Source: Candidatus Micrarchaeota archaeon CG1_02_47_40
Lineage (GTDB): Archaea; Micrarchaeota; Micrarchaeia; Anstonellales; CG1-02-47-40
DNA: 64,000 nucleotides
Reading direction: 5' to 3'
Assembly (NCBI GenBank): GCA_001871475.1
Contig: MNVE01000003.1
Span: forward strand, 37,837-101,836
Shown here in pieces: positions 1-64,000 of this stretch (positions within the stretch are counted from its first letter, which is position 1; each line of letters opens with the position of its first letter). Below the pieces are notes generated by a model. The model searched no databases, was not told where the DNA came from, and worked only from the letters and a program-made list of their open reading frames with translations. The translations under genes were made by a program, and so were the position numbers.

Positions 1-2
1 AT

Positions 3-227
3 TCCACGGAGGCTTTCATTTCGCAGACACAGGGGGCGGTGTGCGGCACAGTGGAGCTTTCTCTCTGCAGGGGCGGCATAACACTGCTTTCAATGAAATC
101 CCCGCACGCGCTTTACGATTCGCGCCTCTCCTCGCGCGAGGGAACCTTCAATCAAAGAGATTCGCGCACCTTTGCGAAATTATACGGTCTGCAGGACGTA
201 ATTGCTTATAGGATGGATTTGGAGTAG
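3..227 (+). CDS. argG: Argininosuccinate synthase, C-terminal fragment (starts upstream of window)
   Basis: Frame-3 reading STEAFISQTQGAVCGTVELSL...SPHALYDSRLSSREGTFNQRDSRTFAKLYGLQDVIAYRMDLE* matches the ArgG C-terminus (SPxALY...F...D...F.KL.GL). Confidence 0.75.
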   Translation, partial: STEAFISQTQGAVCGTVELSLCRGGITLLSMKSPHALYDSRLSSREGTFNQRDSRTFAKLYGLQDVIAYRMDLE

Positions 228-366
228 AGGGAAGTCCTTATTTTGAAAAAATCCGATATTTTCTCATTTTTCCCCTCTTTTTTCAAAATTTTCCCTTCTT
301 TTTCACATCCCTTTTAAAGCTTATTTTTTCATATAAAATAACCAATAAATATTTCTTTAGAGGAGA

Positions 367-2094
367 GTGGGAAGGATGGCTGAACTAAAAACCGGTCAGG
401 CGCCAAATGGTCAAAATATTGCCGCTTCAAACGGAGTCAAGACATTTTTCAACACATTCATCAGCGGCAATAATAGGACTTTTCTTGAAAACGACTGGAG
501 AAAAACAATGGGCAAAAACGGGGAGAATTTTTTTGGAAAGCCTCCTGCGGAGCAGAACAGACTTTTTGTTTTATTTGCAGGGCAAGCCAGGGAATACGGA
601 ATCCCGCGCATGGAAAAGCTGAAATTCATACGCGAAAAGCAGTACGAGCACCGCATAAAACATCCGCAGGAGATGGGAAAAAACCAGCTCCCATGCCTTG
701 TTTTCATAACAAACGGACCAAGTGCGCACAGGGCATTCAACAACAGGTTCAAATACACTGAAAACGGAACACTTTTTAACGGAACTTTTGCGCTTGCATC
801 AATCTCCGCAAACCCGCAAGAAGCAAAATCAAATCAGGATTTTCAGGCGGTTTATTATATCCTAAATCACAATGCGCATGAAAGTGTAACAAGAAATAAC
901 AATCATATGCCCCCCTACATAATCGTCTGCACCCAATGCAAAAACGGCGATGAAGCATCTTTTCTTGAAGCCGCAGAGCTTTCTCTTGCGCGCACTAAAA
1001 AACTCCGCAAAGACGCAACAAGTGCGGGGCACCTGTTTGTCGGGCGGACATGGAAATTCCAGGTAGGAAAAACAAATGCAAACGTGCATCTGCCCGCGGT
1101 AGTCCATGCCATTGGCGAGAGGCGCTTTTACGTAGTAGAAAAGAAAAAGGGCAGGGGCGGCTTAAAGAAGCTCCCCTTTGAGGATTGGTGCGCCCAAAAA
1201 GGGATTTCAGAACATCCAATAGTCGCAAAACATCTTGAAAATCTCCGCCTTCACGCACAGGATGAACATTATGTGAAGGCGCTTGAGACTGCTTCTGCAT
1301 CCGTAATCTGGGAGTGCACGGATTCAAGACGGTTTCCCGAACTGACTGCAACTACATACCGGCTGATTGGCAGCATCCCAAGCGATGAGGAATTTTTGAG
1401 AATCGCAAAGGACGGCAAGGTAGAAGAGACTGAATTCGTAATACACGTGAAATGCGGCTACATAAACACCGCCGTTGCAATCCACAAAATGTTTGACGAA
1501 ATTCTTAATCGCACCACCACCGGAGAAAAACACATCTCAAGAAAAAGAATTTCCGAAGCATTGAAAAGAATTCTTAAGGGAAAAACTCCGAGTATGGGCG
1601 TAGAAGCGATACTCAACGAGATAGGGGGCGTGAGCGAAACTAACGCAGCGACTTTCAAGAAGCTTTTCGGCTCATCCGACGATTCAACACGTTCTGTTTT
1701 TAGGCACATGTACGCACGCGGGCTTTTTGAAATGAGCGATGGAAAACATCCCCTGCCTTTCATGACTGCGGCGAAAACTGTCGTGGATGCACTTGAGGGC
1801 ATCTGCATAAAAAACTCAAAAGTTGTTCTGCCTAACGGTTTGGAGTCATTTCTCATACACGAGCAGATTGCAAGAGAGCTGAAAGACCGGCTTCTGCTGC
1901 TTCTACAAAACCATGCAGAAGAGATAAAATCAGCTCGCACAGACGGCAAGCTTCCGGACATATCCGTTACTATGGCGGGGTTGAGCACCGCAAGGAAATG
2001 GCTCGTGCCTGATGGAATTTCCGCAGACTTAACCCGAACAGATTCAATTTTAAAGGAAATCCTCCAAACCGAATTAATGCAAAAAGAACTTTGA
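367..2094 (+). CDS. Hypothetical protein, 575 aa
   Basis: Long ORF, archaeal-like codon usage, A/T-rich upstream region; no family recognised. Confidence 0.8.
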   Translation: MGRMAELKTGQAPNGQNIAASNGVKTFFNTFISGNNRTFLENDWRKTMGKNGENFFGKPPAEQNRLFVLFAGQAREYGIPRMEKLKFIREKQYEHRIKHPQEMGKNQLPCLVFITNGPSAHRAFNNRFKYTENGTLFNGTFALASISANPQEAKSNQDFQAVYYILNHNAHESVTRNNNHMPPYIIVCTQCKNGDEASFLEAAELSLARTKKLRKDATSAGHLFVGRTWKFQVGKTNANVHLPAVVHAIGERRFYVVEKKKGRGGLKKLPFEDWCAQKGISEHPIVAKHLENLRLHAQDEHYVKALETASASVIWECTDSRRFPELTATTYRLIGSIPSDEEFLRIAKDGKVEETEFVIHVKCGYINTAVAIHKMFDEILNRTTTGEKHISRKRISEALKRILKGKTPSMGVEAILNEIGGVSETNAATFKKLFGSSDDSTRSVFRHMYARGLFEMSDGKHPLPFMTAAKTVVDALEGICIKNSKVVLPNGLESFLIHEQIARELKDRLLLLLQNHAEEIKSARTDGKLPDISVTMAGLSTARKWLVPDGISADLTRTDSILKEILQTELMQKEL

Positions 2095-2107
2095 AGGTGA
2101 TTCCCCC

Positions 2108-2695
2108 ATGGAAGACGCATTAGCCAAACTCTTAAAGGGAAACGAGAATTTCGCATGCAACTCCTGCCAGGTGAAAGTTTCTCCTGAAAAAAGGCAGGAG
2201 CTCTGCAAAGGGCAGTGCCCATCCGCGATAGTGCTTGCCTGCTCGGATTCCCGCGTTGCACCGGAAATAATATTTGATGCTTCATTAGGGGAAATATTCG
2301 TGGTAAGAACCGCAGGCAATGTCCTTGATAAAATCGCGCTCGGCTCAATAGAATATGCCGCCCTGCACCTTCACACCTCCCTAATAATCGTGCTAGGGCA
2401 TGAAAAGTGCGGCGCAGTAACTGCCGCCTGCAAGGTGGAAAATGGCGCGCAGGCTGAAAGCCCGAACATTTCAGCAATATGCAAGAAAATCCTTCCTGCA
2501 GTAAAGGCGGCAAAGAAGAAACTTCCTTCCGCAGGCGAGGCGGAGATTATAGAGAAGGCATCGGCAATAAACGTGAAGAAGGTAATCTCCAAGATAAGGA
2601 AAAGCCATATAATCTCAAAACTTCTCTCTGAAGGCAAAATAAAAATCGTCGGGGCAAAACATTCCATAACCTGCTCAAAAGTTGAAATGCTTTAA
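2108..2695 (+). CDS. Beta-class carbonic anhydrase
   Basis: ACSDSRVAPE...VVRTAGN...SIEYAA...VLGHEKCGAVTAA zinc-binding motifs. Confidence 0.92.
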   Translation: MEDALAKLLKGNENFACNSCQVKVSPEKRQELCKGQCPSAIVLACSDSRVAPEIIFDASLGEIFVVRTAGNVLDKIALGSIEYAALHLHTSLIIVLGHEKCGAVTAACKVENGAQAESPNISAICKKILPAVKAAKKKLPSAGEAEIIEKASAINVKKVISKIRKSHIISKLLSEGKIKIVGAKHSITCSKVEML

Positions 2696-2736
2696 TATCT
2701 TCCTCCTTTTTATATCCCTTTTTCCTAATCTAACCC

Positions 2737-5472
2737 ATGGATGACAAAAGCAAGGAAACATACAAGCTCAAGAAGCAGCTGCGCGAGCTTGCGCACCATT
2801 CAGGCGGCAGCACCGAGATGATTTCGGTTTACATCCCGCCAGGCTATCCCATATACGAGACTTCAAACAAATTAAAGACAGAGCTGGGGCAGGCATCAAA
2901 CATAAAATCAAAGGGCACGAGGAAAAATGTCACCGATTCGCTTGCAAAAATAATAAATTATCTGAAAATGTTTCGAGAAACCCCAAAAAACGGCATTGCG
3001 ATATTCTGCGGAAACATCTCAAGCAACCCCGCCAAAACCGACATAGAGCTTTTTTCCATGTCCCCACCCGAACCCTTAAATATACAAATTTACCGCTGCG
3101 ATTCCGCATTCTTTCTGGATCCGATAAGGGATTTGGTTGAGGTGAAGGATACTTACGGAATAGTTGTGCTGGATGGGCGGGAGGCGACGATTGCAACCGT
3201 GAAGGGGAAGTCCATAATCATACTGAAAAGGCTCAACTCAATGGCGCATGCAAAAATAAGGAAAGGGGGGCAGTGCCTTGCGCCAGACACTTTAATACAG
3301 CTTGCAAGCGGCGAACTTTCCCACATTTCCGAAGCACATGCCGGCTCCCTGATAAAGGCGGCAAACCTTCAGGATTTCACATCCACTGATTCATTGTGCT
3401 CCGACAAATTCACAACGAAGGCGAAAAATGCCTACAAAATAGTGGTTCATGCCCCGAGGATGGAAATAGAAGCGACCGCATGGCACCGCTTTTTTACTAT
3501 AACTGAAAACGGAGTGAAGGAAACGTTTGCAAAAGACCTGAAAAGAGGGGACAGGATGCTTATTGCAAGAAAATTAAACCATTCCGGAGCAGAAGTGAAA
3601 ACAGAATTCAAACCTTCCTATCGCATGGTTTTAGGGGAAAATGAATTCCTAAAATTGCAGGGAAGAAGAAAAGAGCTTAAATGGCCGCAGAGTTTAGTGG
3701 CAAAAAAACTCGGCATAACTCAAATGGCAGTTTGCAGGATGGAGCGGGGCGAAATTCCGCTTTCTGCAGGCAAGATACGGGAGCTGTACAAACTTTACGG
3801 GCTGTTCCTTGATGAAAAAAGTTTCAGAGTGCCTTCCGTAAGCCTGCCAGAGTGCTACACCGCGAACCTCTCCTACCTTCTTGGGGTTATTGCAGGCGAC
3901 GGCACGCTTGACGGGAACAGAATCATAATTTATGAAAGCTACTCCGAGCTTGCGGAAAAATATGCCCGCATTGCCAAGGAAACGCTCGGGCTTGAGGCAG
4001 TATTGCGCAAGGTGGATAAAACAGGGCAAAAAGGCAGTTTTGCGAAAAAAGAGTATTACGAAATCCGCCTCTACAGCAAAGACTTCGCAGAGTTTGTAAA
4101 TTCAGAAATCTCCCAAACAATCTCCTCTTCGGATATAAGATGCGTTCCTTTGCAGATACAAAAGTCCCCTCTAAACGTCCAGGCATCTTTTCTTTCAGGG
4201 CTCTATGATGCCGAAGGATACATTCACGGAAAACGTGTTGAGATTGCAATGCGCTCAAGGGAAATGATGCGCCAGCTGCAGGCAATGCTCCTTCGCTTCG
4301 GCATCTGTGCATCATATGGGGAAAAGGCGGTGAAGGGAAACCCGCAATGGTTCGTCAGCATAAGCGACCTGCAATCCCTTAAGAATTTTGAAACGAGCAT
4401 AGGGTTTTCGAGGGAGGACAAGAAAAACGCGCTTCGAAGAATTGCATCCAGGCGCATGAAGATGCAATTCGTTGATCAGGTGCCTGTTGATGGCAGGGAG
4501 GTTTTCAAATTCGTAAAAACGCTTGGCTTAAAGACAAGCGATTTTCATGCCGCAAGCGATTTTTTCAGGAACAAAAAGCCACTTGGAAGGGAAGCATTCA
4601 TAAAAAATATCAGGGGGGTTCTCCTTCAAAGGGCAGAGCGCCTCGGGCAGAAAAAACTGGCGGAAAAAATGCTTGCAAAGTGGCTGCCGGAACACATAGG
4701 AGTGGCAAAAGTATCAGAGAAAATTCCGATATGCACGGAGAGAAAATATTTTGACCTGACCGTTCCAAACACTTTCAATTTTGTCGCAAACGGCTTCATA
4801 GTCCACAACAGCGCCCGCAGATTTGAGCGCCTGATAGAAGAAAGCATAGAAAAATATTACAAGCGCATCGGGGAAGCGATGGATACCTATTTTCTTACGG
4901 GAATAAAGGGAGTGGTGGTGGGCGGTCCCGGGCCTGCAAAAGAGTTTTTCATGCAGGCAAAGCCCTTCAACTACCAGATAAAGGTGCTTGGGGTTGTTGA
5001 CACCGGCTACACCGACGAATACGGAGTCCGGGAAACCCTGACAAAAAGCTCCGAGCTGATACAGGGGCAGGAACTGCTTGAGGAGAAGAAAATAATAGAC
5101 TCCTTCCTGAAGGAAGTGGCGCACGGAGGGCTTGCAATATATGGAGAGAAAGATGTAAGGGAAGCAATGGAAAGAAAAGCAATCAAGACTCTCATGGTTT
5201 CGGAAGGGCTGCATTACGTGCGCGCAAAATTGATGAATTCAGCAGGGGAGGAAAAATGGGTGAATGCGCGCGACGAGGAGGAACTGGCAGAGAAAGCCGA
5301 GGCGGAAAAAGGCTTCAAAATAATGGAGAAAAAAGCGCTTCTTGACGATTTGGTTGATTTGGCGGAAGACAAGGGGATTGAGGTGAAAATAATCTCAAAC
5401 GAAACGGAGGAAGGGGCGCAGTTTTTGCAGTCTTTCTACGGAATAGGCGCGTTTTTGCATTATCGAAAGTAG
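2737..5472 (+). CDS. prf1: Peptide chain release factor aRF1 containing an intein
   Basis: Exteins: STEMISVYIPP...HAKIRKGGQ / SARRFERLIEESIEKYYKRIGEAM...GVVVGGPGPAKEFF; GGQ motif interrupted by intein. Confidence 0.95.
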   Translation: MDDKSKETYKLKKQLRELAHHSGGSTEMISVYIPPGYPIYETSNKLKTELGQASNIKSKGTRKNVTDSLAKIINYLKMFRETPKNGIAIFCGNISSNPAKTDIELFSMSPPEPLNIQIYRCDSAFFLDPIRDLVEVKDTYGIVVLDGREATIATVKGKSIIILKRLNSMAHAKIRKGGQCLAPDTLIQLASGELSHISEAHAGSLIKAANLQDFTSTDSLCSDKFTTKAKNAYKIVVHAPRMEIEATAWHRFFTITENGVKETFAKDLKRGDRMLIARKLNHSGAEVKTEFKPSYRMVLGENEFLKLQGRRKELKWPQSLVAKKLGITQMAVCRMERGEIPLSAGKIRELYKLYGLFLDEKSFRVPSVSLPECYTANLSYLLGVIAGDGTLDGNRIIIYESYSELAEKYARIAKETLGLEAVLRKVDKTGQKGSFAKKEYYEIRLYSKDFAEFVNSEISQTISSSDIRCVPLQIQKSPLNVQASFLSGLYDAEGYIHGKRVEIAMRSREMMRQLQAMLLRFGICASYGEKAVKGNPQWFVSISDLQSLKNFETSIGFSREDKKNALRRIASRRMKMQFVDQVPVDGREVFKFVKTLGLKTSDFHAASDFFRNKKPLGREAFIKNIRGVLLQRAERLGQKKLAEKMLAKWLPEHIGVAKVSEKIPICTERKYFDLTVPNTFNFVANGFIVHNSARRFERLIEESIEKYYKRIGEAMDTYFLTGIKGVVVGGPGPAKEFFMQAKPFNYQIKVLGVVDTGYTDEYGVRETLTKSSELIQGQELLEEKKIIDSFLKEVAHGGLAIYGEKDVREAMERKAIKTLMVSEGLHYVRAKLMNSAGEEKWVNARDEEELAEKAEAEKGFKIMEKKALLDDLVDLAEDKGIEVKIISNETEEGAQFLQSFYGIGAFLHYRK
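3274..4809 (+). mobile_element. Intein (512 aa) with LAGLIDADG homing endonuclease motifs and an internal HTH
   Basis: Begins CLAPDTLIQLASGEL after GGQ, block B TAWH, LAGLIDADG-like LLGVIAGDGTL and LSGLYDAEGYI, ends NGFIVHN followed by extein Ser. Confidence 0.95.
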
Positions 5473-5538
5473 GTTCATTTTCATTTTTGCATTACAGAAC
5501 GTAAGCTCAGTTTCATTTTTGCATTACCTAAATTAAGC

Positions 5539-7272
5539 TTATTTTTTCAGCTTGAAAATTATCACGAAAAGAAGCACTGCGATTACAAAAAGCAGAACCA
5601 CTATCACTGTAATTGCGAGAAAACCGTCATAGTAAGGTGAATCAGCGGGTTTCTTTTCTTCTACACTTTCCCCTGCGCTTTCCTTTACAACTTCCTTTTC
5701 AATCCCTTCCTTCATTCTTCCTTCAATTTCCAGCGTGTTTTTTTCAAGCTCGCGTGCAAAAGCAAGCGCATAATACGCTCCCATGAGGTTGCCCTCCCTG
5801 TCCGCTTCGTATAAATATCTTCCATGCGCGGCGTACGCTTCACTCCACACGCCCGAATATTTCTGTGAAAGAAGGGATTTCACTTCCACTTCAATCTCTT
5901 CTCTTCCCTTCTCAAAACCCTCCTTCCCCGCTTTAGCGCTTGAATATGCATAGGCAGAATCAAATATTGAGGCAAGATATTCCCCTTTCTCATAAAGCTC
6001 TTGCGCATTCTCAAGCCGCCATGCCGCCTCCTCGTTTTCCACTCCCTCTGTGAGTATTTTTTCCGTTTCGTCAATCTTCCCGCGCGCCATAAGTGCAAAC
6101 CCGCTTTCATTAACTTTCTTCCCTTCAACTCCTGCCTCTCCCTTCATCTTCCCTGCAATCATGCACCAGCTTTTTGCGTAAAGCGCCTCGCGCAGCAGAT
6201 AATACTTCTCCTCAATCACTTCATAGCTTGAGTTTTTTACCTCTTTCACATTCTTCTCACTCCAGGAGCGCCTCAATTCTGCCCCGACACCCATCTCCCA
6301 ACTCTCTTCAAAAACAGTTTCTTCTCCACTATCTTGCTTCAAGCATTCTTCTGCTTCCCTTACTGTCTCATTCAAATCCCGCCCGCCTTGCACATCCAAT
6401 AAGAGTTCCAAATCCACTTTTCCAAGAAACGCCTCGTTTGCCGCGCTGTAATAATACCCGTGCTCAAAAAGTGTTTTTGCGTTTTTCTGCCTTTGGGAAA
6501 AATACTCTTCTATCTGTCCGTTCCCCTGCACTTTGTTTTCCTTTATCTTCTCCCCAAATTCCACTAGCATTTCAGAGGCGATTCCCTTCAATTCTTCTGC
6601 ATACTCCCCCCTGCTCAAGTTTTCCGGAGCCCTCACTAAATCTATCTGACTTTCATTCACAACAATTTCCCCTTCCGAAAGCGCAAATTCGTATGCCTCT
6701 CCTAAATTTCTTGCCTCAAGCAGGCGCACGCTTGCATTCTCCCCGAAAAAAAGAAGCTTCTCAAAAAAGCTCTGCACCGGCACCACAAAATAAGTCAGGT
6801 TTTTCTCTTCAACAGCATGAAGCTTTTCCACCATCCCTCCAACCGCGCCGATGCTTCCGTCAGGCTCTATCGTTCCGGTCAGTGCCAAATCATTTCTTAC
6901 TGTTCTGTTTCCCGCAGCAGCCGCTGCTAAAACAGCCATTGCCGCCCCGCCTGACGGGCCGCTAACCTCCCCTCCCCCGCCTCCGTATATGCTAAAAGTA
7001 ACATCGCACCCGCTTGCATTTGCATACTCTAAGCCAAGCACAGCCGCAATCTCCTGCGAAATTTGCGTGCTTATCCCGATTTTCGGCCTTATTTGCGTAT
7101 ACACTCTTCCATCTCCAGCGCTTGTGTGCGCCTCAACAGTCACAACATCTCCCTTTCCCTCCCCGAAAACCGCAGGCACAAAAACGCGCGCGAGCGCGTC
7201 AGGGCATTGCGCATGAACTGCATTAAGCAGGAGAAGAAGGGCAAAAAATAATGGGATAACTTTTCTTTCCAT
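5539..7272 (-). CDS. Membrane-anchored Lon-type (S16) serine protease, COG1750-like
   Basis: Signal peptide, GPSGGAAMAVL and TGTIEPDGSIGAVGGMVEKLHAV (Ser/Lys region), C-terminal TM segment. Confidence 0.8.
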   Translation of the reverse strand: MERKVIPLFFALLLLLNAVHAQCPDALARVFVPAVFGEGKGDVVTVEAHTSAGDGRVYTQIRPKIGISTQISQEIAAVLGLEYANASGCDVTFSIYGGGGGEVSGPSGGAAMAVLAAAAAGNRTVRNDLALTGTIEPDGSIGAVGGMVEKLHAVEEKNLTYFVVPVQSFFEKLLFFGENASVRLLEARNLGEAYEFALSEGEIVVNESQIDLVRAPENLSRGEYAEELKGIASEMLVEFGEKIKENKVQGNGQIEEYFSQRQKNAKTLFEHGYYYSAANEAFLGKVDLELLLDVQGGRDLNETVREAEECLKQDSGEETVFEESWEMGVGAELRRSWSEKNVKEVKNSSYEVIEEKYYLLREALYAKSWCMIAGKMKGEAGVEGKKVNESGFALMARGKIDETEKILTEGVENEEAAWRLENAQELYEKGEYLASIFDSAYAYSSAKAGKEGFEKGREEIEVEVKSLLSQKYSGVWSEAYAAHGRYLYEADREGNLMGAYYALAFARELEKNTLEIEGRMKEGIEKEVVKESAGESVEEKKPADSPYYDGFLAITVIVVLLFVIAVLLFVIIFKLKK

Positions 7273-7357
7273 ATAAAAACAACCCGAAAAGAATAAAAAA
7301 ATTTATGCATCTCTGCTTGACGCGCTGCGTCAAGTCGATGCACTTTTTTAGTGAAAG

Positions 7358-7468
7358 TGCATCCGCCGGGATTTTTGGGCGCCAATTACAGCAAACATGC
7401 TGCCAATCAGCCGAACCCGGGTCTCAAGCTTGGGAAGCTCGGATCCTACCAGGCTGGACTACGGATGC
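7358..7468 (-). tRNA. tRNA-Gly(CCC) with T-loop intron (approx. 7375..7412)
   Basis: GCATCCG TA GTCC AGCCTGGTA GGAT C CGAGC TTCCCAA GCTTG AGAC CCGGG TTC[38-nt intron]AAAT CCCGG CGGATGC A; intron forms a hairpin plus bulge-helix-bulge. Confidence 0.88.
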
Positions 7469-7501
7469 ACAGGCAATTCTTTTGCCTCGCTATTTATTTA
7501 A

Positions 7502-8503
7502 ATGCCCCCTGCGTGCTATATGGCGATGGATGCGTATCTTTGTGCAATAAAATACGCAAAACGCAGTATTCCAAAGTCTGCTCTTTTTGCCTTCAACACC
7601 TGCATAGATGCGGTTGTAAAAACCACCCCCCAAATGCTGCTCTGCCTCCCCCTGATACAGAAGGACAGGCATGTGCGGGAAGCGGTTCTTTCTTCTTTAC
7701 AGAGGGAGATAACCATAGACAAGGAAGAGCTCTCCTTTTTGCGCAAAACCTTCCCCCGCCCCCAATACAGAATTGGAGGGCAGGCAGGGCAGGCTGCGGA
7801 AGTAGCGCGTGCATTGGGAGTTCTGCCGATAATATTCCCTGAAAGGAAGAAAAAAGAGCTTCCAATACACTATGTTTTTGAATACTGCAATTCGCTTGGG
7901 ATGTGCAATCGCATTATTGCCTCTTACGAGCCGCAGCCGATGATTCCACAGGCAGGCTTGCATCTTCCAAAGAGGCTCCTTCGCTCCCTCAGTCATGCCT
8001 TCCTTGGAGGCTTTCACCTAATGAAATCAAAGGAAGAGATTATGCAATCGGCAAAAATAATCCATGCCTGGAAAAAGCAAAACCCGCACCTACGCATCTT
8101 CGTTGAGCTTGGCGACTTTCAGAAAAAGGAAGTTCTGGCTGCCGCCAAAAAATACGTCCTTCCTCCTGCCGACTGCGAGGGGATGAATGAGGAAGAGCTG
8201 TTTCTGCTTACTGGCAGGCACGGAATAGATGCGATAAAGAAACTTCCAAAGGGAACTGGCAAAATACTCTTTCACTCCCCGAATTTTTCCTTCACACTGC
8301 CAAAGGATGAAGGGGACGAGCAGGCGCTCCTTTTTGCAAGATTAGTCTGCTCTTACAGGGCAAAATACGGGAAAAATCCCTCTTTTTCCTCGCTTGCAAA
8401 ATACGCAAAAACCTCCCCTTCACTGCACATAGAAAACCCGAAATTCACGGTTGGGCTGGGAGACGCTTTCAGCTGCGCTTACTTTCTGGCGGCAAAAAGA
8501 TGA
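7502..8503 (+). CDS. ADP-dependent phosphofructokinase/glucokinase family protein (start may be 7520)
   Basis: ALFAFNTCIDAVV near N-terminus and C-terminal NPKFTVGLGDAFSCAYF (GxGD catalytic motif). Confidence 0.72.
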   Translation: MPPACYMAMDAYLCAIKYAKRSIPKSALFAFNTCIDAVVKTTPQMLLCLPLIQKDRHVREAVLSSLQREITIDKEELSFLRKTFPRPQYRIGGQAGQAAEVARALGVLPIIFPERKKKELPIHYVFEYCNSLGMCNRIIASYEPQPMIPQAGLHLPKRLLRSLSHAFLGGFHLMKSKEEIMQSAKIIHAWKKQNPHLRIFVELGDFQKKEVLAAAKKYVLPPADCEGMNEEELFLLTGRHGIDAIKKLPKGTGKILFHSPNFSFTLPKDEGDEQALLFARLVCSYRAKYGKNPSFSSLAKYAKTSPSLHIENPKFTVGLGDAFSCAYFLAAKR

Positions 8504-8521
8504 TTGAATATACCGCGCACA

Positions 8522-8845
8522 TCATCCAAATGTCAGAATCCTATCCGACTCTTCCACCAGTTTAAGCAAATCCCTCATGGTTGAGATTGGGCAGACGCCG
8601 CTGCCCTCCTTCTGCCTTGATTTTAAGCAGGTTCCACATGCCAATATTTTTCCCTTATTCCCAAGGAAAGAGGCGACCTGTTCATCTACCTTGTATTTCT
8701 CGCTTCTGATTTCTTCTATCTCAACGCCCCTGTTCAGAAGAAAGACGCTGACCTCGTGATTTGCATTCAGCGCAGTCGTTCCGAATCTGAAGGCATTCCA
8801 AACTTCTTCCGGCTCGTTCGTGCTTATGACAATCCCGATTTTCAT
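8522..8845 (-). CDS. DsrE/DsrF-like family protein
   Basis: MKIGIVISTNEPEEVWNAFRFGTTAL...V.VFLLNRGVE...ILACGTCLKSR. Confidence 0.75.
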   Translation of the reverse strand: MKIGIVISTNEPEEVWNAFRFGTTALNANHEVSVFLLNRGVEIEEIRSEKYKVDEQVASFLGNKGKILACGTCLKSRQKEGSGVCPISTMRDLLKLVEESDRILTFG

Positions 8846-8873
8846 TCATAACACCTCTTTATAAAAACACATA

Positions 8874-8987
8874 TGCGGCCGCCGGGATTGGCAGGCTTGC
8901 CTGACAAATTTTGCCGTCAGGCAAATCTTTTGAACCCGGATTATTAGCTTGGAAGGCTAGAATCCTACCAGGTTGAATGACGGCCGC
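8874..8987 (-). tRNA. tRNA-Gly(UCC) with T-loop intron (approx. 8891..8931, junction uncertain by 1 nt)
   Basis: GCGGCCG TC ATTC AACCTGGTA GGAT T CTAGC CTTCCAA GCTAA TAAT CCGGG TTC[~41 nt]CAAT CCCGG CGGCCGC A. Confidence 0.83.
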
Positions 8988-9132
8988 AAATATGGACTAT
9001 TTTAGGCAGGATAAGATTAAAAAGATGAAAAGAAAATGCGACTCTGCCTGCCCTTCGGGCAAGTCGTCGCATTTTTCGCTCTATTTGCCCTTCGGGCAAG
9101 TCTTGACAACTCCGTTGTCAATCTGCTCAAAA

Positions 9133-9241
9133 TGCGACCGCCGGGATTTTTGGGCCTTCGTTATCCCGCGAGGGGAGCACGAAGAGAACCCGGGCCTTAA
9201 GATTGGCAACCTCATATCCTACCAGGCTAGACGACGGTCGC
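9133..9241 (-). tRNA. tRNA-Gly(GCC) with T-loop intron (9150..9185)
   Basis: GCGACCG TC GTCT AGCCTGGTA GGAT A TGAGG TTGCCAA TCTTA AGGC CCGGG TTC[36 nt]AAAT CCCGG CGGTCGC A; intron hairpin CTTCGT/ACGAAG. Confidence 0.88.
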
Positions 9242-9481
9242 ATCCTTGATGCAACTATTCTTATGGATAAGCACATTTAAGAAAATTGCCCTTGCTTGGT
9301 AACAGTTTAAACATGGCCGAAAGGGTTTTATCCTTCCTTTACAAGAATAAACTGGGAGGGAGATGGGGGTAGAACAATTGTCGGGAGATTTTGTATTGTG
9401 TCACACTCCACAACATATAAAAACACCCATACCTAAAATATAAACCTTCCATTCTTAAAACTCAAAATAGAGGAGATACCT

Positions 9482-10000
9482 GTGGCTTACTCAAAAACTG
9501 AACCATCCCTTGTAGAATTGACCCGTGAACTATTTGGAGATTTGTCTGATTTCATATGTGAACGGAAGATAGATGAAGAAAAAGTAAAAAAGTATGATCA
9601 GGTTCTTTCAGTACTCGAAGGGCGAAAAGAGTGTTGGGCGATGAACACTGCCTTGCCACCAATAGACTCTATAAAAATTTACGGGGCTTATTCTACAGTC
9701 TACGGAACTCTTTACGGGATTGCTAAAAATCTTGACCTCGGGATAAAACGAAAGGAAAATCCAAAAGCTGCAAAAGAAGTGTATTCAATCCTTCAGAATG
9801 CGGTTGACCTTATACCAAAGCTTGAGAAGGTTACTAAAGAAAAAAAGGCTCCCGCCCAAATTATAAGTGAAATATTCGATGCCAGCCGTTCCCTAAGAAG
9901 GCAGGCAATAAACAAGCAGATTATACAGGCAGGAGAGCTTCCGGACAGAAAAAAGCTCATAATCGAACTCGGAGAGCATATTGAAAGCAATCTCAACTAG
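9482..10000 (+). CDS. Hypothetical protein (GTG start), paired with the downstream PIN-like gene
   Basis: ORF with RBS-like GGAG upstream; nearly abuts the next gene. Confidence 0.65.
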   Translation: MAYSKTEPSLVELTRELFGDLSDFICERKIDEEKVKKYDQVLSVLEGRKECWAMNTALPPIDSIKIYGAYSTVYGTLYGIAKNLDLGIKRKENPKAAKEVYSILQNAVDLIPKLEKVTKEKKAPAQIISEIFDASRSLRRQAINKQIIQAGELPDRKKLIIELGEHIESNLN

Positions 10001-10002
10001 CG

Positions 10003-10791
10003 GTGTTTTCTTCTGTGGGTGTAAAAATTTACATAGAAACGTCAATAGTTGTTTCTGCATCGCTAGGTAGCATGCTTGGGGGCAAACAGTTGAAACATGA
10101 GCGCTATGACACTACATTCAATCTCCTTCAATATGCCGAACAGTATTACCAACAACAAAAAAATGGATTTTTCACAACACACAGTGTAGTTATTGAGGCA
10201 AAAAGAGTTATTGACAAAGCCCTCAACAGCCTGCTTGAAAGCAAACTTCCGAAGTTAATCAAAAAGGGAAAGCCAGAACGTTTAGTTAACGCAGAAAAAT
10301 ATCATCTCCTTCTTAATGAATGTACGGACCAACTCGAAACATGGCTATCTTATCTCAAATGCGAGAACTACGACAACCGGAAAAAATCCGAGATTGTTGA
10401 ACAGCTTCAGGGCGAGTTCCAGATTTTGGATATTGAGTTTCGGAAAGCTAACCCCGGCGACATTAATCATTTTCATCTATCAACGCGAAATACTGGTTTC
10501 AGAAGAGTATGCAAAGCCATTTGGACCGAGCAGAGAAAAGAAGCTCTTGAAGAATACAAGCCCAAACATGGACGGACTGATATTGAGATTATGGCAGAAA
10601 TAGCCAGCATAAACCAAGAAAAAAGTGTTGAAGTATATATTGCCAGTGAAGATAGACATTTTTATGCCAAACAAACCAGAGATCTTCTTGAACAGCTTTA
10701 TGGGATAAAATGCAGGCGTTCACACGAACTGTTGGCTGATGGTATGATAAAAAAGTTATTAAAGAACGAAGAGGCTACCCCTGCTTCTTAA
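10003..10791 (+). CDS. PIN-like domain protein (start 10003 or 10015)
   Basis: N-terminal VKIYIETSIVVS and C-terminal VEVYIASEDRHFYAKQTRDLL resemble PIN-fold acidic motifs. Confidence 0.55.
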   Translation: MFSSVGVKIYIETSIVVSASLGSMLGGKQLKHERYDTTFNLLQYAEQYYQQQKNGFFTTHSVVIEAKRVIDKALNSLLESKLPKLIKKGKPERLVNAEKYHLLLNECTDQLETWLSYLKCENYDNRKKSEIVEQLQGEFQILDIEFRKANPGDINHFHLSTRNTGFRRVCKAIWTEQRKEALEEYKPKHGRTDIEIMAEIASINQEKSVEVYIASEDRHFYAKQTRDLLEQLYGIKCRRSHELLADGMIKKLLKNEEATPAS

Positions 10792-10855
10792 GCAAATTAG
10801 GATGGACTTTCCCCATCTTGTTGAGGCAACTCAATAAACCTAACCCGAAATTTCA

Positions 10856-10974
10856 TGCCGCGTGCCGGATTTGAACCAGCGACACTGCGGTGCCAAAACC
10901 TCAAAAGGGAATTTTAGCAAACCCCCCTTGGAAATTCTTCAGCCGCATGCTCTCCCAGGCTGAGCTAACGCGGC
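10856..10974 (-). tRNA. tRNA-Phe(GAA) with canonical 37/38 intron
   Basis: GCCGCGT TA GCTC AGCCTGGGA GAGC A TGCGG CTGAAG[intron]A CCGCA GTGTC GCTGG TTCAAAT CCGGC ACGCGGC A. Confidence 0.92.
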
Positions 10975-11040
10975 ACACTTGTGCCAACAAAGAATCTTTT
11001 GGCACTTCATATTTTAATAAGCTTGCCTGCCCAATCCTAA

Positions 11041-12756
11041 GTGATGAAAAGGAAGCATTTTCTACTGCTTTTCGGGGCGATTTTGCTTGCCGCTTTATTC
11101 CTAAGGCTCAATGCGATAAACACCACCGAACCCTGGTGGGACGAAAATTTATACACTGTGCGCCCTTACAATTTCCTTGAATCCGACCACCTCTCCACCA
11201 TAGACCAGGCGCCCCTTTACTTTTACTTGGCAGATGTTGTGTACAAAATAATGGGGCTTTCAGTTTTCTCTGCGAGATTTCTCTCCCTTTTCTTCGGGAT
11301 GCTTTCCATTCCCCTCCTCTACTTAGTTGTGCGGGAAATTGCCTCAAAAGAGCACGCCCTCATTTCTTCAGCTTTTCTCGCATTCAGCGGTTTTCATATT
11401 GCTTATACAATTGGCGATATGGGATTGGCTGCCACTTTCTTCATCCTCCTATTCCTTTACTTTTTCATCAAACTCCTCAAAACAGGTGAGAACAAATACC
11501 TTCTTCTTTGCTCCCTTACAGCCGCACTGGGGACGCTTATAAAATCATACATGCTCATTTTCGCATTCTCCTGCGGGCTGTATTTCATCTACTCCCTTTA
11601 CCGCAAAGGAGGATTGGATGCGTCATCCTTCCTTAAGAAATTTCCCCTCAAATACCTCATCGCATCCCTCATTCTTTTCCTCTTTTTCGTTTCCCCCATT
11701 CTCATATACAACCTCCTCCTTTTCCAGGAAAAGGGGCAGATGGACATTATTTTCACAAGATTTTTCAGGCTTGATGAGAGTGCTTACGCAGGGCTTGGCA
11801 TGCCTGAATTTGACGTTTCAATACTTCCTGGCAATCTGGCAAACATGGTCTCCAATTACTTTTTGCACCACGACATGGCAATATTTTCCCTTGCGGTTTT
11901 GGGAATGCTTCTTGTCGCATATAAGAGAGAAGGGGAGCACACATCGCTTCTTCTCCTCTGTTTTCTGCTTCCGCTCTTCTTCCTTCTCTGCTCAACACAG
12001 CTTCCCAAAAACTTCGTGTTTTTCGCCCCGATAATTTCATTCTTTGCGGCGGATGCAGTTATTTTTTTGAGTTCAAAGGCAGCGCCGTTTTTCAAATTCA
12101 ACCATCTTCTTGCAATGCTCGTACTAATAGTCCTCGCACTTAATCTTTATGCCATCATCTCCAATTATGAACGCTCTTTCCCGACAGTCCAACTGCGCGA
12201 TGAGGTTTCAAAATATTCCCCTCAATCAACTCTTTTCATAGCGGACTCAAGAATTTACAGGGGCAAATTCACCTTTGCGCTCATGGACAGGCATTACGCT
12301 GAAACGCTGGAGTTAAGATATGTGCCATTTGCAAAGGACGAGGCAAACTCCGTGCTCACAAAAACCGTTTTCATAGAATGCGTGCCAGGGGACTGCGGCT
12401 GGGGTGCGGGCAAGGTAGATGCAACACTTACTGCAGAAGAGATAAGCTCCCTAAAGAAAAATCTCGTTGCGGGAAAGGACATTCTCCACAATGGCAAACC
12501 ATATTACCGCATCTACTCCGGTTTTCTCTCCCTTGAGCCATACTCCCTTTCAGGGTTGGATTATGTGCATTCCTTCTACTTCTACCCTGTTGCGTGGAAG
12601 GAAAAGCGGCTCTCACAGGACAATTACAATACGGAAAATTCACTGCATTCACTTGGAAAAATTGCGATTTACCTTTCCATAATTGCAGCAATAGTGCTTT
12701 CCCTCTATTCCATTTACGTTTTTGCAAGATTTTGCAAAAAAGAACAGACAGAGTAA
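11041..12756 (+). CDS. GT39/ArnT-like membrane glycosyltransferase
   Basis: Multi-TM protein; N-terminal RLNAINTTEPWWDENLYT (acidic DE loop), QAPLYFYL. Confidence 0.7.
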   Translation: MMKRKHFLLLFGAILLAALFLRLNAINTTEPWWDENLYTVRPYNFLESDHLSTIDQAPLYFYLADVVYKIMGLSVFSARFLSLFFGMLSIPLLYLVVREIASKEHALISSAFLAFSGFHIAYTIGDMGLAATFFILLFLYFFIKLLKTGENKYLLLCSLTAALGTLIKSYMLIFAFSCGLYFIYSLYRKGGLDASSFLKKFPLKYLIASLILFLFFVSPILIYNLLLFQEKGQMDIIFTRFFRLDESAYAGLGMPEFDVSILPGNLANMVSNYFLHHDMAIFSLAVLGMLLVAYKREGEHTSLLLLCFLLPLFFLLCSTQLPKNFVFFAPIISFFAADAVIFLSSKAAPFFKFNHLLAMLVLIVLALNLYAIISNYERSFPTVQLRDEVSKYSPQSTLFIADSRIYRGKFTFALMDRHYAETLELRYVPFAKDEANSVLTKTVFIECVPGDCGWGAGKVDATLTAEEISSLKKNLVAGKDILHNGKPYYRIYSGFLSLEPYSLSGLDYVHSFYFYPVAWKEKRLSQDNYNTENSLHSLGKIAIYLSIIAAIVLSLYSIYVFARFCKKEQTE

Positions 12757-12789
12757 GTTTTATTATCCTCCCCTCCGTTTTATTTCCAT

Positions 12790-14214
12790 ATGTGGACTAC
12801 TGCCGAGGTGCCTATTCCTTCCGACCCCTTCTCCTGTGTTATCGGGCAGGATGAAGCGGTTAGGATAGCGCGCATAATCACAAAACAAAGAAGGAATCTT
12901 CTCCTGGTGGGTCCGCCGGGCGTAGGAAAGAGCATGGTCGCATGGGCTGTTTCTTCTTCTCTTCCCCCTGCCTGCGAGGAAATTTCAATCCTTCACAATC
13001 CGGAATGCCCGGAGCGCCCGGTATGCGAGTCAAGAAGAAGGGAAAACATAGACGCGGAGGAGCATTTTTTTCGTGTCAGCGGCAGGGCAACCGATGCGGC
13101 AGACATCCCCTTCCACGCTGCGGAGCGCCTCGGATTTCGCTGCCGCCGCTGTGCAGCAATCTCCTCATGCAATATTCAGGCATGCCCCAAATGCGGCTTT
13201 GACAAATACCGGCTTGCATCTTCCCCATTTGACGAGCTTGTCACCTCAATTGATTCGGGAAGAAGGGAAAAGCGCGTGCAGACGACGATAAAAAACACCG
13301 TTAGCGGCGCTGATGAGGTTTTCCTTTTTGAAGCCGCCTCGGATTCAAAGGCGCGCGTGTTCAATGCAAATGAACTTGAAAAGCTGAAACTTTACGCACT
13401 GCGCCGCCCCCGCAAAATACTTGTTCCGCTTGGGCGCAAGACGTTCATACAGGCGACCGGCGCAAGCGAAACCGAACTTTTGGGTGATGTGAAGCACGAC
13501 CCGTACGGGGGGCATGCGGAACTGGGCACGCAGCCTTATGCGCGCGTGGTGCCAGGCGCCATTCACGAAGCGCACGAGGGGGTGCTTTTCATAGACGAGC
13601 TTTCCTCAATGGGGCGATTGCAGCGCTTCATACTGACTGCGATGCAGGAGAAAAAATTTCCGATTTCCGGAAAAAACCCCTCAAGCACAGGCTCCTCCGT
13701 CCGCGTGGACGGGGTTCCGTGCAATTTCATTTTCGTTTCAGCCCTGAACATAAATGATTTGGCGGGGATTCTCCCCCCGCTGCGCTCAAGGATTGCAGGG
13801 GACGGCTACGAGGTTCTTTTAAATACGCACATGGGAGATACAAAAGAGAACAGGGACAGGCTCCTCCAATTCATGCGCCAGGAAATAGAAAAGGACGGAA
13901 GAATACCTCATGCCAATGAAGATGCGGCACACACACTAATTGAAGAAGCAAGGAAAAGGGCAGGGGAGATAGATAACGCACACGATTCGCTCACACTGCG
14001 CCTGCGCGGTTTGTCAGGTGTGATAAAGCTCGCAGGGGATCTGGCGGTGTTTGAAGGCGCACAGCTGATTGAAAAAAAGCACATAACCCTGGCAATAGAA
14101 AAAAACCGCTCGGTAGAGGAGCAGCTTCATGAAAAATACGGCTCTGCATTCAAGGCAGGGATGTCCGACCTCTCGTTCAGAGAAGGGCGGGAAAGGGCAA
14201 GCGACATCACTTAA
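12790..14214 (+). CDS. AAA+ ATPase, archaeal LonB-like ATPase module with a zinc-ribbon insertion and no S16 protease domain
   Basis: LLLVGPPGVGKSM (Walker A), GVLFIDELSSM (Walker B), CRRC...CPKCGF zinc ribbon; ends without a Lon protease domain. Confidence 0.75.
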   Translation: MWTTAEVPIPSDPFSCVIGQDEAVRIARIITKQRRNLLLVGPPGVGKSMVAWAVSSSLPPACEEISILHNPECPERPVCESRRRENIDAEEHFFRVSGRATDAADIPFHAAERLGFRCRRCAAISSCNIQACPKCGFDKYRLASSPFDELVTSIDSGRREKRVQTTIKNTVSGADEVFLFEAASDSKARVFNANELEKLKLYALRRPRKILVPLGRKTFIQATGASETELLGDVKHDPYGGHAELGTQPYARVVPGAIHEAHEGVLFIDELSSMGRLQRFILTAMQEKKFPISGKNPSSTGSSVRVDGVPCNFIFVSALNINDLAGILPPLRSRIAGDGYEVLLNTHMGDTKENRDRLLQFMRQEIEKDGRIPHANEDAAHTLIEEARKRAGEIDNAHDSLTLRLRGLSGVIKLAGDLAVFEGAQLIEKKHITLAIEKNRSVEEQLHEKYGSAFKAGMSDLSFREGRERASDIT

Positions 14215-14387
14215 CATGCCTTTTTCACATTCTTTTTTTTCCTCCTTCCCGTAAATACTCTTCCAATATTCTTCTTTTTCCCCTTCTTTTAAACATCGCA
14301 TAATCCCCCCATTAGTCTTTTTTCCTTCCTCGCAATCTTTAAAAACAGTCCCTCTGTAAGTAAGTGGAAATAAAGGGGTGCTTTTGA

Positions 14388-15200
14388 ATGTCAATGATAT
14401 CCACAAAGCAGATGGGCTACGGTTCTGCGGTAATAGGGCTGCTTGGGGTAGTTGGCAGTTTTGCAGGCGGAGGGGGCATTTTCTCCCTCATAGGCGGCAT
14501 CGTTGCCGGTTTGGGCGCGGTGCTTGCAATCGGATTTTACAAATACGGCTACGTGCTTTTCCCCTTCCTTACAACCGGGGCAAAAATAGTGCAGGTTACG
14601 GATACCGGCTATGAAATACCCCCGGAGCAGAATGCCATACTAAAGCGAGTCGGCTCAAGCTATTACGCCTCCATGTTTTTGGGGGTGCGCATATACGAAT
14701 CCACAACGGACAAGACGCCCCAGGAGAATATCATTTACTCCGAATACTTTGAGCGGGCGATTTCCTCTGTGCGCTTCGTCACGAAGTTTGCGATGTTAGT
14801 ATACGTAAAAGACATAACCGACTTTAGGGACAAGATGGAGACAAAGCACGCAGAGGCGCAGCTTCGGCTTTCCCGTGAGCGCGACAAATCCGAGCCGGAC
14901 GTGCTTAAAATAGACCGCTACGAGCGCGAGGTTTCCATGTGGGAAAACCAGATTTCAAAGCTCACAAAAGGCATCAAGCCCATGGGTTCTATTGCATACA
15001 TAATGACTACTGCTACCGGCTCAACAAAAGAAGCCGCGCTGGCTGCGGCAAAATCGCAGGCAAACGAGGTGCGCGCCACGGTGGCAAACGCGCTCAACGT
15101 GGATGTGGTGCCCTTAACAGGAGAAGAAATGAAGCTCTGCTTTGACTGGGAGCACACAATCCCCCCCACGCAAAGGGAAATCGAAAGCCAGCTTGAATAG
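14388..15200 (+). CDS. Membrane protein of VirB4-like operon, hypothetical
   Basis: Gly-rich N-terminal TM segments, soluble C-terminus; closely spaced with the next ORF. Confidence 0.75.
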   Translation: MSMISTKQMGYGSAVIGLLGVVGSFAGGGGIFSLIGGIVAGLGAVLAIGFYKYGYVLFPFLTTGAKIVQVTDTGYEIPPEQNAILKRVGSSYYASMFLGVRIYESTTDKTPQENIIYSEYFERAISSVRFVTKFAMLVYVKDITDFRDKMETKHAEAQLRLSRERDKSEPDVLKIDRYEREVSMWENQISKLTKGIKPMGSIAYIMTTATGSTKEAALAAAKSQANEVRATVANALNVDVVPLTGEEMKLCFDWEHTIPPTQREIESQLE

Positions 15201-15208
15201 GTGTAAAA

Positions 15209-16783
15209 ATGGGAAGGATGAAACTATCCCACCTTTTCAACAAGGACCTCGCCAAAAGGAACATCTTCGTGCGCCCGCCGGAGCCGCCCGAAGAATACCT
15301 GATGAACGACCCGGTAAATTCCATTTACATTGGAAGGACAAAAATATTCCACGTCCCATTTTACTGGACATTCCAGAGGATAACAAACCCGCACATCTGC
15401 GTTGTGGGGATAACCGGCGCGGGAAAAAGCTACTTCGTGAAAACATTCCTGACGCGCGCCTCTTTCGTGTGGGGCACGAACGCATTCATAATAGACTGGG
15501 CAGGGGAGTACAAGGAATGGGTGAAGCAGACGGGCGGGCAGGTAATCTCACTTGGAAAAGGCTCTTACATAAACCTTCTTGATACCGGGGGGATGAAGCC
15601 CAACGACCGTGTGAAGCAGATAATCCGCACGCTTGAAATATTGACGGATATTGGAAGATACCCGGAGCAAAAGCGCCTCACGGAACAGGCGTGCGAGCGT
15701 GCATATGTGCAGGCAGGATTCAAGATGGACAAGAAAATACAGCGCGACCGCTCGGGCAGCCAGCTGCCCCCTCCCACACTGCGCGACGTGCAGCACTCGC
15801 TTGAGGAGCAGCTCTCGGCAGGCACCTACGAATTTCCCGCAGAGCTTGAGAACGCAATTTACCGTGTAAAGCAATTTACGCGCGAGGGGGAGGATTATTT
15901 CGCGCAGCAGTCAACCGTGAATTTGGAAAAGCTCACAAATGTAGGGCTTGTGGATTTGGATTTGTCAGGGCTTCCGGACGAGGTTTTCAGGGGATTGGCA
16001 GGGCTTTCAATGCTGCAATTCCTAAAGGAAAAAATGCGCGAGGCGGGCTGGAGCTCCACAAAGGGGCTGAAGCTGATGATAGTGCTTGATGAGGCGTGGA
16101 AGATTGCAAAGGACGACAATTCGGATGCGGTGATGATTGTCCGCGAGGGAAGGAAATACCAGTTCGGCCTCATAGTCGCATCCCAAAACCCGACAGATAT
16201 TTCAGAGGCGATTTTCTCAAACGTAGGCACAACATTCATACTGCGCGTGAAGTTCGAGCGCTTCCTTGATTACCTGCAGAGCACGCTCAACTTCTCGGAT
16301 TACATGAGGGGGGAGATAGGGAAGCTTGGCGTAGGGCAGTGCGCCGTGAACATGGCTTTTCAGACAACCACGGAATTTTCGGAAACGTTCCTCATAGACA
16401 AGGTGGACGGGGAGGAGCCCCTGCAGGAGCTCTTCCTTGATTTGGAATCCGCCCTGTCGGATGAGGAAAAGAGGGATGAATTTATGGCAAAAGTAGTTTC
16501 ATTTGAGAGGGGAGAGCTGAAGAAGAAGCTGTTGTCATTCGGGCTTGACAACGTGCACATAGAAGAAATAATCGGGCTTTTCGGGAAGAAAAACAACCAC
16601 GTGGACGTGGTGTCATTCGTCGTGCTGCTTGAGCGCTACGGCCTGGCGCGCAACAGCATAACCTCGTTTCTCAAGGACGTGGGGATTGACGATTCAACGG
16701 TCATAAACATCTTCTCAAAGTCCGATTTCAAGAAGCTCGGGATTGAGGACCGCGACATAACGCAGGTAATATTGGAGGAATAA
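15209..16783 (+). CDS. VirB4/HerA-like ATPase (DUF87-type)
   Basis: VVGITGAGKSYFVKTFL (Walker A), FIIDWAGEY, LMIVLDEAWKIA (Walker B), GLIVASQNPTDIS. Confidence 0.88.
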   Translation: MGRMKLSHLFNKDLAKRNIFVRPPEPPEEYLMNDPVNSIYIGRTKIFHVPFYWTFQRITNPHICVVGITGAGKSYFVKTFLTRASFVWGTNAFIIDWAGEYKEWVKQTGGQVISLGKGSYINLLDTGGMKPNDRVKQIIRTLEILTDIGRYPEQKRLTEQACERAYVQAGFKMDKKIQRDRSGSQLPPPTLRDVQHSLEEQLSAGTYEFPAELENAIYRVKQFTREGEDYFAQQSTVNLEKLTNVGLVDLDLSGLPDEVFRGLAGLSMLQFLKEKMREAGWSSTKGLKLMIVLDEAWKIAKDDNSDAVMIVREGRKYQFGLIVASQNPTDISEAIFSNVGTTFILRVKFERFLDYLQSTLNFSDYMRGEIGKLGVGQCAVNMAFQTTTEFSETFLIDKVDGEEPLQELFLDLESALSDEEKRDEFMAKVVSFERGELKKKLLSFGLDNVHIEEIIGLFGKKNNHVDVVSFVVLLERYGLARNSITSFLKDVGIDDSTVINIFSKSDFKKLGIEDRDITQVILEE

Positions 16784-16841
16784 CGGCTGACGGCTTCCGC
16801 CGTCAAGGGTGATTTGAATGCAAAGAGGAATGGTGATTTGA

Positions 16842-17321
16842 ATGCAAAGAGGAATTTGTATAATTTCCGAAACAGAAACGGAAGGGTATCCCATAAAGGA
16901 GGATTTTGTGATAAGCTCCCTGCGAAAACTGAAGCGGATTTTCGGCATAGCGCGCAACAACACGCTCGTGGTGGGGAGGGACAGCCTTGAGGAGTATAAA
17001 AAAAGGCGCTCAAAATTCGAGAAAACATTCGTGCAGTATGCGGCGATTGCAATAATACTGGTGCTTGCAATCGTGGTGCTGCCATTGCTTTTGGGCGCGC
17101 CGTTTTCAATCGGCTCCGTTCTCATGTCAATGGTGATAGGCGCATTGATAATTGCGTTTTCCCTGACTTCATACTTGCCCGCTATATATGCAGAAGGAGA
17201 AAAAGAGCCAAAGAAACAACCAACCATACTGACGGCAGTTGCAGCAACTCAAAAGAAATCCTCCCTTAAAAAACAAAAAACAGGCATCAACGTGTTTAAG
17301 AAAACACGTCTGAAAAAATAG
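16842..17321 (+). CDS. Small two-TM protein, hypothetical
   Basis: ORF with two hydrophobic segments within the operon; start lies in a tandem duplication. Confidence 0.7.
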   Translation: MQRGICIISETETEGYPIKEDFVISSLRKLKRIFGIARNNTLVVGRDSLEEYKKRRSKFEKTFVQYAAIAIILVLAIVVLPLLLGAPFSIGSVLMSMVIGALIIAFSLTSYLPAIYAEGEKEPKKQPTILTAVAATQKKSSLKKQKTGINVFKKTRLKK

Positions 17322-17348
17322 GAATTTTTTCAAAAAACGGTGAATTGA

Positions 17349-18083
17349 TTGGTGCAGAAAAAACAGGAAGAAGCGGTTCCCCCGAAAGTGAGCGGGCTTT
17401 CCCTAGAGTGCAAAAGGCTTTCCTCCACGCGTGAAATTTTTGAATCTCTTTCTTCCTTGAGCTTTCTTGAGCTTCTCCAGGAAGAAGATGCGGTGGTTGC
17501 GATAAATGTGGAGAGCCGCGACATAAGGCGCAACCCCTACTTATTTTCCATCTGCTACTTCCGCCCCCTAAAAATAGAAATAATTTACACTTACACCGCA
17601 GGCATGAGCCCGAAAAAAAGGCGGCTTGACATTTTGCGCTACCTCCTAAACCTCCTTACCCTGACGAGCAGCCGCCATGAGATAGACATGAGGCAGGCAT
17701 ACCAGCTTCTTGAAGATGCAATCAGCGAGATGAACGAATACGTGACAAGCGACTACGACAAGCTCTATTCAGTTTACGACAACATGAAGAACGAGATAAC
17801 CACCATGCAGAAGAAGCTCGCCGAGCTTAGGGGGGCAAACGCCCTGCTCTCAAAGGAAAATTATGATTTGAAACTCGTGCGCGACGAGCTCCAGCTTAAG
17901 GTTTCGGCGGCGCAGGCAATGTCCGACGACGTGCTTGCAGCGAAGATACAGGAGTGGGTTTCCGAACACGACTCCGAGATAAACATCACCGAGTTCTCAA
18001 AAACTTTCAATGTTCCCGAAACAAGAGTGGAGCAGATGCTAAATCGGCTGGTTTCCGAAGGATACCTTTCAGCAAGGCAGTAA
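17349..18083 (+). CDS. Hypothetical protein, coiled coil plus C-terminal winged-helix-like region
   Basis: KKLAELRGANALLSKENYDLKLVRDELQLKV and ITEFSKTFNVPETRVEQMLNRLVSEGYLS. Confidence 0.7.
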   Translation: MVQKKQEEAVPPKVSGLSLECKRLSSTREIFESLSSLSFLELLQEEDAVVAINVESRDIRRNPYLFSICYFRPLKIEIIYTYTAGMSPKKRRLDILRYLLNLLTLTSSRHEIDMRQAYQLLEDAISEMNEYVTSDYDKLYSVYDNMKNEITTMQKKLAELRGANALLSKENYDLKLVRDELQLKVSAAQAMSDDVLAAKIQEWVSEHDSEINITEFSKTFNVPETRVEQMLNRLVSEGYLSARQ

Positions 18084-18125
18084 TAATGCCTCTAAAAATT
18101 CAGGCATTGGGGCTGGAATTGAATT

Positions 18126-20696
18126 ATGGAAGAGGATGACAAAGGGCTAAAATTCAAGATTTCAAAAAAAGCCTACGTTTTTGACATAACCCGCAGGTTC
18201 TCAAACGTGAAGCGGTTTTCAAAAGCAAAGCCGCAGGAGGGAGCGGGCTCTCCCATGCAGGCATTATCAGGTTTCCTCGGCAAGGGAGGAAAGGAAATGA
18301 AGCGCTGGGGGGCAAGGGAGGGTGCGGTGCTGCCGCAACCGGGAAAAAAAGGGAAAATGCCCTCTCAGCCCGCAAACCAGGTAGTGCGCATGGCTCTTTT
18401 TGCAGCAATTGCCGTAATCGCCGTTCTTGCACTTGTCATACTCTGGATTGGAAGCTATGGGCCGGTGTCAGGCGCACAGGCGCAGGGGCAGGCGGAATAC
18501 TCCCCCTTTCTTGAATTCGGGGTTGAAAACCAGCAGGTGCTGAATTTCGGCGATTCAAAAAACCTCTACACAATCTATTTTGAAATTCCCTTCACACAGC
18601 GCGACGTTTCAAGCGCAACAATTCGGGCAAAATATTATTCTGAAAAACTCCCATCGCAGATTTTCGTGCTCCAAACCCCGCGCCAGCAGGCTGAATCCTA
18701 TCCGGAATTTAGAAAAAGCCTTGAGAAGCAGCTTTCCGGGCGCGGGCTTTCCGTAAGCGACATCTCCATTGAGCAGCTGAAATCGCTCCCCCCTAGCACA
18801 CTTGTAATAATACCAAGCGGCTACTTTCCCCAATCCCTCCTTGAAGGGGATTTCACTTACGCGGAGCTTTTGCGCCGCCAGACGGTCATACTTTATATGG
18901 GCTTCCCGCTTGAGCAGATGCTTTCCGAAAACGGCTATCCTGTAGCGACTCCTGCAAACATCTCATCAACACTGCCATTCTCATTTTCAGGGAAGGCATC
19001 TCCTTCAACCGACGGGTTTAACCTTTTTGACCCCCTCTACAGCGCAACCTCCAAAAACCAGCAAGCAGTCTTACCGGTATGGGGCTCGGTTTCAGCAGTG
19101 AAAATGGATTCAGGCTATATTCTCTTCCTGCCCCAGACGCTTGACGGGGGCTGGAGCAGAAACGGCACAGCGGCGGCAATGGACGTTTCAAGGCTCGTTT
19201 TCGAGTCCCCCTGGCAGCCGCCCTTGTCTATTTCGGAAATTTATCTTGACACGGCAAACACCACCTCGGGGCGGATTCTGATTTTTTCAAATCCAATTTC
19301 GCGCCCCGAAGTTTTCATCCAGCTCTATGCCGAGGGCGTTTCTCCAGACTCAAAAACATATGCCCTGACAAAGCAGATTTCTGTGAAAAAGGCGCAAAAC
19401 TCCGACATATACATAAAAGGAGGCAGCGTTTTCCTCCCCACATACCTGACAGGGCAGAAAATACGCCTGACGCTTGATTTCAAGGAGCCGGCATTCTCGG
19501 AAAAAAAGCTTTTCCTCCAGACAGTGCTTGACGGACAGGCGCAAAAAAGCGAGCGCATACAGGAGGGGCTGACATCTTTACAGTCTCAGATTCCTTTTGA
19601 CTATGATTCCTCACTTCCCCCGGGAAAATACATCCTGCGCGTAGTTGACTCGGCAGGAAAAATGTATTCGCAGGCGATAGGCGAAATTGCCGATTTCCAG
19701 GTAGTGTCGCAAAGCGCGGATTTTAAGAAAGGAAATTTTCAATTTGGCTTTACCTCCCCGATTGCATCGCAAATCAACTTCACCTCCCTTCATGCAAGCG
19801 TTGACGGGAAGTTCCTTCAGGAAATCCCTGCAGGCAGCACTGCCAACTACTTCGTCCCGAACCTCGCAAGCGGGCCCCATACATTTTATTTTGAGTTTGA
19901 AGGCGGGTATGGAAAGAGCATACTGCTTGATTACCGCGTGCAGAAGCAGTTCTACGACAACCCTATTGTCGTTTTTTTGGGAATAATCACCCTGGTGTTT
20001 TTTGTTGTCGGCACATTCATGCGCAGGCCGGAGCGCGAGCTTTACTACCTTGACGTGCCTGACTTCCCCCCGATTTCCGCAATCAAAGTGCCTGTCGGGA
20101 AAGCAAGCGTGCTCTCTCTCTTTGACAAGATAAATAAGAATTACTCCTGGGAACGGATGCCCCTCTCTCTTGACGAGCTGAAAGGGGGCTTTTCCTCCCT
20201 CCGCCACAACGGAAAGCCCATCGTGGTCGGCTCCTACAACCTTGAGCGCGTTCTCTCAAAAATACAGGGGAGCAGCGGGGAAATAAAGGAGGTTTTCGGG
20301 CTTTGGGGCATGCGAAGGTGGGAGGAGGAGTCTGGAAGAAGCCTCAAAAACCTTTCAATGTTCCGCCTCATCCGCGACGTTTTCGTGAACAGGACTGTGC
20401 CATTTCTGCGCCCAAAAGAAAAAGACGGGCCTGACGCGAAGATAAAAATATCAAAAACTGATTACAACATCTATCTCTTTGAAGACGAGTCCTCTGCAGC
20501 CCGCGCCCTGTCCACCCTTGATGGGGCGCCCTCAATAATCGTATTTGAGAGAAAAAAAGAGATCTCCGATTTTTGCGACAGGCTCGTTTCAACTGATGAA
20601 ACCGCAGTGCGCCTGAAGCTTGAAATAAGCTCCGAGAGGGTGTTTCTTGTTTCACTTGAGGAGCTTGGGGCGTTTATTGATTCGAAGAAGGTTTAG
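18126..20696 (+). CDS. Large membrane protein of the same operon, 856 aa
   Basis: N-terminal cytosolic tail, TM, large extracytoplasmic region, second TM and cytosolic C-terminus. Confidence 0.8.
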   Translation: MEEDDKGLKFKISKKAYVFDITRRFSNVKRFSKAKPQEGAGSPMQALSGFLGKGGKEMKRWGAREGAVLPQPGKKGKMPSQPANQVVRMALFAAIAVIAVLALVILWIGSYGPVSGAQAQGQAEYSPFLEFGVENQQVLNFGDSKNLYTIYFEIPFTQRDVSSATIRAKYYSEKLPSQIFVLQTPRQQAESYPEFRKSLEKQLSGRGLSVSDISIEQLKSLPPSTLVIIPSGYFPQSLLEGDFTYAELLRRQTVILYMGFPLEQMLSENGYPVATPANISSTLPFSFSGKASPSTDGFNLFDPLYSATSKNQQAVLPVWGSVSAVKMDSGYILFLPQTLDGGWSRNGTAAAMDVSRLVFESPWQPPLSISEIYLDTANTTSGRILIFSNPISRPEVFIQLYAEGVSPDSKTYALTKQISVKKAQNSDIYIKGGSVFLPTYLTGQKIRLTLDFKEPAFSEKKLFLQTVLDGQAQKSERIQEGLTSLQSQIPFDYDSSLPPGKYILRVVDSAGKMYSQAIGEIADFQVVSQSADFKKGNFQFGFTSPIASQINFTSLHASVDGKFLQEIPAGSTANYFVPNLASGPHTFYFEFEGGYGKSILLDYRVQKQFYDNPIVVFLGIITLVFFVVGTFMRRPERELYYLDVPDFPPISAIKVPVGKASVLSLFDKINKNYSWERMPLSLDELKGGFSSLRHNGKPIVVGSYNLERVLSKIQGSSGEIKEVFGLWGMRRWEEESGRSLKNLSMFRLIRDVFVNRTVPFLRPKEKDGPDAKIKISKTDYNIYLFEDESSAARALSTLDGAPSIIVFERKKEISDFCDRLVSTDETAVRLKLEISSERVFLVSLEELGAFIDSKKV

Positions 20697-20699
20697 AAT

Positions 20700-21848
20700 T
20701 TATTTCAGCAATCCTTCATAAACCTTCAGCATCTTCTCTGCGCACTTCTCCTTTGAATAGGCAAGCGCGCTTTTCCTTGCAAATTTCCCCATCCTCCCCC
20801 CATCTTCAATCGCCATCAGGATTTTTTCCGCGCAATCCTCCCCATCATGAAAGCAGTATCCGCTCTTTCCCTCACTTATGAATTCTGCAGTCGCTGATTT
20901 TTTCGGCGCGCACACAGGCACTCCGCAGGAAAGCGCTTCAAGCGCAGTCATTCCCTGCGTCTCAAACAGGGAGGGAAGCACGAATACGTCAGCAGCGCAA
21001 TAAAAGCTCCTCAATTCCCCTTCCGGCACGAAGCCGGTGAAAAGGAACATCCCCTCAAGATTGCTTTTTTTCACAATCCCCTCATAATACTCAAGCGCCG
21101 GCCCCCTTCCCGCAACCACGAACACGCTGTCCGGCAGCTCGCTTCTTATTATTCCTGCCGCCTCAATAAGCACATCAAGGCTTTTTTCCTTTGCAACTCT
21201 TCCAAGGTAAAGTATGACCCTTTTCCCGGAAATTCCAAGCCTCTTTTTCACCGCCTCCCCCTCTTTTTTTGAATGGGAAAACTTTTCCACATCCACGCCG
21301 CTTGGGACAATCACGCTCTCTATTCCGTGCTCTGCAAGTATCCTCCGCGTGCTCTCACTCGGGCAGGTCACCTCATCAAAACAATTGTAATACGCCTGCA
21401 GGTATTTCCAAATCAGTCTGCCTCCCACTCCCTGCGCGGTTTCCCCCCAGCCCAAATAATGCGTTGCACCGGTCACAAGCGTGTGAAACGTAGCAACCGA
21501 GGGCACACGGAGAAATTTCGAAGTCTGTACAGCCGCCAGCCCCATCGTGGCAACCGCGTGCGAGTGCACGAGCCCAATCCCAAGCTTTCTTGCCTTTAGC
21601 GGGGCAAAAAAAGGGAAAAGCGCCACCTTGTAATCAGGGTAAGGGGCGAATTTTGCAGAAGTGTAATAAAACACATTCCTGTCCCGGTTTTCAATCCTGT
21701 CGCACTCGCTTCCCGAAGAAAAAACATACACCTTATTTTTTTTTCCCTCCAGAAATTCGCACATGGAGAGTATTGACGTGACAACTCCGTCTTTATTTGG
21801 AAGGTAAGTATCTGTAAAAAATGCAATTTTCATTTTTCTCAATTCCAA
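20700..21848 (-). CDS. Glycosyltransferase family 4
   Basis: FFTDTYLPNKDGVVTSI, VHSHAVATMG, GRVAKEKSLDVLIEA, FVLPSLFETQGMTALEALSCGVPV. Confidence 0.92.
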   Translation of the reverse strand: MELRKMKIAFFTDTYLPNKDGVVTSILSMCEFLEGKKNKVYVFSSGSECDRIENRDRNVFYYTSAKFAPYPDYKVALFPFFAPLKARKLGIGLVHSHAVATMGLAAVQTSKFLRVPSVATFHTLVTGATHYLGWGETAQGVGGRLIWKYLQAYYNCFDEVTCPSESTRRILAEHGIESVIVPSGVDVEKFSHSKKEGEAVKKRLGISGKRVILYLGRVAKEKSLDVLIEAAGIIRSELPDSVFVVAGRGPALEYYEGIVKKSNLEGMFLFTGFVPEGELRSFYCAADVFVLPSLFETQGMTALEALSCGVPVCAPKKSATAEFISEGKSGYCFHDGEDCAEKILMAIEDGGRMGKFARKSALAYSKEKCAEKMLKVYEGLLK

Positions 21849-21854
21849 ACGGTC

Positions 21855-23645
21855 CTACTTTATTTTAGTCAGCCCCCAAAGAATCGCAACAACAGTGCCT
21901 ATCAGTATAGTGGGTGCCGCAATCCTCGCAATCGCAACCACCGAGCTTATCGTTGCGACCATTTCTATTGACTGCCTTGAGCCGAACACCTCAATCTTCA
22001 TCCTTCCAAGAGCAGAGCCGGCTTTCACCTCCTCAAGATTGGCATAAGCGCTTAAGAGGCACTCCAAAACCGCATCAGCAGTCTTTGCGCCCCCCCGCTT
22101 CCCTATGGGGTTTAGCACCCCCTGCACGTTGTTTATCTCGTGCGTGTCAGTTGTGAATACCTCGCATCCTATCTTCTGTCCCTTTCCCCTGCCCCACTTC
22201 TGCACGGTTTCAATAAGCTCGCTTCTGAATTCTGGTGTCACCCCGTTTGAGTCAATCACAACATATGCAAACAATTTTCCAACATCAAAGAGCGCCACTT
22301 TTATCCCGTTCCCTCCGATTGCAGGCTCTCCGACTGGGTTTTTTCTTCCGATTCCAAGCCGCATTTTTTTCATATCTGCCTTTTTTGAAAGCGCGTCAAG
22401 CAGCGCATCTTCCATCTCAAATGCAATTGGCGAGCCGGGCTCCACAGAAGCAATATCCCCTGTTTCCGAGTTGTGCTCATCCACAACGATTGCAGTTTTA
22501 GCATATCTGCCTGCAACGTTCATAAGCGAGCGCCCGATGGCAAAATTCACATCCTCCGTGGTTTTCGGCGCCCGCGTGAAAGAGGCAAACGCGCAATCAT
22601 TCACCAGGAGGCAGAGCGCGCCCGAGTCTCCGCTTTTCCCTTCCAAAATCGCCCCCTTGGCAGGCGAGAATTTCATCTTCTTTCTTTCAAATTCATACGC
22701 CTGCATTATTTTTTCCGCTTCAGTGCCAGCAACCGGGTTAAAATCATGCGTGCAGGTGCCATGGAACACAAACACTTCCCCTCCTTCTTGTTTTCCTATC
22801 CTCTGCGCAAGAATTTTCGGGAATTCGCTCCCGCCCAGATTTCCAAACGGACCAAAGTGCACGTAAGGCACTATGAATGTGGTTTTCTGCCGCTTCCCCT
22901 CAAAGCAGAGCACCCCAAGCAGCGTTTCAACCTCCTCTCCCATCTCTTCAAACGTCTCTTCCAAATCCTTTTCCCGGTTCAGCCACTGCGCGGCAAACAT
23001 ACTGATGGCATCAGTGCTTTTCACCCCGATGTTTCTTTTCATCGGCGCGTTTATGAGAAAGAAAAGCATGTACAGCCCGACAAGGAAGAGAAATGAGGCA
23101 AAATACATCTTCAGTATTGCAAGCAGCCAGTCCTGCTCAATTTCAATCTGCCTGCTTGCAAGGAGAAATGCTGCGTTGTAGCATAGCTGCAGCAATGAAA
23201 ATAAGAAAGCGGTTTTTCCCAATCCAAACACTGTCCCCACGATGAAAAACCACGTGACGAACGCAAGCCCAAACCCAACGAACACCACCTCGTTTCCAAG
23301 GGGCATTCCCGCCCGCTCAAGCAATGCGCCTGCAATGTAAAAACTCCCATATACTGCCGCCGCGACAAGGGAGAGGAAAATCACCCTTCGCAGCACAATC
23401 TCCCGCCTTACTATGTAAAAAGTGATTGCCGAGAGGAGAGCAGGCACGGTTATTAGGAAAATTCCGGTTGCCATGCCCTCAACCGCAGAGGAGAATCCTA
23501 CCTCTCCCTTCCTTATGGAAATTATTGCTATCCCGAAAATCATACCTACAAGCGCAAGGTAAAGCCACAGCACCCTTGCCCTTGGCAGGCTCATGAAATA
23601 CTTCGTGAGGTTTACGGCGCGTTCAGCAGAACCCATCAATTTCAT
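21855..23645 (-). CDS. DUF2070 family archaeal membrane protein
   Basis: N-terminal TM cluster followed by PYVHFGPFGNLGGSEFP...FHGTCTHDFNP... DEHNSETGD. Confidence 0.8.
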   Translation of the reverse strand: MKLMGSAERAVNLTKYFMSLPRARVLWLYLALVGMIFGIAIISIRKGEVGFSSAVEGMATGIFLITVPALLSAITFYIVRREIVLRRVIFLSLVAAAVYGSFYIAGALLERAGMPLGNEVVFVGFGLAFVTWFFIVGTVFGLGKTAFLFSLLQLCYNAAFLLASRQIEIEQDWLLAILKMYFASFLFLVGLYMLFFLINAPMKRNIGVKSTDAISMFAAQWLNREKDLEETFEEMGEEVETLLGVLCFEGKRQKTTFIVPYVHFGPFGNLGGSEFPKILAQRIGKQEGGEVFVFHGTCTHDFNPVAGTEAEKIMQAYEFERKKMKFSPAKGAILEGKSGDSGALCLLVNDCAFASFTRAPKTTEDVNFAIGRSLMNVAGRYAKTAIVVDEHNSETGDIASVEPGSPIAFEMEDALLDALSKKADMKKMRLGIGRKNPVGEPAIGGNGIKVALFDVGKLFAYVVIDSNGVTPEFRSELIETVQKWGRGKGQKIGCEVFTTDTHEINNVQGVLNPIGKRGGAKTADAVLECLLSAYANLEEVKAGSALGRMKIEVFGSRQSIEMVATISSVVAIARIAAPTILIGTVVAILWGLTKIK

Positions 23646-23705
23646 CTCCTAACCGTTATAATCTCGTATATCTTTATAAAAACCCCCCCTCCCCAATAAC
23701 CTCCT

Positions 23706-24329
23706 ATGGAAAAAATCTGCCCAAGATGCGGCATTTCCTCAAAAACCGCCCCCTTCGCAGGCAATTTCTGCGAGAACTGCTACCCGCTTAGCGTGCGCAT
23801 CCCAATGGCGGTTAACGTTTTACAGTGCAAAAAGTGCCGCCATATAAAATATGCGGGCTGGTCAGCGCCAACGCCAGAAAACCTAACCCATATCATTCTC
23901 AAGCAGAGCAAGGGAAAGGTTGCATCCGCCCGCTTTGACAAGAAGAACTCCCTGCTTGCAGTTGAAATGGATTCCGCGCACGGCACTTTCATAAAATCAT
24001 TTCCCGTGGAAATAATTTATTCTCCCTCCCTCTGCGACACCTGCTCAAAATCCGCAGGCAGCTACTCGGAAGCGATAATACAGCTTAGGGGGAACAAGGA
24101 GAAGATAGAAAAATACATTGACAAGCTCCAGTCAAGGATTCGCAGGAAAACCTTCATTTCCCGCACCGTTTCCCTTTCTGAGGGAATTGACTTTTACGTC
24201 GGGGATAAGATAGAGGCGCTGCGGGCGCTGCAGAACTTTGATTTGGAATATCTGCGCACGGAAAAGCTGGTGGGGCAGAGAAAAGACGGGAGAAGGATTT
24301 ACCGCTCAACTTTTCGGGTGCGGTTCTAA
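23706..24329 (+). CDS. NMD3-like protein
   Basis: CPRCG...CENCYP...LQCKKCRHIKYAG zinc-binding N-terminus. Confidence 0.8.
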   Translation: MEKICPRCGISSKTAPFAGNFCENCYPLSVRIPMAVNVLQCKKCRHIKYAGWSAPTPENLTHIILKQSKGKVASARFDKKNSLLAVEMDSAHGTFIKSFPVEIIYSPSLCDTCSKSAGSYSEAIIQLRGNKEKIEKYIDKLQSRIRRKTFISRTVSLSEGIDFYVGDKIEALRALQNFDLEYLRTEKLVGQRKDGRRIYRSTFRVRF

Positions 24330-24616
24330 ATTTTCACTAATCCTCTTTTCTTAAGCTCTTCCGCCCCCTGCGGGTTCCAAAGCCAGCTAACCGTCTTATC
24401 AGCTTCAACATGTATTTTTCCGGAATATTCCAGATAATCAAGTATGGTGACAAAAGTCGTCCACATGACTTTTTTCTTTAAGTTTTTCCATATTTCCGTT
24501 ATGGTTTTTGAGCTCCTGCTCCTGAAAAGCTCCTTTTCCATCATGAGTATGGTGTCAAGCCTGGGATACCTGTCAAGGTTTTTCGGCTTAAATTCAGTTA
24601 GAGTTGTAGCCCCCAT
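24326..24616 (-). CDS. Hypothetical winged-helix-like protein
   Basis: TITEIWKNLKKKVMWTTFVTILDYLEYSGKIHVE; 4-nt convergent overlap with the NMD3-like gene. Confidence 0.6.
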   Translation of the reverse strand: MGATTLTEFKPKNLDRYPRLDTILMMEKELFRSRSSKTITEIWKNLKKKVMWTTFVTILDYLEYSGKIHVEADKTVSWLWNPQGAEELKKRGLVKI

Positions 24617-24715
24617 ATTTATCCCTTTGCCCTTCGGGCAAATCTAAAAAACCTAAAGGTTTTTTATCAATTGATGTATTTATCAAATGATAAATTTATA
24701 ATGCTTTTCTTTTTG

Positions 24716-25696
24716 TCAAGATTGGCTTTTCCTTTTGTTCCCTCCAATCCAGCCAATCCCCTCAACAATGCCAACCGAATCAACCAGTATCATCACAAAC
24801 CTTGTCATCAGCGTGAAAGCAATCGCCTGCGGCAAGCCTATTCCAAACTGCATCAAGACAAACGCAGCCCCTGCCTCGCTAACACCTGCCCCGGCAATCG
24901 TGGGAAGGGGCATGAACTGCAAAAGGGTTATGATTGGCTGCACAAAACCCCAGAATATTATTGGGGCAAACGCAATTTCCGGCTTTACCCCCAGGCTCAT
25001 GGCAATGAACCACCACTCAATCGCCTTGAAAATCCAGGTAATGAATATGAGCACGAGTATGTGCGGTGTCAGCGCCGATATAGCATGCGAGTTCTCCTGC
25101 ATCTTACCTATCATTTCCAGCGCTTTTCCCCCGAATGGCAGTCTCTCCGCGAAAGAAATCATTCCTAAAAACCTCTGCGAGAAAAGCAGGAGCGCCATAA
25201 AGGCAACCATTCCAAAAAGGCCAAGCAACCCCAGCACGATTCCCGCCCCGGCATTCTCCCCTGCCCCCACAATCACAAATGAAAATAAATACCAGGCGCC
25301 TATTCCGCCTGCAACCAGCTTGTAAATGAAATCAAACATCTGCGGGCCCAATATGGAAACAAGCGCCTCCCCGCTTTTCACTTTATGATTTTTTGCCAGC
25401 ACAGCCGCAGTTGCAAAATACCCGCTTCGCGCAGGCGTGAAATCCGATGCGAGCATGCCTGAAAAATGCGAGGTAAGTATCTTTTTGTACTCAAGCTTCG
25501 TTCCCAAATACTCAAGAATCATCTGTATTCTGTAAGCCATCACCGCATTAATTGCAAAATAAAAAACAAGCGCAACCGCAAAATAAGCAAGATTTGCCCC
25601 TGCAATCACTTCCGCTACCTTTCCGACATCCGCAAAGCTGACAACCGCAGCAAGCACTATCAAGGAAAAAACTATCTGCAGAATGGTTCTTTTCAT
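24716..25696 (-). CDS. Flippase-like (UPF0104/lysylphosphatidylglycerol synthase TM) protein
   Basis: Multi-TM protein; TPARSGYFATAAVLAKNHKVKSGEALVSILGPQMFDF motif; start at MKRTIL (25696). Confidence 0.8.
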   Translation of the reverse strand: MKRTILQIVFSLIVLAAVVSFADVGKVAEVIAGANLAYFAVALVFYFAINAVMAYRIQMILEYLGTKLEYKKILTSHFSGMLASDFTPARSGYFATAAVLAKNHKVKSGEALVSILGPQMFDFIYKLVAGGIGAWYLFSFVIVGAGENAGAGIVLGLLGLFGMVAFMALLLFSQRFLGMISFAERLPFGGKALEMIGKMQENSHAISALTPHILVLIFITWIFKAIEWWFIAMSLGVKPEIAFAPIIFWGFVQPIITLLQFMPLPTIAGAGVSEAGAAFVLMQFGIGLPQAIAFTLMTRFVMILVDSVGIVEGIGWIGGNKRKSQS

Positions 25697-25722
25697 TTTC
25701 TGTCCTCGTGGAGTATTAAAAG

Positions 25723-25866
25723 GGCCACAGCCGAGATTCTCATTTTCATACCCCATTCTTTCTCTTGGGGGGTGAAGACCTTAGGGGGGTGAAACCCCCA
25801 TATGGTTTTGAACTCGGGCTAAGGGCTCCACAGGCCCCTGTGCTACCAGGCTACACCACCGTGGCC
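25723..25866 (-). tRNA. tRNA-His(GUG) with long T-loop intron (~70 nt)
   Basis: G(-1) GCCACGG TG GTGT AGCCTGGTA GCAC A GGGGC CTGTGGA GCCCT TAGC CCGAG TTC[intron]GAAT CTCGG CTGTGGC C73; G-1/C73 His identity. Confidence 0.85.
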
Positions 25867-25967
25867 ACTGGCATTAATTGTAAATTAGAATGCTTAAAAA
25901 CACGTATCTCAAAAAGAAGAAAATAAAAGAAATAAAAAAGAAAAAAAGAGAGGGAAAATGTTCCCCC

Positions 25968-26240
25968 TTACTGCACGATTTCCCCGATTGCAAACGTGGA
26001 CTTAAGCTCCTTTATCCTTACCTTTATCTTGTCCCCCTTGTTTGCACCCGTGACGAATATCACGAAACCGTCCTTTTTTGCTATGCCGTCCCCTTTTGCG
26101 GCGATTGCTTCTATTTCAACGTCAATCTCGTCGCCGACTTTTACGGGCTTTGGCATAAATCCCCTGTTCCCTCTTCCTCCAAATCCTCCTCCTTCATCTC
26201 CTCCTCTGCCTCTTCCAAATCCTCCTTCTTCATCTCCCAT
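25968..26240 (-). CDS. TRAM-domain protein with RGG-rich N-terminus
   Basis: VKVGDEIDVEIEAIAAKGDGIAKKDGFVIFVTGANKGDKIKVRIKELKSTFAIGEIV. Confidence 0.88.
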   Translation of the reverse strand: MGDEEGGFGRGRGGDEGGGFGGRGNRGFMPKPVKVGDEIDVEIEAIAAKGDGIAKKDGFVIFVTGANKGDKIKVRIKELKSTFAIGEIVQ

Positions 26241-26373
26241 TTTACATACCTCCTTTTTCCAAAAAAAGCCGATCTCTCTTAGCAGTCATTCCCGCTTTGA
26301 AGAATTAGGCTTTCCGTGCCCCCCATTATGCACGGGACTGTTTATAATATTATCCCATTCAAATAAAGGCATT

Positions 26374-28656
26374 ATGGACTCAAGACGGCTCCTGATTTTT
26401 CTTTTGTTCATTGCCTTTTCAATGGCGTGTCCCTACTCCTCAACATCATTCACACTTGGCACTTCCGGCACTATAAACGTGAATACTACTTTCGACCTGT
26501 CAGTCACTGCAGTCAATGACACACAGTATGCGGGCGGTTGCCAAGACACGCTGAACGCAAACAGCTTATCGGTGCTGCTGGCAAGTTCTGGGAACCCTCT
26601 TTCAAACTACGACATTTCTTCATCTTATTCCAGCACAATTGCAACTGTTACGCTCAAAATCATCTCGCTTGGAACCTACAATATCTCATTTAGCAGCGCT
26701 GGCTGCGAATACGGCCCAATTTCCGCAAGCACAATCCTCTCCATTTACGGGGGAAACTTCTCCGGGCACATCTGGAATCAGACAAGCGGCACCGCGTTTG
26801 CCGGAGCGCAGGTAATCCTCTCAAGCGCAAGCTATGGCACGCAAACCGCTTTCAGCGATGCGGCAGGATTTTACTCCTTCCCGCAAACCCCTTCCGCTTC
26901 GGGCTATACTCTCACCGTAAACGCAAGCGGCTATTTGCAAAATCAGAGCACTTCAATTTCCCTGGCAGAAAACGAGGTCAAAACAACTGATTTCATACTC
27001 TACGCAAACCAAACAAGCACGCCTGCTGCCCAAGTGAACGTCACTCTGACGGGCATCGTTTCCAACTCCTCCACAAGTTCGCCGCTTTCCTCAATAACGC
27101 TCACCCTGCAGAACTCCTCCGCAAACCTCACAAACTCCACAAACTCAAGCGGTGCATATTCTTTCGGGGGAATTGCAGAAGGTACATACACCCTCTTCAT
27201 AACCTCAAGCGGCTTCAACTATTATTCCTCCTCACTGACTCTCTCAAATGGGACAAACAGCTATGACGTTTCGCTCGTGCCCTCAAGCACCGCAAGCAAC
27301 GGCACGGTGTATGGGTACATCAGAAACTCCACAAACAACGCCTCAATCACAAATGCGACAGTGAAAATATCAAAAACAAGCTACTCAAACACCTCAAGCA
27401 CCTCCTCAAGCGGCTATTATTCCTTTTCGCAGCTTTCAGCAGGCAATTACACAATAGAAATAAACGCCACCAACTTCGTTTCGCGCCTGCTTTACTTTGA
27501 GATAAAAAATTCCACAAGCGCTGTAGAGTTGAACATTTCCATGTTCACATATGTGATTACGAACCTCGCAAACGGGGTTTCCTGCTCGCTTGATTTACAG
27601 TGCAGTTCTTTGCACTGCTGTGCCGGCATCTGCACCGAGCTTGCCTGCAACCTCCAGGACGGTTCCGTCTGCTCCGCCGCCTCGGAGTGCCTTCTGGGCA
27701 GCTACTGCTGCAACTCGCATTGCCAGAGCATTCCCTGCGTGCAGACGAATATTCCTGCCGGAGGCTTGTGCAACCAAACCTACCAGTGCATAAGCGGGCT
27801 TACCTGCTGCCAGGGGGCATGCTCGCAAACCTGTGCGCAGGCAGATGAGGCGGTGTTTATTGAAAGAAGCGAAGTGGTGGTGCTCGGCTTCAAGAGGATT
27901 GAGGTAGTGCGCACGCTCGCTTCAAACAAATCGCAGGGAACGAGCAAGATAATCCTTTCCATAACAAACAAGGATGCGGAGGGCATAAATAATTTCGAAT
28001 ACCGCGAAACAATTCCCTCCTGGGCGCACACATCAACTTTAGTTGAGTTTGGCACGCGCCCCTTCTCAAACGAAACGCAGGCAAATCAGGAACTGTTTGC
28101 TTTCTGGCGCTACTCTTCGTTTGCCCCCGGAGAGAAAATAACCCTCTTATACACAATAAACAAATACATGGACAAGCTTGACGGATTCTCCTCTTTTGCG
28201 CAGCGCTACGAGGAGACAGTGGGGCAGTCGGAAAAGGCGGCAAGGCTGATTGCGCCAGCAAGAATAAAGCTCGGGCAGCAGGTAATGATTTCAGTGAAGG
28301 ATTTGGCGGGCAACCCCATTGAAAACGCAGGGGTGGCGGTCACTGCGCCAAACTCGGTGCGCACAATCTTAATTACCGATAAGGACGGGATTGCAAAATA
28401 CGTCGCCACCATAGAGGGCAATTATTACTACTCACTTGAAGGGTATTCCCTAATAGAATCCGTGAAGAAAACAGAGGCGCTTTCAGATTACTCCGAACCT
28501 GCAAACCTGACAAACGGCACTGCTGCCGGGGAATTCCGCCTCGGCGGGCTTGACAAGATGTCAATAGGCGTCGTTATTCTCGTCCTGCTTTTAGTCGCGG
28601 CGGTGATAGTGCTTGTGCTGATTGCGCTGTTTTACTACATTTATCTGAAAAAATGA
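26374..28656 (+). CDS. Secreted/surface protein with carboxypeptidase-regulatory-like repeats, Cys-rich segment, C-terminal TM
   Basis: Signal peptide; repeats such as VYGYIRNSTNNASITNATVKI...SSGYYSFSQLSAGNYTIEI; CSSLHCCAGICTELAC...CCNSHCQSIPC. Confidence 0.82.
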   Translation: MDSRRLLIFLLFIAFSMACPYSSTSFTLGTSGTINVNTTFDLSVTAVNDTQYAGGCQDTLNANSLSVLLASSGNPLSNYDISSSYSSTIATVTLKIISLGTYNISFSSAGCEYGPISASTILSIYGGNFSGHIWNQTSGTAFAGAQVILSSASYGTQTAFSDAAGFYSFPQTPSASGYTLTVNASGYLQNQSTSISLAENEVKTTDFILYANQTSTPAAQVNVTLTGIVSNSSTSSPLSSITLTLQNSSANLTNSTNSSGAYSFGGIAEGTYTLFITSSGFNYYSSSLTLSNGTNSYDVSLVPSSTASNGTVYGYIRNSTNNASITNATVKISKTSYSNTSSTSSSGYYSFSQLSAGNYTIEINATNFVSRLLYFEIKNSTSAVELNISMFTYVITNLANGVSCSLDLQCSSLHCCAGICTELACNLQDGSVCSAASECLLGSYCCNSHCQSIPCVQTNIPAGGLCNQTYQCISGLTCCQGACSQTCAQADEAVFIERSEVVVLGFKRIEVVRTLASNKSQGTSKIILSITNKDAEGINNFEYRETIPSWAHTSTLVEFGTRPFSNETQANQELFAFWRYSSFAPGEKITLLYTINKYMDKLDGFSSFAQRYEETVGQSEKAARLIAPARIKLGQQVMISVKDLAGNPIENAGVAVTAPNSVRTILITDKDGIAKYVATIEGNYYYSLEGYSLIESVKKTEALSDYSEPANLTNGTAAGEFRLGGLDKMSIGVVILVLLLVAAVIVLVLIALFYYIYLKK

Positions 28657-28709
28657 GAAAAACGCTTCTTGAAAAAGATATAAAGGCTAATCATCATAAT
28701 TTTTCTTAA

Positions 28710-28831
28710 GCTGGGGTCGCATAGCCTGGTCAGTGCGCTGGATTGCTAATCCAGTGCCCGCAAGGGCACGCAGGTTCTCGCAGGCATTGCTTTTCGGCAT
28801 TGCATGCGGCCTAAAAATCCTGCCCTCAGCG
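28710..28831 (+). tRNA. tRNA-Ser(GCU) with T-loop intron (28778..28814)
   Basis: GCTGGGG TC GCAT AGCCTGGTCA GTGC G CTGGA TTGCTAA TCCAG, long variable arm TGCCCGCAAGGGCA, GCAGG TTC[37 nt]AAAT CCTGC CCTCAGC G. Confidence 0.9.
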
Positions 28832-28865
28832 TTTCTTTTTTTAGATTTCTTTGGAAAACTAGAAT

Positions 28866-29133
28866 GAATGGGATTCACCGGTTTTGCCGCCTTTTGCAAA
28901 GAATGGTGATTTGGGCTTACACTCCGCCTTGTATCTTGCAAGCACAAACAAGGAAAACTTAGGGCTGCTCCTTCCGGCCTGACCCGGTTTGTCTGCCTGA
29001 ATGTCCTGCAAGGCAGGGCATCGACGCTTGGGCCCAAGCCATGGATTGCAAAAAACAACGCATCCGGCTTTTCGGTCCTGCCTAAAGGGGATTTGCAGCA
29101 ACAAGGGACCCCTGGCCCCCCGACCTATCCCGA
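28866..29133 (-). ncRNA. 7S/SRP RNA (ends approximate)
   Basis: Minus strand holds helix-8 signature CCGGGTCAGGCCGGAAGGAGCAGCCC; 5' AGGTCGGGGGGCCAGGGGTCCC; GGGAT/ATCCC end pairing. Confidence 0.88.
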
Positions 29134-29230
29134 AAAATATATTGCGCGTTCCTGCTTTATAAGGCTGTTTTCCCTCCCCCAAAACCGTTATATATATATT
29201 GCGCGTTATGCTATGCAAGGGGGTGTTCTC

Positions 29231-30271
29231 ATGGAACAGACGCTATTTTCCGCAGTTGAAAGCCATCCTCAAACTTCCGATTCCGATTCTGACAATCCAG
29301 CCCCGAGAATACTCGTAGTGGGGGTGGGAGGGGCAGGCTGCAACACAATAAACCGCCTCATAAGAGGAGGGGTTTCCGGAGAAAACCTGATTGCTATAAA
29401 CACCGACAAGAAGCACCTTAACATAGTTTCCCCGCAGGCAAGAAGAATACTTATAGGTGCAAGCATAACACGCGGGCTTGGCGCTGGGGGCTTTCCCCAG
29501 ATTGCAAGAAAAAGCGCTGAAGTTTCAAGGGGAGAGCTTTCAAAGGCGATTGAAGGAACCGACCTGATTTTCATTACTGCGGGAATGGGAGGGGGCACGG
29601 GCACGGGAGCAGCACCCATAATAGCAGACATTGCAAAGGAGCAGGGCGCTCTCGTTGTTTCATTGGTAACTTACCCTTTCAAGCTTGAAAGAGCAAGGCT
29701 GAAAAAAGCGCAGGAAGGAATAGAAGAGCTGAAGCGCTCCTCGGACACTCTCGTGCTTATAGATAATAACCGCCTCCTTGAATACGCGCCGAACCTTCCA
29801 ATTGAGCGCTCGTTTGAAATCATAGACGAGATAACCTCGCGCGCAGTAAGGGGGATAACAGACACCATCTGCAAGCCCTCTCTTCTTAATCTTGATTTTG
29901 CGGATGTGCGAAGCGTGATGCAGGGAGGAGGAGTTTCCATGATTGCGGTGGGGGAAGGAGCTGGCGTTGAGAGGGTGAATGACGTTGTGAAAAATACTAT
30001 GCACCACCGCTTTCTTGATGTTGATTACGAAGGCGCAAAGGGCGCTCTTTTGCATCTTACCGGCGGGCCCGAACTTACAATTGGGGAAGTGAATGAAGTT
30101 GGGGAGCGCTTCACCGAAGCGGTTGACCGCAACGCAAACGTGGTTCTGGGCGCACGCCACGACCCTTCATTCAGCGCAAAAATAGAGGCGATAACGATTT
30201 TCACAGGGATAAAGTCGGATTATATTTTGGGAGGGGAAAGAAAGGAAGGGGGCGAAATCATCCGTATTTAG
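29231..30271 (+). CDS. ftsZ: Cell division protein FtsZ
   Basis: VVGVGGAGCNTINRL, GMGGGTGTGAAP tubulin signature. Confidence 0.96.
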   Translation: MEQTLFSAVESHPQTSDSDSDNPAPRILVVGVGGAGCNTINRLIRGGVSGENLIAINTDKKHLNIVSPQARRILIGASITRGLGAGGFPQIARKSAEVSRGELSKAIEGTDLIFITAGMGGGTGTGAAPIIADIAKEQGALVVSLVTYPFKLERARLKKAQEGIEELKRSSDTLVLIDNNRLLEYAPNLPIERSFEIIDEITSRAVRGITDTICKPSLLNLDFADVRSVMQGGGVSMIAVGEGAGVERVNDVVKNTMHHRFLDVDYEGAKGALLHLTGGPELTIGEVNEVGERFTEAVDRNANVVLGARHDPSFSAKIEAITIFTGIKSDYILGGERKEGGEIIRI

Positions 30272-30561
30272 GATTTTTCTGAAAGAGTTTCCCTTATCGC
30301 CTGCGAAATAATTTCATTTTCCGTCTTTCTTAAAGCTTCGGGCATTCTTTGATTAATAATTCCCATTACTCCTTCAAGAAGCGGATGCTTTTTCATAATC
30401 CTTTGCGCGCCCTCAAAATCGCCAAATCCATTCTTCATCATATGTGCCTGCACAGCGCAGGACAATGCCAATTTCGTCTTTCCTTTTGCAGATGCTTTGT
30501 CCGCCACTCTAATCAGTCTTATCACTAAAGGTCCCTTATCCATTCCAGGTGTGTTAGCCAT
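30268..30561 (-). CDS. Conserved small hypothetical protein
   Basis: Intact ORF with 4-nt overlap of ftsZ 3' end. Confidence 0.6.
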   Translation of the reverse strand: MANTPGMDKGPLVIRLIRVADKASAKGKTKLALSCAVQAHMMKNGFGDFEGAQRIMKKHPLLEGVMGIINQRMPEALRKTENEIISQAIRETLSEKS

Positions 30562-30595
30562 CCCACCACCCCATAATATTTACCGCGACAAACTA

Positions 30596-31813
30596 TTAAA
30601 CCTTGCTTTCAAGAAACTCCCCCAGTGCAACAGTCGCATACGCACCCTTCTGAAGGGAAAAGGAAAACACTCCTTCCTTAAAAGAGAAATCAACCAAAGG
30701 CGCAAGCGCGCACCTTTCTCCCCCTTTTGAGGAAAGCGCGGCAAACTTTTTCAGGCGGAAATTTTCAAGTGCAATCCCTTCTCTTTCCAATACCTCCTTC
30801 TCAATTTCATTCAACTCCTCTTCCTTTGTTTCATACCCAAGCAGTTTGCACACGAGAAAAGAGTCCTTTCCTTCTCTTCCAACTGCCTTCACTTCCGTAT
30901 CTGCAAACCCGAACTCATTTTTCCCGCAGTAATGCTCCCCTTCCATTGCAGTAAAATCCCTTCTCTTCACCCTTTCCTCCAGCATCAAATTGAATAAATA
31001 AGACTGATACGCATGCACAAACATAAGCGAAAGCCCTCTCGGAATCCTCTGCAATGCCCCTACAAAATCGTGCGGCAGGCTTGCAAGGTGCGCCGCCATC
31101 GTCCTTTCATATTTTAAGTGGTGCGGAAATTCCCGCAGAGCTTGCCCATAATTTCCGGTTGCAAGCAGGTTTTTTCTTGCAATAACTGATTTTTCATCCC
31201 TTTCATTTTGCGTGCCGCACAAATACTCCCCCACAGCCCCTTCAAAATCGCCCTTCAGCATCATCTTTCCTACAATATGCGTGTTCTCCCTCATTGAGCC
31301 GAATCTCTGGGTGCCGAAATAATTCGGAAAAACGCCATCCAGCTCACTGTAAATCTCCTGTACTTTTTCGCCCGTTCCCTCCCCTCCCCCTATTTTTACA
31401 GTAAATCTATTCCCCTGCAAATCCCCCATCCTAACCTGTTCATCCGCAAGCCACGCCCCGTTTATTTCCATGTCTTTTATGTGCAATGAAAGCACTTTTT
31501 CCGGCTCAACAGCAAACGCGCTCTCCAACTGCACCGTCATGGCATTCTTATCCTTCACTCCGGCATGCGAGAGCCTTTTAGGGGAGATGTGCAATCTTCT
31601 TGCAATTTCCATTTCCGCGCCCAAAGTGCTCCAGTCTTTTTTCTGCAATATAAAATGCGTGAATTTTGCGCCAGCGGAGGCAGGAGCTACCGCTTCCATC
31701 TTCTCATCCAGCGTCAATACATTCCCCTCCTTCGTTATCTCCTCCACGAAGAAGTTTGAGGAAGACGGCACAAATCCTATTCCAATCCCATCCGTTTCTG
31801 AAAGATAGCGCAT
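30596..31813 (-). CDS. truD: tRNA pseudouridine(13) synthase TruD
   Basis: THFILQKKDWSTLGAEMEIARRLHISPKRLSHAGVKDKNAMTVQ; NYFGTQRFG. Confidence 0.92.
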   Translation of the reverse strand: MRYLSETDGIGIGFVPSSSNFFVEEITKEGNVLTLDEKMEAVAPASAGAKFTHFILQKKDWSTLGAEMEIARRLHISPKRLSHAGVKDKNAMTVQLESAFAVEPEKVLSLHIKDMEINGAWLADEQVRMGDLQGNRFTVKIGGGEGTGEKVQEIYSELDGVFPNYFGTQRFGSMRENTHIVGKMMLKGDFEGAVGEYLCGTQNERDEKSVIARKNLLATGNYGQALREFPHHLKYERTMAAHLASLPHDFVGALQRIPRGLSLMFVHAYQSYLFNLMLEERVKRRDFTAMEGEHYCGKNEFGFADTEVKAVGREGKDSFLVCKLLGYETKEEELNEIEKEVLEREGIALENFRLKKFAALSSKGGERCALAPLVDFSFKEGVFSFSLQKGAYATVALGEFLESKV

Positions 31814-31896
31814 GCAAATACCCCACATATTTAAATATACTCAATAAGAATAGAGGCACTCCACATATAATATACATTAGGTTTGGTGTTCCGAAA

Positions 31897-33951
31897 ATGC
31901 AATTGATAATATGCGAAAAGCCAAAGGTTGCGCAAACCCTTGCGGAAGCGCTCTCGGAAGGGAAATTGGAAAGAAAGCGCGCCCATGATATCAATTACTA
32001 CCTTCTGGAGCGGAACGGAAAGGAAATAGCAATCGCTTCTGCAGTTGGGCACATATACTCCCTTGAGGAGGCGGGAAAGGGAAAGAGCTACTCCTATCCT
32101 GTATTTGAGGTCGGGTGGAAAAAAGCTTACGAGGTTGATAAGGGAGCGGATTACACAAGGAATTACATAGAGCTTCTGGAAGAGCTTGCGCAAAAAGCAG
32201 ACGAGTTCATAGTCGCGTGCGACTACGACATAGAGGGAAGCCTCATAGGGTATAACGTTGTGCGTTTTGCCTGCAATTCAAAGCAGGGAAAAAGGATGAA
32301 GTTCTCCGCACTGACACGCGAGGATTTGATAGAAGCATACGAAAACATGGAGGAGCTTGATTACAAAAACGCGCAGGCAGGGGAGGCGCGCCACATGCTT
32401 GACTGGTTCTGGGGCATAAACCTAAGCCGCGCGCTCATGGGGGCGCTAAAACGCGCAGGCACATTCAGAATAATGAGCATAGGAAGAGTGCAGGGTCCGG
32501 CGCTTTCCATACTTGCAAAAAAGGAAGATGAAATAAGCGCATTCAAATCCACTCCCTACTGGCAGCTTTTTTTTGAGTCAAAAAAAACCACCTTCATGCA
32601 CGAGAGGGAAAAGTTCGAGGTGAAAGAGGAAGCAGTGCGCGCGCTTTCCGCGACAGGAAAGGAAGGGAAAGTAATGCAGATAGAACGAAAGGAATATGCG
32701 CAAAAGCCGCCATTCCCCTTTGACTTGACCTCACTGCAGGTGGAGGCGCACGGCGCACTTCACATCGACCCTAAAAGGACGCTTGAGCTTGCGCAAACAC
32801 TCTACGAATCCTCCTTAATTTCCTACCCGCGCACAAGCTCGCAGAAGCTCTCCTCAAAACTCCGCCTGCCGCAAATAATCGAGAAACTTTCAAAAAACCC
32901 AAAATATTCCGTTCATGCAGGCAAGCTTCTCTCTGAAAAGCGCTTTGCCCCAAACGAGGGGAAAAAGGAAGACCCGGCACATCCTGCAATACACCCCACC
33001 GGCTTGGGAGGGAGCATGGGAGTGCAGGAGGAAAAGCTATACGATTTGATAGTGCGCCGCTTCCTCTCCACATTCGCCCAAGACGCAAGGCGCGAAAGCC
33101 AGAAAGTAGCGGTTGATTCAAACGGAGAAAAATACATTGCAAGCGGCAACCGCACGGTATTTGAGGGGTGGTTTGAAATTTACAAACCCTACCTGAAGCT
33201 GGAAGAGGTGACGCTTCCCCCATTTTCCGAAGGTGAGCGCATTGCGCTTGAAAACCTGCGGATGGAGGAGAAAAAAACAAAACCCCCAAAGAGATACACA
33301 CCCGCTTCCATTATTTCCGCACTTGAAAAAGTGAAGCTTGGCACAAAGGCAACCCGCGCCTCAATAGTTGAGACGCTTTTCAAGCGCGGCTATGTGGGGG
33401 GGAAGCAGATAGAAGTCACACCCTTTGGCATGTCGCTTTACCGCACGCTCTCCAAAAACGTCCCCGAAATACTTGATGAGGAGATGACGAGGAACATTGA
33501 GGAGGAGATGGAAAAGATACAGCTTGGCGAAATTGAGGAAGGGCGCGTGATTGAGGACGGGAAGGAAATACTCTCAAAAACACTTGAGCATTTCGTTTCC
33601 GTTGAGAAAACCATAGGCAAAACCCTCTCAAGCGGGCTTGTGGCAAAGAGGACAAGCGATTCCCTTCTTGGAAAATGCTCCTGCGGAGGGGATTTGCGCG
33701 CAATCATTTCCCGCGCAAAGAAAAGGTTTGTCGGCTGTTCCAATTACCCGAAATGCACCCTAACCTACCCACTGCCGCAGGAGGGAAAAATAGAACCTCT
33801 TGGAAGTATTTGCGAAAAGTGCAAAACCCCCCAGATAAAAGTTACGCGCAAGGGGAGAAGGCCGTTTCTGATGTGCCTTCTGCCCACCTGCGAAACCAAA
33901 AAAGACTGGGGAAAGCCGAAAAACGCAAGTAATGCACAGAAGAAAAATTAA
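31897..33951 (+). CDS. topA: DNA topoisomerase I (type IA)
   Basis: LIICEKPKVAQTLAEAL, ACDYDIEGSLIG, FRIMSIGRVQGPAL, ISYPRTSSQ; C-terminal Cys4 zinc ribbons. Confidence 0.95.
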   Translation: MQLIICEKPKVAQTLAEALSEGKLERKRAHDINYYLLERNGKEIAIASAVGHIYSLEEAGKGKSYSYPVFEVGWKKAYEVDKGADYTRNYIELLEELAQKADEFIVACDYDIEGSLIGYNVVRFACNSKQGKRMKFSALTREDLIEAYENMEELDYKNAQAGEARHMLDWFWGINLSRALMGALKRAGTFRIMSIGRVQGPALSILAKKEDEISAFKSTPYWQLFFESKKTTFMHEREKFEVKEEAVRALSATGKEGKVMQIERKEYAQKPPFPFDLTSLQVEAHGALHIDPKRTLELAQTLYESSLISYPRTSSQKLSSKLRLPQIIEKLSKNPKYSVHAGKLLSEKRFAPNEGKKEDPAHPAIHPTGLGGSMGVQEEKLYDLIVRRFLSTFAQDARRESQKVAVDSNGEKYIASGNRTVFEGWFEIYKPYLKLEEVTLPPFSEGERIALENLRMEEKKTKPPKRYTPASIISALEKVKLGTKATRASIVETLFKRGYVGGKQIEVTPFGMSLYRTLSKNVPEILDEEMTRNIEEEMEKIQLGEIEEGRVIEDGKEILSKTLEHFVSVEKTIGKTLSSGLVAKRTSDSLLGKCSCGGDLRAIISRAKKRFVGCSNYPKCTLTYPLPQEGKIEPLGSICEKCKTPQIKVTRKGRRPFLMCLLPTCETKKDWGKPKNASNAQKKN

Positions 33952-33989
33952 AAAATGATTGCCGAGTTATATATGCGAGGCGATTAAAC

Positions 33990-34631
33990 ATGAAAAACAG
34001 CTTTTCCGCGCTTTTTGGGGTATTTTTGCTTCTTTTTTCCGCCGGGATTTCCTTTGCGGTTTCTGACTGCAGCGACTTGACGAAATACGGGGAATGCTCC
34101 ACAACCATTGCAGGCAAATACTGCACCGGATATCCCGCGCCCACCCTGCAGGATTATGCAAGCAAATGCGGCTGCACGGCTGTTGCCGGATACACGGTTG
34201 ACCCTGCCGACCCTGACAAGTGCGTGGCGCTGGAAACGGGCTGCGCGAACAACAACCCTGCCTGCGGCGCGGATTACAACTGCGTTAGCAATGCTTGCGT
34301 GAAGAAAGCAGGATGCCAGTACTTAAACCCTCCATGCAACCCGGATGAGACGTGCACGAGCAACGCATGCGTGAAAAAATCAGGATGCGAATTTTCAAAT
34401 CCGCCATGCCCAACCGGGAAGATGTGCCAGAGCAACGAGTGCGTTTCACTTGGTGGAACTCCGACCCCTCCACCTGTCGACAATCAGCCGGATACCACTC
34501 CCTCTTCAAACTCCATTGCAGGGCCTGATCTTTTAGTGCACGAGCCGCGCAATGAGGGGTTTGCCTGCTGTGCAAGCTCACTGGCAATCTTATTTACGGG
34601 AATGTTCGCGGCTTTCAAAAAAAGTGAGTAA
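33990..34631 (+). CDS. Secreted Cys-rich repeat protein with C-terminal TM
   Basis: Signal peptide; repeats NPACGADYNCVSNACVKKAGC / NPPCNPDETCTSNACVKKSGC / NPPCPTGKMCQSNECV. Confidence 0.75.
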   Translation: MKNSFSALFGVFLLLFSAGISFAVSDCSDLTKYGECSTTIAGKYCTGYPAPTLQDYASKCGCTAVAGYTVDPADPDKCVALETGCANNNPACGADYNCVSNACVKKAGCQYLNPPCNPDETCTSNACVKKSGCEFSNPPCPTGKMCQSNECVSLGGTPTPPPVDNQPDTTPSSNSIAGPDLLVHEPRNEGFACCASSLAILFTGMFAAFKKSE

Positions 34632-34695
34632 GGGTTTCAGGAAAAGCTAATTTCCTAGGCAAAAACATGCATATTTCATGCGATTTGGAAGTAAG

Positions 34696-37614
34696 TCAGC
34701 TATCCTGTTCCATAAAACCAGTAAGCCTGCTTTCCACTTTGTCTTTAGTCATAAGAGCGTACTGTAAGACCTCTTCGGTAGTTGCTTCCTTGTTGCTGAA
34801 ATCGTAGAACGTTCTCTCGCCAAGAAGCACATAATACCAAGTGCAGTTCATTCTATCTTCTGGTTTTAGCTCGTTCACCTTGCCAATCCAGTCAAGTGTT
34901 GCCAGTCTTTTTTGCTTCACATTAGTATTGTTCATGTCGCGCTCTGCTTTTGTTTCCACAAGGTAAAATTTATCGGCTATTTTAACCATAAAATCTGGGA
35001 AATAGTGCGCCAGCATACCGTCTTCCCTTATGTAAAGGATATTGGCAAAGTTGCAGTAATGCTCGTTTATCTTGATGAACGCCTTTACCTTCGAGTCAGA
35101 ATCTATGAACTCAATAAACGCCTTTTCAAAACCGCCTTTGTTGGACGGATACGCAATTTTTGGATATATTATCTTTGCAACATCTATGGCATACGTTTCT
35201 CTGATTTTTATCTCGGTTATCCCAGAGAAATGCCTCTTGAGGATTGTTGCATCTACAACTCTGAGCCTTTTCTGCAAATCATATATCACTTGGCTTAAGT
35301 TCCTGATGATATGTTGTATTATCCTCGCCTGGGTGAGGATGAGTATACGCCAGTTGTTGCCAGCCATTGGGTCGAATTCCTCCTCAAACAGCCTGTGCCG
35401 TATGTAGTCATCGGTTAGCTTGGCGATTACCGCAGAATTGATTTGCATCACTGGGAAATTCTTCTGTGCGCGTTTTCCTATCTTAACTGGAACTGAAGAA
35501 ACTGCATTTACAATCTTCTCCAGAAACGAATTGTAGCTCTTTGCGGTGAAAATGTCCGCAGTAACGGAATACTCACCAAATTTGGTTTTTACTGTGAGTT
35601 CTTCTGCATAGAAAACATCTCCGTCACGGTTCACAAGCGGCTTCAACTCCGAAAGCTTGATGGGAAACGGTTCCAATTTTTCCACGGCAAGCGCATCGGA
35701 AGTCAGATGTTCCTCTTGGTCATGCACAATGATCGGCCAGTAGAAATCATAGTCCTTGAAATTCGCCTTAAGGGTAACGTTGATTATGTCGCCAACAACA
35801 TGGTCTTTCGTTGGAAGCTCCTTTGTCGTGCCTATCGCTCCGCTCAGTTCGGTTTCGTAGAACTCCACGAAGGCAGGGTGTTCGATAATGTACAATATGT
35901 CCATGGAGTTTATCGGTTCTTCCTTCTTTATGAGCAGCCGTTCCCTTGTGTCCCGCTTGCTGTCCTCATACTCCGGCTCGCGCCACATCAGCCGCAAGCC
36001 CCTTCCTATCGTCTGCTCAAGCAGTATGTAAGATGACGTTGCACGTAGAGGGACTATCACGCAAATATTATTTACGTCGAATCCCTCTCGCAGCATCAGG
36101 ACTGAGATTATCACCTTCGGATTTATGTTTCTGTCAATACTGAAAAGCTGTTGCTTAACCCGTTCCCATTCTTCCTGCCCAATTTCCCCTTTCCTGTTGG
36201 AGTGGATTTCCGTTATCTCCTCTTTTGACAGCCCCTCATGCATCAGGAATTGGTGTACAAGCGGAACGACAGTTGTATCCTCGCAGACTACCAGCATTTT
36301 TGGGTGTTTGGTCTTATCTGTCCCTGCAAATCCATCATCGAGTATTTTTAGCCGTGAAAGTCCTGCCCGTAGCATCGTCCTTTGTCCGTCCGAGAGAACG
36401 GTCGTTTTGCCGTCCTTTTCCGCTTTGAAACCGAGTGCATCAAGAGGGATGGCTGCCAATTCCTTCCTTTTGTCAATTGCAACTGTCTTGACCAGCCCGT
36501 TCTGTATTGCGGTTATAAGCTCGAAATTCACGATGATGTGCGGGAAGAAATGCCTTGTGCGCTTCTGCCCAGAGCCGGTGATTGAATAAGGCGTGGCTGA
36601 GAAGTCAAACTGGATGAAGTTGGTGTTCTTGCGTTTGGATATTTCATCAAGCGAATCCTGCCACTTTTTTTCAAACACCTCATCAGATTTCTTAATTTCG
36701 CCCAAATGGTGTGCCTCGTCATTGAATACAACGAGGTCTGGAAGCCTTGCCAGGAATTCAAGTTCCCTGCCGCGAAGATAGCGGTTGTCCAGCTCGTTAA
36801 GGGAGTGCCCGGCAGTTGTTCCAGGGGTTATCGGCAAGAGTTCCTTCACAGTTTCGGCAGGGCTGTCAAGCGGGCTTCCATGCTCATCCTCTTCTTCCTC
36901 TCCAGCAAGCAGATGCCAGTTGGTTATGGCAATAAGCCCCTCTCCAGTTACCTTCCTTCCTATTTCGTCCTTTTGCGAAACGCAGGACTGGATAAAACCG
37001 AATACCTCGCCTTTGTAGGCAGGAGGGATAAAAAGGGATTCAAACCTCCGGAAATCCGATTCATTGAAGTTTCTTGTGCCGTCATCCCTTCTTTTTCCAA
37101 GATAAGCATCAAGCAGGCGCTCATAGACTATTATGCCTGGCGCAACCAGAAGGAAATTCTTTGAGAACCTGCCTGAAGGCGTTTCTTCATTCTTGGCGTT
37201 AAGGTAATGCCAGATCAACAAGGCGGAGAGAACCCATGTCTTGCCGGTTCCTGTTGCCATCTTGACACAATATTTGGGATGCTCGTGCTTTTCCTTCTTC
37301 AAGTCCAGCAAATCCATATTGTTAAGAAGGTCAGGGTAAATCGCCATGTAAAGCTCATGAACTCCCTTAACTTTGAGTATCTCATGGACGTAGATTGAGT
37401 TGAGTATCGCCTGCCACTGCCCTTCGTGGAAGTTTATGTTCCTTGTGTCTGCAAAACCCCCGTCAGGGTCCCAAAAACGCAGCAAATCCCTTGTGGTTGG
37501 CGAAACCTTCTCAAGAAACGCCCCCTCCTCCCACTCTCTGTTTGCTAATTTGGTTATTAATTCTGCGAGCCGAAGCGGCGTTGTTCCTGTTCCGAGAGAT
37601 TTGGCAACGACCAT
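34696..37614 (-). CDS. res: Type III restriction enzyme Res subunit (DEAD-like helicase/nuclease)
   Basis: MATGTGKTWV Walker A, VVFNDEAHHLGE, QTIGRGLRLM; C-terminal nuclease-like YFPDFMVKIADKFYLVETKAERD. Confidence 0.92.
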   Translation of the reverse strand: MVVAKSLGTGTTPLRLAELITKLANREWEEGAFLEKVSPTTRDLLRFWDPDGGFADTRNINFHEGQWQAILNSIYVHEILKVKGVHELYMAIYPDLLNNMDLLDLKKEKHEHPKYCVKMATGTGKTWVLSALLIWHYLNAKNEETPSGRFSKNFLLVAPGIIVYERLLDAYLGKRRDDGTRNFNESDFRRFESLFIPPAYKGEVFGFIQSCVSQKDEIGRKVTGEGLIAITNWHLLAGEEEEDEHGSPLDSPAETVKELLPITPGTTAGHSLNELDNRYLRGRELEFLARLPDLVVFNDEAHHLGEIKKSDEVFEKKWQDSLDEISKRKNTNFIQFDFSATPYSITGSGQKRTRHFFPHIIVNFELITAIQNGLVKTVAIDKRKELAAIPLDALGFKAEKDGKTTVLSDGQRTMLRAGLSRLKILDDGFAGTDKTKHPKMLVVCEDTTVVPLVHQFLMHEGLSKEEITEIHSNRKGEIGQEEWERVKQQLFSIDRNINPKVIISVLMLREGFDVNNICVIVPLRATSSYILLEQTIGRGLRLMWREPEYEDSKRDTRERLLIKKEEPINSMDILYIIEHPAFVEFYETELSGAIGTTKELPTKDHVVGDIINVTLKANFKDYDFYWPIIVHDQEEHLTSDALAVEKLEPFPIKLSELKPLVNRDGDVFYAEELTVKTKFGEYSVTADIFTAKSYNSFLEKIVNAVSSVPVKIGKRAQKNFPVMQINSAVIAKLTDDYIRHRLFEEEFDPMAGNNWRILILTQARIIQHIIRNLSQVIYDLQKRLRVVDATILKRHFSGITEIKIRETYAIDVAKIIYPKIAYPSNKGGFEKAFIEFIDSDSKVKAFIKINEHYCNFANILYIREDGMLAHYFPDFMVKIADKFYLVETKAERDMNNTNVKQKRLATLDWIGKVNELKPEDRMNCTWYYVLLGERTFYDFSNKEATTEEVLQYALMTKDKVESRLTGFMEQDS

Positions 37615-38088
37615 TTACGATTCCTCGTTAGTACTGATTTGTTTTAGTTCATCAATGTAATCTACGGGAAGTCCGCACTCTAAAGCACCTTTGATAATCT
37701 TTGACATATACTGATTGGAAGGAGTAAAGTTGCCCGTTTTGTTAGCTTCGTAAGTAATAACATTCATACCATTTTTCTTACAATCGAAAACGGTCACAGT
37801 TTTTCTTTCATAAGAGTTTGTCTTACGTCCATTCTTATAACCCTCAAAACGGTCCAATGTCTTTATACCCTCTTCGGACAGCTCAAAGACCACACCCCAT
37901 AGCTTTTTTCCTTGTGCATTTCCAAAACTTGCAACGCCTCCTTTCTGTATTTGTGAAACACGAGGGAAGATTAATGTTTTGTTTGGGAGATATGCTACAA
38001 AAAGCGGTTCTAGACATGGTTTTTCAAGTCTTTCTCTAATCTGCGATATCAGCAGATTAGTTCCGTATGCAAAATATAGCACCATCAC
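37615..38088 (-). CDS. Gamma-glutamylcyclotransferase-like (AIG2/GGCT) protein within R-M operon
   Basis: [38 protein letters not shown]; 4-nt overlap with mod, abuts res. Confidence 0.82.
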
Positions 38089-39968
38089 TTAACCTCGCTA
38101 ACAGTCGCACTTTCAAAGCCGAACACATCCACCGCCTTGACGCAGATTTTTCTCTTACGTTGTGTTTTTGGAAGGACAAGCTTGGCGACCCTTTTTGTCC
38201 TCATGTCTTCGTTGTTTTCCCTATAATCCTGCCACTTGCTCCTGAACATTTCACCGTCATAGTCTGGGTCAATGCTCCAATATTCGATGAGGCTTAGCGG
38301 GTCATCCGCAATTATTTTCTCCAGCTTGTCCTTGTTTTCCTTGTCCATGTTAAGGGCATCAGGCGAAAGGAGGACGTAATTGTCAAGTTCGATTACAAGT
38401 TCTTCGCTTTCTTCGTTGTAATTGTTTTTCTTTATTGGTTTTATTATAAGATATTGAAGGGAAGAGAAGCGCACTTTCCCGGTTTTTATGAGCTGTTCAT
38501 AGCTTGCCTTTGTTTTCAGTCTGTCCAAAAGGTCAGGGGGAATTACTAGCACTTCCAACCGCTCGTCGTTTATGTTGTCAATCTGCCGCCCAATGTCAGA
38601 CACAAAATTCCAGCCAAGTACGACAACCTTCTCCCAACCACCCATGAACGACGCGCGTAGCTGCTGCGCTTTTTTCAGCGTGGCGTAGCCAGTCATTTTT
38701 GAGGGAGAGTCCACGAAAACGAGCGTCTTTGCCTGTTTGATGTAGCCAAGGTTGTTAGGCACGCCCTCCTGCTGCGGGAAGGGAAGCGCGCCATAAAGGC
38801 TGATAACAACGTGCGCAAGGTCGCCGATAGTTTTGAATGAGGACTGCTCAAACTGCTCTTTTTGATAGTCGCCTATTGATTGGTAGAAGAAGGGCTTTGC
38901 ATCTTGGTCTATTAGACGCTTCCTTGCAATCATGCAAGCTGGCTTGCCCAAGTCGCACATAATCCACTTTCTACCCAGTTTCTCTGCGACTGCGCCAGTC
39001 GTGCCAGAGCCGGAGAAGAAGTCGGCAACTATGCCATCTTTTGGCAGTGACGATTTTATTATTCTCTCTAATAAAGCGACTGGTTTTTGCGTTGCGTAGT
39101 CTACCCTCTCCTTTGACATAGAATTCTCATACGGTATGTCCCACACATCATTCGGAATCATGCCTTCGTCTGGATAATATGTTCTCCATTTTCCGGCATC
39201 AAATCTTTTTCTGCATACTCTACCGTTGTCATCAACATCTCTAAAATGCGATTTAATATATTCGTCAGTATAAGGAATCTTTGCTGCTTCCGCATCAAAA
39301 AAACTGTTTTGACCTTTACCATAGCAATAGATAGTATCATGTTTCAATGCGAATCTGTCTTTGGGTCTTCCGAGTGTAGAATAATACCAAATTATCTCAT
39401 TTCTAAAATTTTCCTTCCTAAAAACCTCATCCATTATCACTTTCGCATAGTGCCCAACATGCCAATCCAAATGCACATAAATGCTCCCCTGCTCGCTCAA
39501 CAATTCCCTCATGAGCACAAGCCTTGGAACTATCATGCGAAGATAGCTTGCCGTCCCATCCTTCCACGTATCCGAATAGGCAAACTGTTCAATCACAGTG
39601 GGACGTTGTTCTATCTCTGTATTCGGAAGGGTTATTTTTGTGCGGTAATCCGCCTTGCTGTCAAACGGAGGGTCTATGTAAATAAGGTCAATCTTGCCAA
39701 GAAGGGAGGGTGTGTGTGCGTCGCCTGCAAGCAAAGCTTGCATTGCAAGAAGATTATCCCCGTAAATCATCCGATTATGCCATTCCTTTTCCGAATCTTC
39801 CCTTAAGGACTGCCCAAAGTAGCCGCCTTTCGCCTTTGTAGGAAGAACAAACTCGTTTGTCTGCAGGGTAACTCTATTTGACCTAGAAAGTCCGTCAAGG
39901 ATATGCTGCGCCTCTTTCTTACCCTGTGCCACTATTTTTGGCAATTCATCAATAAGCGAATCGGACAT
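38085..39968 (-). CDS. mod: Type III DNA methyltransferase (Mod)
   Basis: [49 protein letters not shown]. Confidence 0.93.
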
Positions 39969-40017
39969 TGAAACAACCCTCCAATACTGCAACAATTAGC
40001 CCGCTCACCTTAATTAA

Positions 40018-40043
40018 AGTTTCTTATTGGAAACTACAGTTTC
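40018..40043. promoter_or_regulatory. Putative operator with three AGTTTC/GAAACT half-sites between mod and HTH gene
   Basis: AGTTTCttattgGAAACTacAGTTTC in the divergent intergenic region. Confidence 0.5.
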
Positions 40044-40090
40044 TATAAGTAGCGCAACGGTATTCAATCTCCAAAACTACACTACCGTAT

Positions 40091-40375
40091 ATGCTTGGAA
40101 ACAACAAATGGCGTCTGTTGCAGGAAATCTCACGGCTCTACGTTCCAGATATCCTGGAAGCGTTGCAGAACAAACCCATGCGATTTACCGACCTCAAGAA
40201 GATATGCAAAAGCCAAAAAACCCTGACCCAGCGCCTTCACTCCCTTGAGGACTGCGGAATGGTTACAACTGAAGTTCACAAGGAGAAGAAGCAGAAGGTT
40301 ACCGTCCTCTACACTCTGACACAAAAAGGCAAATCTGCGATAGAAATAGCGCAGAATGTAACAAAGCTTTCCTAA
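40091..40375 (+). CDS. HxlR-type winged-helix regulator
   Basis: WRLLQEISRLYVPDILEALQNKPMRFTDLKKICKSQKTLTQRLHSLEDCGMV. Confidence 0.78.
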   Translation: MLGNNKWRLLQEISRLYVPDILEALQNKPMRFTDLKKICKSQKTLTQRLHSLEDCGMVTTEVHKEKKQKVTVLYTLTQKGKSAIEIAQNVTKLS

Positions 40376-41487
40376 CTCTTTCTTTGTCTCTTAAGTGTAT
40401 ACCTAGTTGAATAGCCTTTTTTGCCTGTGAGGTAAGTTCCAAGCCCTGTATTCTCCGCCAGCACCTTGCGGACGCGAGTTTCTTCCTTGAGCTTGGTATA
40501 CGTATTAACAAAGTTCTGCTTGTTTAAGGGACTTGCACAGGACATTAATCCTGCATACGTGTTTTCGAGTGCTTTTTGTTGCTTCAAATCATAAAGATAT
40601 GTGTCCTGATTGAATATCTTAAGATCCCTCGAAGGCGACATCTTCTTTATGTCAATCTTCACGGCATCCGGGTTATAGTTTGGAACATGGTTGTTGCCCA
40701 AGCCGTCTATTCCAAGTCCAACAGAGAACATCTCTTCAGCAGGGATGAGCTTTAAGATGCCCGTGCCGTGCGAAGGATGTCGTATGTTTACGCCATAAAT
40801 GAAATAGTTGTCCCGGAATTGGTCATCGAGTTGCCGATTGAGCATGTGCATCTTTTCAACGCGCGTTTCATGGAAAGGTCCAGTACCTTGGAAGTCTGCG
40901 ATCACAAACCTAATCTCATGTTTTTTCAACCGCTGGAGTATCTTTTCGAAGTCCTCACGAGTGGTGTTAGTGATGGGTATGCTGATTCCCATCTCGCGTT
41001 TGTTTCTGAATTTGGCAGATGCAACAAACTTATCAAGAAATTCGAGGTATTTGGTAGTGAAGTTCTGGCTCTTTTCAAGAAGTATAAGCTTCTTGTTGAA
41101 TGCAGGAGAGATTATTACATCCGTGCGAGTGGCATATATGCTATCTGTCAGTGCGTTGATGTCATTGGGAAAAAAACTAAGTTCGAAAAGCAGCATGTTG
41201 AAGGTGCTTTCACCATTAACCTTCCTAGTACTGAAACGAAGCTTTTGGTAGAAACCTGTTTTATCAACTTTCTTTAATCCTGAAAAGTCGTCTTCACCTA
41301 TTTTTCGGTATCTCTCGAATATGCCGCTGTTAAATACCTTCAACTGTTCCTGATTTTCGAGACTTTGAGGTGGAGGCAAAATTGCAACGTTCGGAAATGC
41401 GAATGAAACTCCCCTCCTCTTCACTGTGGTCAATCTTCCATACGTTTCGGGGTCTTCCTGTGACTTAATCTCCAAGTCGCTAGCCAT
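40372..41487 (-). CDS. Hypothetical protein, 371 aa, in accessory region
   Basis: Intact ORF; no family recognised. Confidence 0.72.
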   Translation of the reverse strand: MASDLEIKSQEDPETYGRLTTVKRRGVSFAFPNVAILPPPQSLENQEQLKVFNSGIFERYRKIGEDDFSGLKKVDKTGFYQKLRFSTRKVNGESTFNMLLFELSFFPNDINALTDSIYATRTDVIISPAFNKKLILLEKSQNFTTKYLEFLDKFVASAKFRNKREMGISIPITNTTREDFEKILQRLKKHEIRFVIADFQGTGPFHETRVEKMHMLNRQLDDQFRDNYFIYGVNIRHPSHGTGILKLIPAEEMFSVGLGIDGLGNNHVPNYNPDAVKIDIKKMSPSRDLKIFNQDTYLYDLKQQKALENTYAGLMSCASPLNKQNFVNTYTKLKEETRVRKVLAENTGLGTYLTGKKGYSTRYTLKRQRKS

Positions 41488-41524
41488 ACTAAATTAAATA
41501 AGCTGAGCTGGTTTATTAATACAT

Positions 41525-42076
41525 ATGGGTCTGGACGACATCACCAAGCGCAAGAAAGCCATCCTTGGTTTTCTGTATGCCAATTCAATGGAACCAGTGG
41601 ACAAAATACATCTGATGAAGGAAGTCTTCTGGCTTAGTGGCAACACCAATGACTATAAAGAACTTATAGAAAATTATGGTGCTTACGATTATGGTCCGGA
41701 TGATCAGGAGCTTGAGGCTGATGTTGATGAGTTAATTGCTTTTGGATATGCGGAGCAGATTTCTGATAAAGAAAAGAAATACAAACTCACCAACGACGGT
41801 AAGAACATTATCCCAAAACTTCTCTCTGATGACGAACTGATTGTCTATGAGACTATCAAGCAGACTATGAACAAACTCAACTTTGAGGAACTTCTTTATC
41901 TAGTTTACAAAAGATTTCCTGAATTTGCTGTCAATTCTGTAGCTAAGAATGTACTGCGCAAGGAAAAGGAGATGATCCCCAAACTGATTGCCAAGGGCGC
42001 CATCTCTCAGGCATACGCAGCTAAACTGCTTAAACTCTCCATCCAAGACGTTCAACGTCTTTATAGTAGGTGCTAA
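41525..42076 (+). CDS. Winged-helix/UPF0175-antitoxin-like protein
   Basis: N-terminal HTH; C-terminal LIAKGAISQAYAAKLLKLSIQDVQRL resembles UPF0175 antitoxins. Confidence 0.62.
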   Translation: MGLDDITKRKKAILGFLYANSMEPVDKIHLMKEVFWLSGNTNDYKELIENYGAYDYGPDDQELEADVDELIAFGYAEQISDKEKKYKLTNDGKNIIPKLLSDDELIVYETIKQTMNKLNFEELLYLVYKRFPEFAVNSVAKNVLRKEKEMIPKLIAKGAISQAYAAKLLKLSIQDVQRLYSRC

Positions 42077-42077
42077 T

Positions 42078-42455
42078 GTGTATGCCATCGATACCTGTGT
42101 CATAATAGAACTATCAAAGAAACCAGACATCCTAAACTCTTTTTGCAAGTGGGCTGAAGGTCGGAAGGAAAGGTTTATTGTCTGCACACAGGTTATGCAG
42201 GAATGCAAACGTGAGAAAACGATTGCAATGCTCGAGCAACTTAAAGTGAAAATTGCTCTTTCTGAAATCGCAGACTTGGATGGTTGGGCTGAATTTGGAA
42301 GCTCAATGACCTTAGGGGATGGCGAGCTGTCTACTATCTTCTTCTGTAAAGAAAAACAAGCCACAATGATATCCTTTGACAAGAAAGCTGTAAGGACATG
42401 CAGGCTTCTAAAAGTAAGCGTTATTGATTTTGAAGAAGAATTTATCCACAAGTAA
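42078..42455 (+). CDS. PIN-domain (VapC-like) toxin candidate, GTG start
   Basis: VYAIDTCVIIELS ... TQVMQECKRE ... LGDGELSTIFFCKEKQATMISFDKKAVR acidic PIN motifs; follows antitoxin-like gene. Confidence 0.72.
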   Translation: MYAIDTCVIIELSKKPDILNSFCKWAEGRKERFIVCTQVMQECKREKTIAMLEQLKVKIALSEIADLDGWAEFGSSMTLGDGELSTIFFCKEKQATMISFDKKAVRTCRLLKVSVIDFEEEFIHK

Positions 42456-42581
42456 TATCCTCTCTAACTCAAACGTTATCCTGCAGAATATTACTTTCCC
42501 TGTCAAATATTGTATCCAGATGCAAAAAAATAAATAAGGAATTGAAGGAGGCAACTTCCCTCCAATTCCTTCTTTCTCCTT

Positions 42582-44045
42582 CTAACCCTTCGTAATTATC
42601 TGCACGCTTGCGGGCTTTCTGAAAACATTGCCTATCTTCACCCCGAAGAGGAATTTCACCTTCTTATTCTCCGCCATATCCGCCAGGCGCTGGGTGATTA
42701 TGCCGTCAAACACTATCGCGCCAACGCTTGCCTCCTCCTCAAGGTTTTTTATAATATCGCGCACAGGTATCTCCTTTACGCACTCGCCGGCAGCGCTGTA
42801 AAAGCGCGCGCGCAGGGTATTCTCAAGCTCGTCAAGTGCCTTTCTATATTCTTCCGGCGGCGTCTCGGGGGCTGCCTGCTGCTCGGGGGCAGGCGGTTTC
42901 ACCTGCACCGGCAGGGGCGCTTCCACAGGCTGAATATCGCGCACCACTTCCTCGCGGGCTTTTTCAACGGTCTGCGAAACAGGCGCGCGCGCCGGTTCCT
43001 CCTTATGCACCATCACTGGCGCGGACGCACCAGCATCCGAGTACTGGGTTCTCCTATCCCCATACCGCTGGTATGGCCGCTCTCCCCTCTCATCATATCT
43101 TCCCTGCCTCTGCTTATTTGCGCCCCTTGCATAATTTCTATCACTGCCTTCCCTTCCATAACTCCGGTCAGAGCCTTCCCGCCCGTAATTCCTCTCCCCT
43201 CCTTCCTTTCCGTTTTGGCCTGTCTGCTCATACGGAACGCGGGCGCGCAGGCATTTTATGAGTTCTTTTCTTGAGAGCTCCTCAACCTCCATCCCCCTCG
43301 GCGCGCGCGCGACAAAATCAATGTCCGCGACGTTTGCAAGCTCCCGCAGTATTATATCCCCTCCCCGGTCGCCGTCAAGGAAAGCAGTCACTTCTTTTTT
43401 GCGGCAGAGGTTTGCAATCGTTTCGGTTACGTTCGCGCCCCCTACTCCAATGATGTTGGTCACGTCGTTTTTCAGCAGGTTGAGCACATCTGCCCTTCCT
43501 TCAACAACTACGATTGAGTCGTACTTTTCTATTCCCGGTCCGCAGGGGAGCTTCTCAACGCCATAGCTTGAGATTTCCGAAACCTTCACCTCTTCCCTTA
43601 CCATTTCCGAGATTTCCTTGCTTTCCGGTATCTCATTTACTATCATCGTCTTTAGGAGCCCCTTTGCCCTTTCTATGAGATCCTTTCTTTTCACGCTCCG
43701 CGTGTCCTCAATCTTCTCAACGCTTATTTTTGCGTCGCAGGGCCCTATCCGGTCAACAGTTTCCAGCGAAGCTGCGAGTATGCATGTCTCAACCATATCC
43801 AGGGATGAGGGAAGCCTTATCGTTCCCTTGCTCCTGCCCCCTTTGGGCTGCAAATCCACCTCAATCCTCCCTATCCTTCCGTTCTTCTGCAAATCGCGCA
43901 AATCAAGCTCGTCTCCTAAGAGCCCTTCGGTCTGCCCGAAAACCGCCCCGACCACATCCGGCTTTTCAACGAGCCCGCCAATATCAACGGTCGCATATAC
44001 TACGTATTTCACTGTGTCTATGTAAGTTTTTCCCATATTTTTCAC
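42582..44045 (-). CDS. dnaG: Archaeal DnaG (primase/exosome-associated) with low-complexity linker
   Basis: KYVVYATVDIGGLVEKPDVVGAVFGQTEGLLGDELDLRDLQK...IVVVEGRADVLNLLK...TAFLDGDRGGD Toprim motifs. Confidence 0.95.
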   Translation of the reverse strand: MKNMGKTYIDTVKYVVYATVDIGGLVEKPDVVGAVFGQTEGLLGDELDLRDLQKNGRIGRIEVDLQPKGGRSKGTIRLPSSLDMVETCILAASLETVDRIGPCDAKISVEKIEDTRSVKRKDLIERAKGLLKTMIVNEIPESKEISEMVREEVKVSEISSYGVEKLPCGPGIEKYDSIVVVEGRADVLNLLKNDVTNIIGVGGANVTETIANLCRKKEVTAFLDGDRGGDIILRELANVADIDFVARAPRGMEVEELSRKELIKCLRARVPYEQTGQNGKEGGERNYGREGSDRSYGREGSDRNYARGANKQRQGRYDERGERPYQRYGDRRTQYSDAGASAPVMVHKEEPARAPVSQTVEKAREEVVRDIQPVEAPLPVQVKPPAPEQQAAPETPPEEYRKALDELENTLRARFYSAAGECVKEIPVRDIIKNLEEEASVGAIVFDGIITQRLADMAENKKVKFLFGVKIGNVFRKPASVQIITKG

Positions 44046-44287
44046 CTATCTAATAGAAGCTTTTCAAGCTCCTGCTCTTCGCAGGAGAGATGCAGCCTCT
44101 TTGTTTTGCTTTTCAATCCATTCACTATTTCCACACGGCAGCCAAGCGAATTCCCGAGTTTTTTCACAAGCTCTGCATTCGCCTCTCCGCCTTGCGCCTT
44201 TGCACAAACGCGTATCCTGACAATTCCGTCCTTTTGGCTTATGCCAAACTTTCTCGCGTTCGCGCAAACACGCACTTCAATTTCCAT
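44042..44287 (-). CDS. DUF167/UPF0235 family protein
   Basis: VRIRVCAKAQGGEANAELVKKLGNSLGCRVEIVNGLKSKTKRL. Confidence 0.8.
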   Translation of the reverse strand: MEIEVRVCANARKFGISQKDGIVRIRVCAKAQGGEANAELVKKLGNSLGCRVEIVNGLKSKTKRLHLSCEEQELEKLLLDR

Positions 44288-44458
44288 TTCTATTATATAC
44301 CCTCCTCTAAGAAAGATGAACAAAAGAAGCGGGAGAAATATTGGCTGTGCAATGTTGACTACCAGCCTCATTGCTCATTTAGGCTCTGCCTGCCATCCTT
44401 GCACAGCAACATCATTTCTGATTTTTCACTTATATAAGCATTACTTATTTGCCGGAGC

Positions 44459-44917
44459 CTACTCTTCCAGGGCTGACTTGCACTCATCAGGCACTTCCTT
44501 CATTCGTGCCTTCTCAACCATTATTGTTGTCATTCCCGGGTAAACACCAAGGAGGTCGCTTTCGGTTATTATGCCGACGAGCCTCTCCTTTTTGTCTATA
44601 ACGGGCAGCCTTTTCACGTTGTGCTTTTTCATCGCAAGCGCGGCATCCTCAACTGGCTTTGAAACGTCAATCACCCGCAACGGAGAGGACATTATCTGGC
44701 TTACTTTCGTCTTTTTTGGGTCAAGCCCTCTTGAGACGACTTTGTAAACAATATCCCTCTCGGTGACGATGCCATCCGCCTTTGACTTATTGGTTATGAT
44801 TATTGAGCCGACCTGCGTCTTTTTCAAGAGCGCCGCCGCCTCATGCACAGTCTTGCCCGACTCAAGTGTTATGACTCCGACTGTCATGCAGTCTCCCACT
44901 TTTATGTCATCCTTCAT
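44459..44917 (-). CDS. CBS-domain protein
   Basis: Two CBS motifs: VGSIIITNKSKADGIVTERDIVYK and VKRLPVIDKKERLVGIITESDLL. Confidence 0.9.
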   Translation of the reverse strand: MKDDIKVGDCMTVGVITLESGKTVHEAAALLKKTQVGSIIITNKSKADGIVTERDIVYKVVSRGLDPKKTKVSQIMSSPLRVIDVSKPVEDAALAMKKHNVKRLPVIDKKERLVGIITESDLLGVYPGMTTIMVEKARMKEVPDECKSALEE

Positions 44918-44987
44918 GCTTTTTTTATGCGAATGAAAGCTTTTAAAACCCAAGCATTTTTAATCGGGCAACGCGCACCTTAATCTC

Positions 44988-45371
44988 ATGTTTGGCAATT
45001 ACTCAAAGGGTTCCCGCGCAGAAAGGGAACTCATAAATTATTTCTCGGAGAAAGGATTTTCCGTAATACGCGCCGCTGGAAGCGGGGGCAACTCCCTCTC
45101 GCCCGACATGCTCGCATTCAGGAACACACGGCAGTACGCATTTGAGTGCAAGGCGCACGACCGGGGAAGCCTGCAGATAGAAAAAGAGCAATTTCTGGGG
45201 CTGAAAAAATGGGAGGAAAATACGGGCATCACCACTTTTATTGCCTGGCGCGTTTCCCGCGAGGGATGGTTTTTCCTCTTCCCCTCTTACTTTAAGGAGA
45301 ACGAATGCTCCTTTTCAATTTCACTTGGGGATGCGAAAAAGCTGGGGAAGAGAAAAGAAGAGCTGCTCTAA
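44988..45371 (+). CDS. hjc: Holliday junction resolvase Hjc
   Basis: KGSRAERELINYFSEKGFSVIRAAGSGGNSLSPDMLA...FECKAHDRGSLQIEKEQ. Confidence 0.92.
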   Translation: MFGNYSKGSRAERELINYFSEKGFSVIRAAGSGGNSLSPDMLAFRNTRQYAFECKAHDRGSLQIEKEQFLGLKKWEENTGITTFIAWRVSREGWFFLFPSYFKENECSFSISLGDAKKLGKRKEELL

Positions 45372-45580
45372 AGATTTATTTTGTATGGGCGAGGTCTGCA
45401 CTTAACCGAGCCTTCAGCTTTGCATTCATCAAATCGATGACCACTAGGCTCCGAAACTCTCTTATTATTTTTCTCTATCGAACAGGCCCTAACAGTTATA
45501 ATTTTATCAATATGATTCAGCAAAATCCATTCTTTACCGTCTATCACCGTAGTTGGCAGTTTGCATTCGCCCACTCGTCA

Positions 45581-45976
45581 TCACTCTTCGTCGTTTCTCG
45601 CAAGAAGTATTTTTTCATTTTCCAAAATATCCATTATTCTTGATATTTGTTCAAATGGCAAATTCGTTTCTCTTTGCAAATCAAAAATATTGACTTCCGT
45701 TTTTCCATTATCCTTCATTTTTCTAAGAATGTTTTCAATCACATTTCTTGCTTCTGCATCTGTCCGTTGTATCTGGCAAGTTCCGCTGTTCTGAAACCTT
45801 CGTAATTCGGCTATCTCACGCTTCAGTTCCTTCATCTCCTCCTGCATTACAATCACTGCCGTATCTTCATACCTTCGTTGAATCTCAAAATTCTGTTTTA
45901 TGGTTTCTACTATCTCCCTCTGCAAAGATAAAAGGTCGGAATCCACGGTTTCAGTTTTTTGTATCATTCTTGCCAA
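45581..45976 (-). CDS. Hypothetical coiled-coil/HTH protein
   Basis: Intact ORF; C-terminal INIFDLQRETNLPFEQISRIMDILENEKILLAR HTH-like. Confidence 0.6.
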   Translation of the reverse strand: MARMIQKTETVDSDLLSLQREIVETIKQNFEIQRRYEDTAVIVMQEEMKELKREIAELRRFQNSGTCQIQRTDAEARNVIENILRKMKDNGKTEVNIFDLQRETNLPFEQISRIMDILENEKILLARNDEE

Positions 45977-46238
45977 TCCTCTCCAATTTATCCGTTATTA
46001 TTTTCAACTTTTTAATGTCCTCCTCCGGTCCTTTCAGCTCCACACTAACTACTCCATTTTTATCGGAACTAACAAAAATCAAAGAAACTCGGATTCCCTC
46101 GTTTTCCGATTTGTCCATTCTAAGCAATGCGAGACTTATCGGCGAAAAACCCTGTTCTTTTATAGCATCTGCAACTTCGGTTTTTAGTAACCTCTGCATA
46201 TCGCAGTTATCTATCCGATATTTAATCGGTTCTCCCAT
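45951..46238 (-). CDS. Hypothetical protein
   Basis: ORF overlapping the 5' end of the next gene by 26 nt. Confidence 0.55.
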   Translation of the reverse strand: MGEPIKYRIDNCDMQRLLKTEVADAIKEQGFSPISLALLRMDKSENEGIRVSLIFVSSDKNGVVSVELKGPEEDIKKLKIITDKLERIGKNDTKN

Positions 46239-46287
46239 AACATTACCATTTCCAAATAGTTTAGTTAAGCTACAATATTAAACTTTT

Positions 46288-46860
46288 CTATTCCGCCCCA
46301 AAACCCCTTACCTCAAGCGCGACCGCCATCTTTCTTGCCTGCAAAAAAACGAAATGAAAAAGCGGCACAGCCAAAGAAAAGAAATCCCCCCCTCCTCTTA
46401 CTTCCTGTGCCATTCTGACATGCCCCAATTTTCTCTGCAGGAAAGGAAGGTAGCGCAGTGCTATCGAGAGCATCAGCACGAGCTTTTTCGGGAAGCTCCA
46501 AAAAAGAAGCGCATCTGCGATTTCATGCGTTCTCGTCGAATAAATGAACAAGAGGGAAGAGAAGCAGATGAAATAAATGTAAATGAAATTCATCGCCCCT
46601 GCATAAACTCCGCCGATAAAAAACACCCTGACAAGGAAAGGGACAAGCGCAAAAAGCAAAAGCAGGCGGTTTTTTGCAGTTGCCCAAAGAAGGGAAATTC
46701 CCGAAAGCCAATAAAGCGCAAAAAGAAGGACAAGTAACAGCCAGGACTCTTCAAGCGGCAGAAGCAGCGCCCCCAAAAGCAAAAACGCAAGCCCCGCTAT
46801 TTTCACTCTCGCATCAAGCAGATGAAGGGGGGAATTTCCCTGCACGTATTTCACTATCAT
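46288..46860 (-). CDS. ECF transporter T component (CbiQ/EcfT-like)
   Basis: VQGNSPLHLLDARVKIAGLAFL; C-terminal EVRGGGDF...ALEVRGFGAE (AxR-like motifs). Confidence 0.82.
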   Translation of the reverse strand: MIVKYVQGNSPLHLLDARVKIAGLAFLLLGALLLPLEESWLLLVLLFALYWLSGISLLWATAKNRLLLLFALVPFLVRVFFIGGVYAGAMNFIYIYFICFSSLLFIYSTRTHEIADALLFWSFPKKLVLMLSIALRYLPFLQRKLGHVRMAQEVRGGGDFFSLAVPLFHFVFLQARKMAVALEVRGFGAE

Positions 46861-46903
46861 ACTCCTTCCCTTTTCAACTTTCTTCCCTGCACATCTTTCA
46901 GCA

Positions 46904-47620
46904 TCATAACCCTTCCCTTTTCAGCTTTCTAATGCATTCTCCATCATTGGTGCAAACCTTCAACCGCCCATCCAGCAGAACCGCCACCTTTTTCGCGTAC
47001 CCCTCAAGTATCCCCAAATCATGCTCGGCAAAAATTATGGTTTTTCCCCTCCTATTCTCCCCTGCAAGCGCCTCAAAAATCTCCCTCGTTTCCCTTCCCC
47101 CAAGTGAAGAGCCCGCCTCATCCAAAAGAATTATCTCATTATCCATGGCAAGCGCGCAGGCAACGGATAATTTTTGTTTCTGCCCAACCGAAAGGGCAGT
47201 CGGATCCCGCCTTTCAAATCCCTCCAATCTAACCTGTGCAAGCGCCCTTTCCACCTTCTCTTCAATCTCGCCTTTCTCCATCTTCCTGTTCCTCAAGGCA
47301 AACGCAACCTCGTCAAAAACGCTCTCGCAGAATATCTGATCATCCGGATTTTGAAGCACCGTGGAAACAATTGCACTCATCTTCCGCGCCCCTTCCCTAA
47401 ACGGATTTCTTCCCATCACACTAATTTCGCCCCGCACTTTCCCTCCAATCAGTTTGGGTATAACTCCGTTCAGACAATTCAGGAGCGTGGTTTTCCCGCT
47501 TCCAACCCTTCCAACTATCCCTAAAAATTCTCCCCTCTCTACTGAAAAAGAGACATTGCGCAGTATCTCCTCTTCTTGCGTGTATGCAAAATAAATGCCC
47601 TTTGCTTCAACTGCTTTCAT
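46904..47620 (-). CDS. ECF transporter ATPase (EcfA-like)
   Basis: GIVGRVGSGKTTLLNCLNGVIP, ALSVGQKQKLSVACALAMDNEIILLDEAGSSLG. Confidence 0.92.
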   Translation of the reverse strand: MKAVEAKGIYFAYTQEEEILRNVSFSVERGEFLGIVGRVGSGKTTLLNCLNGVIPKLIGGKVRGEISVMGRNPFREGARKMSAIVSTVLQNPDDQIFCESVFDEVAFALRNRKMEKGEIEEKVERALAQVRLEGFERRDPTALSVGQKQKLSVACALAMDNEIILLDEAGSSLGGRETREIFEALAGENRRGKTIIFAEHDLGILEGYAKKVAVLLDGRLKVCTNDGECIRKLKREGL

Positions 47621-47639
47621 ATGCCTTCTCCCCTCCCGC

Positions 47640-48437
47640 TTATTCCGCATATTTCTTGAAAAAGCCGAACTTAAAAGCAATCATCCAGGCTATGAAAAAC
47701 TCAACCGCACCCTGCAGGGCATTCCAGAAGAATATCACCATATACCAGGCAACCCCCTTTCCCAAAAAGGGAAAGGGGACCCCTTCAAGAAATGAAACAA
47801 AATCTTCAGGAGACATCTTGAAAAATATCGGGCCTGCAAAATAAAAGTTCGCCGCTATCATTACTACCCCCCTAACAAGCAATGCAAGCAAAAGCACAAA
47901 AAAAGCAGGCGCGGCGCCTGCAAGGGCAGAAGATTTTGCGCCGGCGGAATATTTTTTCCAAATCAAAAGCATCAGGTAAGAAAAAAGTGCAATCAACACC
48001 AAGGGTGCAATCCCAACAAGCACGCTGTTTTTTCCGAAAATTCCCTCAAAAATTCCCGCAAAATAAGCTCCAATCCCGAAAAAAGCTATAAGGGCTGCCG
48101 CCGCAAGCACAACAACTCCCATAAGCTGCCCCTTCCCTTTCCCTGCCGCAAGCAAATAAGCCGCAGGCACTATTACCATCGGCATCGTCGCTGAAAATTT
48201 CGTGAGTGCGCCAATGTAACTTGTAGGAGAAAAAAAAATGATTGCAAGCGCCACCAGCACCGCCACATACAGTGCGGTTTCATACCCAAGGATAAAAAAT
48301 GCAACCAGCACCGGCACGCCGACCAAGTCTATTGTCATTCCAAAGCCGGTCGGCAGCCCTAAAATGCCGTTTGACATCTGCAAAAGAAATGCCAAAGATG
48401 CCAAAAGCGCGCCTGCAGCAAGCTTGTAAGTGTTCAT
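47640..48437 (-). CDS. ECF transporter S-component-like membrane protein
   Basis: Multi-TM protein, S-component-like N-terminus, adjacent to EcfA/EcfT genes. Confidence 0.65.
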   Translation of the reverse strand: MNTYKLAAGALLASLAFLLQMSNGILGLPTGFGMTIDLVGVPVLVAFFILGYETALYVAVLVALAIIFFSPTSYIGALTKFSATMPMVIVPAAYLLAAGKGKGQLMGVVVLAAAALIAFFGIGAYFAGIFEGIFGKNSVLVGIAPLVLIALFSYLMLLIWKKYSAGAKSSALAGAAPAFFVLLLALLVRGVVMIAANFYFAGPIFFKMSPEDFVSFLEGVPFPFLGKGVAWYMVIFFWNALQGAVEFFIAWMIAFKFGFFKKYAE

Positions 48438-48541
48438 GCTACTCTCTTGCTGAAAAACCCCTTTAAACTGCCATTAATCATTTTTGAGTAATTGCCACTA
48501 TATTTATATATCCAATCCCACATAATACACACGGTTTTAAC

Positions 48542-49990
48542 ATGCAATTTTTCAGAATGCACGCCTTCCAACCCCCACAGCCTCTGAAAAAGCCGGTTCT
48601 GGGTGAGCTACTGGAAGACGTTTCCCTTGCACGCATGAAGGGGGTCAGGTACAAGAGATGGAGCGAAACCGCTCCCTTTTGGCTTGGAAACGCAGGTATA
48701 AGCAGGCCGTATTCAGAGTTTACATGCAGACCATACACCACTTATAAAAACCTGCTCTCAAACTTTGAACAAAACAAATCCAGTATGATTTTTTATGAAT
48801 ATGCGTTTGGCATGGAAGAAATAAGAAAAGACATAAAATCCGTTTTCGGAGACTGCACAATTCTTTTTGATTCCAACGGCTCAACCCTGATTTCAACGCT
48901 TGCAAAAGGAGTAAAGGCAAGAAGACAGCATGAACCGGATTCAATGACCTTCTCCGATACCGGGAGGCTGGTCTACAGCGCTCTTGCATTTGAAACTCCT
49001 TCCATACGGCAGCTTAACACAAATTTTGAGCAGCCCCTCGGCATTTTTGACTATCCTGCCCCTGAAAAATATCCCTTCAGGCAGGAAATCCCTGAATCAG
49101 TCAGAGTGATAAACATATTCTCACACGATGCTTCAGGATATATCCCGAAAGACGATAGCTTGCTTCTGCATGAGCTTGAGCAGATGCTGAAAACAAACAA
49201 GAAGATATGCCTTTTCCTGCTCCTTCACGTTTCGCGCACGGGGCGCATCCTGCCTGTTGAGAAAATGGCGAGCATGATAAAAAGCAAAAAGCCAGACGCA
49301 TATGTGTTTGTTGACGGCTGCCAGGCGGTCGGCAGGCTTCCCTACGAAGAAATAAGGCGGGCATTTGATGCTTCCGATGCATACGTTTTTGTCGGGCACA
49401 AGGCGCTCGGTTCAATGGTCTGCGGAGCCGCAGCATTAAAAAGAGGGGTGGAAGAATGGCTTTTCTTCCCGGCAATTGAAAATGATTTTCTTTTCAACTT
49501 ACGGCTCTTCCAGTTTGAAAGCATAGAGATAAACGAGCTTGTGGCAAAAAAACAGGTGGAAAAAAAGCTTCCAAACTATATGGTGTCGCTTCCCGAAATA
49601 ATGTCCCTTCGTCTTGCGCTTTCCCATTCCATTGAAAATTTTGCAAAGCAGCGCCCGACCGTAGAATGGGCAAAAGAGGAGATACTCGACCTTCTTTTTA
49701 GTTTTGGCGCACTGCACCCCATCGGGCGCGCGAACCACGTAAACGACATAGTTTCCTTCTTTACCTCCCCTCCTTCTCTTGCGCGTAAAATAAAAGACGC
49801 GCTTCAGAATCCGCCTCTTCTTGGCAGCAAAAAGTGCCGTATTGACCTGCCAATAACAATCGCTCCGATAACTGACGACGGGGCTGCGAGAATTGCGATA
49901 GACCCAAAGATTGAAAGCCTGCCCGAAGCGATAGGCACACTTAAAACAAGGTTGATTTCCATAATGCAAGAAGTTAGCGCCCGATTCTAA
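48542..49990 (+). CDS. PLP-dependent aminotransferase class V-like protein
   Basis: DAYVFVDGCQAVGRLPYEEI...DAYVFVGHKALGSMVCGAAAL (PLP Lys context). Confidence 0.65.
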   Translation: MQFFRMHAFQPPQPLKKPVLGELLEDVSLARMKGVRYKRWSETAPFWLGNAGISRPYSEFTCRPYTTYKNLLSNFEQNKSSMIFYEYAFGMEEIRKDIKSVFGDCTILFDSNGSTLISTLAKGVKARRQHEPDSMTFSDTGRLVYSALAFETPSIRQLNTNFEQPLGIFDYPAPEKYPFRQEIPESVRVINIFSHDASGYIPKDDSLLLHELEQMLKTNKKICLFLLLHVSRTGRILPVEKMASMIKSKKPDAYVFVDGCQAVGRLPYEEIRRAFDASDAYVFVGHKALGSMVCGAAALKRGVEEWLFFPAIENDFLFNLRLFQFESIEINELVAKKQVEKKLPNYMVSLPEIMSLRLALSHSIENFAKQRPTVEWAKEEILDLLFSFGALHPIGRANHVNDIVSFFTSPPSLARKIKDALQNPPLLGSKKCRIDLPITIAPITDDGAARIAIDPKIESLPEAIGTLKTRLISIMQEVSARF

Positions 49991-51431
49991 GTTTTTTCAG
50001 AATTTCTTCCGCAACCTTTTCCTTCTCCTTCCTTACCCTTGCAGTTTCATCTGCATATTTTTCGTATAATCGTTCTCTCTCCCCTAAAATTTCCTCCAGC
50101 CTCTCCTTTTTTTCCCTTCCCTCAAGAAGCGGCCTTCCCCTTCCCCATCCCACCCTGTTTGCAAGAGTTTCTGTATCCGCTTTTAAGTAAAACACAATCC
50201 CATTTCTTTTCAGCTCATTCATATTCCCTTCCTTCAAAACAACCCCTCCTCCGCAGGAAATGACCGTATTTTGCATGAGTGCAGCCTCTACTGCAACAAT
50301 GCTTTCAATTTCCCTGAAAAAGCGCTCACCTCTCTTTTTGAATATTTCACTTATGCATCTCCCCGCCTTCTTCTCAATTTCCTTATCCATATCAATGAAT
50401 TTCCGTTTCATTTTCTTTGCCAGGAATTTCCCGACGCTTGTTTTCCCGCTTCCCATCATCCCGATAAGCACAATATTTTTTTCTAGCTTCCCGGCACTCG
50501 CCTTTCTGCTTTCCGCCATCCCCATCTGTGCGATATTCTTTTTCCGCTTTCCGATATCCATTTTCCCGCTTCCACGCATTCCTATCCTAACAATATTCTT
50601 CCTCCGGTCAAGCTCCCTTTCAAGAGCCTCTTGCATCGCTTTCAAATCCGCCTCCCTTCCAAACCACAACTTAAACGATTCCGCCCCCTGAAAAAGAAGC
50701 ATCCTCTCTCCGGTAATCGTTTTGCATCCCTTCTTTTTAGCTTCAAGAATCAGTTTTGTTTCCTTCGGATTATATACTAAATCAAATACTGCCATTCCCT
50801 TATGCAAAACATTCTCCCTTACAGGGCATTCCCCCTCTTTCATTCCGATGCTCGTGCAATTTATTATTAGCGCGGCATCGCGCACCACCTTTCCAATCTC
50901 CTGCAAATCAATCCCTTCAAACTGTGCATCAACCTTCCCTCCAAATTCCTCTGCAAGCAAAACCGCCTTTCCCTTCGTCCTGTTTGCAATAGTAACTTTT
51001 TTCGCCCCTCCCTTCGCAAGCGCAAAGCAAACAGCCCGCGCCGCCCCTCCAGCTCCAAGAACAATGCAGCGCTTTCCCTTAATTTTCACTTTCTCTTCAA
51101 TGGCTCTCGTTGCCCCAACCCAATCAGTATTATAACCAATAAGCTTCCCTTTCCTATTCACAATCGTATTCACTGCCCCTATTTTTTTTGCGGTTTCATC
51201 AACCTCGTCAAGGCATTTCATCACTTCCTCTTTGTAAGGAATAGTCACATTCGTTCCAGCTACATCCTCCTGCCTCAATTCCTCCAAAAAGCCCGCCAGC
51301 TTCTCTTTTCCCAACTCCCGCGCAACATAAACACAGTCAATTCCCAGTTTCCTAAAATTCGCATTATGCATGGCAGGCGAGAGGGTGTGCGAAAGCGGAT
51401 ACCCGATTACAAAACACTTCTTTTTTGCCAT
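49974..51431 (-). CDS. aroE-aroK: Fused shikimate dehydrogenase - shikimate kinase (AroE-AroK)
   Basis: IGYPLSHTLSPAMHNANF, NVTIPYKEEV, GAVNTI, LGAGGAARAV, NCTSIGM; then NIVLIGMMGSGKTSVGKFLA, CGGG. Confidence 0.93.
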   Translation of the reverse strand: MAKKKCFVIGYPLSHTLSPAMHNANFRKLGIDCVYVARELGKEKLAGFLEELRQEDVAGTNVTIPYKEEVMKCLDEVDETAKKIGAVNTIVNRKGKLIGYNTDWVGATRAIEEKVKIKGKRCIVLGAGGAARAVCFALAKGGAKKVTIANRTKGKAVLLAEEFGGKVDAQFEGIDLQEIGKVVRDAALIINCTSIGMKEGECPVRENVLHKGMAVFDLVYNPKETKLILEAKKKGCKTITGERMLLFQGAESFKLWFGREADLKAMQEALERELDRRKNIVRIGMRGSGKMDIGKRKKNIAQMGMAESRKASAGKLEKNIVLIGMMGSGKTSVGKFLAKKMKRKFIDMDKEIEKKAGRCISEIFKKRGERFFREIESIVAVEAALMQNTVISCGGGVVLKEGNMNELKRNGIVFYLKADTETLANRVGWGRGRPLLEGREKKERLEEILGERERLYEKYADETARVRKEKEKVAEEILKKLRIGR

Positions 51432-51489
51432 AATAATCATTCTCTTGAAGCCAAACTCTTATTTAAGTTGCGCCTTCCAACCTTTCTTT

Positions 51490-52749
51490 ATGCAACAAAT
51501 AGTATCACCCTCAAGCGTTTCCGGCTCTGTTTTCGCCCCCCCCTCAAAATCATACTCGCACCGCGCGATAATATGCGCCTCCCTTGCAGAGGGAAAATCG
51601 CGCATTCGGGGCTTTCTTGAGTCGGATGACATCAATGCGACAATTGAGGCAGTGCGCGCATTCGGGGCAAAAGTAACGAGGCAGAACGGCTGCCTTGAAA
51701 TTGAAGGATGCTTCCCAAAACCTCCCTCCTCCCCGATAAACTGCCAGGAAAGCGGCTCCACTGCCCGCTTTTTCATTCCCATAATGGCATTGGCTGGAAA
51801 AGGCACGATTACCGGGGAAAAAGGTTTGCTCAAACGCCCGATGCAGCCCATAATAGATGCACTTTCAAAAGCAGGAGTGAGCATAAACTCAACAGGCGGA
51901 TTCCTTCCCCTTGAAATAAGCGGGCCTTACAGGGGCGGGCGCATTGAAATAAAGGGAGATGTTTCTTCCCAATTCATTTCAGGCATCCTCTTTGCCGCAT
52001 CCTTGGCAAAAAAAGAAACTATGCTAACCGTTATCGGAAAGCTTGAGTCAAAGCCATACATACGGACAACCCTTGAGGTGCTTGGGGATTTTGGCATTAT
52101 TGTAAAAACAGACAGCTCCCTTCTTTCATACCACATACCTGCGCTCCAGCGCTGCACGCCCCGCGCCTATTCCGTGCAGGGTGATTTCTCTTCTGCCGCT
52201 TTTCTGCTTGCGGCAGGCGCAATAGCGGGAAAAGTAGAAGTTTCAAACCTGAAAATAAACAGCGCACAAGGGGACAGGGCAATCGCTTCACTCCTAAAGG
52301 AGATGGGGTGCAGCATAACCGCGGATGCAAATGCAGGCAAAATCACTTCTGAAAAATCACCCCTTCACGGAATCAAAATAGACGCTTGCGACATTCCCGA
52401 CCTCGTGCCGATATTGGCAGTTCTTGCCTGCTATGCAAAGGGAAAAACCACCATTTACAATGCCGCACGTTTGCGCATAAAGGAAAGCGACCGCCTGAAT
52501 GCGATTGCTTGCGAGCTGAAAAAAATGGGCGCGAAAATAGAAGAGAAGGAGGATGGGCTGTTGATAGCCGGAGGCGTGCTTCACGGTGCTGTCATTGACC
52601 CTCACGGCGACCACCGCATTGCGATGAGCTGTGCAATCGCTGCGCTTGGCGCGGAAGGAAAAACAGTCATAAAGAATGCCGAAGTCATCAGAAAGTCCTA
52701 TCCGAATTTCTTTTCCGACATGAAAAAGTTTGGGGCAAGAGTTTCCTAA
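51490..52749 (+). CDS. aroA: 3-phosphoshikimate 1-carboxyvinyltransferase (EPSP synthase)
   Basis: PPSKSYSHRAIICASLAEG, ESGSTARFFIPIMAL, DPHGDHRIAMSCAIAAL. Confidence 0.95.
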   Translation: MQQIVSPSSVSGSVFAPPSKSYSHRAIICASLAEGKSRIRGFLESDDINATIEAVRAFGAKVTRQNGCLEIEGCFPKPPSSPINCQESGSTARFFIPIMALAGKGTITGEKGLLKRPMQPIIDALSKAGVSINSTGGFLPLEISGPYRGGRIEIKGDVSSQFISGILFAASLAKKETMLTVIGKLESKPYIRTTLEVLGDFGIIVKTDSSLLSYHIPALQRCTPRAYSVQGDFSSAAFLLAAGAIAGKVEVSNLKINSAQGDRAIASLLKEMGCSITADANAGKITSEKSPLHGIKIDACDIPDLVPILAVLACYAKGKTTIYNAARLRIKESDRLNAIACELKKMGAKIEEKEDGLLIAGGVLHGAVIDPHGDHRIAMSCAIAALGAEGKTVIKNAEVIRKSYPNFFSDMKKFGARVS

Positions 52750-52973
52750 TCCTTATACTTCACAATCGCATCCAGCAATCCATGCGCATAGGCAATGCTG
52801 CCAAAAGCGGTGAAAATCTCCCCTTTTTTCAAAAAATATTCTGCATCGGAGCAGTATTTCTTTGCTGTTAGGACTGCCAGCTTTTCTCTTTCCCCTATTG
52901 GCAAGCCTTCCATGCTCTCATGAAACTTCTTAATATCTATTTCAACTCTTTCCTTCTCCCCAACCATAAACAT
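52746..52973 (-). CDS. DUF357-like small archaeal protein
   Basis: AKKYCSDAEYFLKKGEIFTAFGSIAYAHGLLDAI. Confidence 0.75.
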   Translation of the reverse strand: MFMVGEKERVEIDIKKFHESMEGLPIGEREKLAVLTAKKYCSDAEYFLKKGEIFTAFGSIAYAHGLLDAIVKYKD

Positions 52974-53001
52974 TTATTATGCTCCCCCGTATTAAAAACT
53001 C

Positions 53002-54603
53002 ATGCACTTCAACGCAAAGATTAAGGAGCTGGATGCATTCATTTCTCCTCCAGATGCCTTCCTCAAGGTTGCTTCCGCCTACGGAAGGGAAGGCACATTC
53101 ATGCTTGAATCGGTGTATGATGAGCGCTCCACCTCCCTTGCAAAGCGCTTCTCAAACCTCTCTATACTCTCTTTCTCCCCGCTTCTTGCAATGAAAACAA
53201 GGGGAAAAGAGGCATTCCTGGAGGGAAAGATTTCTGCGGAAGTAGGAAATGAAATTGGCAAACAATTCAAACGCCTGTCTCCCAATTCATTTGAAAATCG
53301 CTTTACGCGGATACCCCGCGCTTCGCGCGGGGAGGAGCGATTTTCAAAATTTTGCAACGAGCTGGCGGATACGGCGGGCTTGCCCGCCGAGAGCCCTCGT
53401 TGCAAATCATTCTCTTTAGGAAAAAAAGACCCCCTGCACTTCCTTCACACCTGCGTTTCCCTGCTTTCTTCCGACAAAATACAAAGCCGCTTCTCCTTTG
53501 GGCCTGTAGGATATTTCTCCTATGACACGGTGCGCTTTTTTGAGAAGCTGCCGGAAAAACACTCCGCTCCTTCCGATTTTTTTGATTCGTATTTCATCCT
53601 TCACAAAAATTCCCTCGTATTCAACCATGCAGAGGGGAAGACGCAGATAATAACTCATTATGCAGAAGGGGAAAAAGAACCAAAGGCTGAAATTGAGAAG
53701 ATAGAACAAATACTGCGCAAAGGCAAGCCGCTTTCTTTTCCTTCCTCCTCCAATCCATCAAACGTTTCCTCAAACACAAGCCGCAATGAATTCTATGCAA
53801 TGGTGCAAAAGGCGCGGGAATACATAAAAAGCGGGGACATTTTTCAGGTAGTGCTCTCGCGCAAATTTTTAATGCAAACAGAAGAAGACCCAATCTCAAT
53901 CTACTTCCGCCTGCGCGAGCTCAATCCATCTCCTTATCTTTTCTATTTAGATTTCGGCTCCCAGCTTCTTGTTGGCGCCTCACCAGAAGTGCATGTGCGG
54001 GTGCAGAATGGGCTGGTTGAAGCCAGGCCGATTGCAGGCACGAGAAAAAGGGGAAAAACACCCGAAGAAGAGGAGAAAATTTCCCAAGAACTCCTCAAAG
54101 ATGAGAAGGAAATGGCAGAGCACACGATGCTTGTTGATTTGGCAAGGAATGATTTGGGCAGGGTTTGCGAATTCGGCACCGTTTCCGTTCCAGAAAAATA
54201 CATAATTGAGAAATACTCCTCTGTCCAGCACATAGTTTCTCATGTACGGGGAAAATTAAGGAAGGGATTTGACTGCTTTGACGCATTGCGCGCCACCTTT
54301 CCGGCAGGCACCGTTTCCGGCGCGCCAAAGGTGCGGGCAATGGAAATAATAGAAGAGATGGAAAAAGAGAGAAGAGGCACTTACGGCGGAGTCGTGGGGT
54401 ATTTTGATTTGAATGGGAATATGGATACATGCATAACAATAAGAACAATCTTTATGGATGGCAATACTGCACAGGTGCAGACAGGCGCAGGTTTAGTGCT
54501 TGACTCAACGCCTGAAGGCGAATTCAAGGAAACCCAGAGAAAGGCAAATTCCTGCATACCTGCATTGACTGGAAAGGAGATTAAAGTTGGCAGTGAAGTA
54601 TGA
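53002..54603 (+). CDS. trpE: Anthranilate synthase component I, with palindromic in-frame insertion
   Basis: [62 protein letters not shown]. Confidence 0.95.
53290..53406. repeat. Two tandem palindromic elements inside trpE
   Basis: TTTGAAAATCGCT(53290-53302)...AGCGATTTTCAAA(53336-53348) and TTTGCAACGAG(53351-53361)...CTCGTTGCAAA(53396-53406), each enclosing a GCGGATAC + GC-rich hairpin. Confidence 0.85.
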
Positions 54604-55208
54604 AAAACCAAGCACAGGAAATGAAAAATATGAAAAAAATACTCTTCATAGACGCTTACGACAGCTTCGTTTATTCCCTTTACCAGTATTTTGGCGAGCT
54701 TTCAGAGGGAAAGGCAGAGCTTCTTATCTACCGCAATGACAAAATAACCATCCAGCAGATAAAATCCATTTCTCCTGACTGCATAATACTCTCCCCCGGT
54801 CCGGGGCATCCAAAAGACAGCGGCTTTGTCCCCATCATCATCTCTTTCCCTTCCACTCCTATCTTCGGGGTTTGTTTAGGGTTGCAGGCGCTCGGGCTTG
54901 CATATGGAGGAAAAATAGAAAGAGCAAACAGCATAATGCACGGGAAAACAAGCGAAATAAGGCATGATGGAAAAACCATATTTAAGGGAGTGAAAAACCC
55001 CTTCACTGCTACGCGCTATCATTCCCTTATCGTTGCTAAACTGCCGGCTTGCCTTGAGATATCCGCACGCGACACACAGGACAATTACATAATGGGGGCA
55101 CGGCACAGAAAAAACCCCCATGAGGGGGTGCAGTTTCATCCCGAGTCAATCCTGACGGATGAGGGAAAGAAAATTATTGCAAACTTCCTCAAGCACTACG
55201 TTTGGTGA
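54600..55208 (+). CDS. trpG: Anthranilate synthase component II (glutamine amidotransferase)
   Basis: ILFIDAYDSFVYSLYQYF, ILSPGPGHPKDSG, FGVCLGLQALG, GVQFHPESILT. Confidence 0.94.
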   Translation: MKNQAQEMKNMKKILFIDAYDSFVYSLYQYFGELSEGKAELLIYRNDKITIQQIKSISPDCIILSPGPGHPKDSGFVPIIISFPSTPIFGVCLGLQALGLAYGGKIERANSIMHGKTSEIRHDGKTIFKGVKNPFTATRYHSLIVAKLPACLEISARDTQDNYIMGARHRKNPHEGVQFHPESILTDEGKKIIANFLKHYVW

Positions 55209-55212
55209 GCAA

Positions 55213-56196
55213 ATGACAAGCCAAAAGACCGCAATCTTCGGAGGCACCTTTGACACAGTGCATGAGGGGCACGAGCGCCTTTTTGAAGAGGCGAAAAAAT
55301 TCACCCGTGTGGTAATTGGGCTGACTACCGATTCCTTTGCGAAAAAAAGCAGAAATTACAAGGTGAAGCCTTACGCAAAAAGGAGAAAAACACTTATGCG
55401 GCATTTGAGACGCTTCCATCTTCATGCAAACATCATTCCCCTCCCAAACCGCTTCGGCATAGGCACAAGCATGAAAGACATCCACTCCATTATCGTAAGC
55501 GAAGAAACTGAACCTGTCGCAAAAGAGATAAATGCTATTCGCAGGCGCAAAAAACTTCCCCTTCTCAAAATAATCTGCGTTCCTCTCAAATTCGCTCTTG
55601 ATTACAAAAAACTTTCGGCGGAATACATCTACTTTAGGAAAACCGACAGAAGCGGGCATCGCCTCTCAAAGCTTTCAATTTCCTTAGGTTCAAAAAACCC
55701 CTCAAAGATAAATGGGACTAAAAAAGCCCTTCTGCGGATATTCGGCAAAAACCTTTTTTCCCTCCGCGCATTTTCCCCCTCATCAGGTATTCCTTCTCAA
55801 CCATTTGGGCGCAAAACCATCTCCGGGGCGATAAACAGGGCGAAAAACTCCTACAAAAAGGCAAAAAATGCCGATTTTGGCATAGGACTTGAAAGCGGCT
55901 TATTTTCTCTTGCAGGCAGGCACTGCGACATCCTCTTCTGTGCAGTATATGACGGACAGCACATCACAATAGGAAACAGCATGGGATTTGAAGTGCCGCA
56001 CGGAATAGTAGAAGAGATAAAGGTTGAAAAATCAGAGCTTGGGCACGTGGTTTCCAGAATGGCTGGAGTTAAGGGAATAGGAAAAAAGGGAGGTGCCATA
56101 CACTACCTTTCAGGCGGCTTGCTTTCCCGCGAACAGATGATAGAACAGGCGGTTTTATGCGCATTTATCCCGCGAATTCATCGGGCGCTGCATTAG
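55213..56196 (+). CDS. Archaeal phosphopantetheine adenylyltransferase fused to DUF84 (non-canonical NTPase-like) domain
   Basis: AIFGGTFDTVHEGHERLFEEA (HxGH); C-terminal LGSKNPSKINGTKKAL...GIGLESGLF DUF84-like. Confidence 0.82.
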   Translation: MTSQKTAIFGGTFDTVHEGHERLFEEAKKFTRVVIGLTTDSFAKKSRNYKVKPYAKRRKTLMRHLRRFHLHANIIPLPNRFGIGTSMKDIHSIIVSEETEPVAKEINAIRRRKKLPLLKIICVPLKFALDYKKLSAEYIYFRKTDRSGHRLSKLSISLGSKNPSKINGTKKALLRIFGKNLFSLRAFSPSSGIPSQPFGRKTISGAINRAKNSYKKAKNADFGIGLESGLFSLAGRHCDILFCAVYDGQHITIGNSMGFEVPHGIVEEIKVEKSELGHVVSRMAGVKGIGKKGGAIHYLSGGLLSREQMIEQAVLCAFIPRIHRALH

Positions 56197-57041
56197 GGTT
56201 TCTTTTTGGGGTTTGCTTTCTTTTTTGCGGGAGTTTCTTCCTTCTTTTCAGCGCCGGTTAGCTGGGAGTAAATCTCAACAAGCCCATACACACTTATTCC
56301 GGTAACGGCAGGGTAAAGCACGATTCCGACAGCGATGCCTACCAACGGAATAAGCGAGAGCAACCCACCCGCAAGGCCTATTGTTATACTGATGACTTCA
56401 ATCAAAAGAAACGCACCAAGCACACCCCAAACTTTTCCTTCTGTTTTATCCCATGACAGGTCAATGGCTTCCCTGATACTGCAGTTCTTTTTTACCCAGA
56501 AGAATATTGTTGAAACATAGAACCTTATCATATAATACATCAAAACCGGCACCGAAATGATGGTAAGCACCATAATCGCAATCGGAACAATAATACCTAT
56601 TGCGGTACCAGAATCGAACGCAGAAGGGGCAACAACCATTGCCCCCATCAAAACAATCCACAAAACAAAAGGAACTCCAGTCACAATAATCAGTTTCGGT
56701 CTTTTCAGTGAGAGTATGCAGTAAATAAACTGGGCTATGGAAACTCCGATAAACTTCACTATTGAACCAATGTCAATAGCGTTAGAGGTAATTTCCCTCT
56801 TTTTCAACGCAAACGAAATTAACTTCGCAGAAAAGAACGCACCCAAAACAACCATCACCAAAAGCTCGACAACCAACGCCAGCACAAGCGCCAGATTCGC
56901 CTGCATGCCGACTATCGTTGCACTATACAGCGCAGAAAGCACGAAACTTATTATTCCAAAACCAATTCCCCACATCCAGAACTCCTTGTTATTATACCAC
57001 GCAAAACTCTCCTTCGCAATCTTTCCATAATCAAATCCCAT
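56193..57041 (-). CDS. Multi-TM membrane protein, hypothetical
   Basis: Six or so hydrophobic segments and Lys/Pro-rich tail. Confidence 0.75.
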   Translation of the reverse strand: MGFDYGKIAKESFAWYNNKEFWMWGIGFGIISFVLSALYSATIVGMQANLALVLALVVELLVMVVLGAFFSAKLISFALKKREITSNAIDIGSIVKFIGVSIAQFIYCILSLKRPKLIIVTGVPFVLWIVLMGAMVVAPSAFDSGTAIGIIVPIAIMVLTIISVPVLMYYMIRFYVSTIFFWVKKNCSIREAIDLSWDKTEGKVWGVLGAFLLIEVISITIGLAGGLLSLIPLVGIAVGIVLYPAVTGISVYGLVEIYSQLTGAEKKEETPAKKKANPKKKP

Positions 57042-57106
57042 TCACTCCACCTCATTTTTTCCTTCTCCTTCTTTCCCCAAAATTTTTCCCATCTTTTCCT
57101 TCCCCT

Positions 57107-58183
57107 CTACTCTCCAACCTCCAATATCCTCTCCGCCTTCTTCACCATCTTCTTTTTCCTCTCCTGATGCTTTTTAAGCCAATCGCACACTTTCTCCGCA
57201 ACCATCTCCTTATCCTCCCCGCAAAGCACTTCCCCGCAAAGGCATCTCCTCTCCATTTCCTTCAGCTCCTTGTCCTCAAGGAAATGAAACTTCGCCAATT
57301 CATACACCACGCACTTTCCAATCTCCCCCCCCTTCTTCCTCTGCTCCTCAACAGTCGCCCTTCCCCCTGTAAAAGCCCTCATTATTTTTTTTCGCGCAAT
57401 TTCAGGCGTATCAGATAAAAACAGCACTCCTAAAGGATCTCTTTTGCTCATCTTCTGCTCCCCTGAAAGGCTCTTTGCATACACATGGTAAGTGGAGGAA
57501 GGAAGCACCAACCCCTCTTTTGCCGCAATATCTCTTGTCATTCTGATGTGCGGGTCCTGGTCAGCCCCAACAGGCACAAGCACGTGCTTTTTCCCCCCAA
57601 AATCAGGATGCTGGGGCAGTAAAATATCCCCTGCCTGCGTTAATGCGGAAAAATACAGCCCAATTTCCTTTTCTCCATACAAGGCGCGAAGAGCAGCATC
57701 CGTAACTCTTTTTGAAAACAAATACGCCATATTCATTACGCGCACTTCCTGCGACTGCCTCCATATATACGCATTCTTCTCATCCAAGCCAAGTGCAAGC
57801 ATATCTGCCAAATTAGAAACTGCAAATTTCCCTCCTTCCTCAAGTGTTACCCCATTATCCGCATAAGCCTCCAAATCAGCAATCGCATAAAACACTTTTG
57901 CCCCAAACTCCTTCTGAAAATAAATCATTTCATCCGCAGTCATCTTTGAGCCGAGGTGAAACTCGTTTGAGGGCTTTATGCCGCTCATCACCGCAACTTC
58001 CTGCCCCTTCTCCCTTGCTTCCAGAAACTTGTCCAAATCCCGATGCGCAAATACGATGCCCCTCCCAAAAATTCTTCCTTTATTTTTTATTCTTTTCAAT
58101 ATTCCTTCCTCTATCCTTTTGAGCCCGAACTCCCCAAAAAGCTTCTCATACTCCACAAGCTGGTTTGCCCAAGGGTCAAGCAT
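57107..58183 (-). CDS. trpS: Tryptophan--tRNA ligase (archaeal type)
   Basis: MSGIKPSNEFHLGSKMTADEM, VGADQDPHIRMTRDIA, SGEQKMSKRD. Confidence 0.92.
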   Translation of the reverse strand: MLDPWANQLVEYEKLFGEFGLKRIEEGILKRIKNKGRIFGRGIVFAHRDLDKFLEAREKGQEVAVMSGIKPSNEFHLGSKMTADEMIYFQKEFGAKVFYAIADLEAYADNGVTLEEGGKFAVSNLADMLALGLDEKNAYIWRQSQEVRVMNMAYLFSKRVTDAALRALYGEKEIGLYFSALTQAGDILLPQHPDFGGKKHVLVPVGADQDPHIRMTRDIAAKEGLVLPSSTYHVYAKSLSGEQKMSKRDPLGVLFLSDTPEIARKKIMRAFTGGRATVEEQRKKGGEIGKCVVYELAKFHFLEDKELKEMERRCLCGEVLCGEDKEMVAEKVCDWLKKHQERKKKMVKKAERILEVGE

Positions 58184-58994
58184 CACGATAATCAAACCTC
58201 TTTTTCGGAAAAATACGCATTCCGCCTTCGCCAATTTCCATCGGAATCAATTTGTTTGAGTGCGCACTCCCGCGCATTTTCAGTATCTCAAGCGCCCTTT
58301 TGCGCTCCCCCTCCCGGTAAAGGTTGTAAAGGTAAATATACCCGTCGGCAACGCTTTCTATCTCGTATTTTGTTGAGGGCATTCCCTGCGAGATTTCCGC
58401 CTTTCCCTTGTCCTCGCATGTAATAAGCGTGGTGCAGTTCCATCTCCTTATCTTTGAAACCAAATCAATCATTCCCACCCTTCTCTCATCCTCCTTCTCA
58501 TAAACAAGCGCAAGCGGAACCGCGGAATCAACCACTACCCTTTTCACTCCCATGCTCTTTATGAGATTGAGTATAGTATTCTCCTGCGTGTAAAACTGCT
58601 CAACCTCGTGGTGCGGATAATCAATAAAAACCATCTTTTTCTCCTTTTCCAGCTTTTCCAAATCCCATCCCAGCGAGCGCATGTTCTCGCACATGGGCCG
58701 CTTCTCCTCATCAATTGAAATGAAAAGCCCGAGTTCATCGTATTTTAGCATTCCGTTTATTATGAATTGCATTGAAGAAACGGTCTTGCCGCTCCCGTTT
58801 GGGCCTGCTATGACTATTACGCTGTTTTTTACAAAACCCCCGCCAAGCGCTTCATCCAGCCCGTCTATGCCGCTTTTTACCCTCTCCCCCCTTTTGGGTG
58901 CTGCCGCTTCGGATGTGCGCAAAGCCGCCTTCCTCTTCTCCTTAATCTTTTCAAGCTCAGAAAGAAAATCAATTTCACTCTTTTTTTCCGCCAT
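58176..58994 (-). CDS. KaiC/RadA-like ATPase
   Basis: GIDGLDEALGGGFVKNSVIVIAGPNGSGKTVSSMQFI; VVVDSAVPLALVYE. Confidence 0.88.
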   Translation of the reverse strand: MAEKKSEIDFLSELEKIKEKRKAALRTSEAAAPKRGERVKSGIDGLDEALGGGFVKNSVIVIAGPNGSGKTVSSMQFIINGMLKYDELGLFISIDEEKRPMCENMRSLGWDLEKLEKEKKMVFIDYPHHEVEQFYTQENTILNLIKSMGVKRVVVDSAVPLALVYEKEDERRVGMIDLVSKIRRWNCTTLITCEDKGKAEISQGMPSTKYEIESVADGYIYLYNLYREGERKRALEILKMRGSAHSNKLIPMEIGEGGMRIFPKKRFDYRDA

Positions 58995-59502
58995 CTTCCT
59001 CCCCCTTTTTCCGTGCAAGCAGCATTCTTCCCAACTCCTCCTTTTTCAGCAATTTCCGTTCATACGCCTTCAGCTCTTCAGGGCTTACCGTTTTCTTTAT
59101 TGCTTCTTCGGCATACTCGTTTGCAATCGTCGCCACGTTGAGGAGCATTGTCTGCGCCTCCCCAACATTCAATTTTATCTCATTGGGCTTTAGTATCTCA
59201 ACCCCGATGGGCAGGTATTTCGCGCAAAGCATTGCCAATGAATTGAAATCCCTGAAAACCATCTTCACTTCGGCAGAGGTAAAGAAGCTTCCCGCCTCCT
59301 CGTCCTTCTGCGTCTGTTCTATCTTTCCGTATGCGTGCAAAACCCCATGCTCCGTAACCAGCCTTCCGATAAACCCGACCATGATGTTCCTTAGTGCATC
59401 CTGCGAGCCGCCGTGTATATCATAATAAAGCAGCGCCTGCACCCCGCCCTCGCGCAGCGCCCTTTTTGCAATCTCTTCACCAATTCTTTCCTGCTCGTCC
59501 AT
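58975..59502 (-). CDS. Hypothetical protein upstream of the KaiC-like gene
   Basis: Intact ORF overlapping the KaiC-like gene by 20 nt. Confidence 0.65.
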   Translation of the reverse strand: MDEQERIGEEIAKRALREGGVQALLYYDIHGGSQDALRNIMVGFIGRLVTEHGVLHAYGKIEQTQKDEEAGSFFTSAEVKMVFRDFNSLAMLCAKYLPIGVEILKPNEIKLNVGEAQTMLLNVATIANEYAEEAIKKTVSPEELKAYERKLLKKEELGRMLLARKKGEEDGGKKE

Positions 59503-59526
59503 TCAAATCAACCTCTTTCAGTGCAG

Positions 59527-60588
59527 TCAATAAACAATCTTATGCAGTTTCTTCTCCTTTGCCGCCAATTTTATTTCGCGCGCAATCCTTCTTCCCATGC
59601 TCATTTCTTCCTTGTAAGCATACACGCTGTAAGGCGAGCCGCGCGGGTAAAGGTTTGTTCCTGCAACGATGCGCGATGATATTTCAAAAGCGTAAAACTG
59701 CAAATTCTCGTCGCACACGGTTTCAATGCAGAAAGGGCCGGGTATCCCTCCGAACATCCTCTCCGCCGCCTCCACCACATTCTTTCCTATCTCCAGAATT
59801 TCCCCAAGCAGGCTTTCGCGCAGAACTATCGGTTCGTTTCCAACTACGGTAAAAGAGGGCTGTATGCTCATGCCTGCGGAAAGGGGGCGGTAAATCTCAT
59901 CAACATTGCTCTCATACCTCCTGTCCACGCCCATAAGCTCAACGCTCCCCTCGCTTGCACGGTATCCCTCTTTTGAAATCGGGCTGTAAAAGTAATGGGG
60001 GTAAATCCGTATTCCCGCCAGATACTCCTGCACCATAACCCCTTCCCTGTCCTTTACCTTCCTCTCAAATTCCTCATAAGAATTCACCGCCATATACCCC
60101 CTGCCTCCCTTTGCACCTGGAAATTTCACTATACAGGGCCTGTCAATCTCCTCCGGTTTTATTATTTTTGGAAGCTGGAGCTTTGCCTCTTTCATCCATT
60201 CAAACATCTTCTGTCTGTCCCGCTCCCATAGAAGGGAATTTCTGTTTCCCACTATCGGCACCTTTATCTCCATGAGCGCGTTCCCGCTGTACTCCACAAG
60301 CGAGCCGTGAGGCACTAAAATCGCATTCTTTTTAAGCAGCTCCTCATCCACTCCTCCTGCAAACGCCTCTTTGGGGTCATCCACCAGAAGGTATTCGTCA
60401 GGAGCTGCCTGCGAAAACGAATCATACACTTTCTTCCTTTCGGGCGTGCAGATTCCGATTGTTTTTATTCCCTCCGCGCGCGCGCCGTGGAAAAGCTGGA
60501 GCGCGCAATGCGAGCATAGCGTGGCTATTTTTATCTTCTTTGAATCGTATCCCTTAACGATTTCGTTTATTTTTTCCTTTGTAATCAT
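59527..60588 (-). CDS. purP: PurP (formate-dependent IMP biosynthesis ligase)
   Basis: TLCSHCALQLFHGARAEGIKTIGIC, VPHGSLVEY, VKFPGAKGGRGYMAV, EIKLAAKEKKLHKIVY. Confidence 0.9.
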   Translation of the reverse strand: MITKEKINEIVKGYDSKKIKIATLCSHCALQLFHGARAEGIKTIGICTPERKKVYDSFSQAAPDEYLLVDDPKEAFAGGVDEELLKKNAILVPHGSLVEYSGNALMEIKVPIVGNRNSLLWERDRQKMFEWMKEAKLQLPKIIKPEEIDRPCIVKFPGAKGGRGYMAVNSYEEFERKVKDREGVMVQEYLAGIRIYPHYFYSPISKEGYRASEGSVELMGVDRRYESNVDEIYRPLSAGMSIQPSFTVVGNEPIVLRESLLGEILEIGKNVVEAAERMFGGIPGPFCIETVCDENLQFYAFEISSRIVAGTNLYPRGSPYSVYAYKEEMSMGRRIAREIKLAAKEKKLHKIVY

Positions 60589-60592
60589 AGAA

Positions 60593-61756
60593 TCACGTTA
60601 CTATCTCATCCATTCTCCCTTCTTTCTTTGCCTTTTTCACTTCCATCGCAATCCTTCTGCCTACGCTTATGCTTTCCCCGAAGAGGTATCCAGTATAAGG
60701 AGTAAATCTAACTCCGGGTGAGCCGGGCACCCTAAAGGATACGTCAAATATTACAATTTCTTCTGAATTCTCCTTAGGCACAACTGCTCCCTGCAATGCA
60801 AACGGCCCAATCAATCCCGGAGAATAATGCTTCCCGCACGCTTTCACGAATTTTTTCCCCTCCTCAAACACTTTTTCAAGAAGGCTTTCCCTTATGGTGC
60901 AGGCAACATGCCCGACTTCAACATTGCTAACTTGCACTCCCGCGCCCGCCCTTCCCGCTCCAATCTCCTCCTGCTGAATGGCAGGCAATCTTAAAATCCC
61001 ATCCAAATTCGTCTGCCTTCTCATGTCCGTTCCGAGCAGTTCCAGCCTCTTCTCAAGAGGCGAATAGAAAAAATTGAAATTGTAATGCGCTCCCAAAACA
61101 ACCTCCTCAATAAGCGCGTTTTCAATTCCCTCTTTTGTGGCAATTCCTTCTGCAATCTTCGTCTGCGCATTGTGTCTATACTCTATCTCATTTGAAGCAA
61201 AGAAGAATGCCCTCTCATAAGTCCTTTTTGCCTGCGGTGCCTTCACAATTGCCAATCTATCAATCTCGCCCGCATTCTTAAACTTCTTCGGCACGGCAAT
61301 TCCCGCCTCTTTGAGCAGCCAGTCCTGATTTTTAGGTGTATTTCTCTCTTCCGCCTTCAGCAAATGCCTATTGCCGAAAATCGGCACCTCAAATTCATTT
61401 TCAATCGCATCATAACCAACATATACGGAAAATGAGCGGTGCGGCACAAAAATTGCCTGCCTTTTCTGCAGAAGTTTTACCGTTTCCGTTTTTACAATCT
61501 CCTTAAAATCCCCAAACACCATTGCCTCATCCACTACCCCTATCTCTCCTTTTCCCTCTTTTCTTGTTTTGTAATATTCCGCATAAACTCTTTCCCTTCC
61601 CTTCTTGCACAATACAAGTGTGGAAAACCCTTCCCTCTTTGCTCCCTCGCAGATGTCAAGCGCGGAATGAGAGCCCAAAGTAGAAATTATCGGCTTCTTG
61701 TAAGAATCGGCGAGTTTTCGCATCTTTTCCAGTTCAAACATACCTGTATTTTCCAA
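60593..61756 (-). CDS. PurP paralog
   Basis: STLGSHSALDICEGAKREGFSTLVLC, VPHRSFSVYVGYDAIENEFEVPIFGNR, LLGTDMRRQTNLDGILRLPA. Confidence 0.88.
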   Translation of the reverse strand: MENTGMFELEKMRKLADSYKKPIISTLGSHSALDICEGAKREGFSTLVLCKKGRERVYAEYYKTRKEGKGEIGVVDEAMVFGDFKEIVKTETVKLLQKRQAIFVPHRSFSVYVGYDAIENEFEVPIFGNRHLLKAEERNTPKNQDWLLKEAGIAVPKKFKNAGEIDRLAIVKAPQAKRTYERAFFFASNEIEYRHNAQTKIAEGIATKEGIENALIEEVVLGAHYNFNFFYSPLEKRLELLGTDMRRQTNLDGILRLPAIQQEEIGAGRAGAGVQVSNVEVGHVACTIRESLLEKVFEEGKKFVKACGKHYSPGLIGPFALQGAVVPKENSEEIVIFDVSFRVPGSPGVRFTPYTGYLFGESISVGRRIAMEVKKAKKEGRMDEIVT

Positions 61757-61792
61757 AAAACCTTTATAATAACTATCCCCTCAAATTTCCAT

Positions 61793-62749
61793 ATGCCGTT
61801 CTCTCCAAAGAAGTTCATAGACTCCGCAGTTCTACATATTCGCACCACCGTAGGGAAGGAAAAAGCGATAATAGCGGTGTCCGGCGGGGTGGATAGCATG
61901 GCAGCCGCTGCCATAGCGCATCTGGCGATTCCAAAACAGCTGACTTGCGTATTCGTTGATACCGGCTTGATGAGAAAAAACGAAGCAAAGACGGTAAGCG
62001 CCGCCGCAGAGAAGGTAGGCATCAGCCTGAAGGTAATTGACGCTTCAGATACTTTCTTCTCCTCTCTTGCGGGAATAACCGACCCTGAAGAGAAGAGAAA
62101 AGCAATAGGCAGGCTTTTCATAGAAACATTTGAGAAAGCAGCAAAAAAGGAAGGAGTTTCCTTCCTCATACAAGGGACGATTGCACCCGACTGGATAGAA
62201 TCCGGCGGAGGAAGCCGCGACAAAATAAAATCCCATCACAATGTAGGGGGCTTGCCTGAAAAAATGCACCTGAAATTATGCGAGCCAATGCGGGATTTGT
62301 ACAAGCATGAGGTGCGCATGGTTGCCCGCGAGCTTGACCTGCCGGAGGAAATTTCAGAAAGGCAGCCCTTTCCCGGTCCCGGGTTGGCTGTGCGCATAGT
62401 GGGCGAGATTACAAGGAAAAAGGCAGAGATAGTAAGAGGAGCATGCGCCATTGCAGAAGAAGAGATAGAAAAAGCCGCAAAAGAGGGAAAGATAGAAAAG
62501 CCCTGGCAGTATTTTGCCGCCCTTCTCCCGACAAAAACCGTCGGGGTGAGGGGGGACGAGCGCGCTTACCAGTATATCGTGGTTGTAAGAGCTGTGCGCT
62601 CGCTGGACGGGATGACAGTCAATTTCTCGCACCTTCCGCCTGAATTACTGCAGAAAATCTCAACAAGAATTACGAATGAGATAAGGGAAGTTGGAAGAGT
62701 GCTTTACGATATTACTAATAAGCCGCCTGCAACTGTGGAGATGGAATAG
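61793..62749 (+). CDS. guaAB: GMP synthase (glutamine-hydrolysing) subunit B
   Basis: AIIAVSGGVDSMAAAAIAH, FPGPGLAVRIVGE, MTVNFSHLPPELLQKISTRITNEI. Confidence 0.95.
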   Translation: MPFSPKKFIDSAVLHIRTTVGKEKAIIAVSGGVDSMAAAAIAHLAIPKQLTCVFVDTGLMRKNEAKTVSAAAEKVGISLKVIDASDTFFSSLAGITDPEEKRKAIGRLFIETFEKAAKKEGVSFLIQGTIAPDWIESGGGSRDKIKSHHNVGGLPEKMHLKLCEPMRDLYKHEVRMVARELDLPEEISERQPFPGPGLAVRIVGEITRKKAEIVRGACAIAEEEIEKAAKEGKIEKPWQYFAALLPTKTVGVRGDERAYQYIVVVRAVRSLDGMTVNFSHLPPELLQKISTRITNEIREVGRVLYDITNKPPATVEME

Positions 62750-62750
62750 T

Positions 62751-63743
62751 TTAGTAATACTCTCCCTTCATCCTTCCCAGCACCAGCACCGCCGCCACAC
62801 TCGTTATCCCGCTGAAGCAGAACGCCGCCGCAGCGCCAAAAGACTGCCAAAGCACACCTGCAATGAGGCTTGCACCAAAAGCCATCAAACCCGAAATTCC
62901 CTGATAATTCCCAAACAGCGTTACTCTTCTTCCGCCGCTTGCAATCTCGCTGCCAAGCGCCCTCTGCACCGTTTCAAAGCCTGCAGTCGCAACCCCGTAT
63001 AAAGAGAGCAGTATCACAAGCTGCCAAACTTCATTCGCAAACCCAAATCCCACAAACGCAATCCCAAACAAAATATATGCAAACACAAGCGCCTTCCTGC
63101 TTCCGTGCATATCCGCAAACTCCCCGAAAGGGATGCTAAACGCGGCATACATCAAATTGAAGAGAAGATACGCAAGCGGAATCATTCCAATCCCGACTCC
63201 AAGCTCGTTTGCGCGTATGAGCACGAAAGCGAATGAAAAATTCCCAAGCGCGAATATCGAGGCAGCAAGGATGAAAAGTCGCGAATTCTTTTTTTCTTTC
63301 ATTTCACTCTTTTCCCAAGCGCCCTTACGCTCTGCATTCTCCCTCTTCCGTATCTCTACCTCAACTCCCTTCCCCTGCTTCTCTTTCACGAAAAAGAAAA
63401 TTATCACAAGAGAAAGCATTGCGGGAATCACGGACACGAGGAAAACATCCTGAAAGCCAAAGAGGAAATAATTAATGAGTATAAACGCCAAAAGCGGCCC
63501 CAAAACCGCGCCTGCCGTGTCCATCATCCGATGAAACCCGAATGCCTCCCCTCTTATCTTTTCACTTGTCGAATCTGCAATCAGCCCGTCGCGGGGCGGA
63601 CCGCGCATCCCTTTGCCAGCCCTGTCAAGAAATCTCAAAAAAAGCAGCATCTGGGCGGAATTCGCAAACGCAAAAAACGGCTTGGTTGCCGTTGAAAGGG
63701 AATAGCCAAGAAGCATTAACGGCTTTTTTCTTAAATCAGGTGC
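62751..63743 (-). pseudogene. MFS transporter, N-terminally truncated by IS insertion
   Basis: Reads upstream of ATG as WFSLAPDLRKKPLMLLGYSLSTATKPFFAFA then in-frame TAG in IS end; N-terminal TMs absent. Confidence 0.7.
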
Positions 63744-64000
63744 GAGTGAAAACCAGCCCGCGCAAGCGGGCTATCCCGCCTTCAGGCGGGGGATGAAACG
63801 CGCACATTCTTTTTCTTTCAATGCAATTCCATATCCAGCGGCGGCGCGGGGCGCTTTCGCGCCCCCATAACACCATATCCGCCGCTGGAGACGAGACAAT
63901 GTCTAGCACAAGCTTTGTGAATGGAAACCACAGCGTAGGTATAAATGCCTTTCACCTGCAGTGGTGCCCCAAATACAGGAAGGAAATCCTGAATGGCTCC
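63744..64000. mobile_element. IS200/IS605-type element, left portion (runs off window; boundary approximate)
   Basis: Subterminal hairpins AGCCCGCGCAAGCGGGCT and CCCGCCTTCAGGCGGG, larger CCAGCGGCGG...CCGCCGCTGG structure, followed by TnpA start. Confidence 0.75.
63899..64000 (+). CDS. tnpA: IS200-type Y1 transposase TnpA, N-terminal fragment
   Basis: MSSTSFVNGNHSVGINAFHLQWCPKYRKEILNGS; typical HxxWCPKYR start of IS200-type TnpA. Confidence 0.82.
   Translation, partial: MSSTSFVNGNHSVGINAFHLQWCPKYRKEILNGS

Follow-up and report, generated by a model that had tools for sequence, protein, structure and literature searches.

The window, that is, the whole 64-kb stretch of DNA analyzed here, contains six tRNA genes and no others according to a descriptor scan run over both strands. 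As the first-pass annotation had claimed, five of the six are interrupted inside the T-loop, after TTC, by inserts of 36 to 70 nt. The interrupted genes are, on the minus strand, tRNA-Gly(CCC) (7358..7468, insert of 38 nt at 7412-7375), tRNA-Gly(UCC) (8874..8987, insert of 41 nt), tRNA-Gly(GCC) (9133..9241, insert of 36 nt at 9185-9150) and tRNA-His(GUG) with G-1 and C73 (25723..25866, insert of 70 nt at 25806-25737) and, on the plus strand, tRNA-Ser(GCU) (28710..28831, insert of 37 nt at 28778-28814). The remaining gene, tRNA-Phe(GAA) (10856..10974, minus strand), has an uninterrupted T-loop and carries a 45-nt intron (10936-10892) at the canonical position 37/38. Across each T-loop insert, the acceptor stem and the T-stem still pair, and removal of the insert restores a standard cloverleaf tRNA, as expected of archaeal BHB tRNA introns.

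The pairing rule proposed for three of these genes holds exactly. In tRNA-Gly(CCC), tRNA-Gly(GCC) and tRNA-Ser(GCU), exonic GGGT or AGGT pairs with intronic GCCC or GCCT (GGGT/GCCC with bulges TC|G and AA|A in Gly-CCC, AGGT/GCCT in Ser-GCU), and the bulges TC|N and AA|A place the junction at 56/57. The extension of this junction to the other two genes was not borne out: tRNA-His(GUG), whose intron belongs to a family termed C, fits 59/60 (TTCA/TGAG, AA|A and AA|T), and tRNA-Gly(UCC) represents a third intron class, family B, with an intron at 8928-8888 if splicing occurs at 59/60. Of the notion of a single T-loop site shared across isotypes, the systematic use of the T-loop therefore stands, and the one site gives way to three close registers, chiefly 56/57 and 59/60. 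Together, the pairing rules and the restored cloverleaf agree with the proposal that the inserts would be archaeal BHB-type introns.

The prediction that such genes would be hidden from standard scanners came true for the two tools that were run: ARAGORN reported one tRNA only in the window (tRNA-His, with a wrong 3' end), and the Rfam tRNA family yielded two matches over its cut-off. Group I and group II introns were rejected, given the length of the T-loop introns and the lack of any ribozyme family match in the window, where a search at E 1 returned only tRNA and archaeal SRP RNA. Split or permuted tRNAs were likewise rejected, since in the descriptor scan each gene had its 5' part followed in cis by its 3' part. 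Short GC-rich hairpin repeats, for example GACTTGCCCGAAGGGCAA and CTTGACGCGCTGCGTCAAG, lie near the tRNA genes (window positions 9040-9130 and 7315-7365), and some long introns contain hairpins resembling them. Elsewhere in the window, the gene for the peptide release factor aRF1 (2737-5472, plus strand) includes an intein bearing a LAGLIDADG endonuclease, and closely spaced ResIII helicase and N6/N4 DNA methylase genes (34696-39995, minus strand) look like a type III restriction-modification pair.

T-loop introns across the genome and its relatives

The assembly carrying the window comprises 1.15 Mb and is 93% complete, so that some tRNAs are unseen. We identified 37 tRNA genes genome-wide by searching with the RF00005 family and with a model covering tRNA positions 8-56, by scanning stretches with a descriptor and by eye, a census that may miss genes (in its first pass, the positions 8-56 model scored 150 of 279 candidates). 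T-loop introns were present in 30 of the 37, and T-loop insertion is thus systematic across isotypes to an extent that the first-pass annotation had understated. The interrupted genes comprise three each for Gly, Ala and Arg, two each for Ser, Thr, Glu, Lys, Leu, Ile and Val, and one each for His, Gln (CUG), Asp, Asn, Tyr, iMet and Trp. The T-loop is intact in the tRNAs for Gln-UUG, Phe, Val-CAC, Arg-CCU, Arg-UCG and Thr-GGU, and the insert of Pro-UGG is located at approximately 53/54. An RF00005 search of the genome at E up to 10 revealed no intact second copy of any interrupted isodecoder, including the Gly, His and Ser tRNAs of the window.

Several individual genes show further peculiarities. 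The T-loop of tRNA-Thr(GGU) (L010) reads TGCAACT and lacks U55, tRNA-Arg(UCU) (L102) has an apparent extra intron in the 5' strand of the anticodon stem, and all three tRNA-Val genes (L002, L019 and L027) carry a D-loop intron. In tRNA-Asn(GUU) (L014), the T-stem contains an A52-C62 mismatch, and its 3' strand, CCTGC, is the one also found in Ser-GCU and Leu-UAG and was possibly carried over with an intron.

Nearly all named relatives of the splicing endonuclease EndA carry the label Candidatus Micrarchaeota or uncultured archaea, a few others sitting in differently labelled bins; the host is therefore a member of the Micrarchaeota (DPANN) and not of the Thermoproteales, the group from which the first-pass annotation had cited noncanonical tRNA introns as mainly known. 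Comparison with G001, a genome of another genus of the same family, showed that the mature tRNA sequences are 82-99% identical to their orthologues. The order of the tRNAs for Phe, Gly-GCC and Gly-UCC is conserved between the two genomes, and G001 has all three genes without interruption. Mature Ala-CGC, whose gene carries a 45-nt T-loop intron in this genome but lacks one in G001, is identical at 71 of 72 positions. Among 18 isodecoders compared, the intron was found here only in 10 cases, in both genomes in six and in neither in two. T-loop inserts recur in independent Micrarchaeota assemblies; in Candidatus Fermentimicrarchaeum limneticum, none of the 23 tRNAs parsed from best-scoring matches had one, and in family f8 (G031, G045, G049 and G053) D-loop introns are common in tRNAs. 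Across 59 genomes (the window genome and its relatives), the number of high-scoring tRNA matches ranged from 0 to 41 per genome.

Predicted splice registers and splicing machinery

For 57 T-loop introns from four genomes, we scored at each possible junction the pairing of the exon tetranucleotide preceding the 5' bulge with the intron tetranucleotide preceding the 3' bulge, and used shuffled sequences as the chance control. All four central-helix pairs were formed at 56/57 by 15 introns (shuffled, 2.6 +/- 1.6), at 58/59 by 12 (1.5 +/- 1.2) and at 59/60 by 20 (1.8 +/- 1.3), with pairing at the remaining junctions at or near the shuffled level. Overall, 45 of the 57 introns have the 4-bp helix and two 3-nt bulges of a BHB in at least one of these three registers, and the rest, about a fifth, form four of four pairs in none of them and are relaxed. 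In the 59/60 class, the T-stem serves as outer helix, and pairing of TTCR with the 3' end of the intron, mostly YGAA, makes a strict BHB; 14 of 20 such introns keep the helix in their minimum-energy fold. The 56/57 motif is a relaxed one because its helix borrows T-stem bases 51-53, so that the T-stem must open, and only 3 of 13 introns retain this helix in the minimum-energy fold. Covariation is seen between R57 and its partner in the intron (A-T 23, A-C 1, G-T 3, G-C 7; Fisher P = 1.6e-4, uncorrected for relatedness). Family B retains the C56-G pair and, mostly, an R57-Y pair, and looks like a weakened form of the 59/60 class.

The genome encodes a splicing endonuclease, EndA, of 395 aa, of which residues 6-395 align to residues 3-387 of the ARMAN-2 enzyme (solved structure 4fz2) with an E value of 6e-136. 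Its single chain of about 390 aa has the alphaN-alpha-betaC organization of the epsilon2 architecture. The catalytic residues Y240, H255 and K286 and the loop residues Y164 and K165 are invariant in ten aligned sequences, and the latter two correspond to Y160 and K161 of ARMAN-2, the Tyr-Lys of the broad-specificity loop (loop and catalytic residues are described in PMC12397907). The subunit type, which the first-pass annotation had singled out for examination, is by this alignment and residue conservation the predicted three-unit epsilon2 endonuclease of broad specificity. A gene for the RtcB ligase is also present (G000:C6:15163-17979; L350 and L351); it is interrupted by an insert of about 490 aa with intein and LAGLIDADG matches, and so the ligase required to join these interrupted tRNAs is itself interrupted. 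In the ten genomes of family f9 (G009, G016, G018, G023, G026, G029, G032, G035, G038 and G041), which have 28-41 high-scoring tRNA matches each, the endonuclease match is shorter or diverged, or was not detected, making them a natural comparison set.

From the gene structure, the pairing rules and the presence of both enzyme genes, we infer the following course of splicing. The epsilon2 endonuclease would cut the pre-tRNA at both ends of the insert, and RtcB would join the exons, leaving a T-loop of normal sequence, TTCAAAT or TTCGAAT. For introns of the 59/60 class, exon bases U54-R57 would pair with YGAA at the intron 3' end on top of a closed T-stem (strict hBHBh'), and for those of the 56/57 class nucleotides 51-54 would pair with the intron, forming a relaxed BHB in competition with the T-stem.

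Intron families and their origin

The intron bodies turned out to be related repeats, a feature not visible from reading the window alone. Families of bodies are common to unrelated isotypes and occur in D-loops and anticodon loops as well; in tRNA-Ser(UGA) (G000:C11:17462; L297), one element family occupies both the anticodon loop and the T-loop. Over approximately 100 nt, the Asn intron shares 96% identity with the Ser-UGA intron and 90% with the Thr-UGU intron; it is 82% identical to the Arg-UCU intron and has an 80% copy outside any recognized tRNA. This non-tRNA copy (L301, G000:C11:108344-108431) is flanked on both sides by a partial copy of a gene's 3' end. Family B consists of two hairpins with compensating changes in the alignment. 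Four genomes belonging to three families have it in T-loops, and in this genome the D-loop intron of Val-GAC belongs with several T-loop introns to this family. Two further genomes, G010 and G004, have homogeneous intron families of their own.

Collectively, we put the probability at roughly 85% that these are BHB-type T-loop introns cut by the epsilon2 EndA and joined by RtcB, and that they are mostly recent gains made by copying a few hairpin families. Because most of the shared isodecoders are free of introns in the sister genus, recent gain is the simplest reading, and from this presence and absence between sister genera we infer the direction, gain and not loss; many introns were probably gained recently by propagation within the genome. 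The few hairpin families would have been copied between tRNA genes, mostly recently in the lineage, and the introns appear to arrive in lineage-specific bursts. A more specific version, which we advance only tentatively, is that the T-loop introns may be copies of short structured mobile elements whose targets are the T-loop of tRNAs and a D-loop site resembling it, TC|AAT; the broad-specificity epsilon2 endonuclease would render them harmless, and separate bursts would have spread them within several families of Micrarchaeota.

Other explanations were weighed against this reading. Following an idea of Randau and Soll, the introns might have been selected for breaking the attachment site that the 3' half of a tRNA offers to integrating viruses and plasmids. 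The tRNA 3' end is indeed a typical archaeal attachment site, with intron gain proposed as protection (PMC3293823), and the T-loop insert splits the 3'-half sequence in 30 tRNAs; nevertheless, shared intron bodies, and lineages whose introns sit in the D-loop instead, agree with propagation in which no selection of this kind took part, and we consider this explanation rather unlikely. Fold-back or template switching might also have generated introns of the 59/60 class de novo, by creating an inverted copy of the T-loop (TTCAAA ... TTTGAA AAT) and hence an intron spliceable at birth. The 25-nt Gly-GCC intron of G004, essentially one T-loop-based hairpin, and the 20 introns with a TTCR-complementary 3' end are in line with such an origin. 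However, selection for splicing would yield an identical 3' end, and the long bodies that families B and C share among several tRNAs call for copying from a donor, which makes fold-back quite improbable as the source. That the interrupted genes are decaying copies of functional intact ones is very hard to reconcile with a genome search that turned up no intact version of any interrupted isodecoder and with intact stems and mature sequences conserved at the level seen against G001. An assembly or binning artefact is scarcely credible: some intron elements are located at contig ends, as repeats are, but the inserts vary in length and family, are followed by the correct 3' half of the tRNA and are seen again in independently assembled Micrarchaeota genomes.

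Relation to known systems and significance

Noncanonical tRNA introns accompanied by an epsilon2 enzyme are already known (PMC6379350), and the ARMAN-2 epsilon2 enzyme cuts both BHB and BHL substrates (PMC12397907; PMC6379350). Like the organism studied here, ARMAN-2 (Candidatus Micrarchaeum acidiphilum) belongs to the Micrarchaeota and combines the epsilon2 architecture with noncanonical tRNA introns. In 2011, Fujishima reportedly found the ARMAN-2 introns at various positions. In contrast, one loop dominates here and intron bodies are common to several isotypes. Large-scale transposition of tRNA introns is known from the Thermoproteales (Fujishima 2010, as summarized in PMC4033280 and PMC4090602), where, as here, similar intron bodies occur in different isotypes at canonical and noncanonical sites; that group, however, is of another phylum, and the two summaries do not report T-loop dominance. 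In the Asgard lineages Atabeyarchaeia and Freyarchaeia, introns are found in 92-95% of tRNA genes, many of them noncanonical, but the main text of that report states no concentration in the T-loop (PMC11291895). The permuted tRNAs for iMet and Tyr of Thermofilum pendens are joined at 59/60 (PMC3218864), a T-loop junction shared with one of the main classes described here, yet those are permuted halves and not introns, whereas here both halves lie in order in one gene. None of the publications compared here describes a genome in which a single loop is interrupted in most isotypes. What appears to be new relative to these publications is the concentration in the T-loop, repeated in separate Micrarchaeota lineages.

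The findings suggest that tRNA counts of such DPANN genomes, which serve to judge completeness and to support claims of tRNA loss, can be too low. A precursor without a T-loop raises the question of the order in which RNase P, RNase Z and T-loop modification act relative to splicing. Finally, sister genomes with and without introns in near-identical tRNAs, along with near-identical intron bodies across isotypes, make tRNA intron gain testable.
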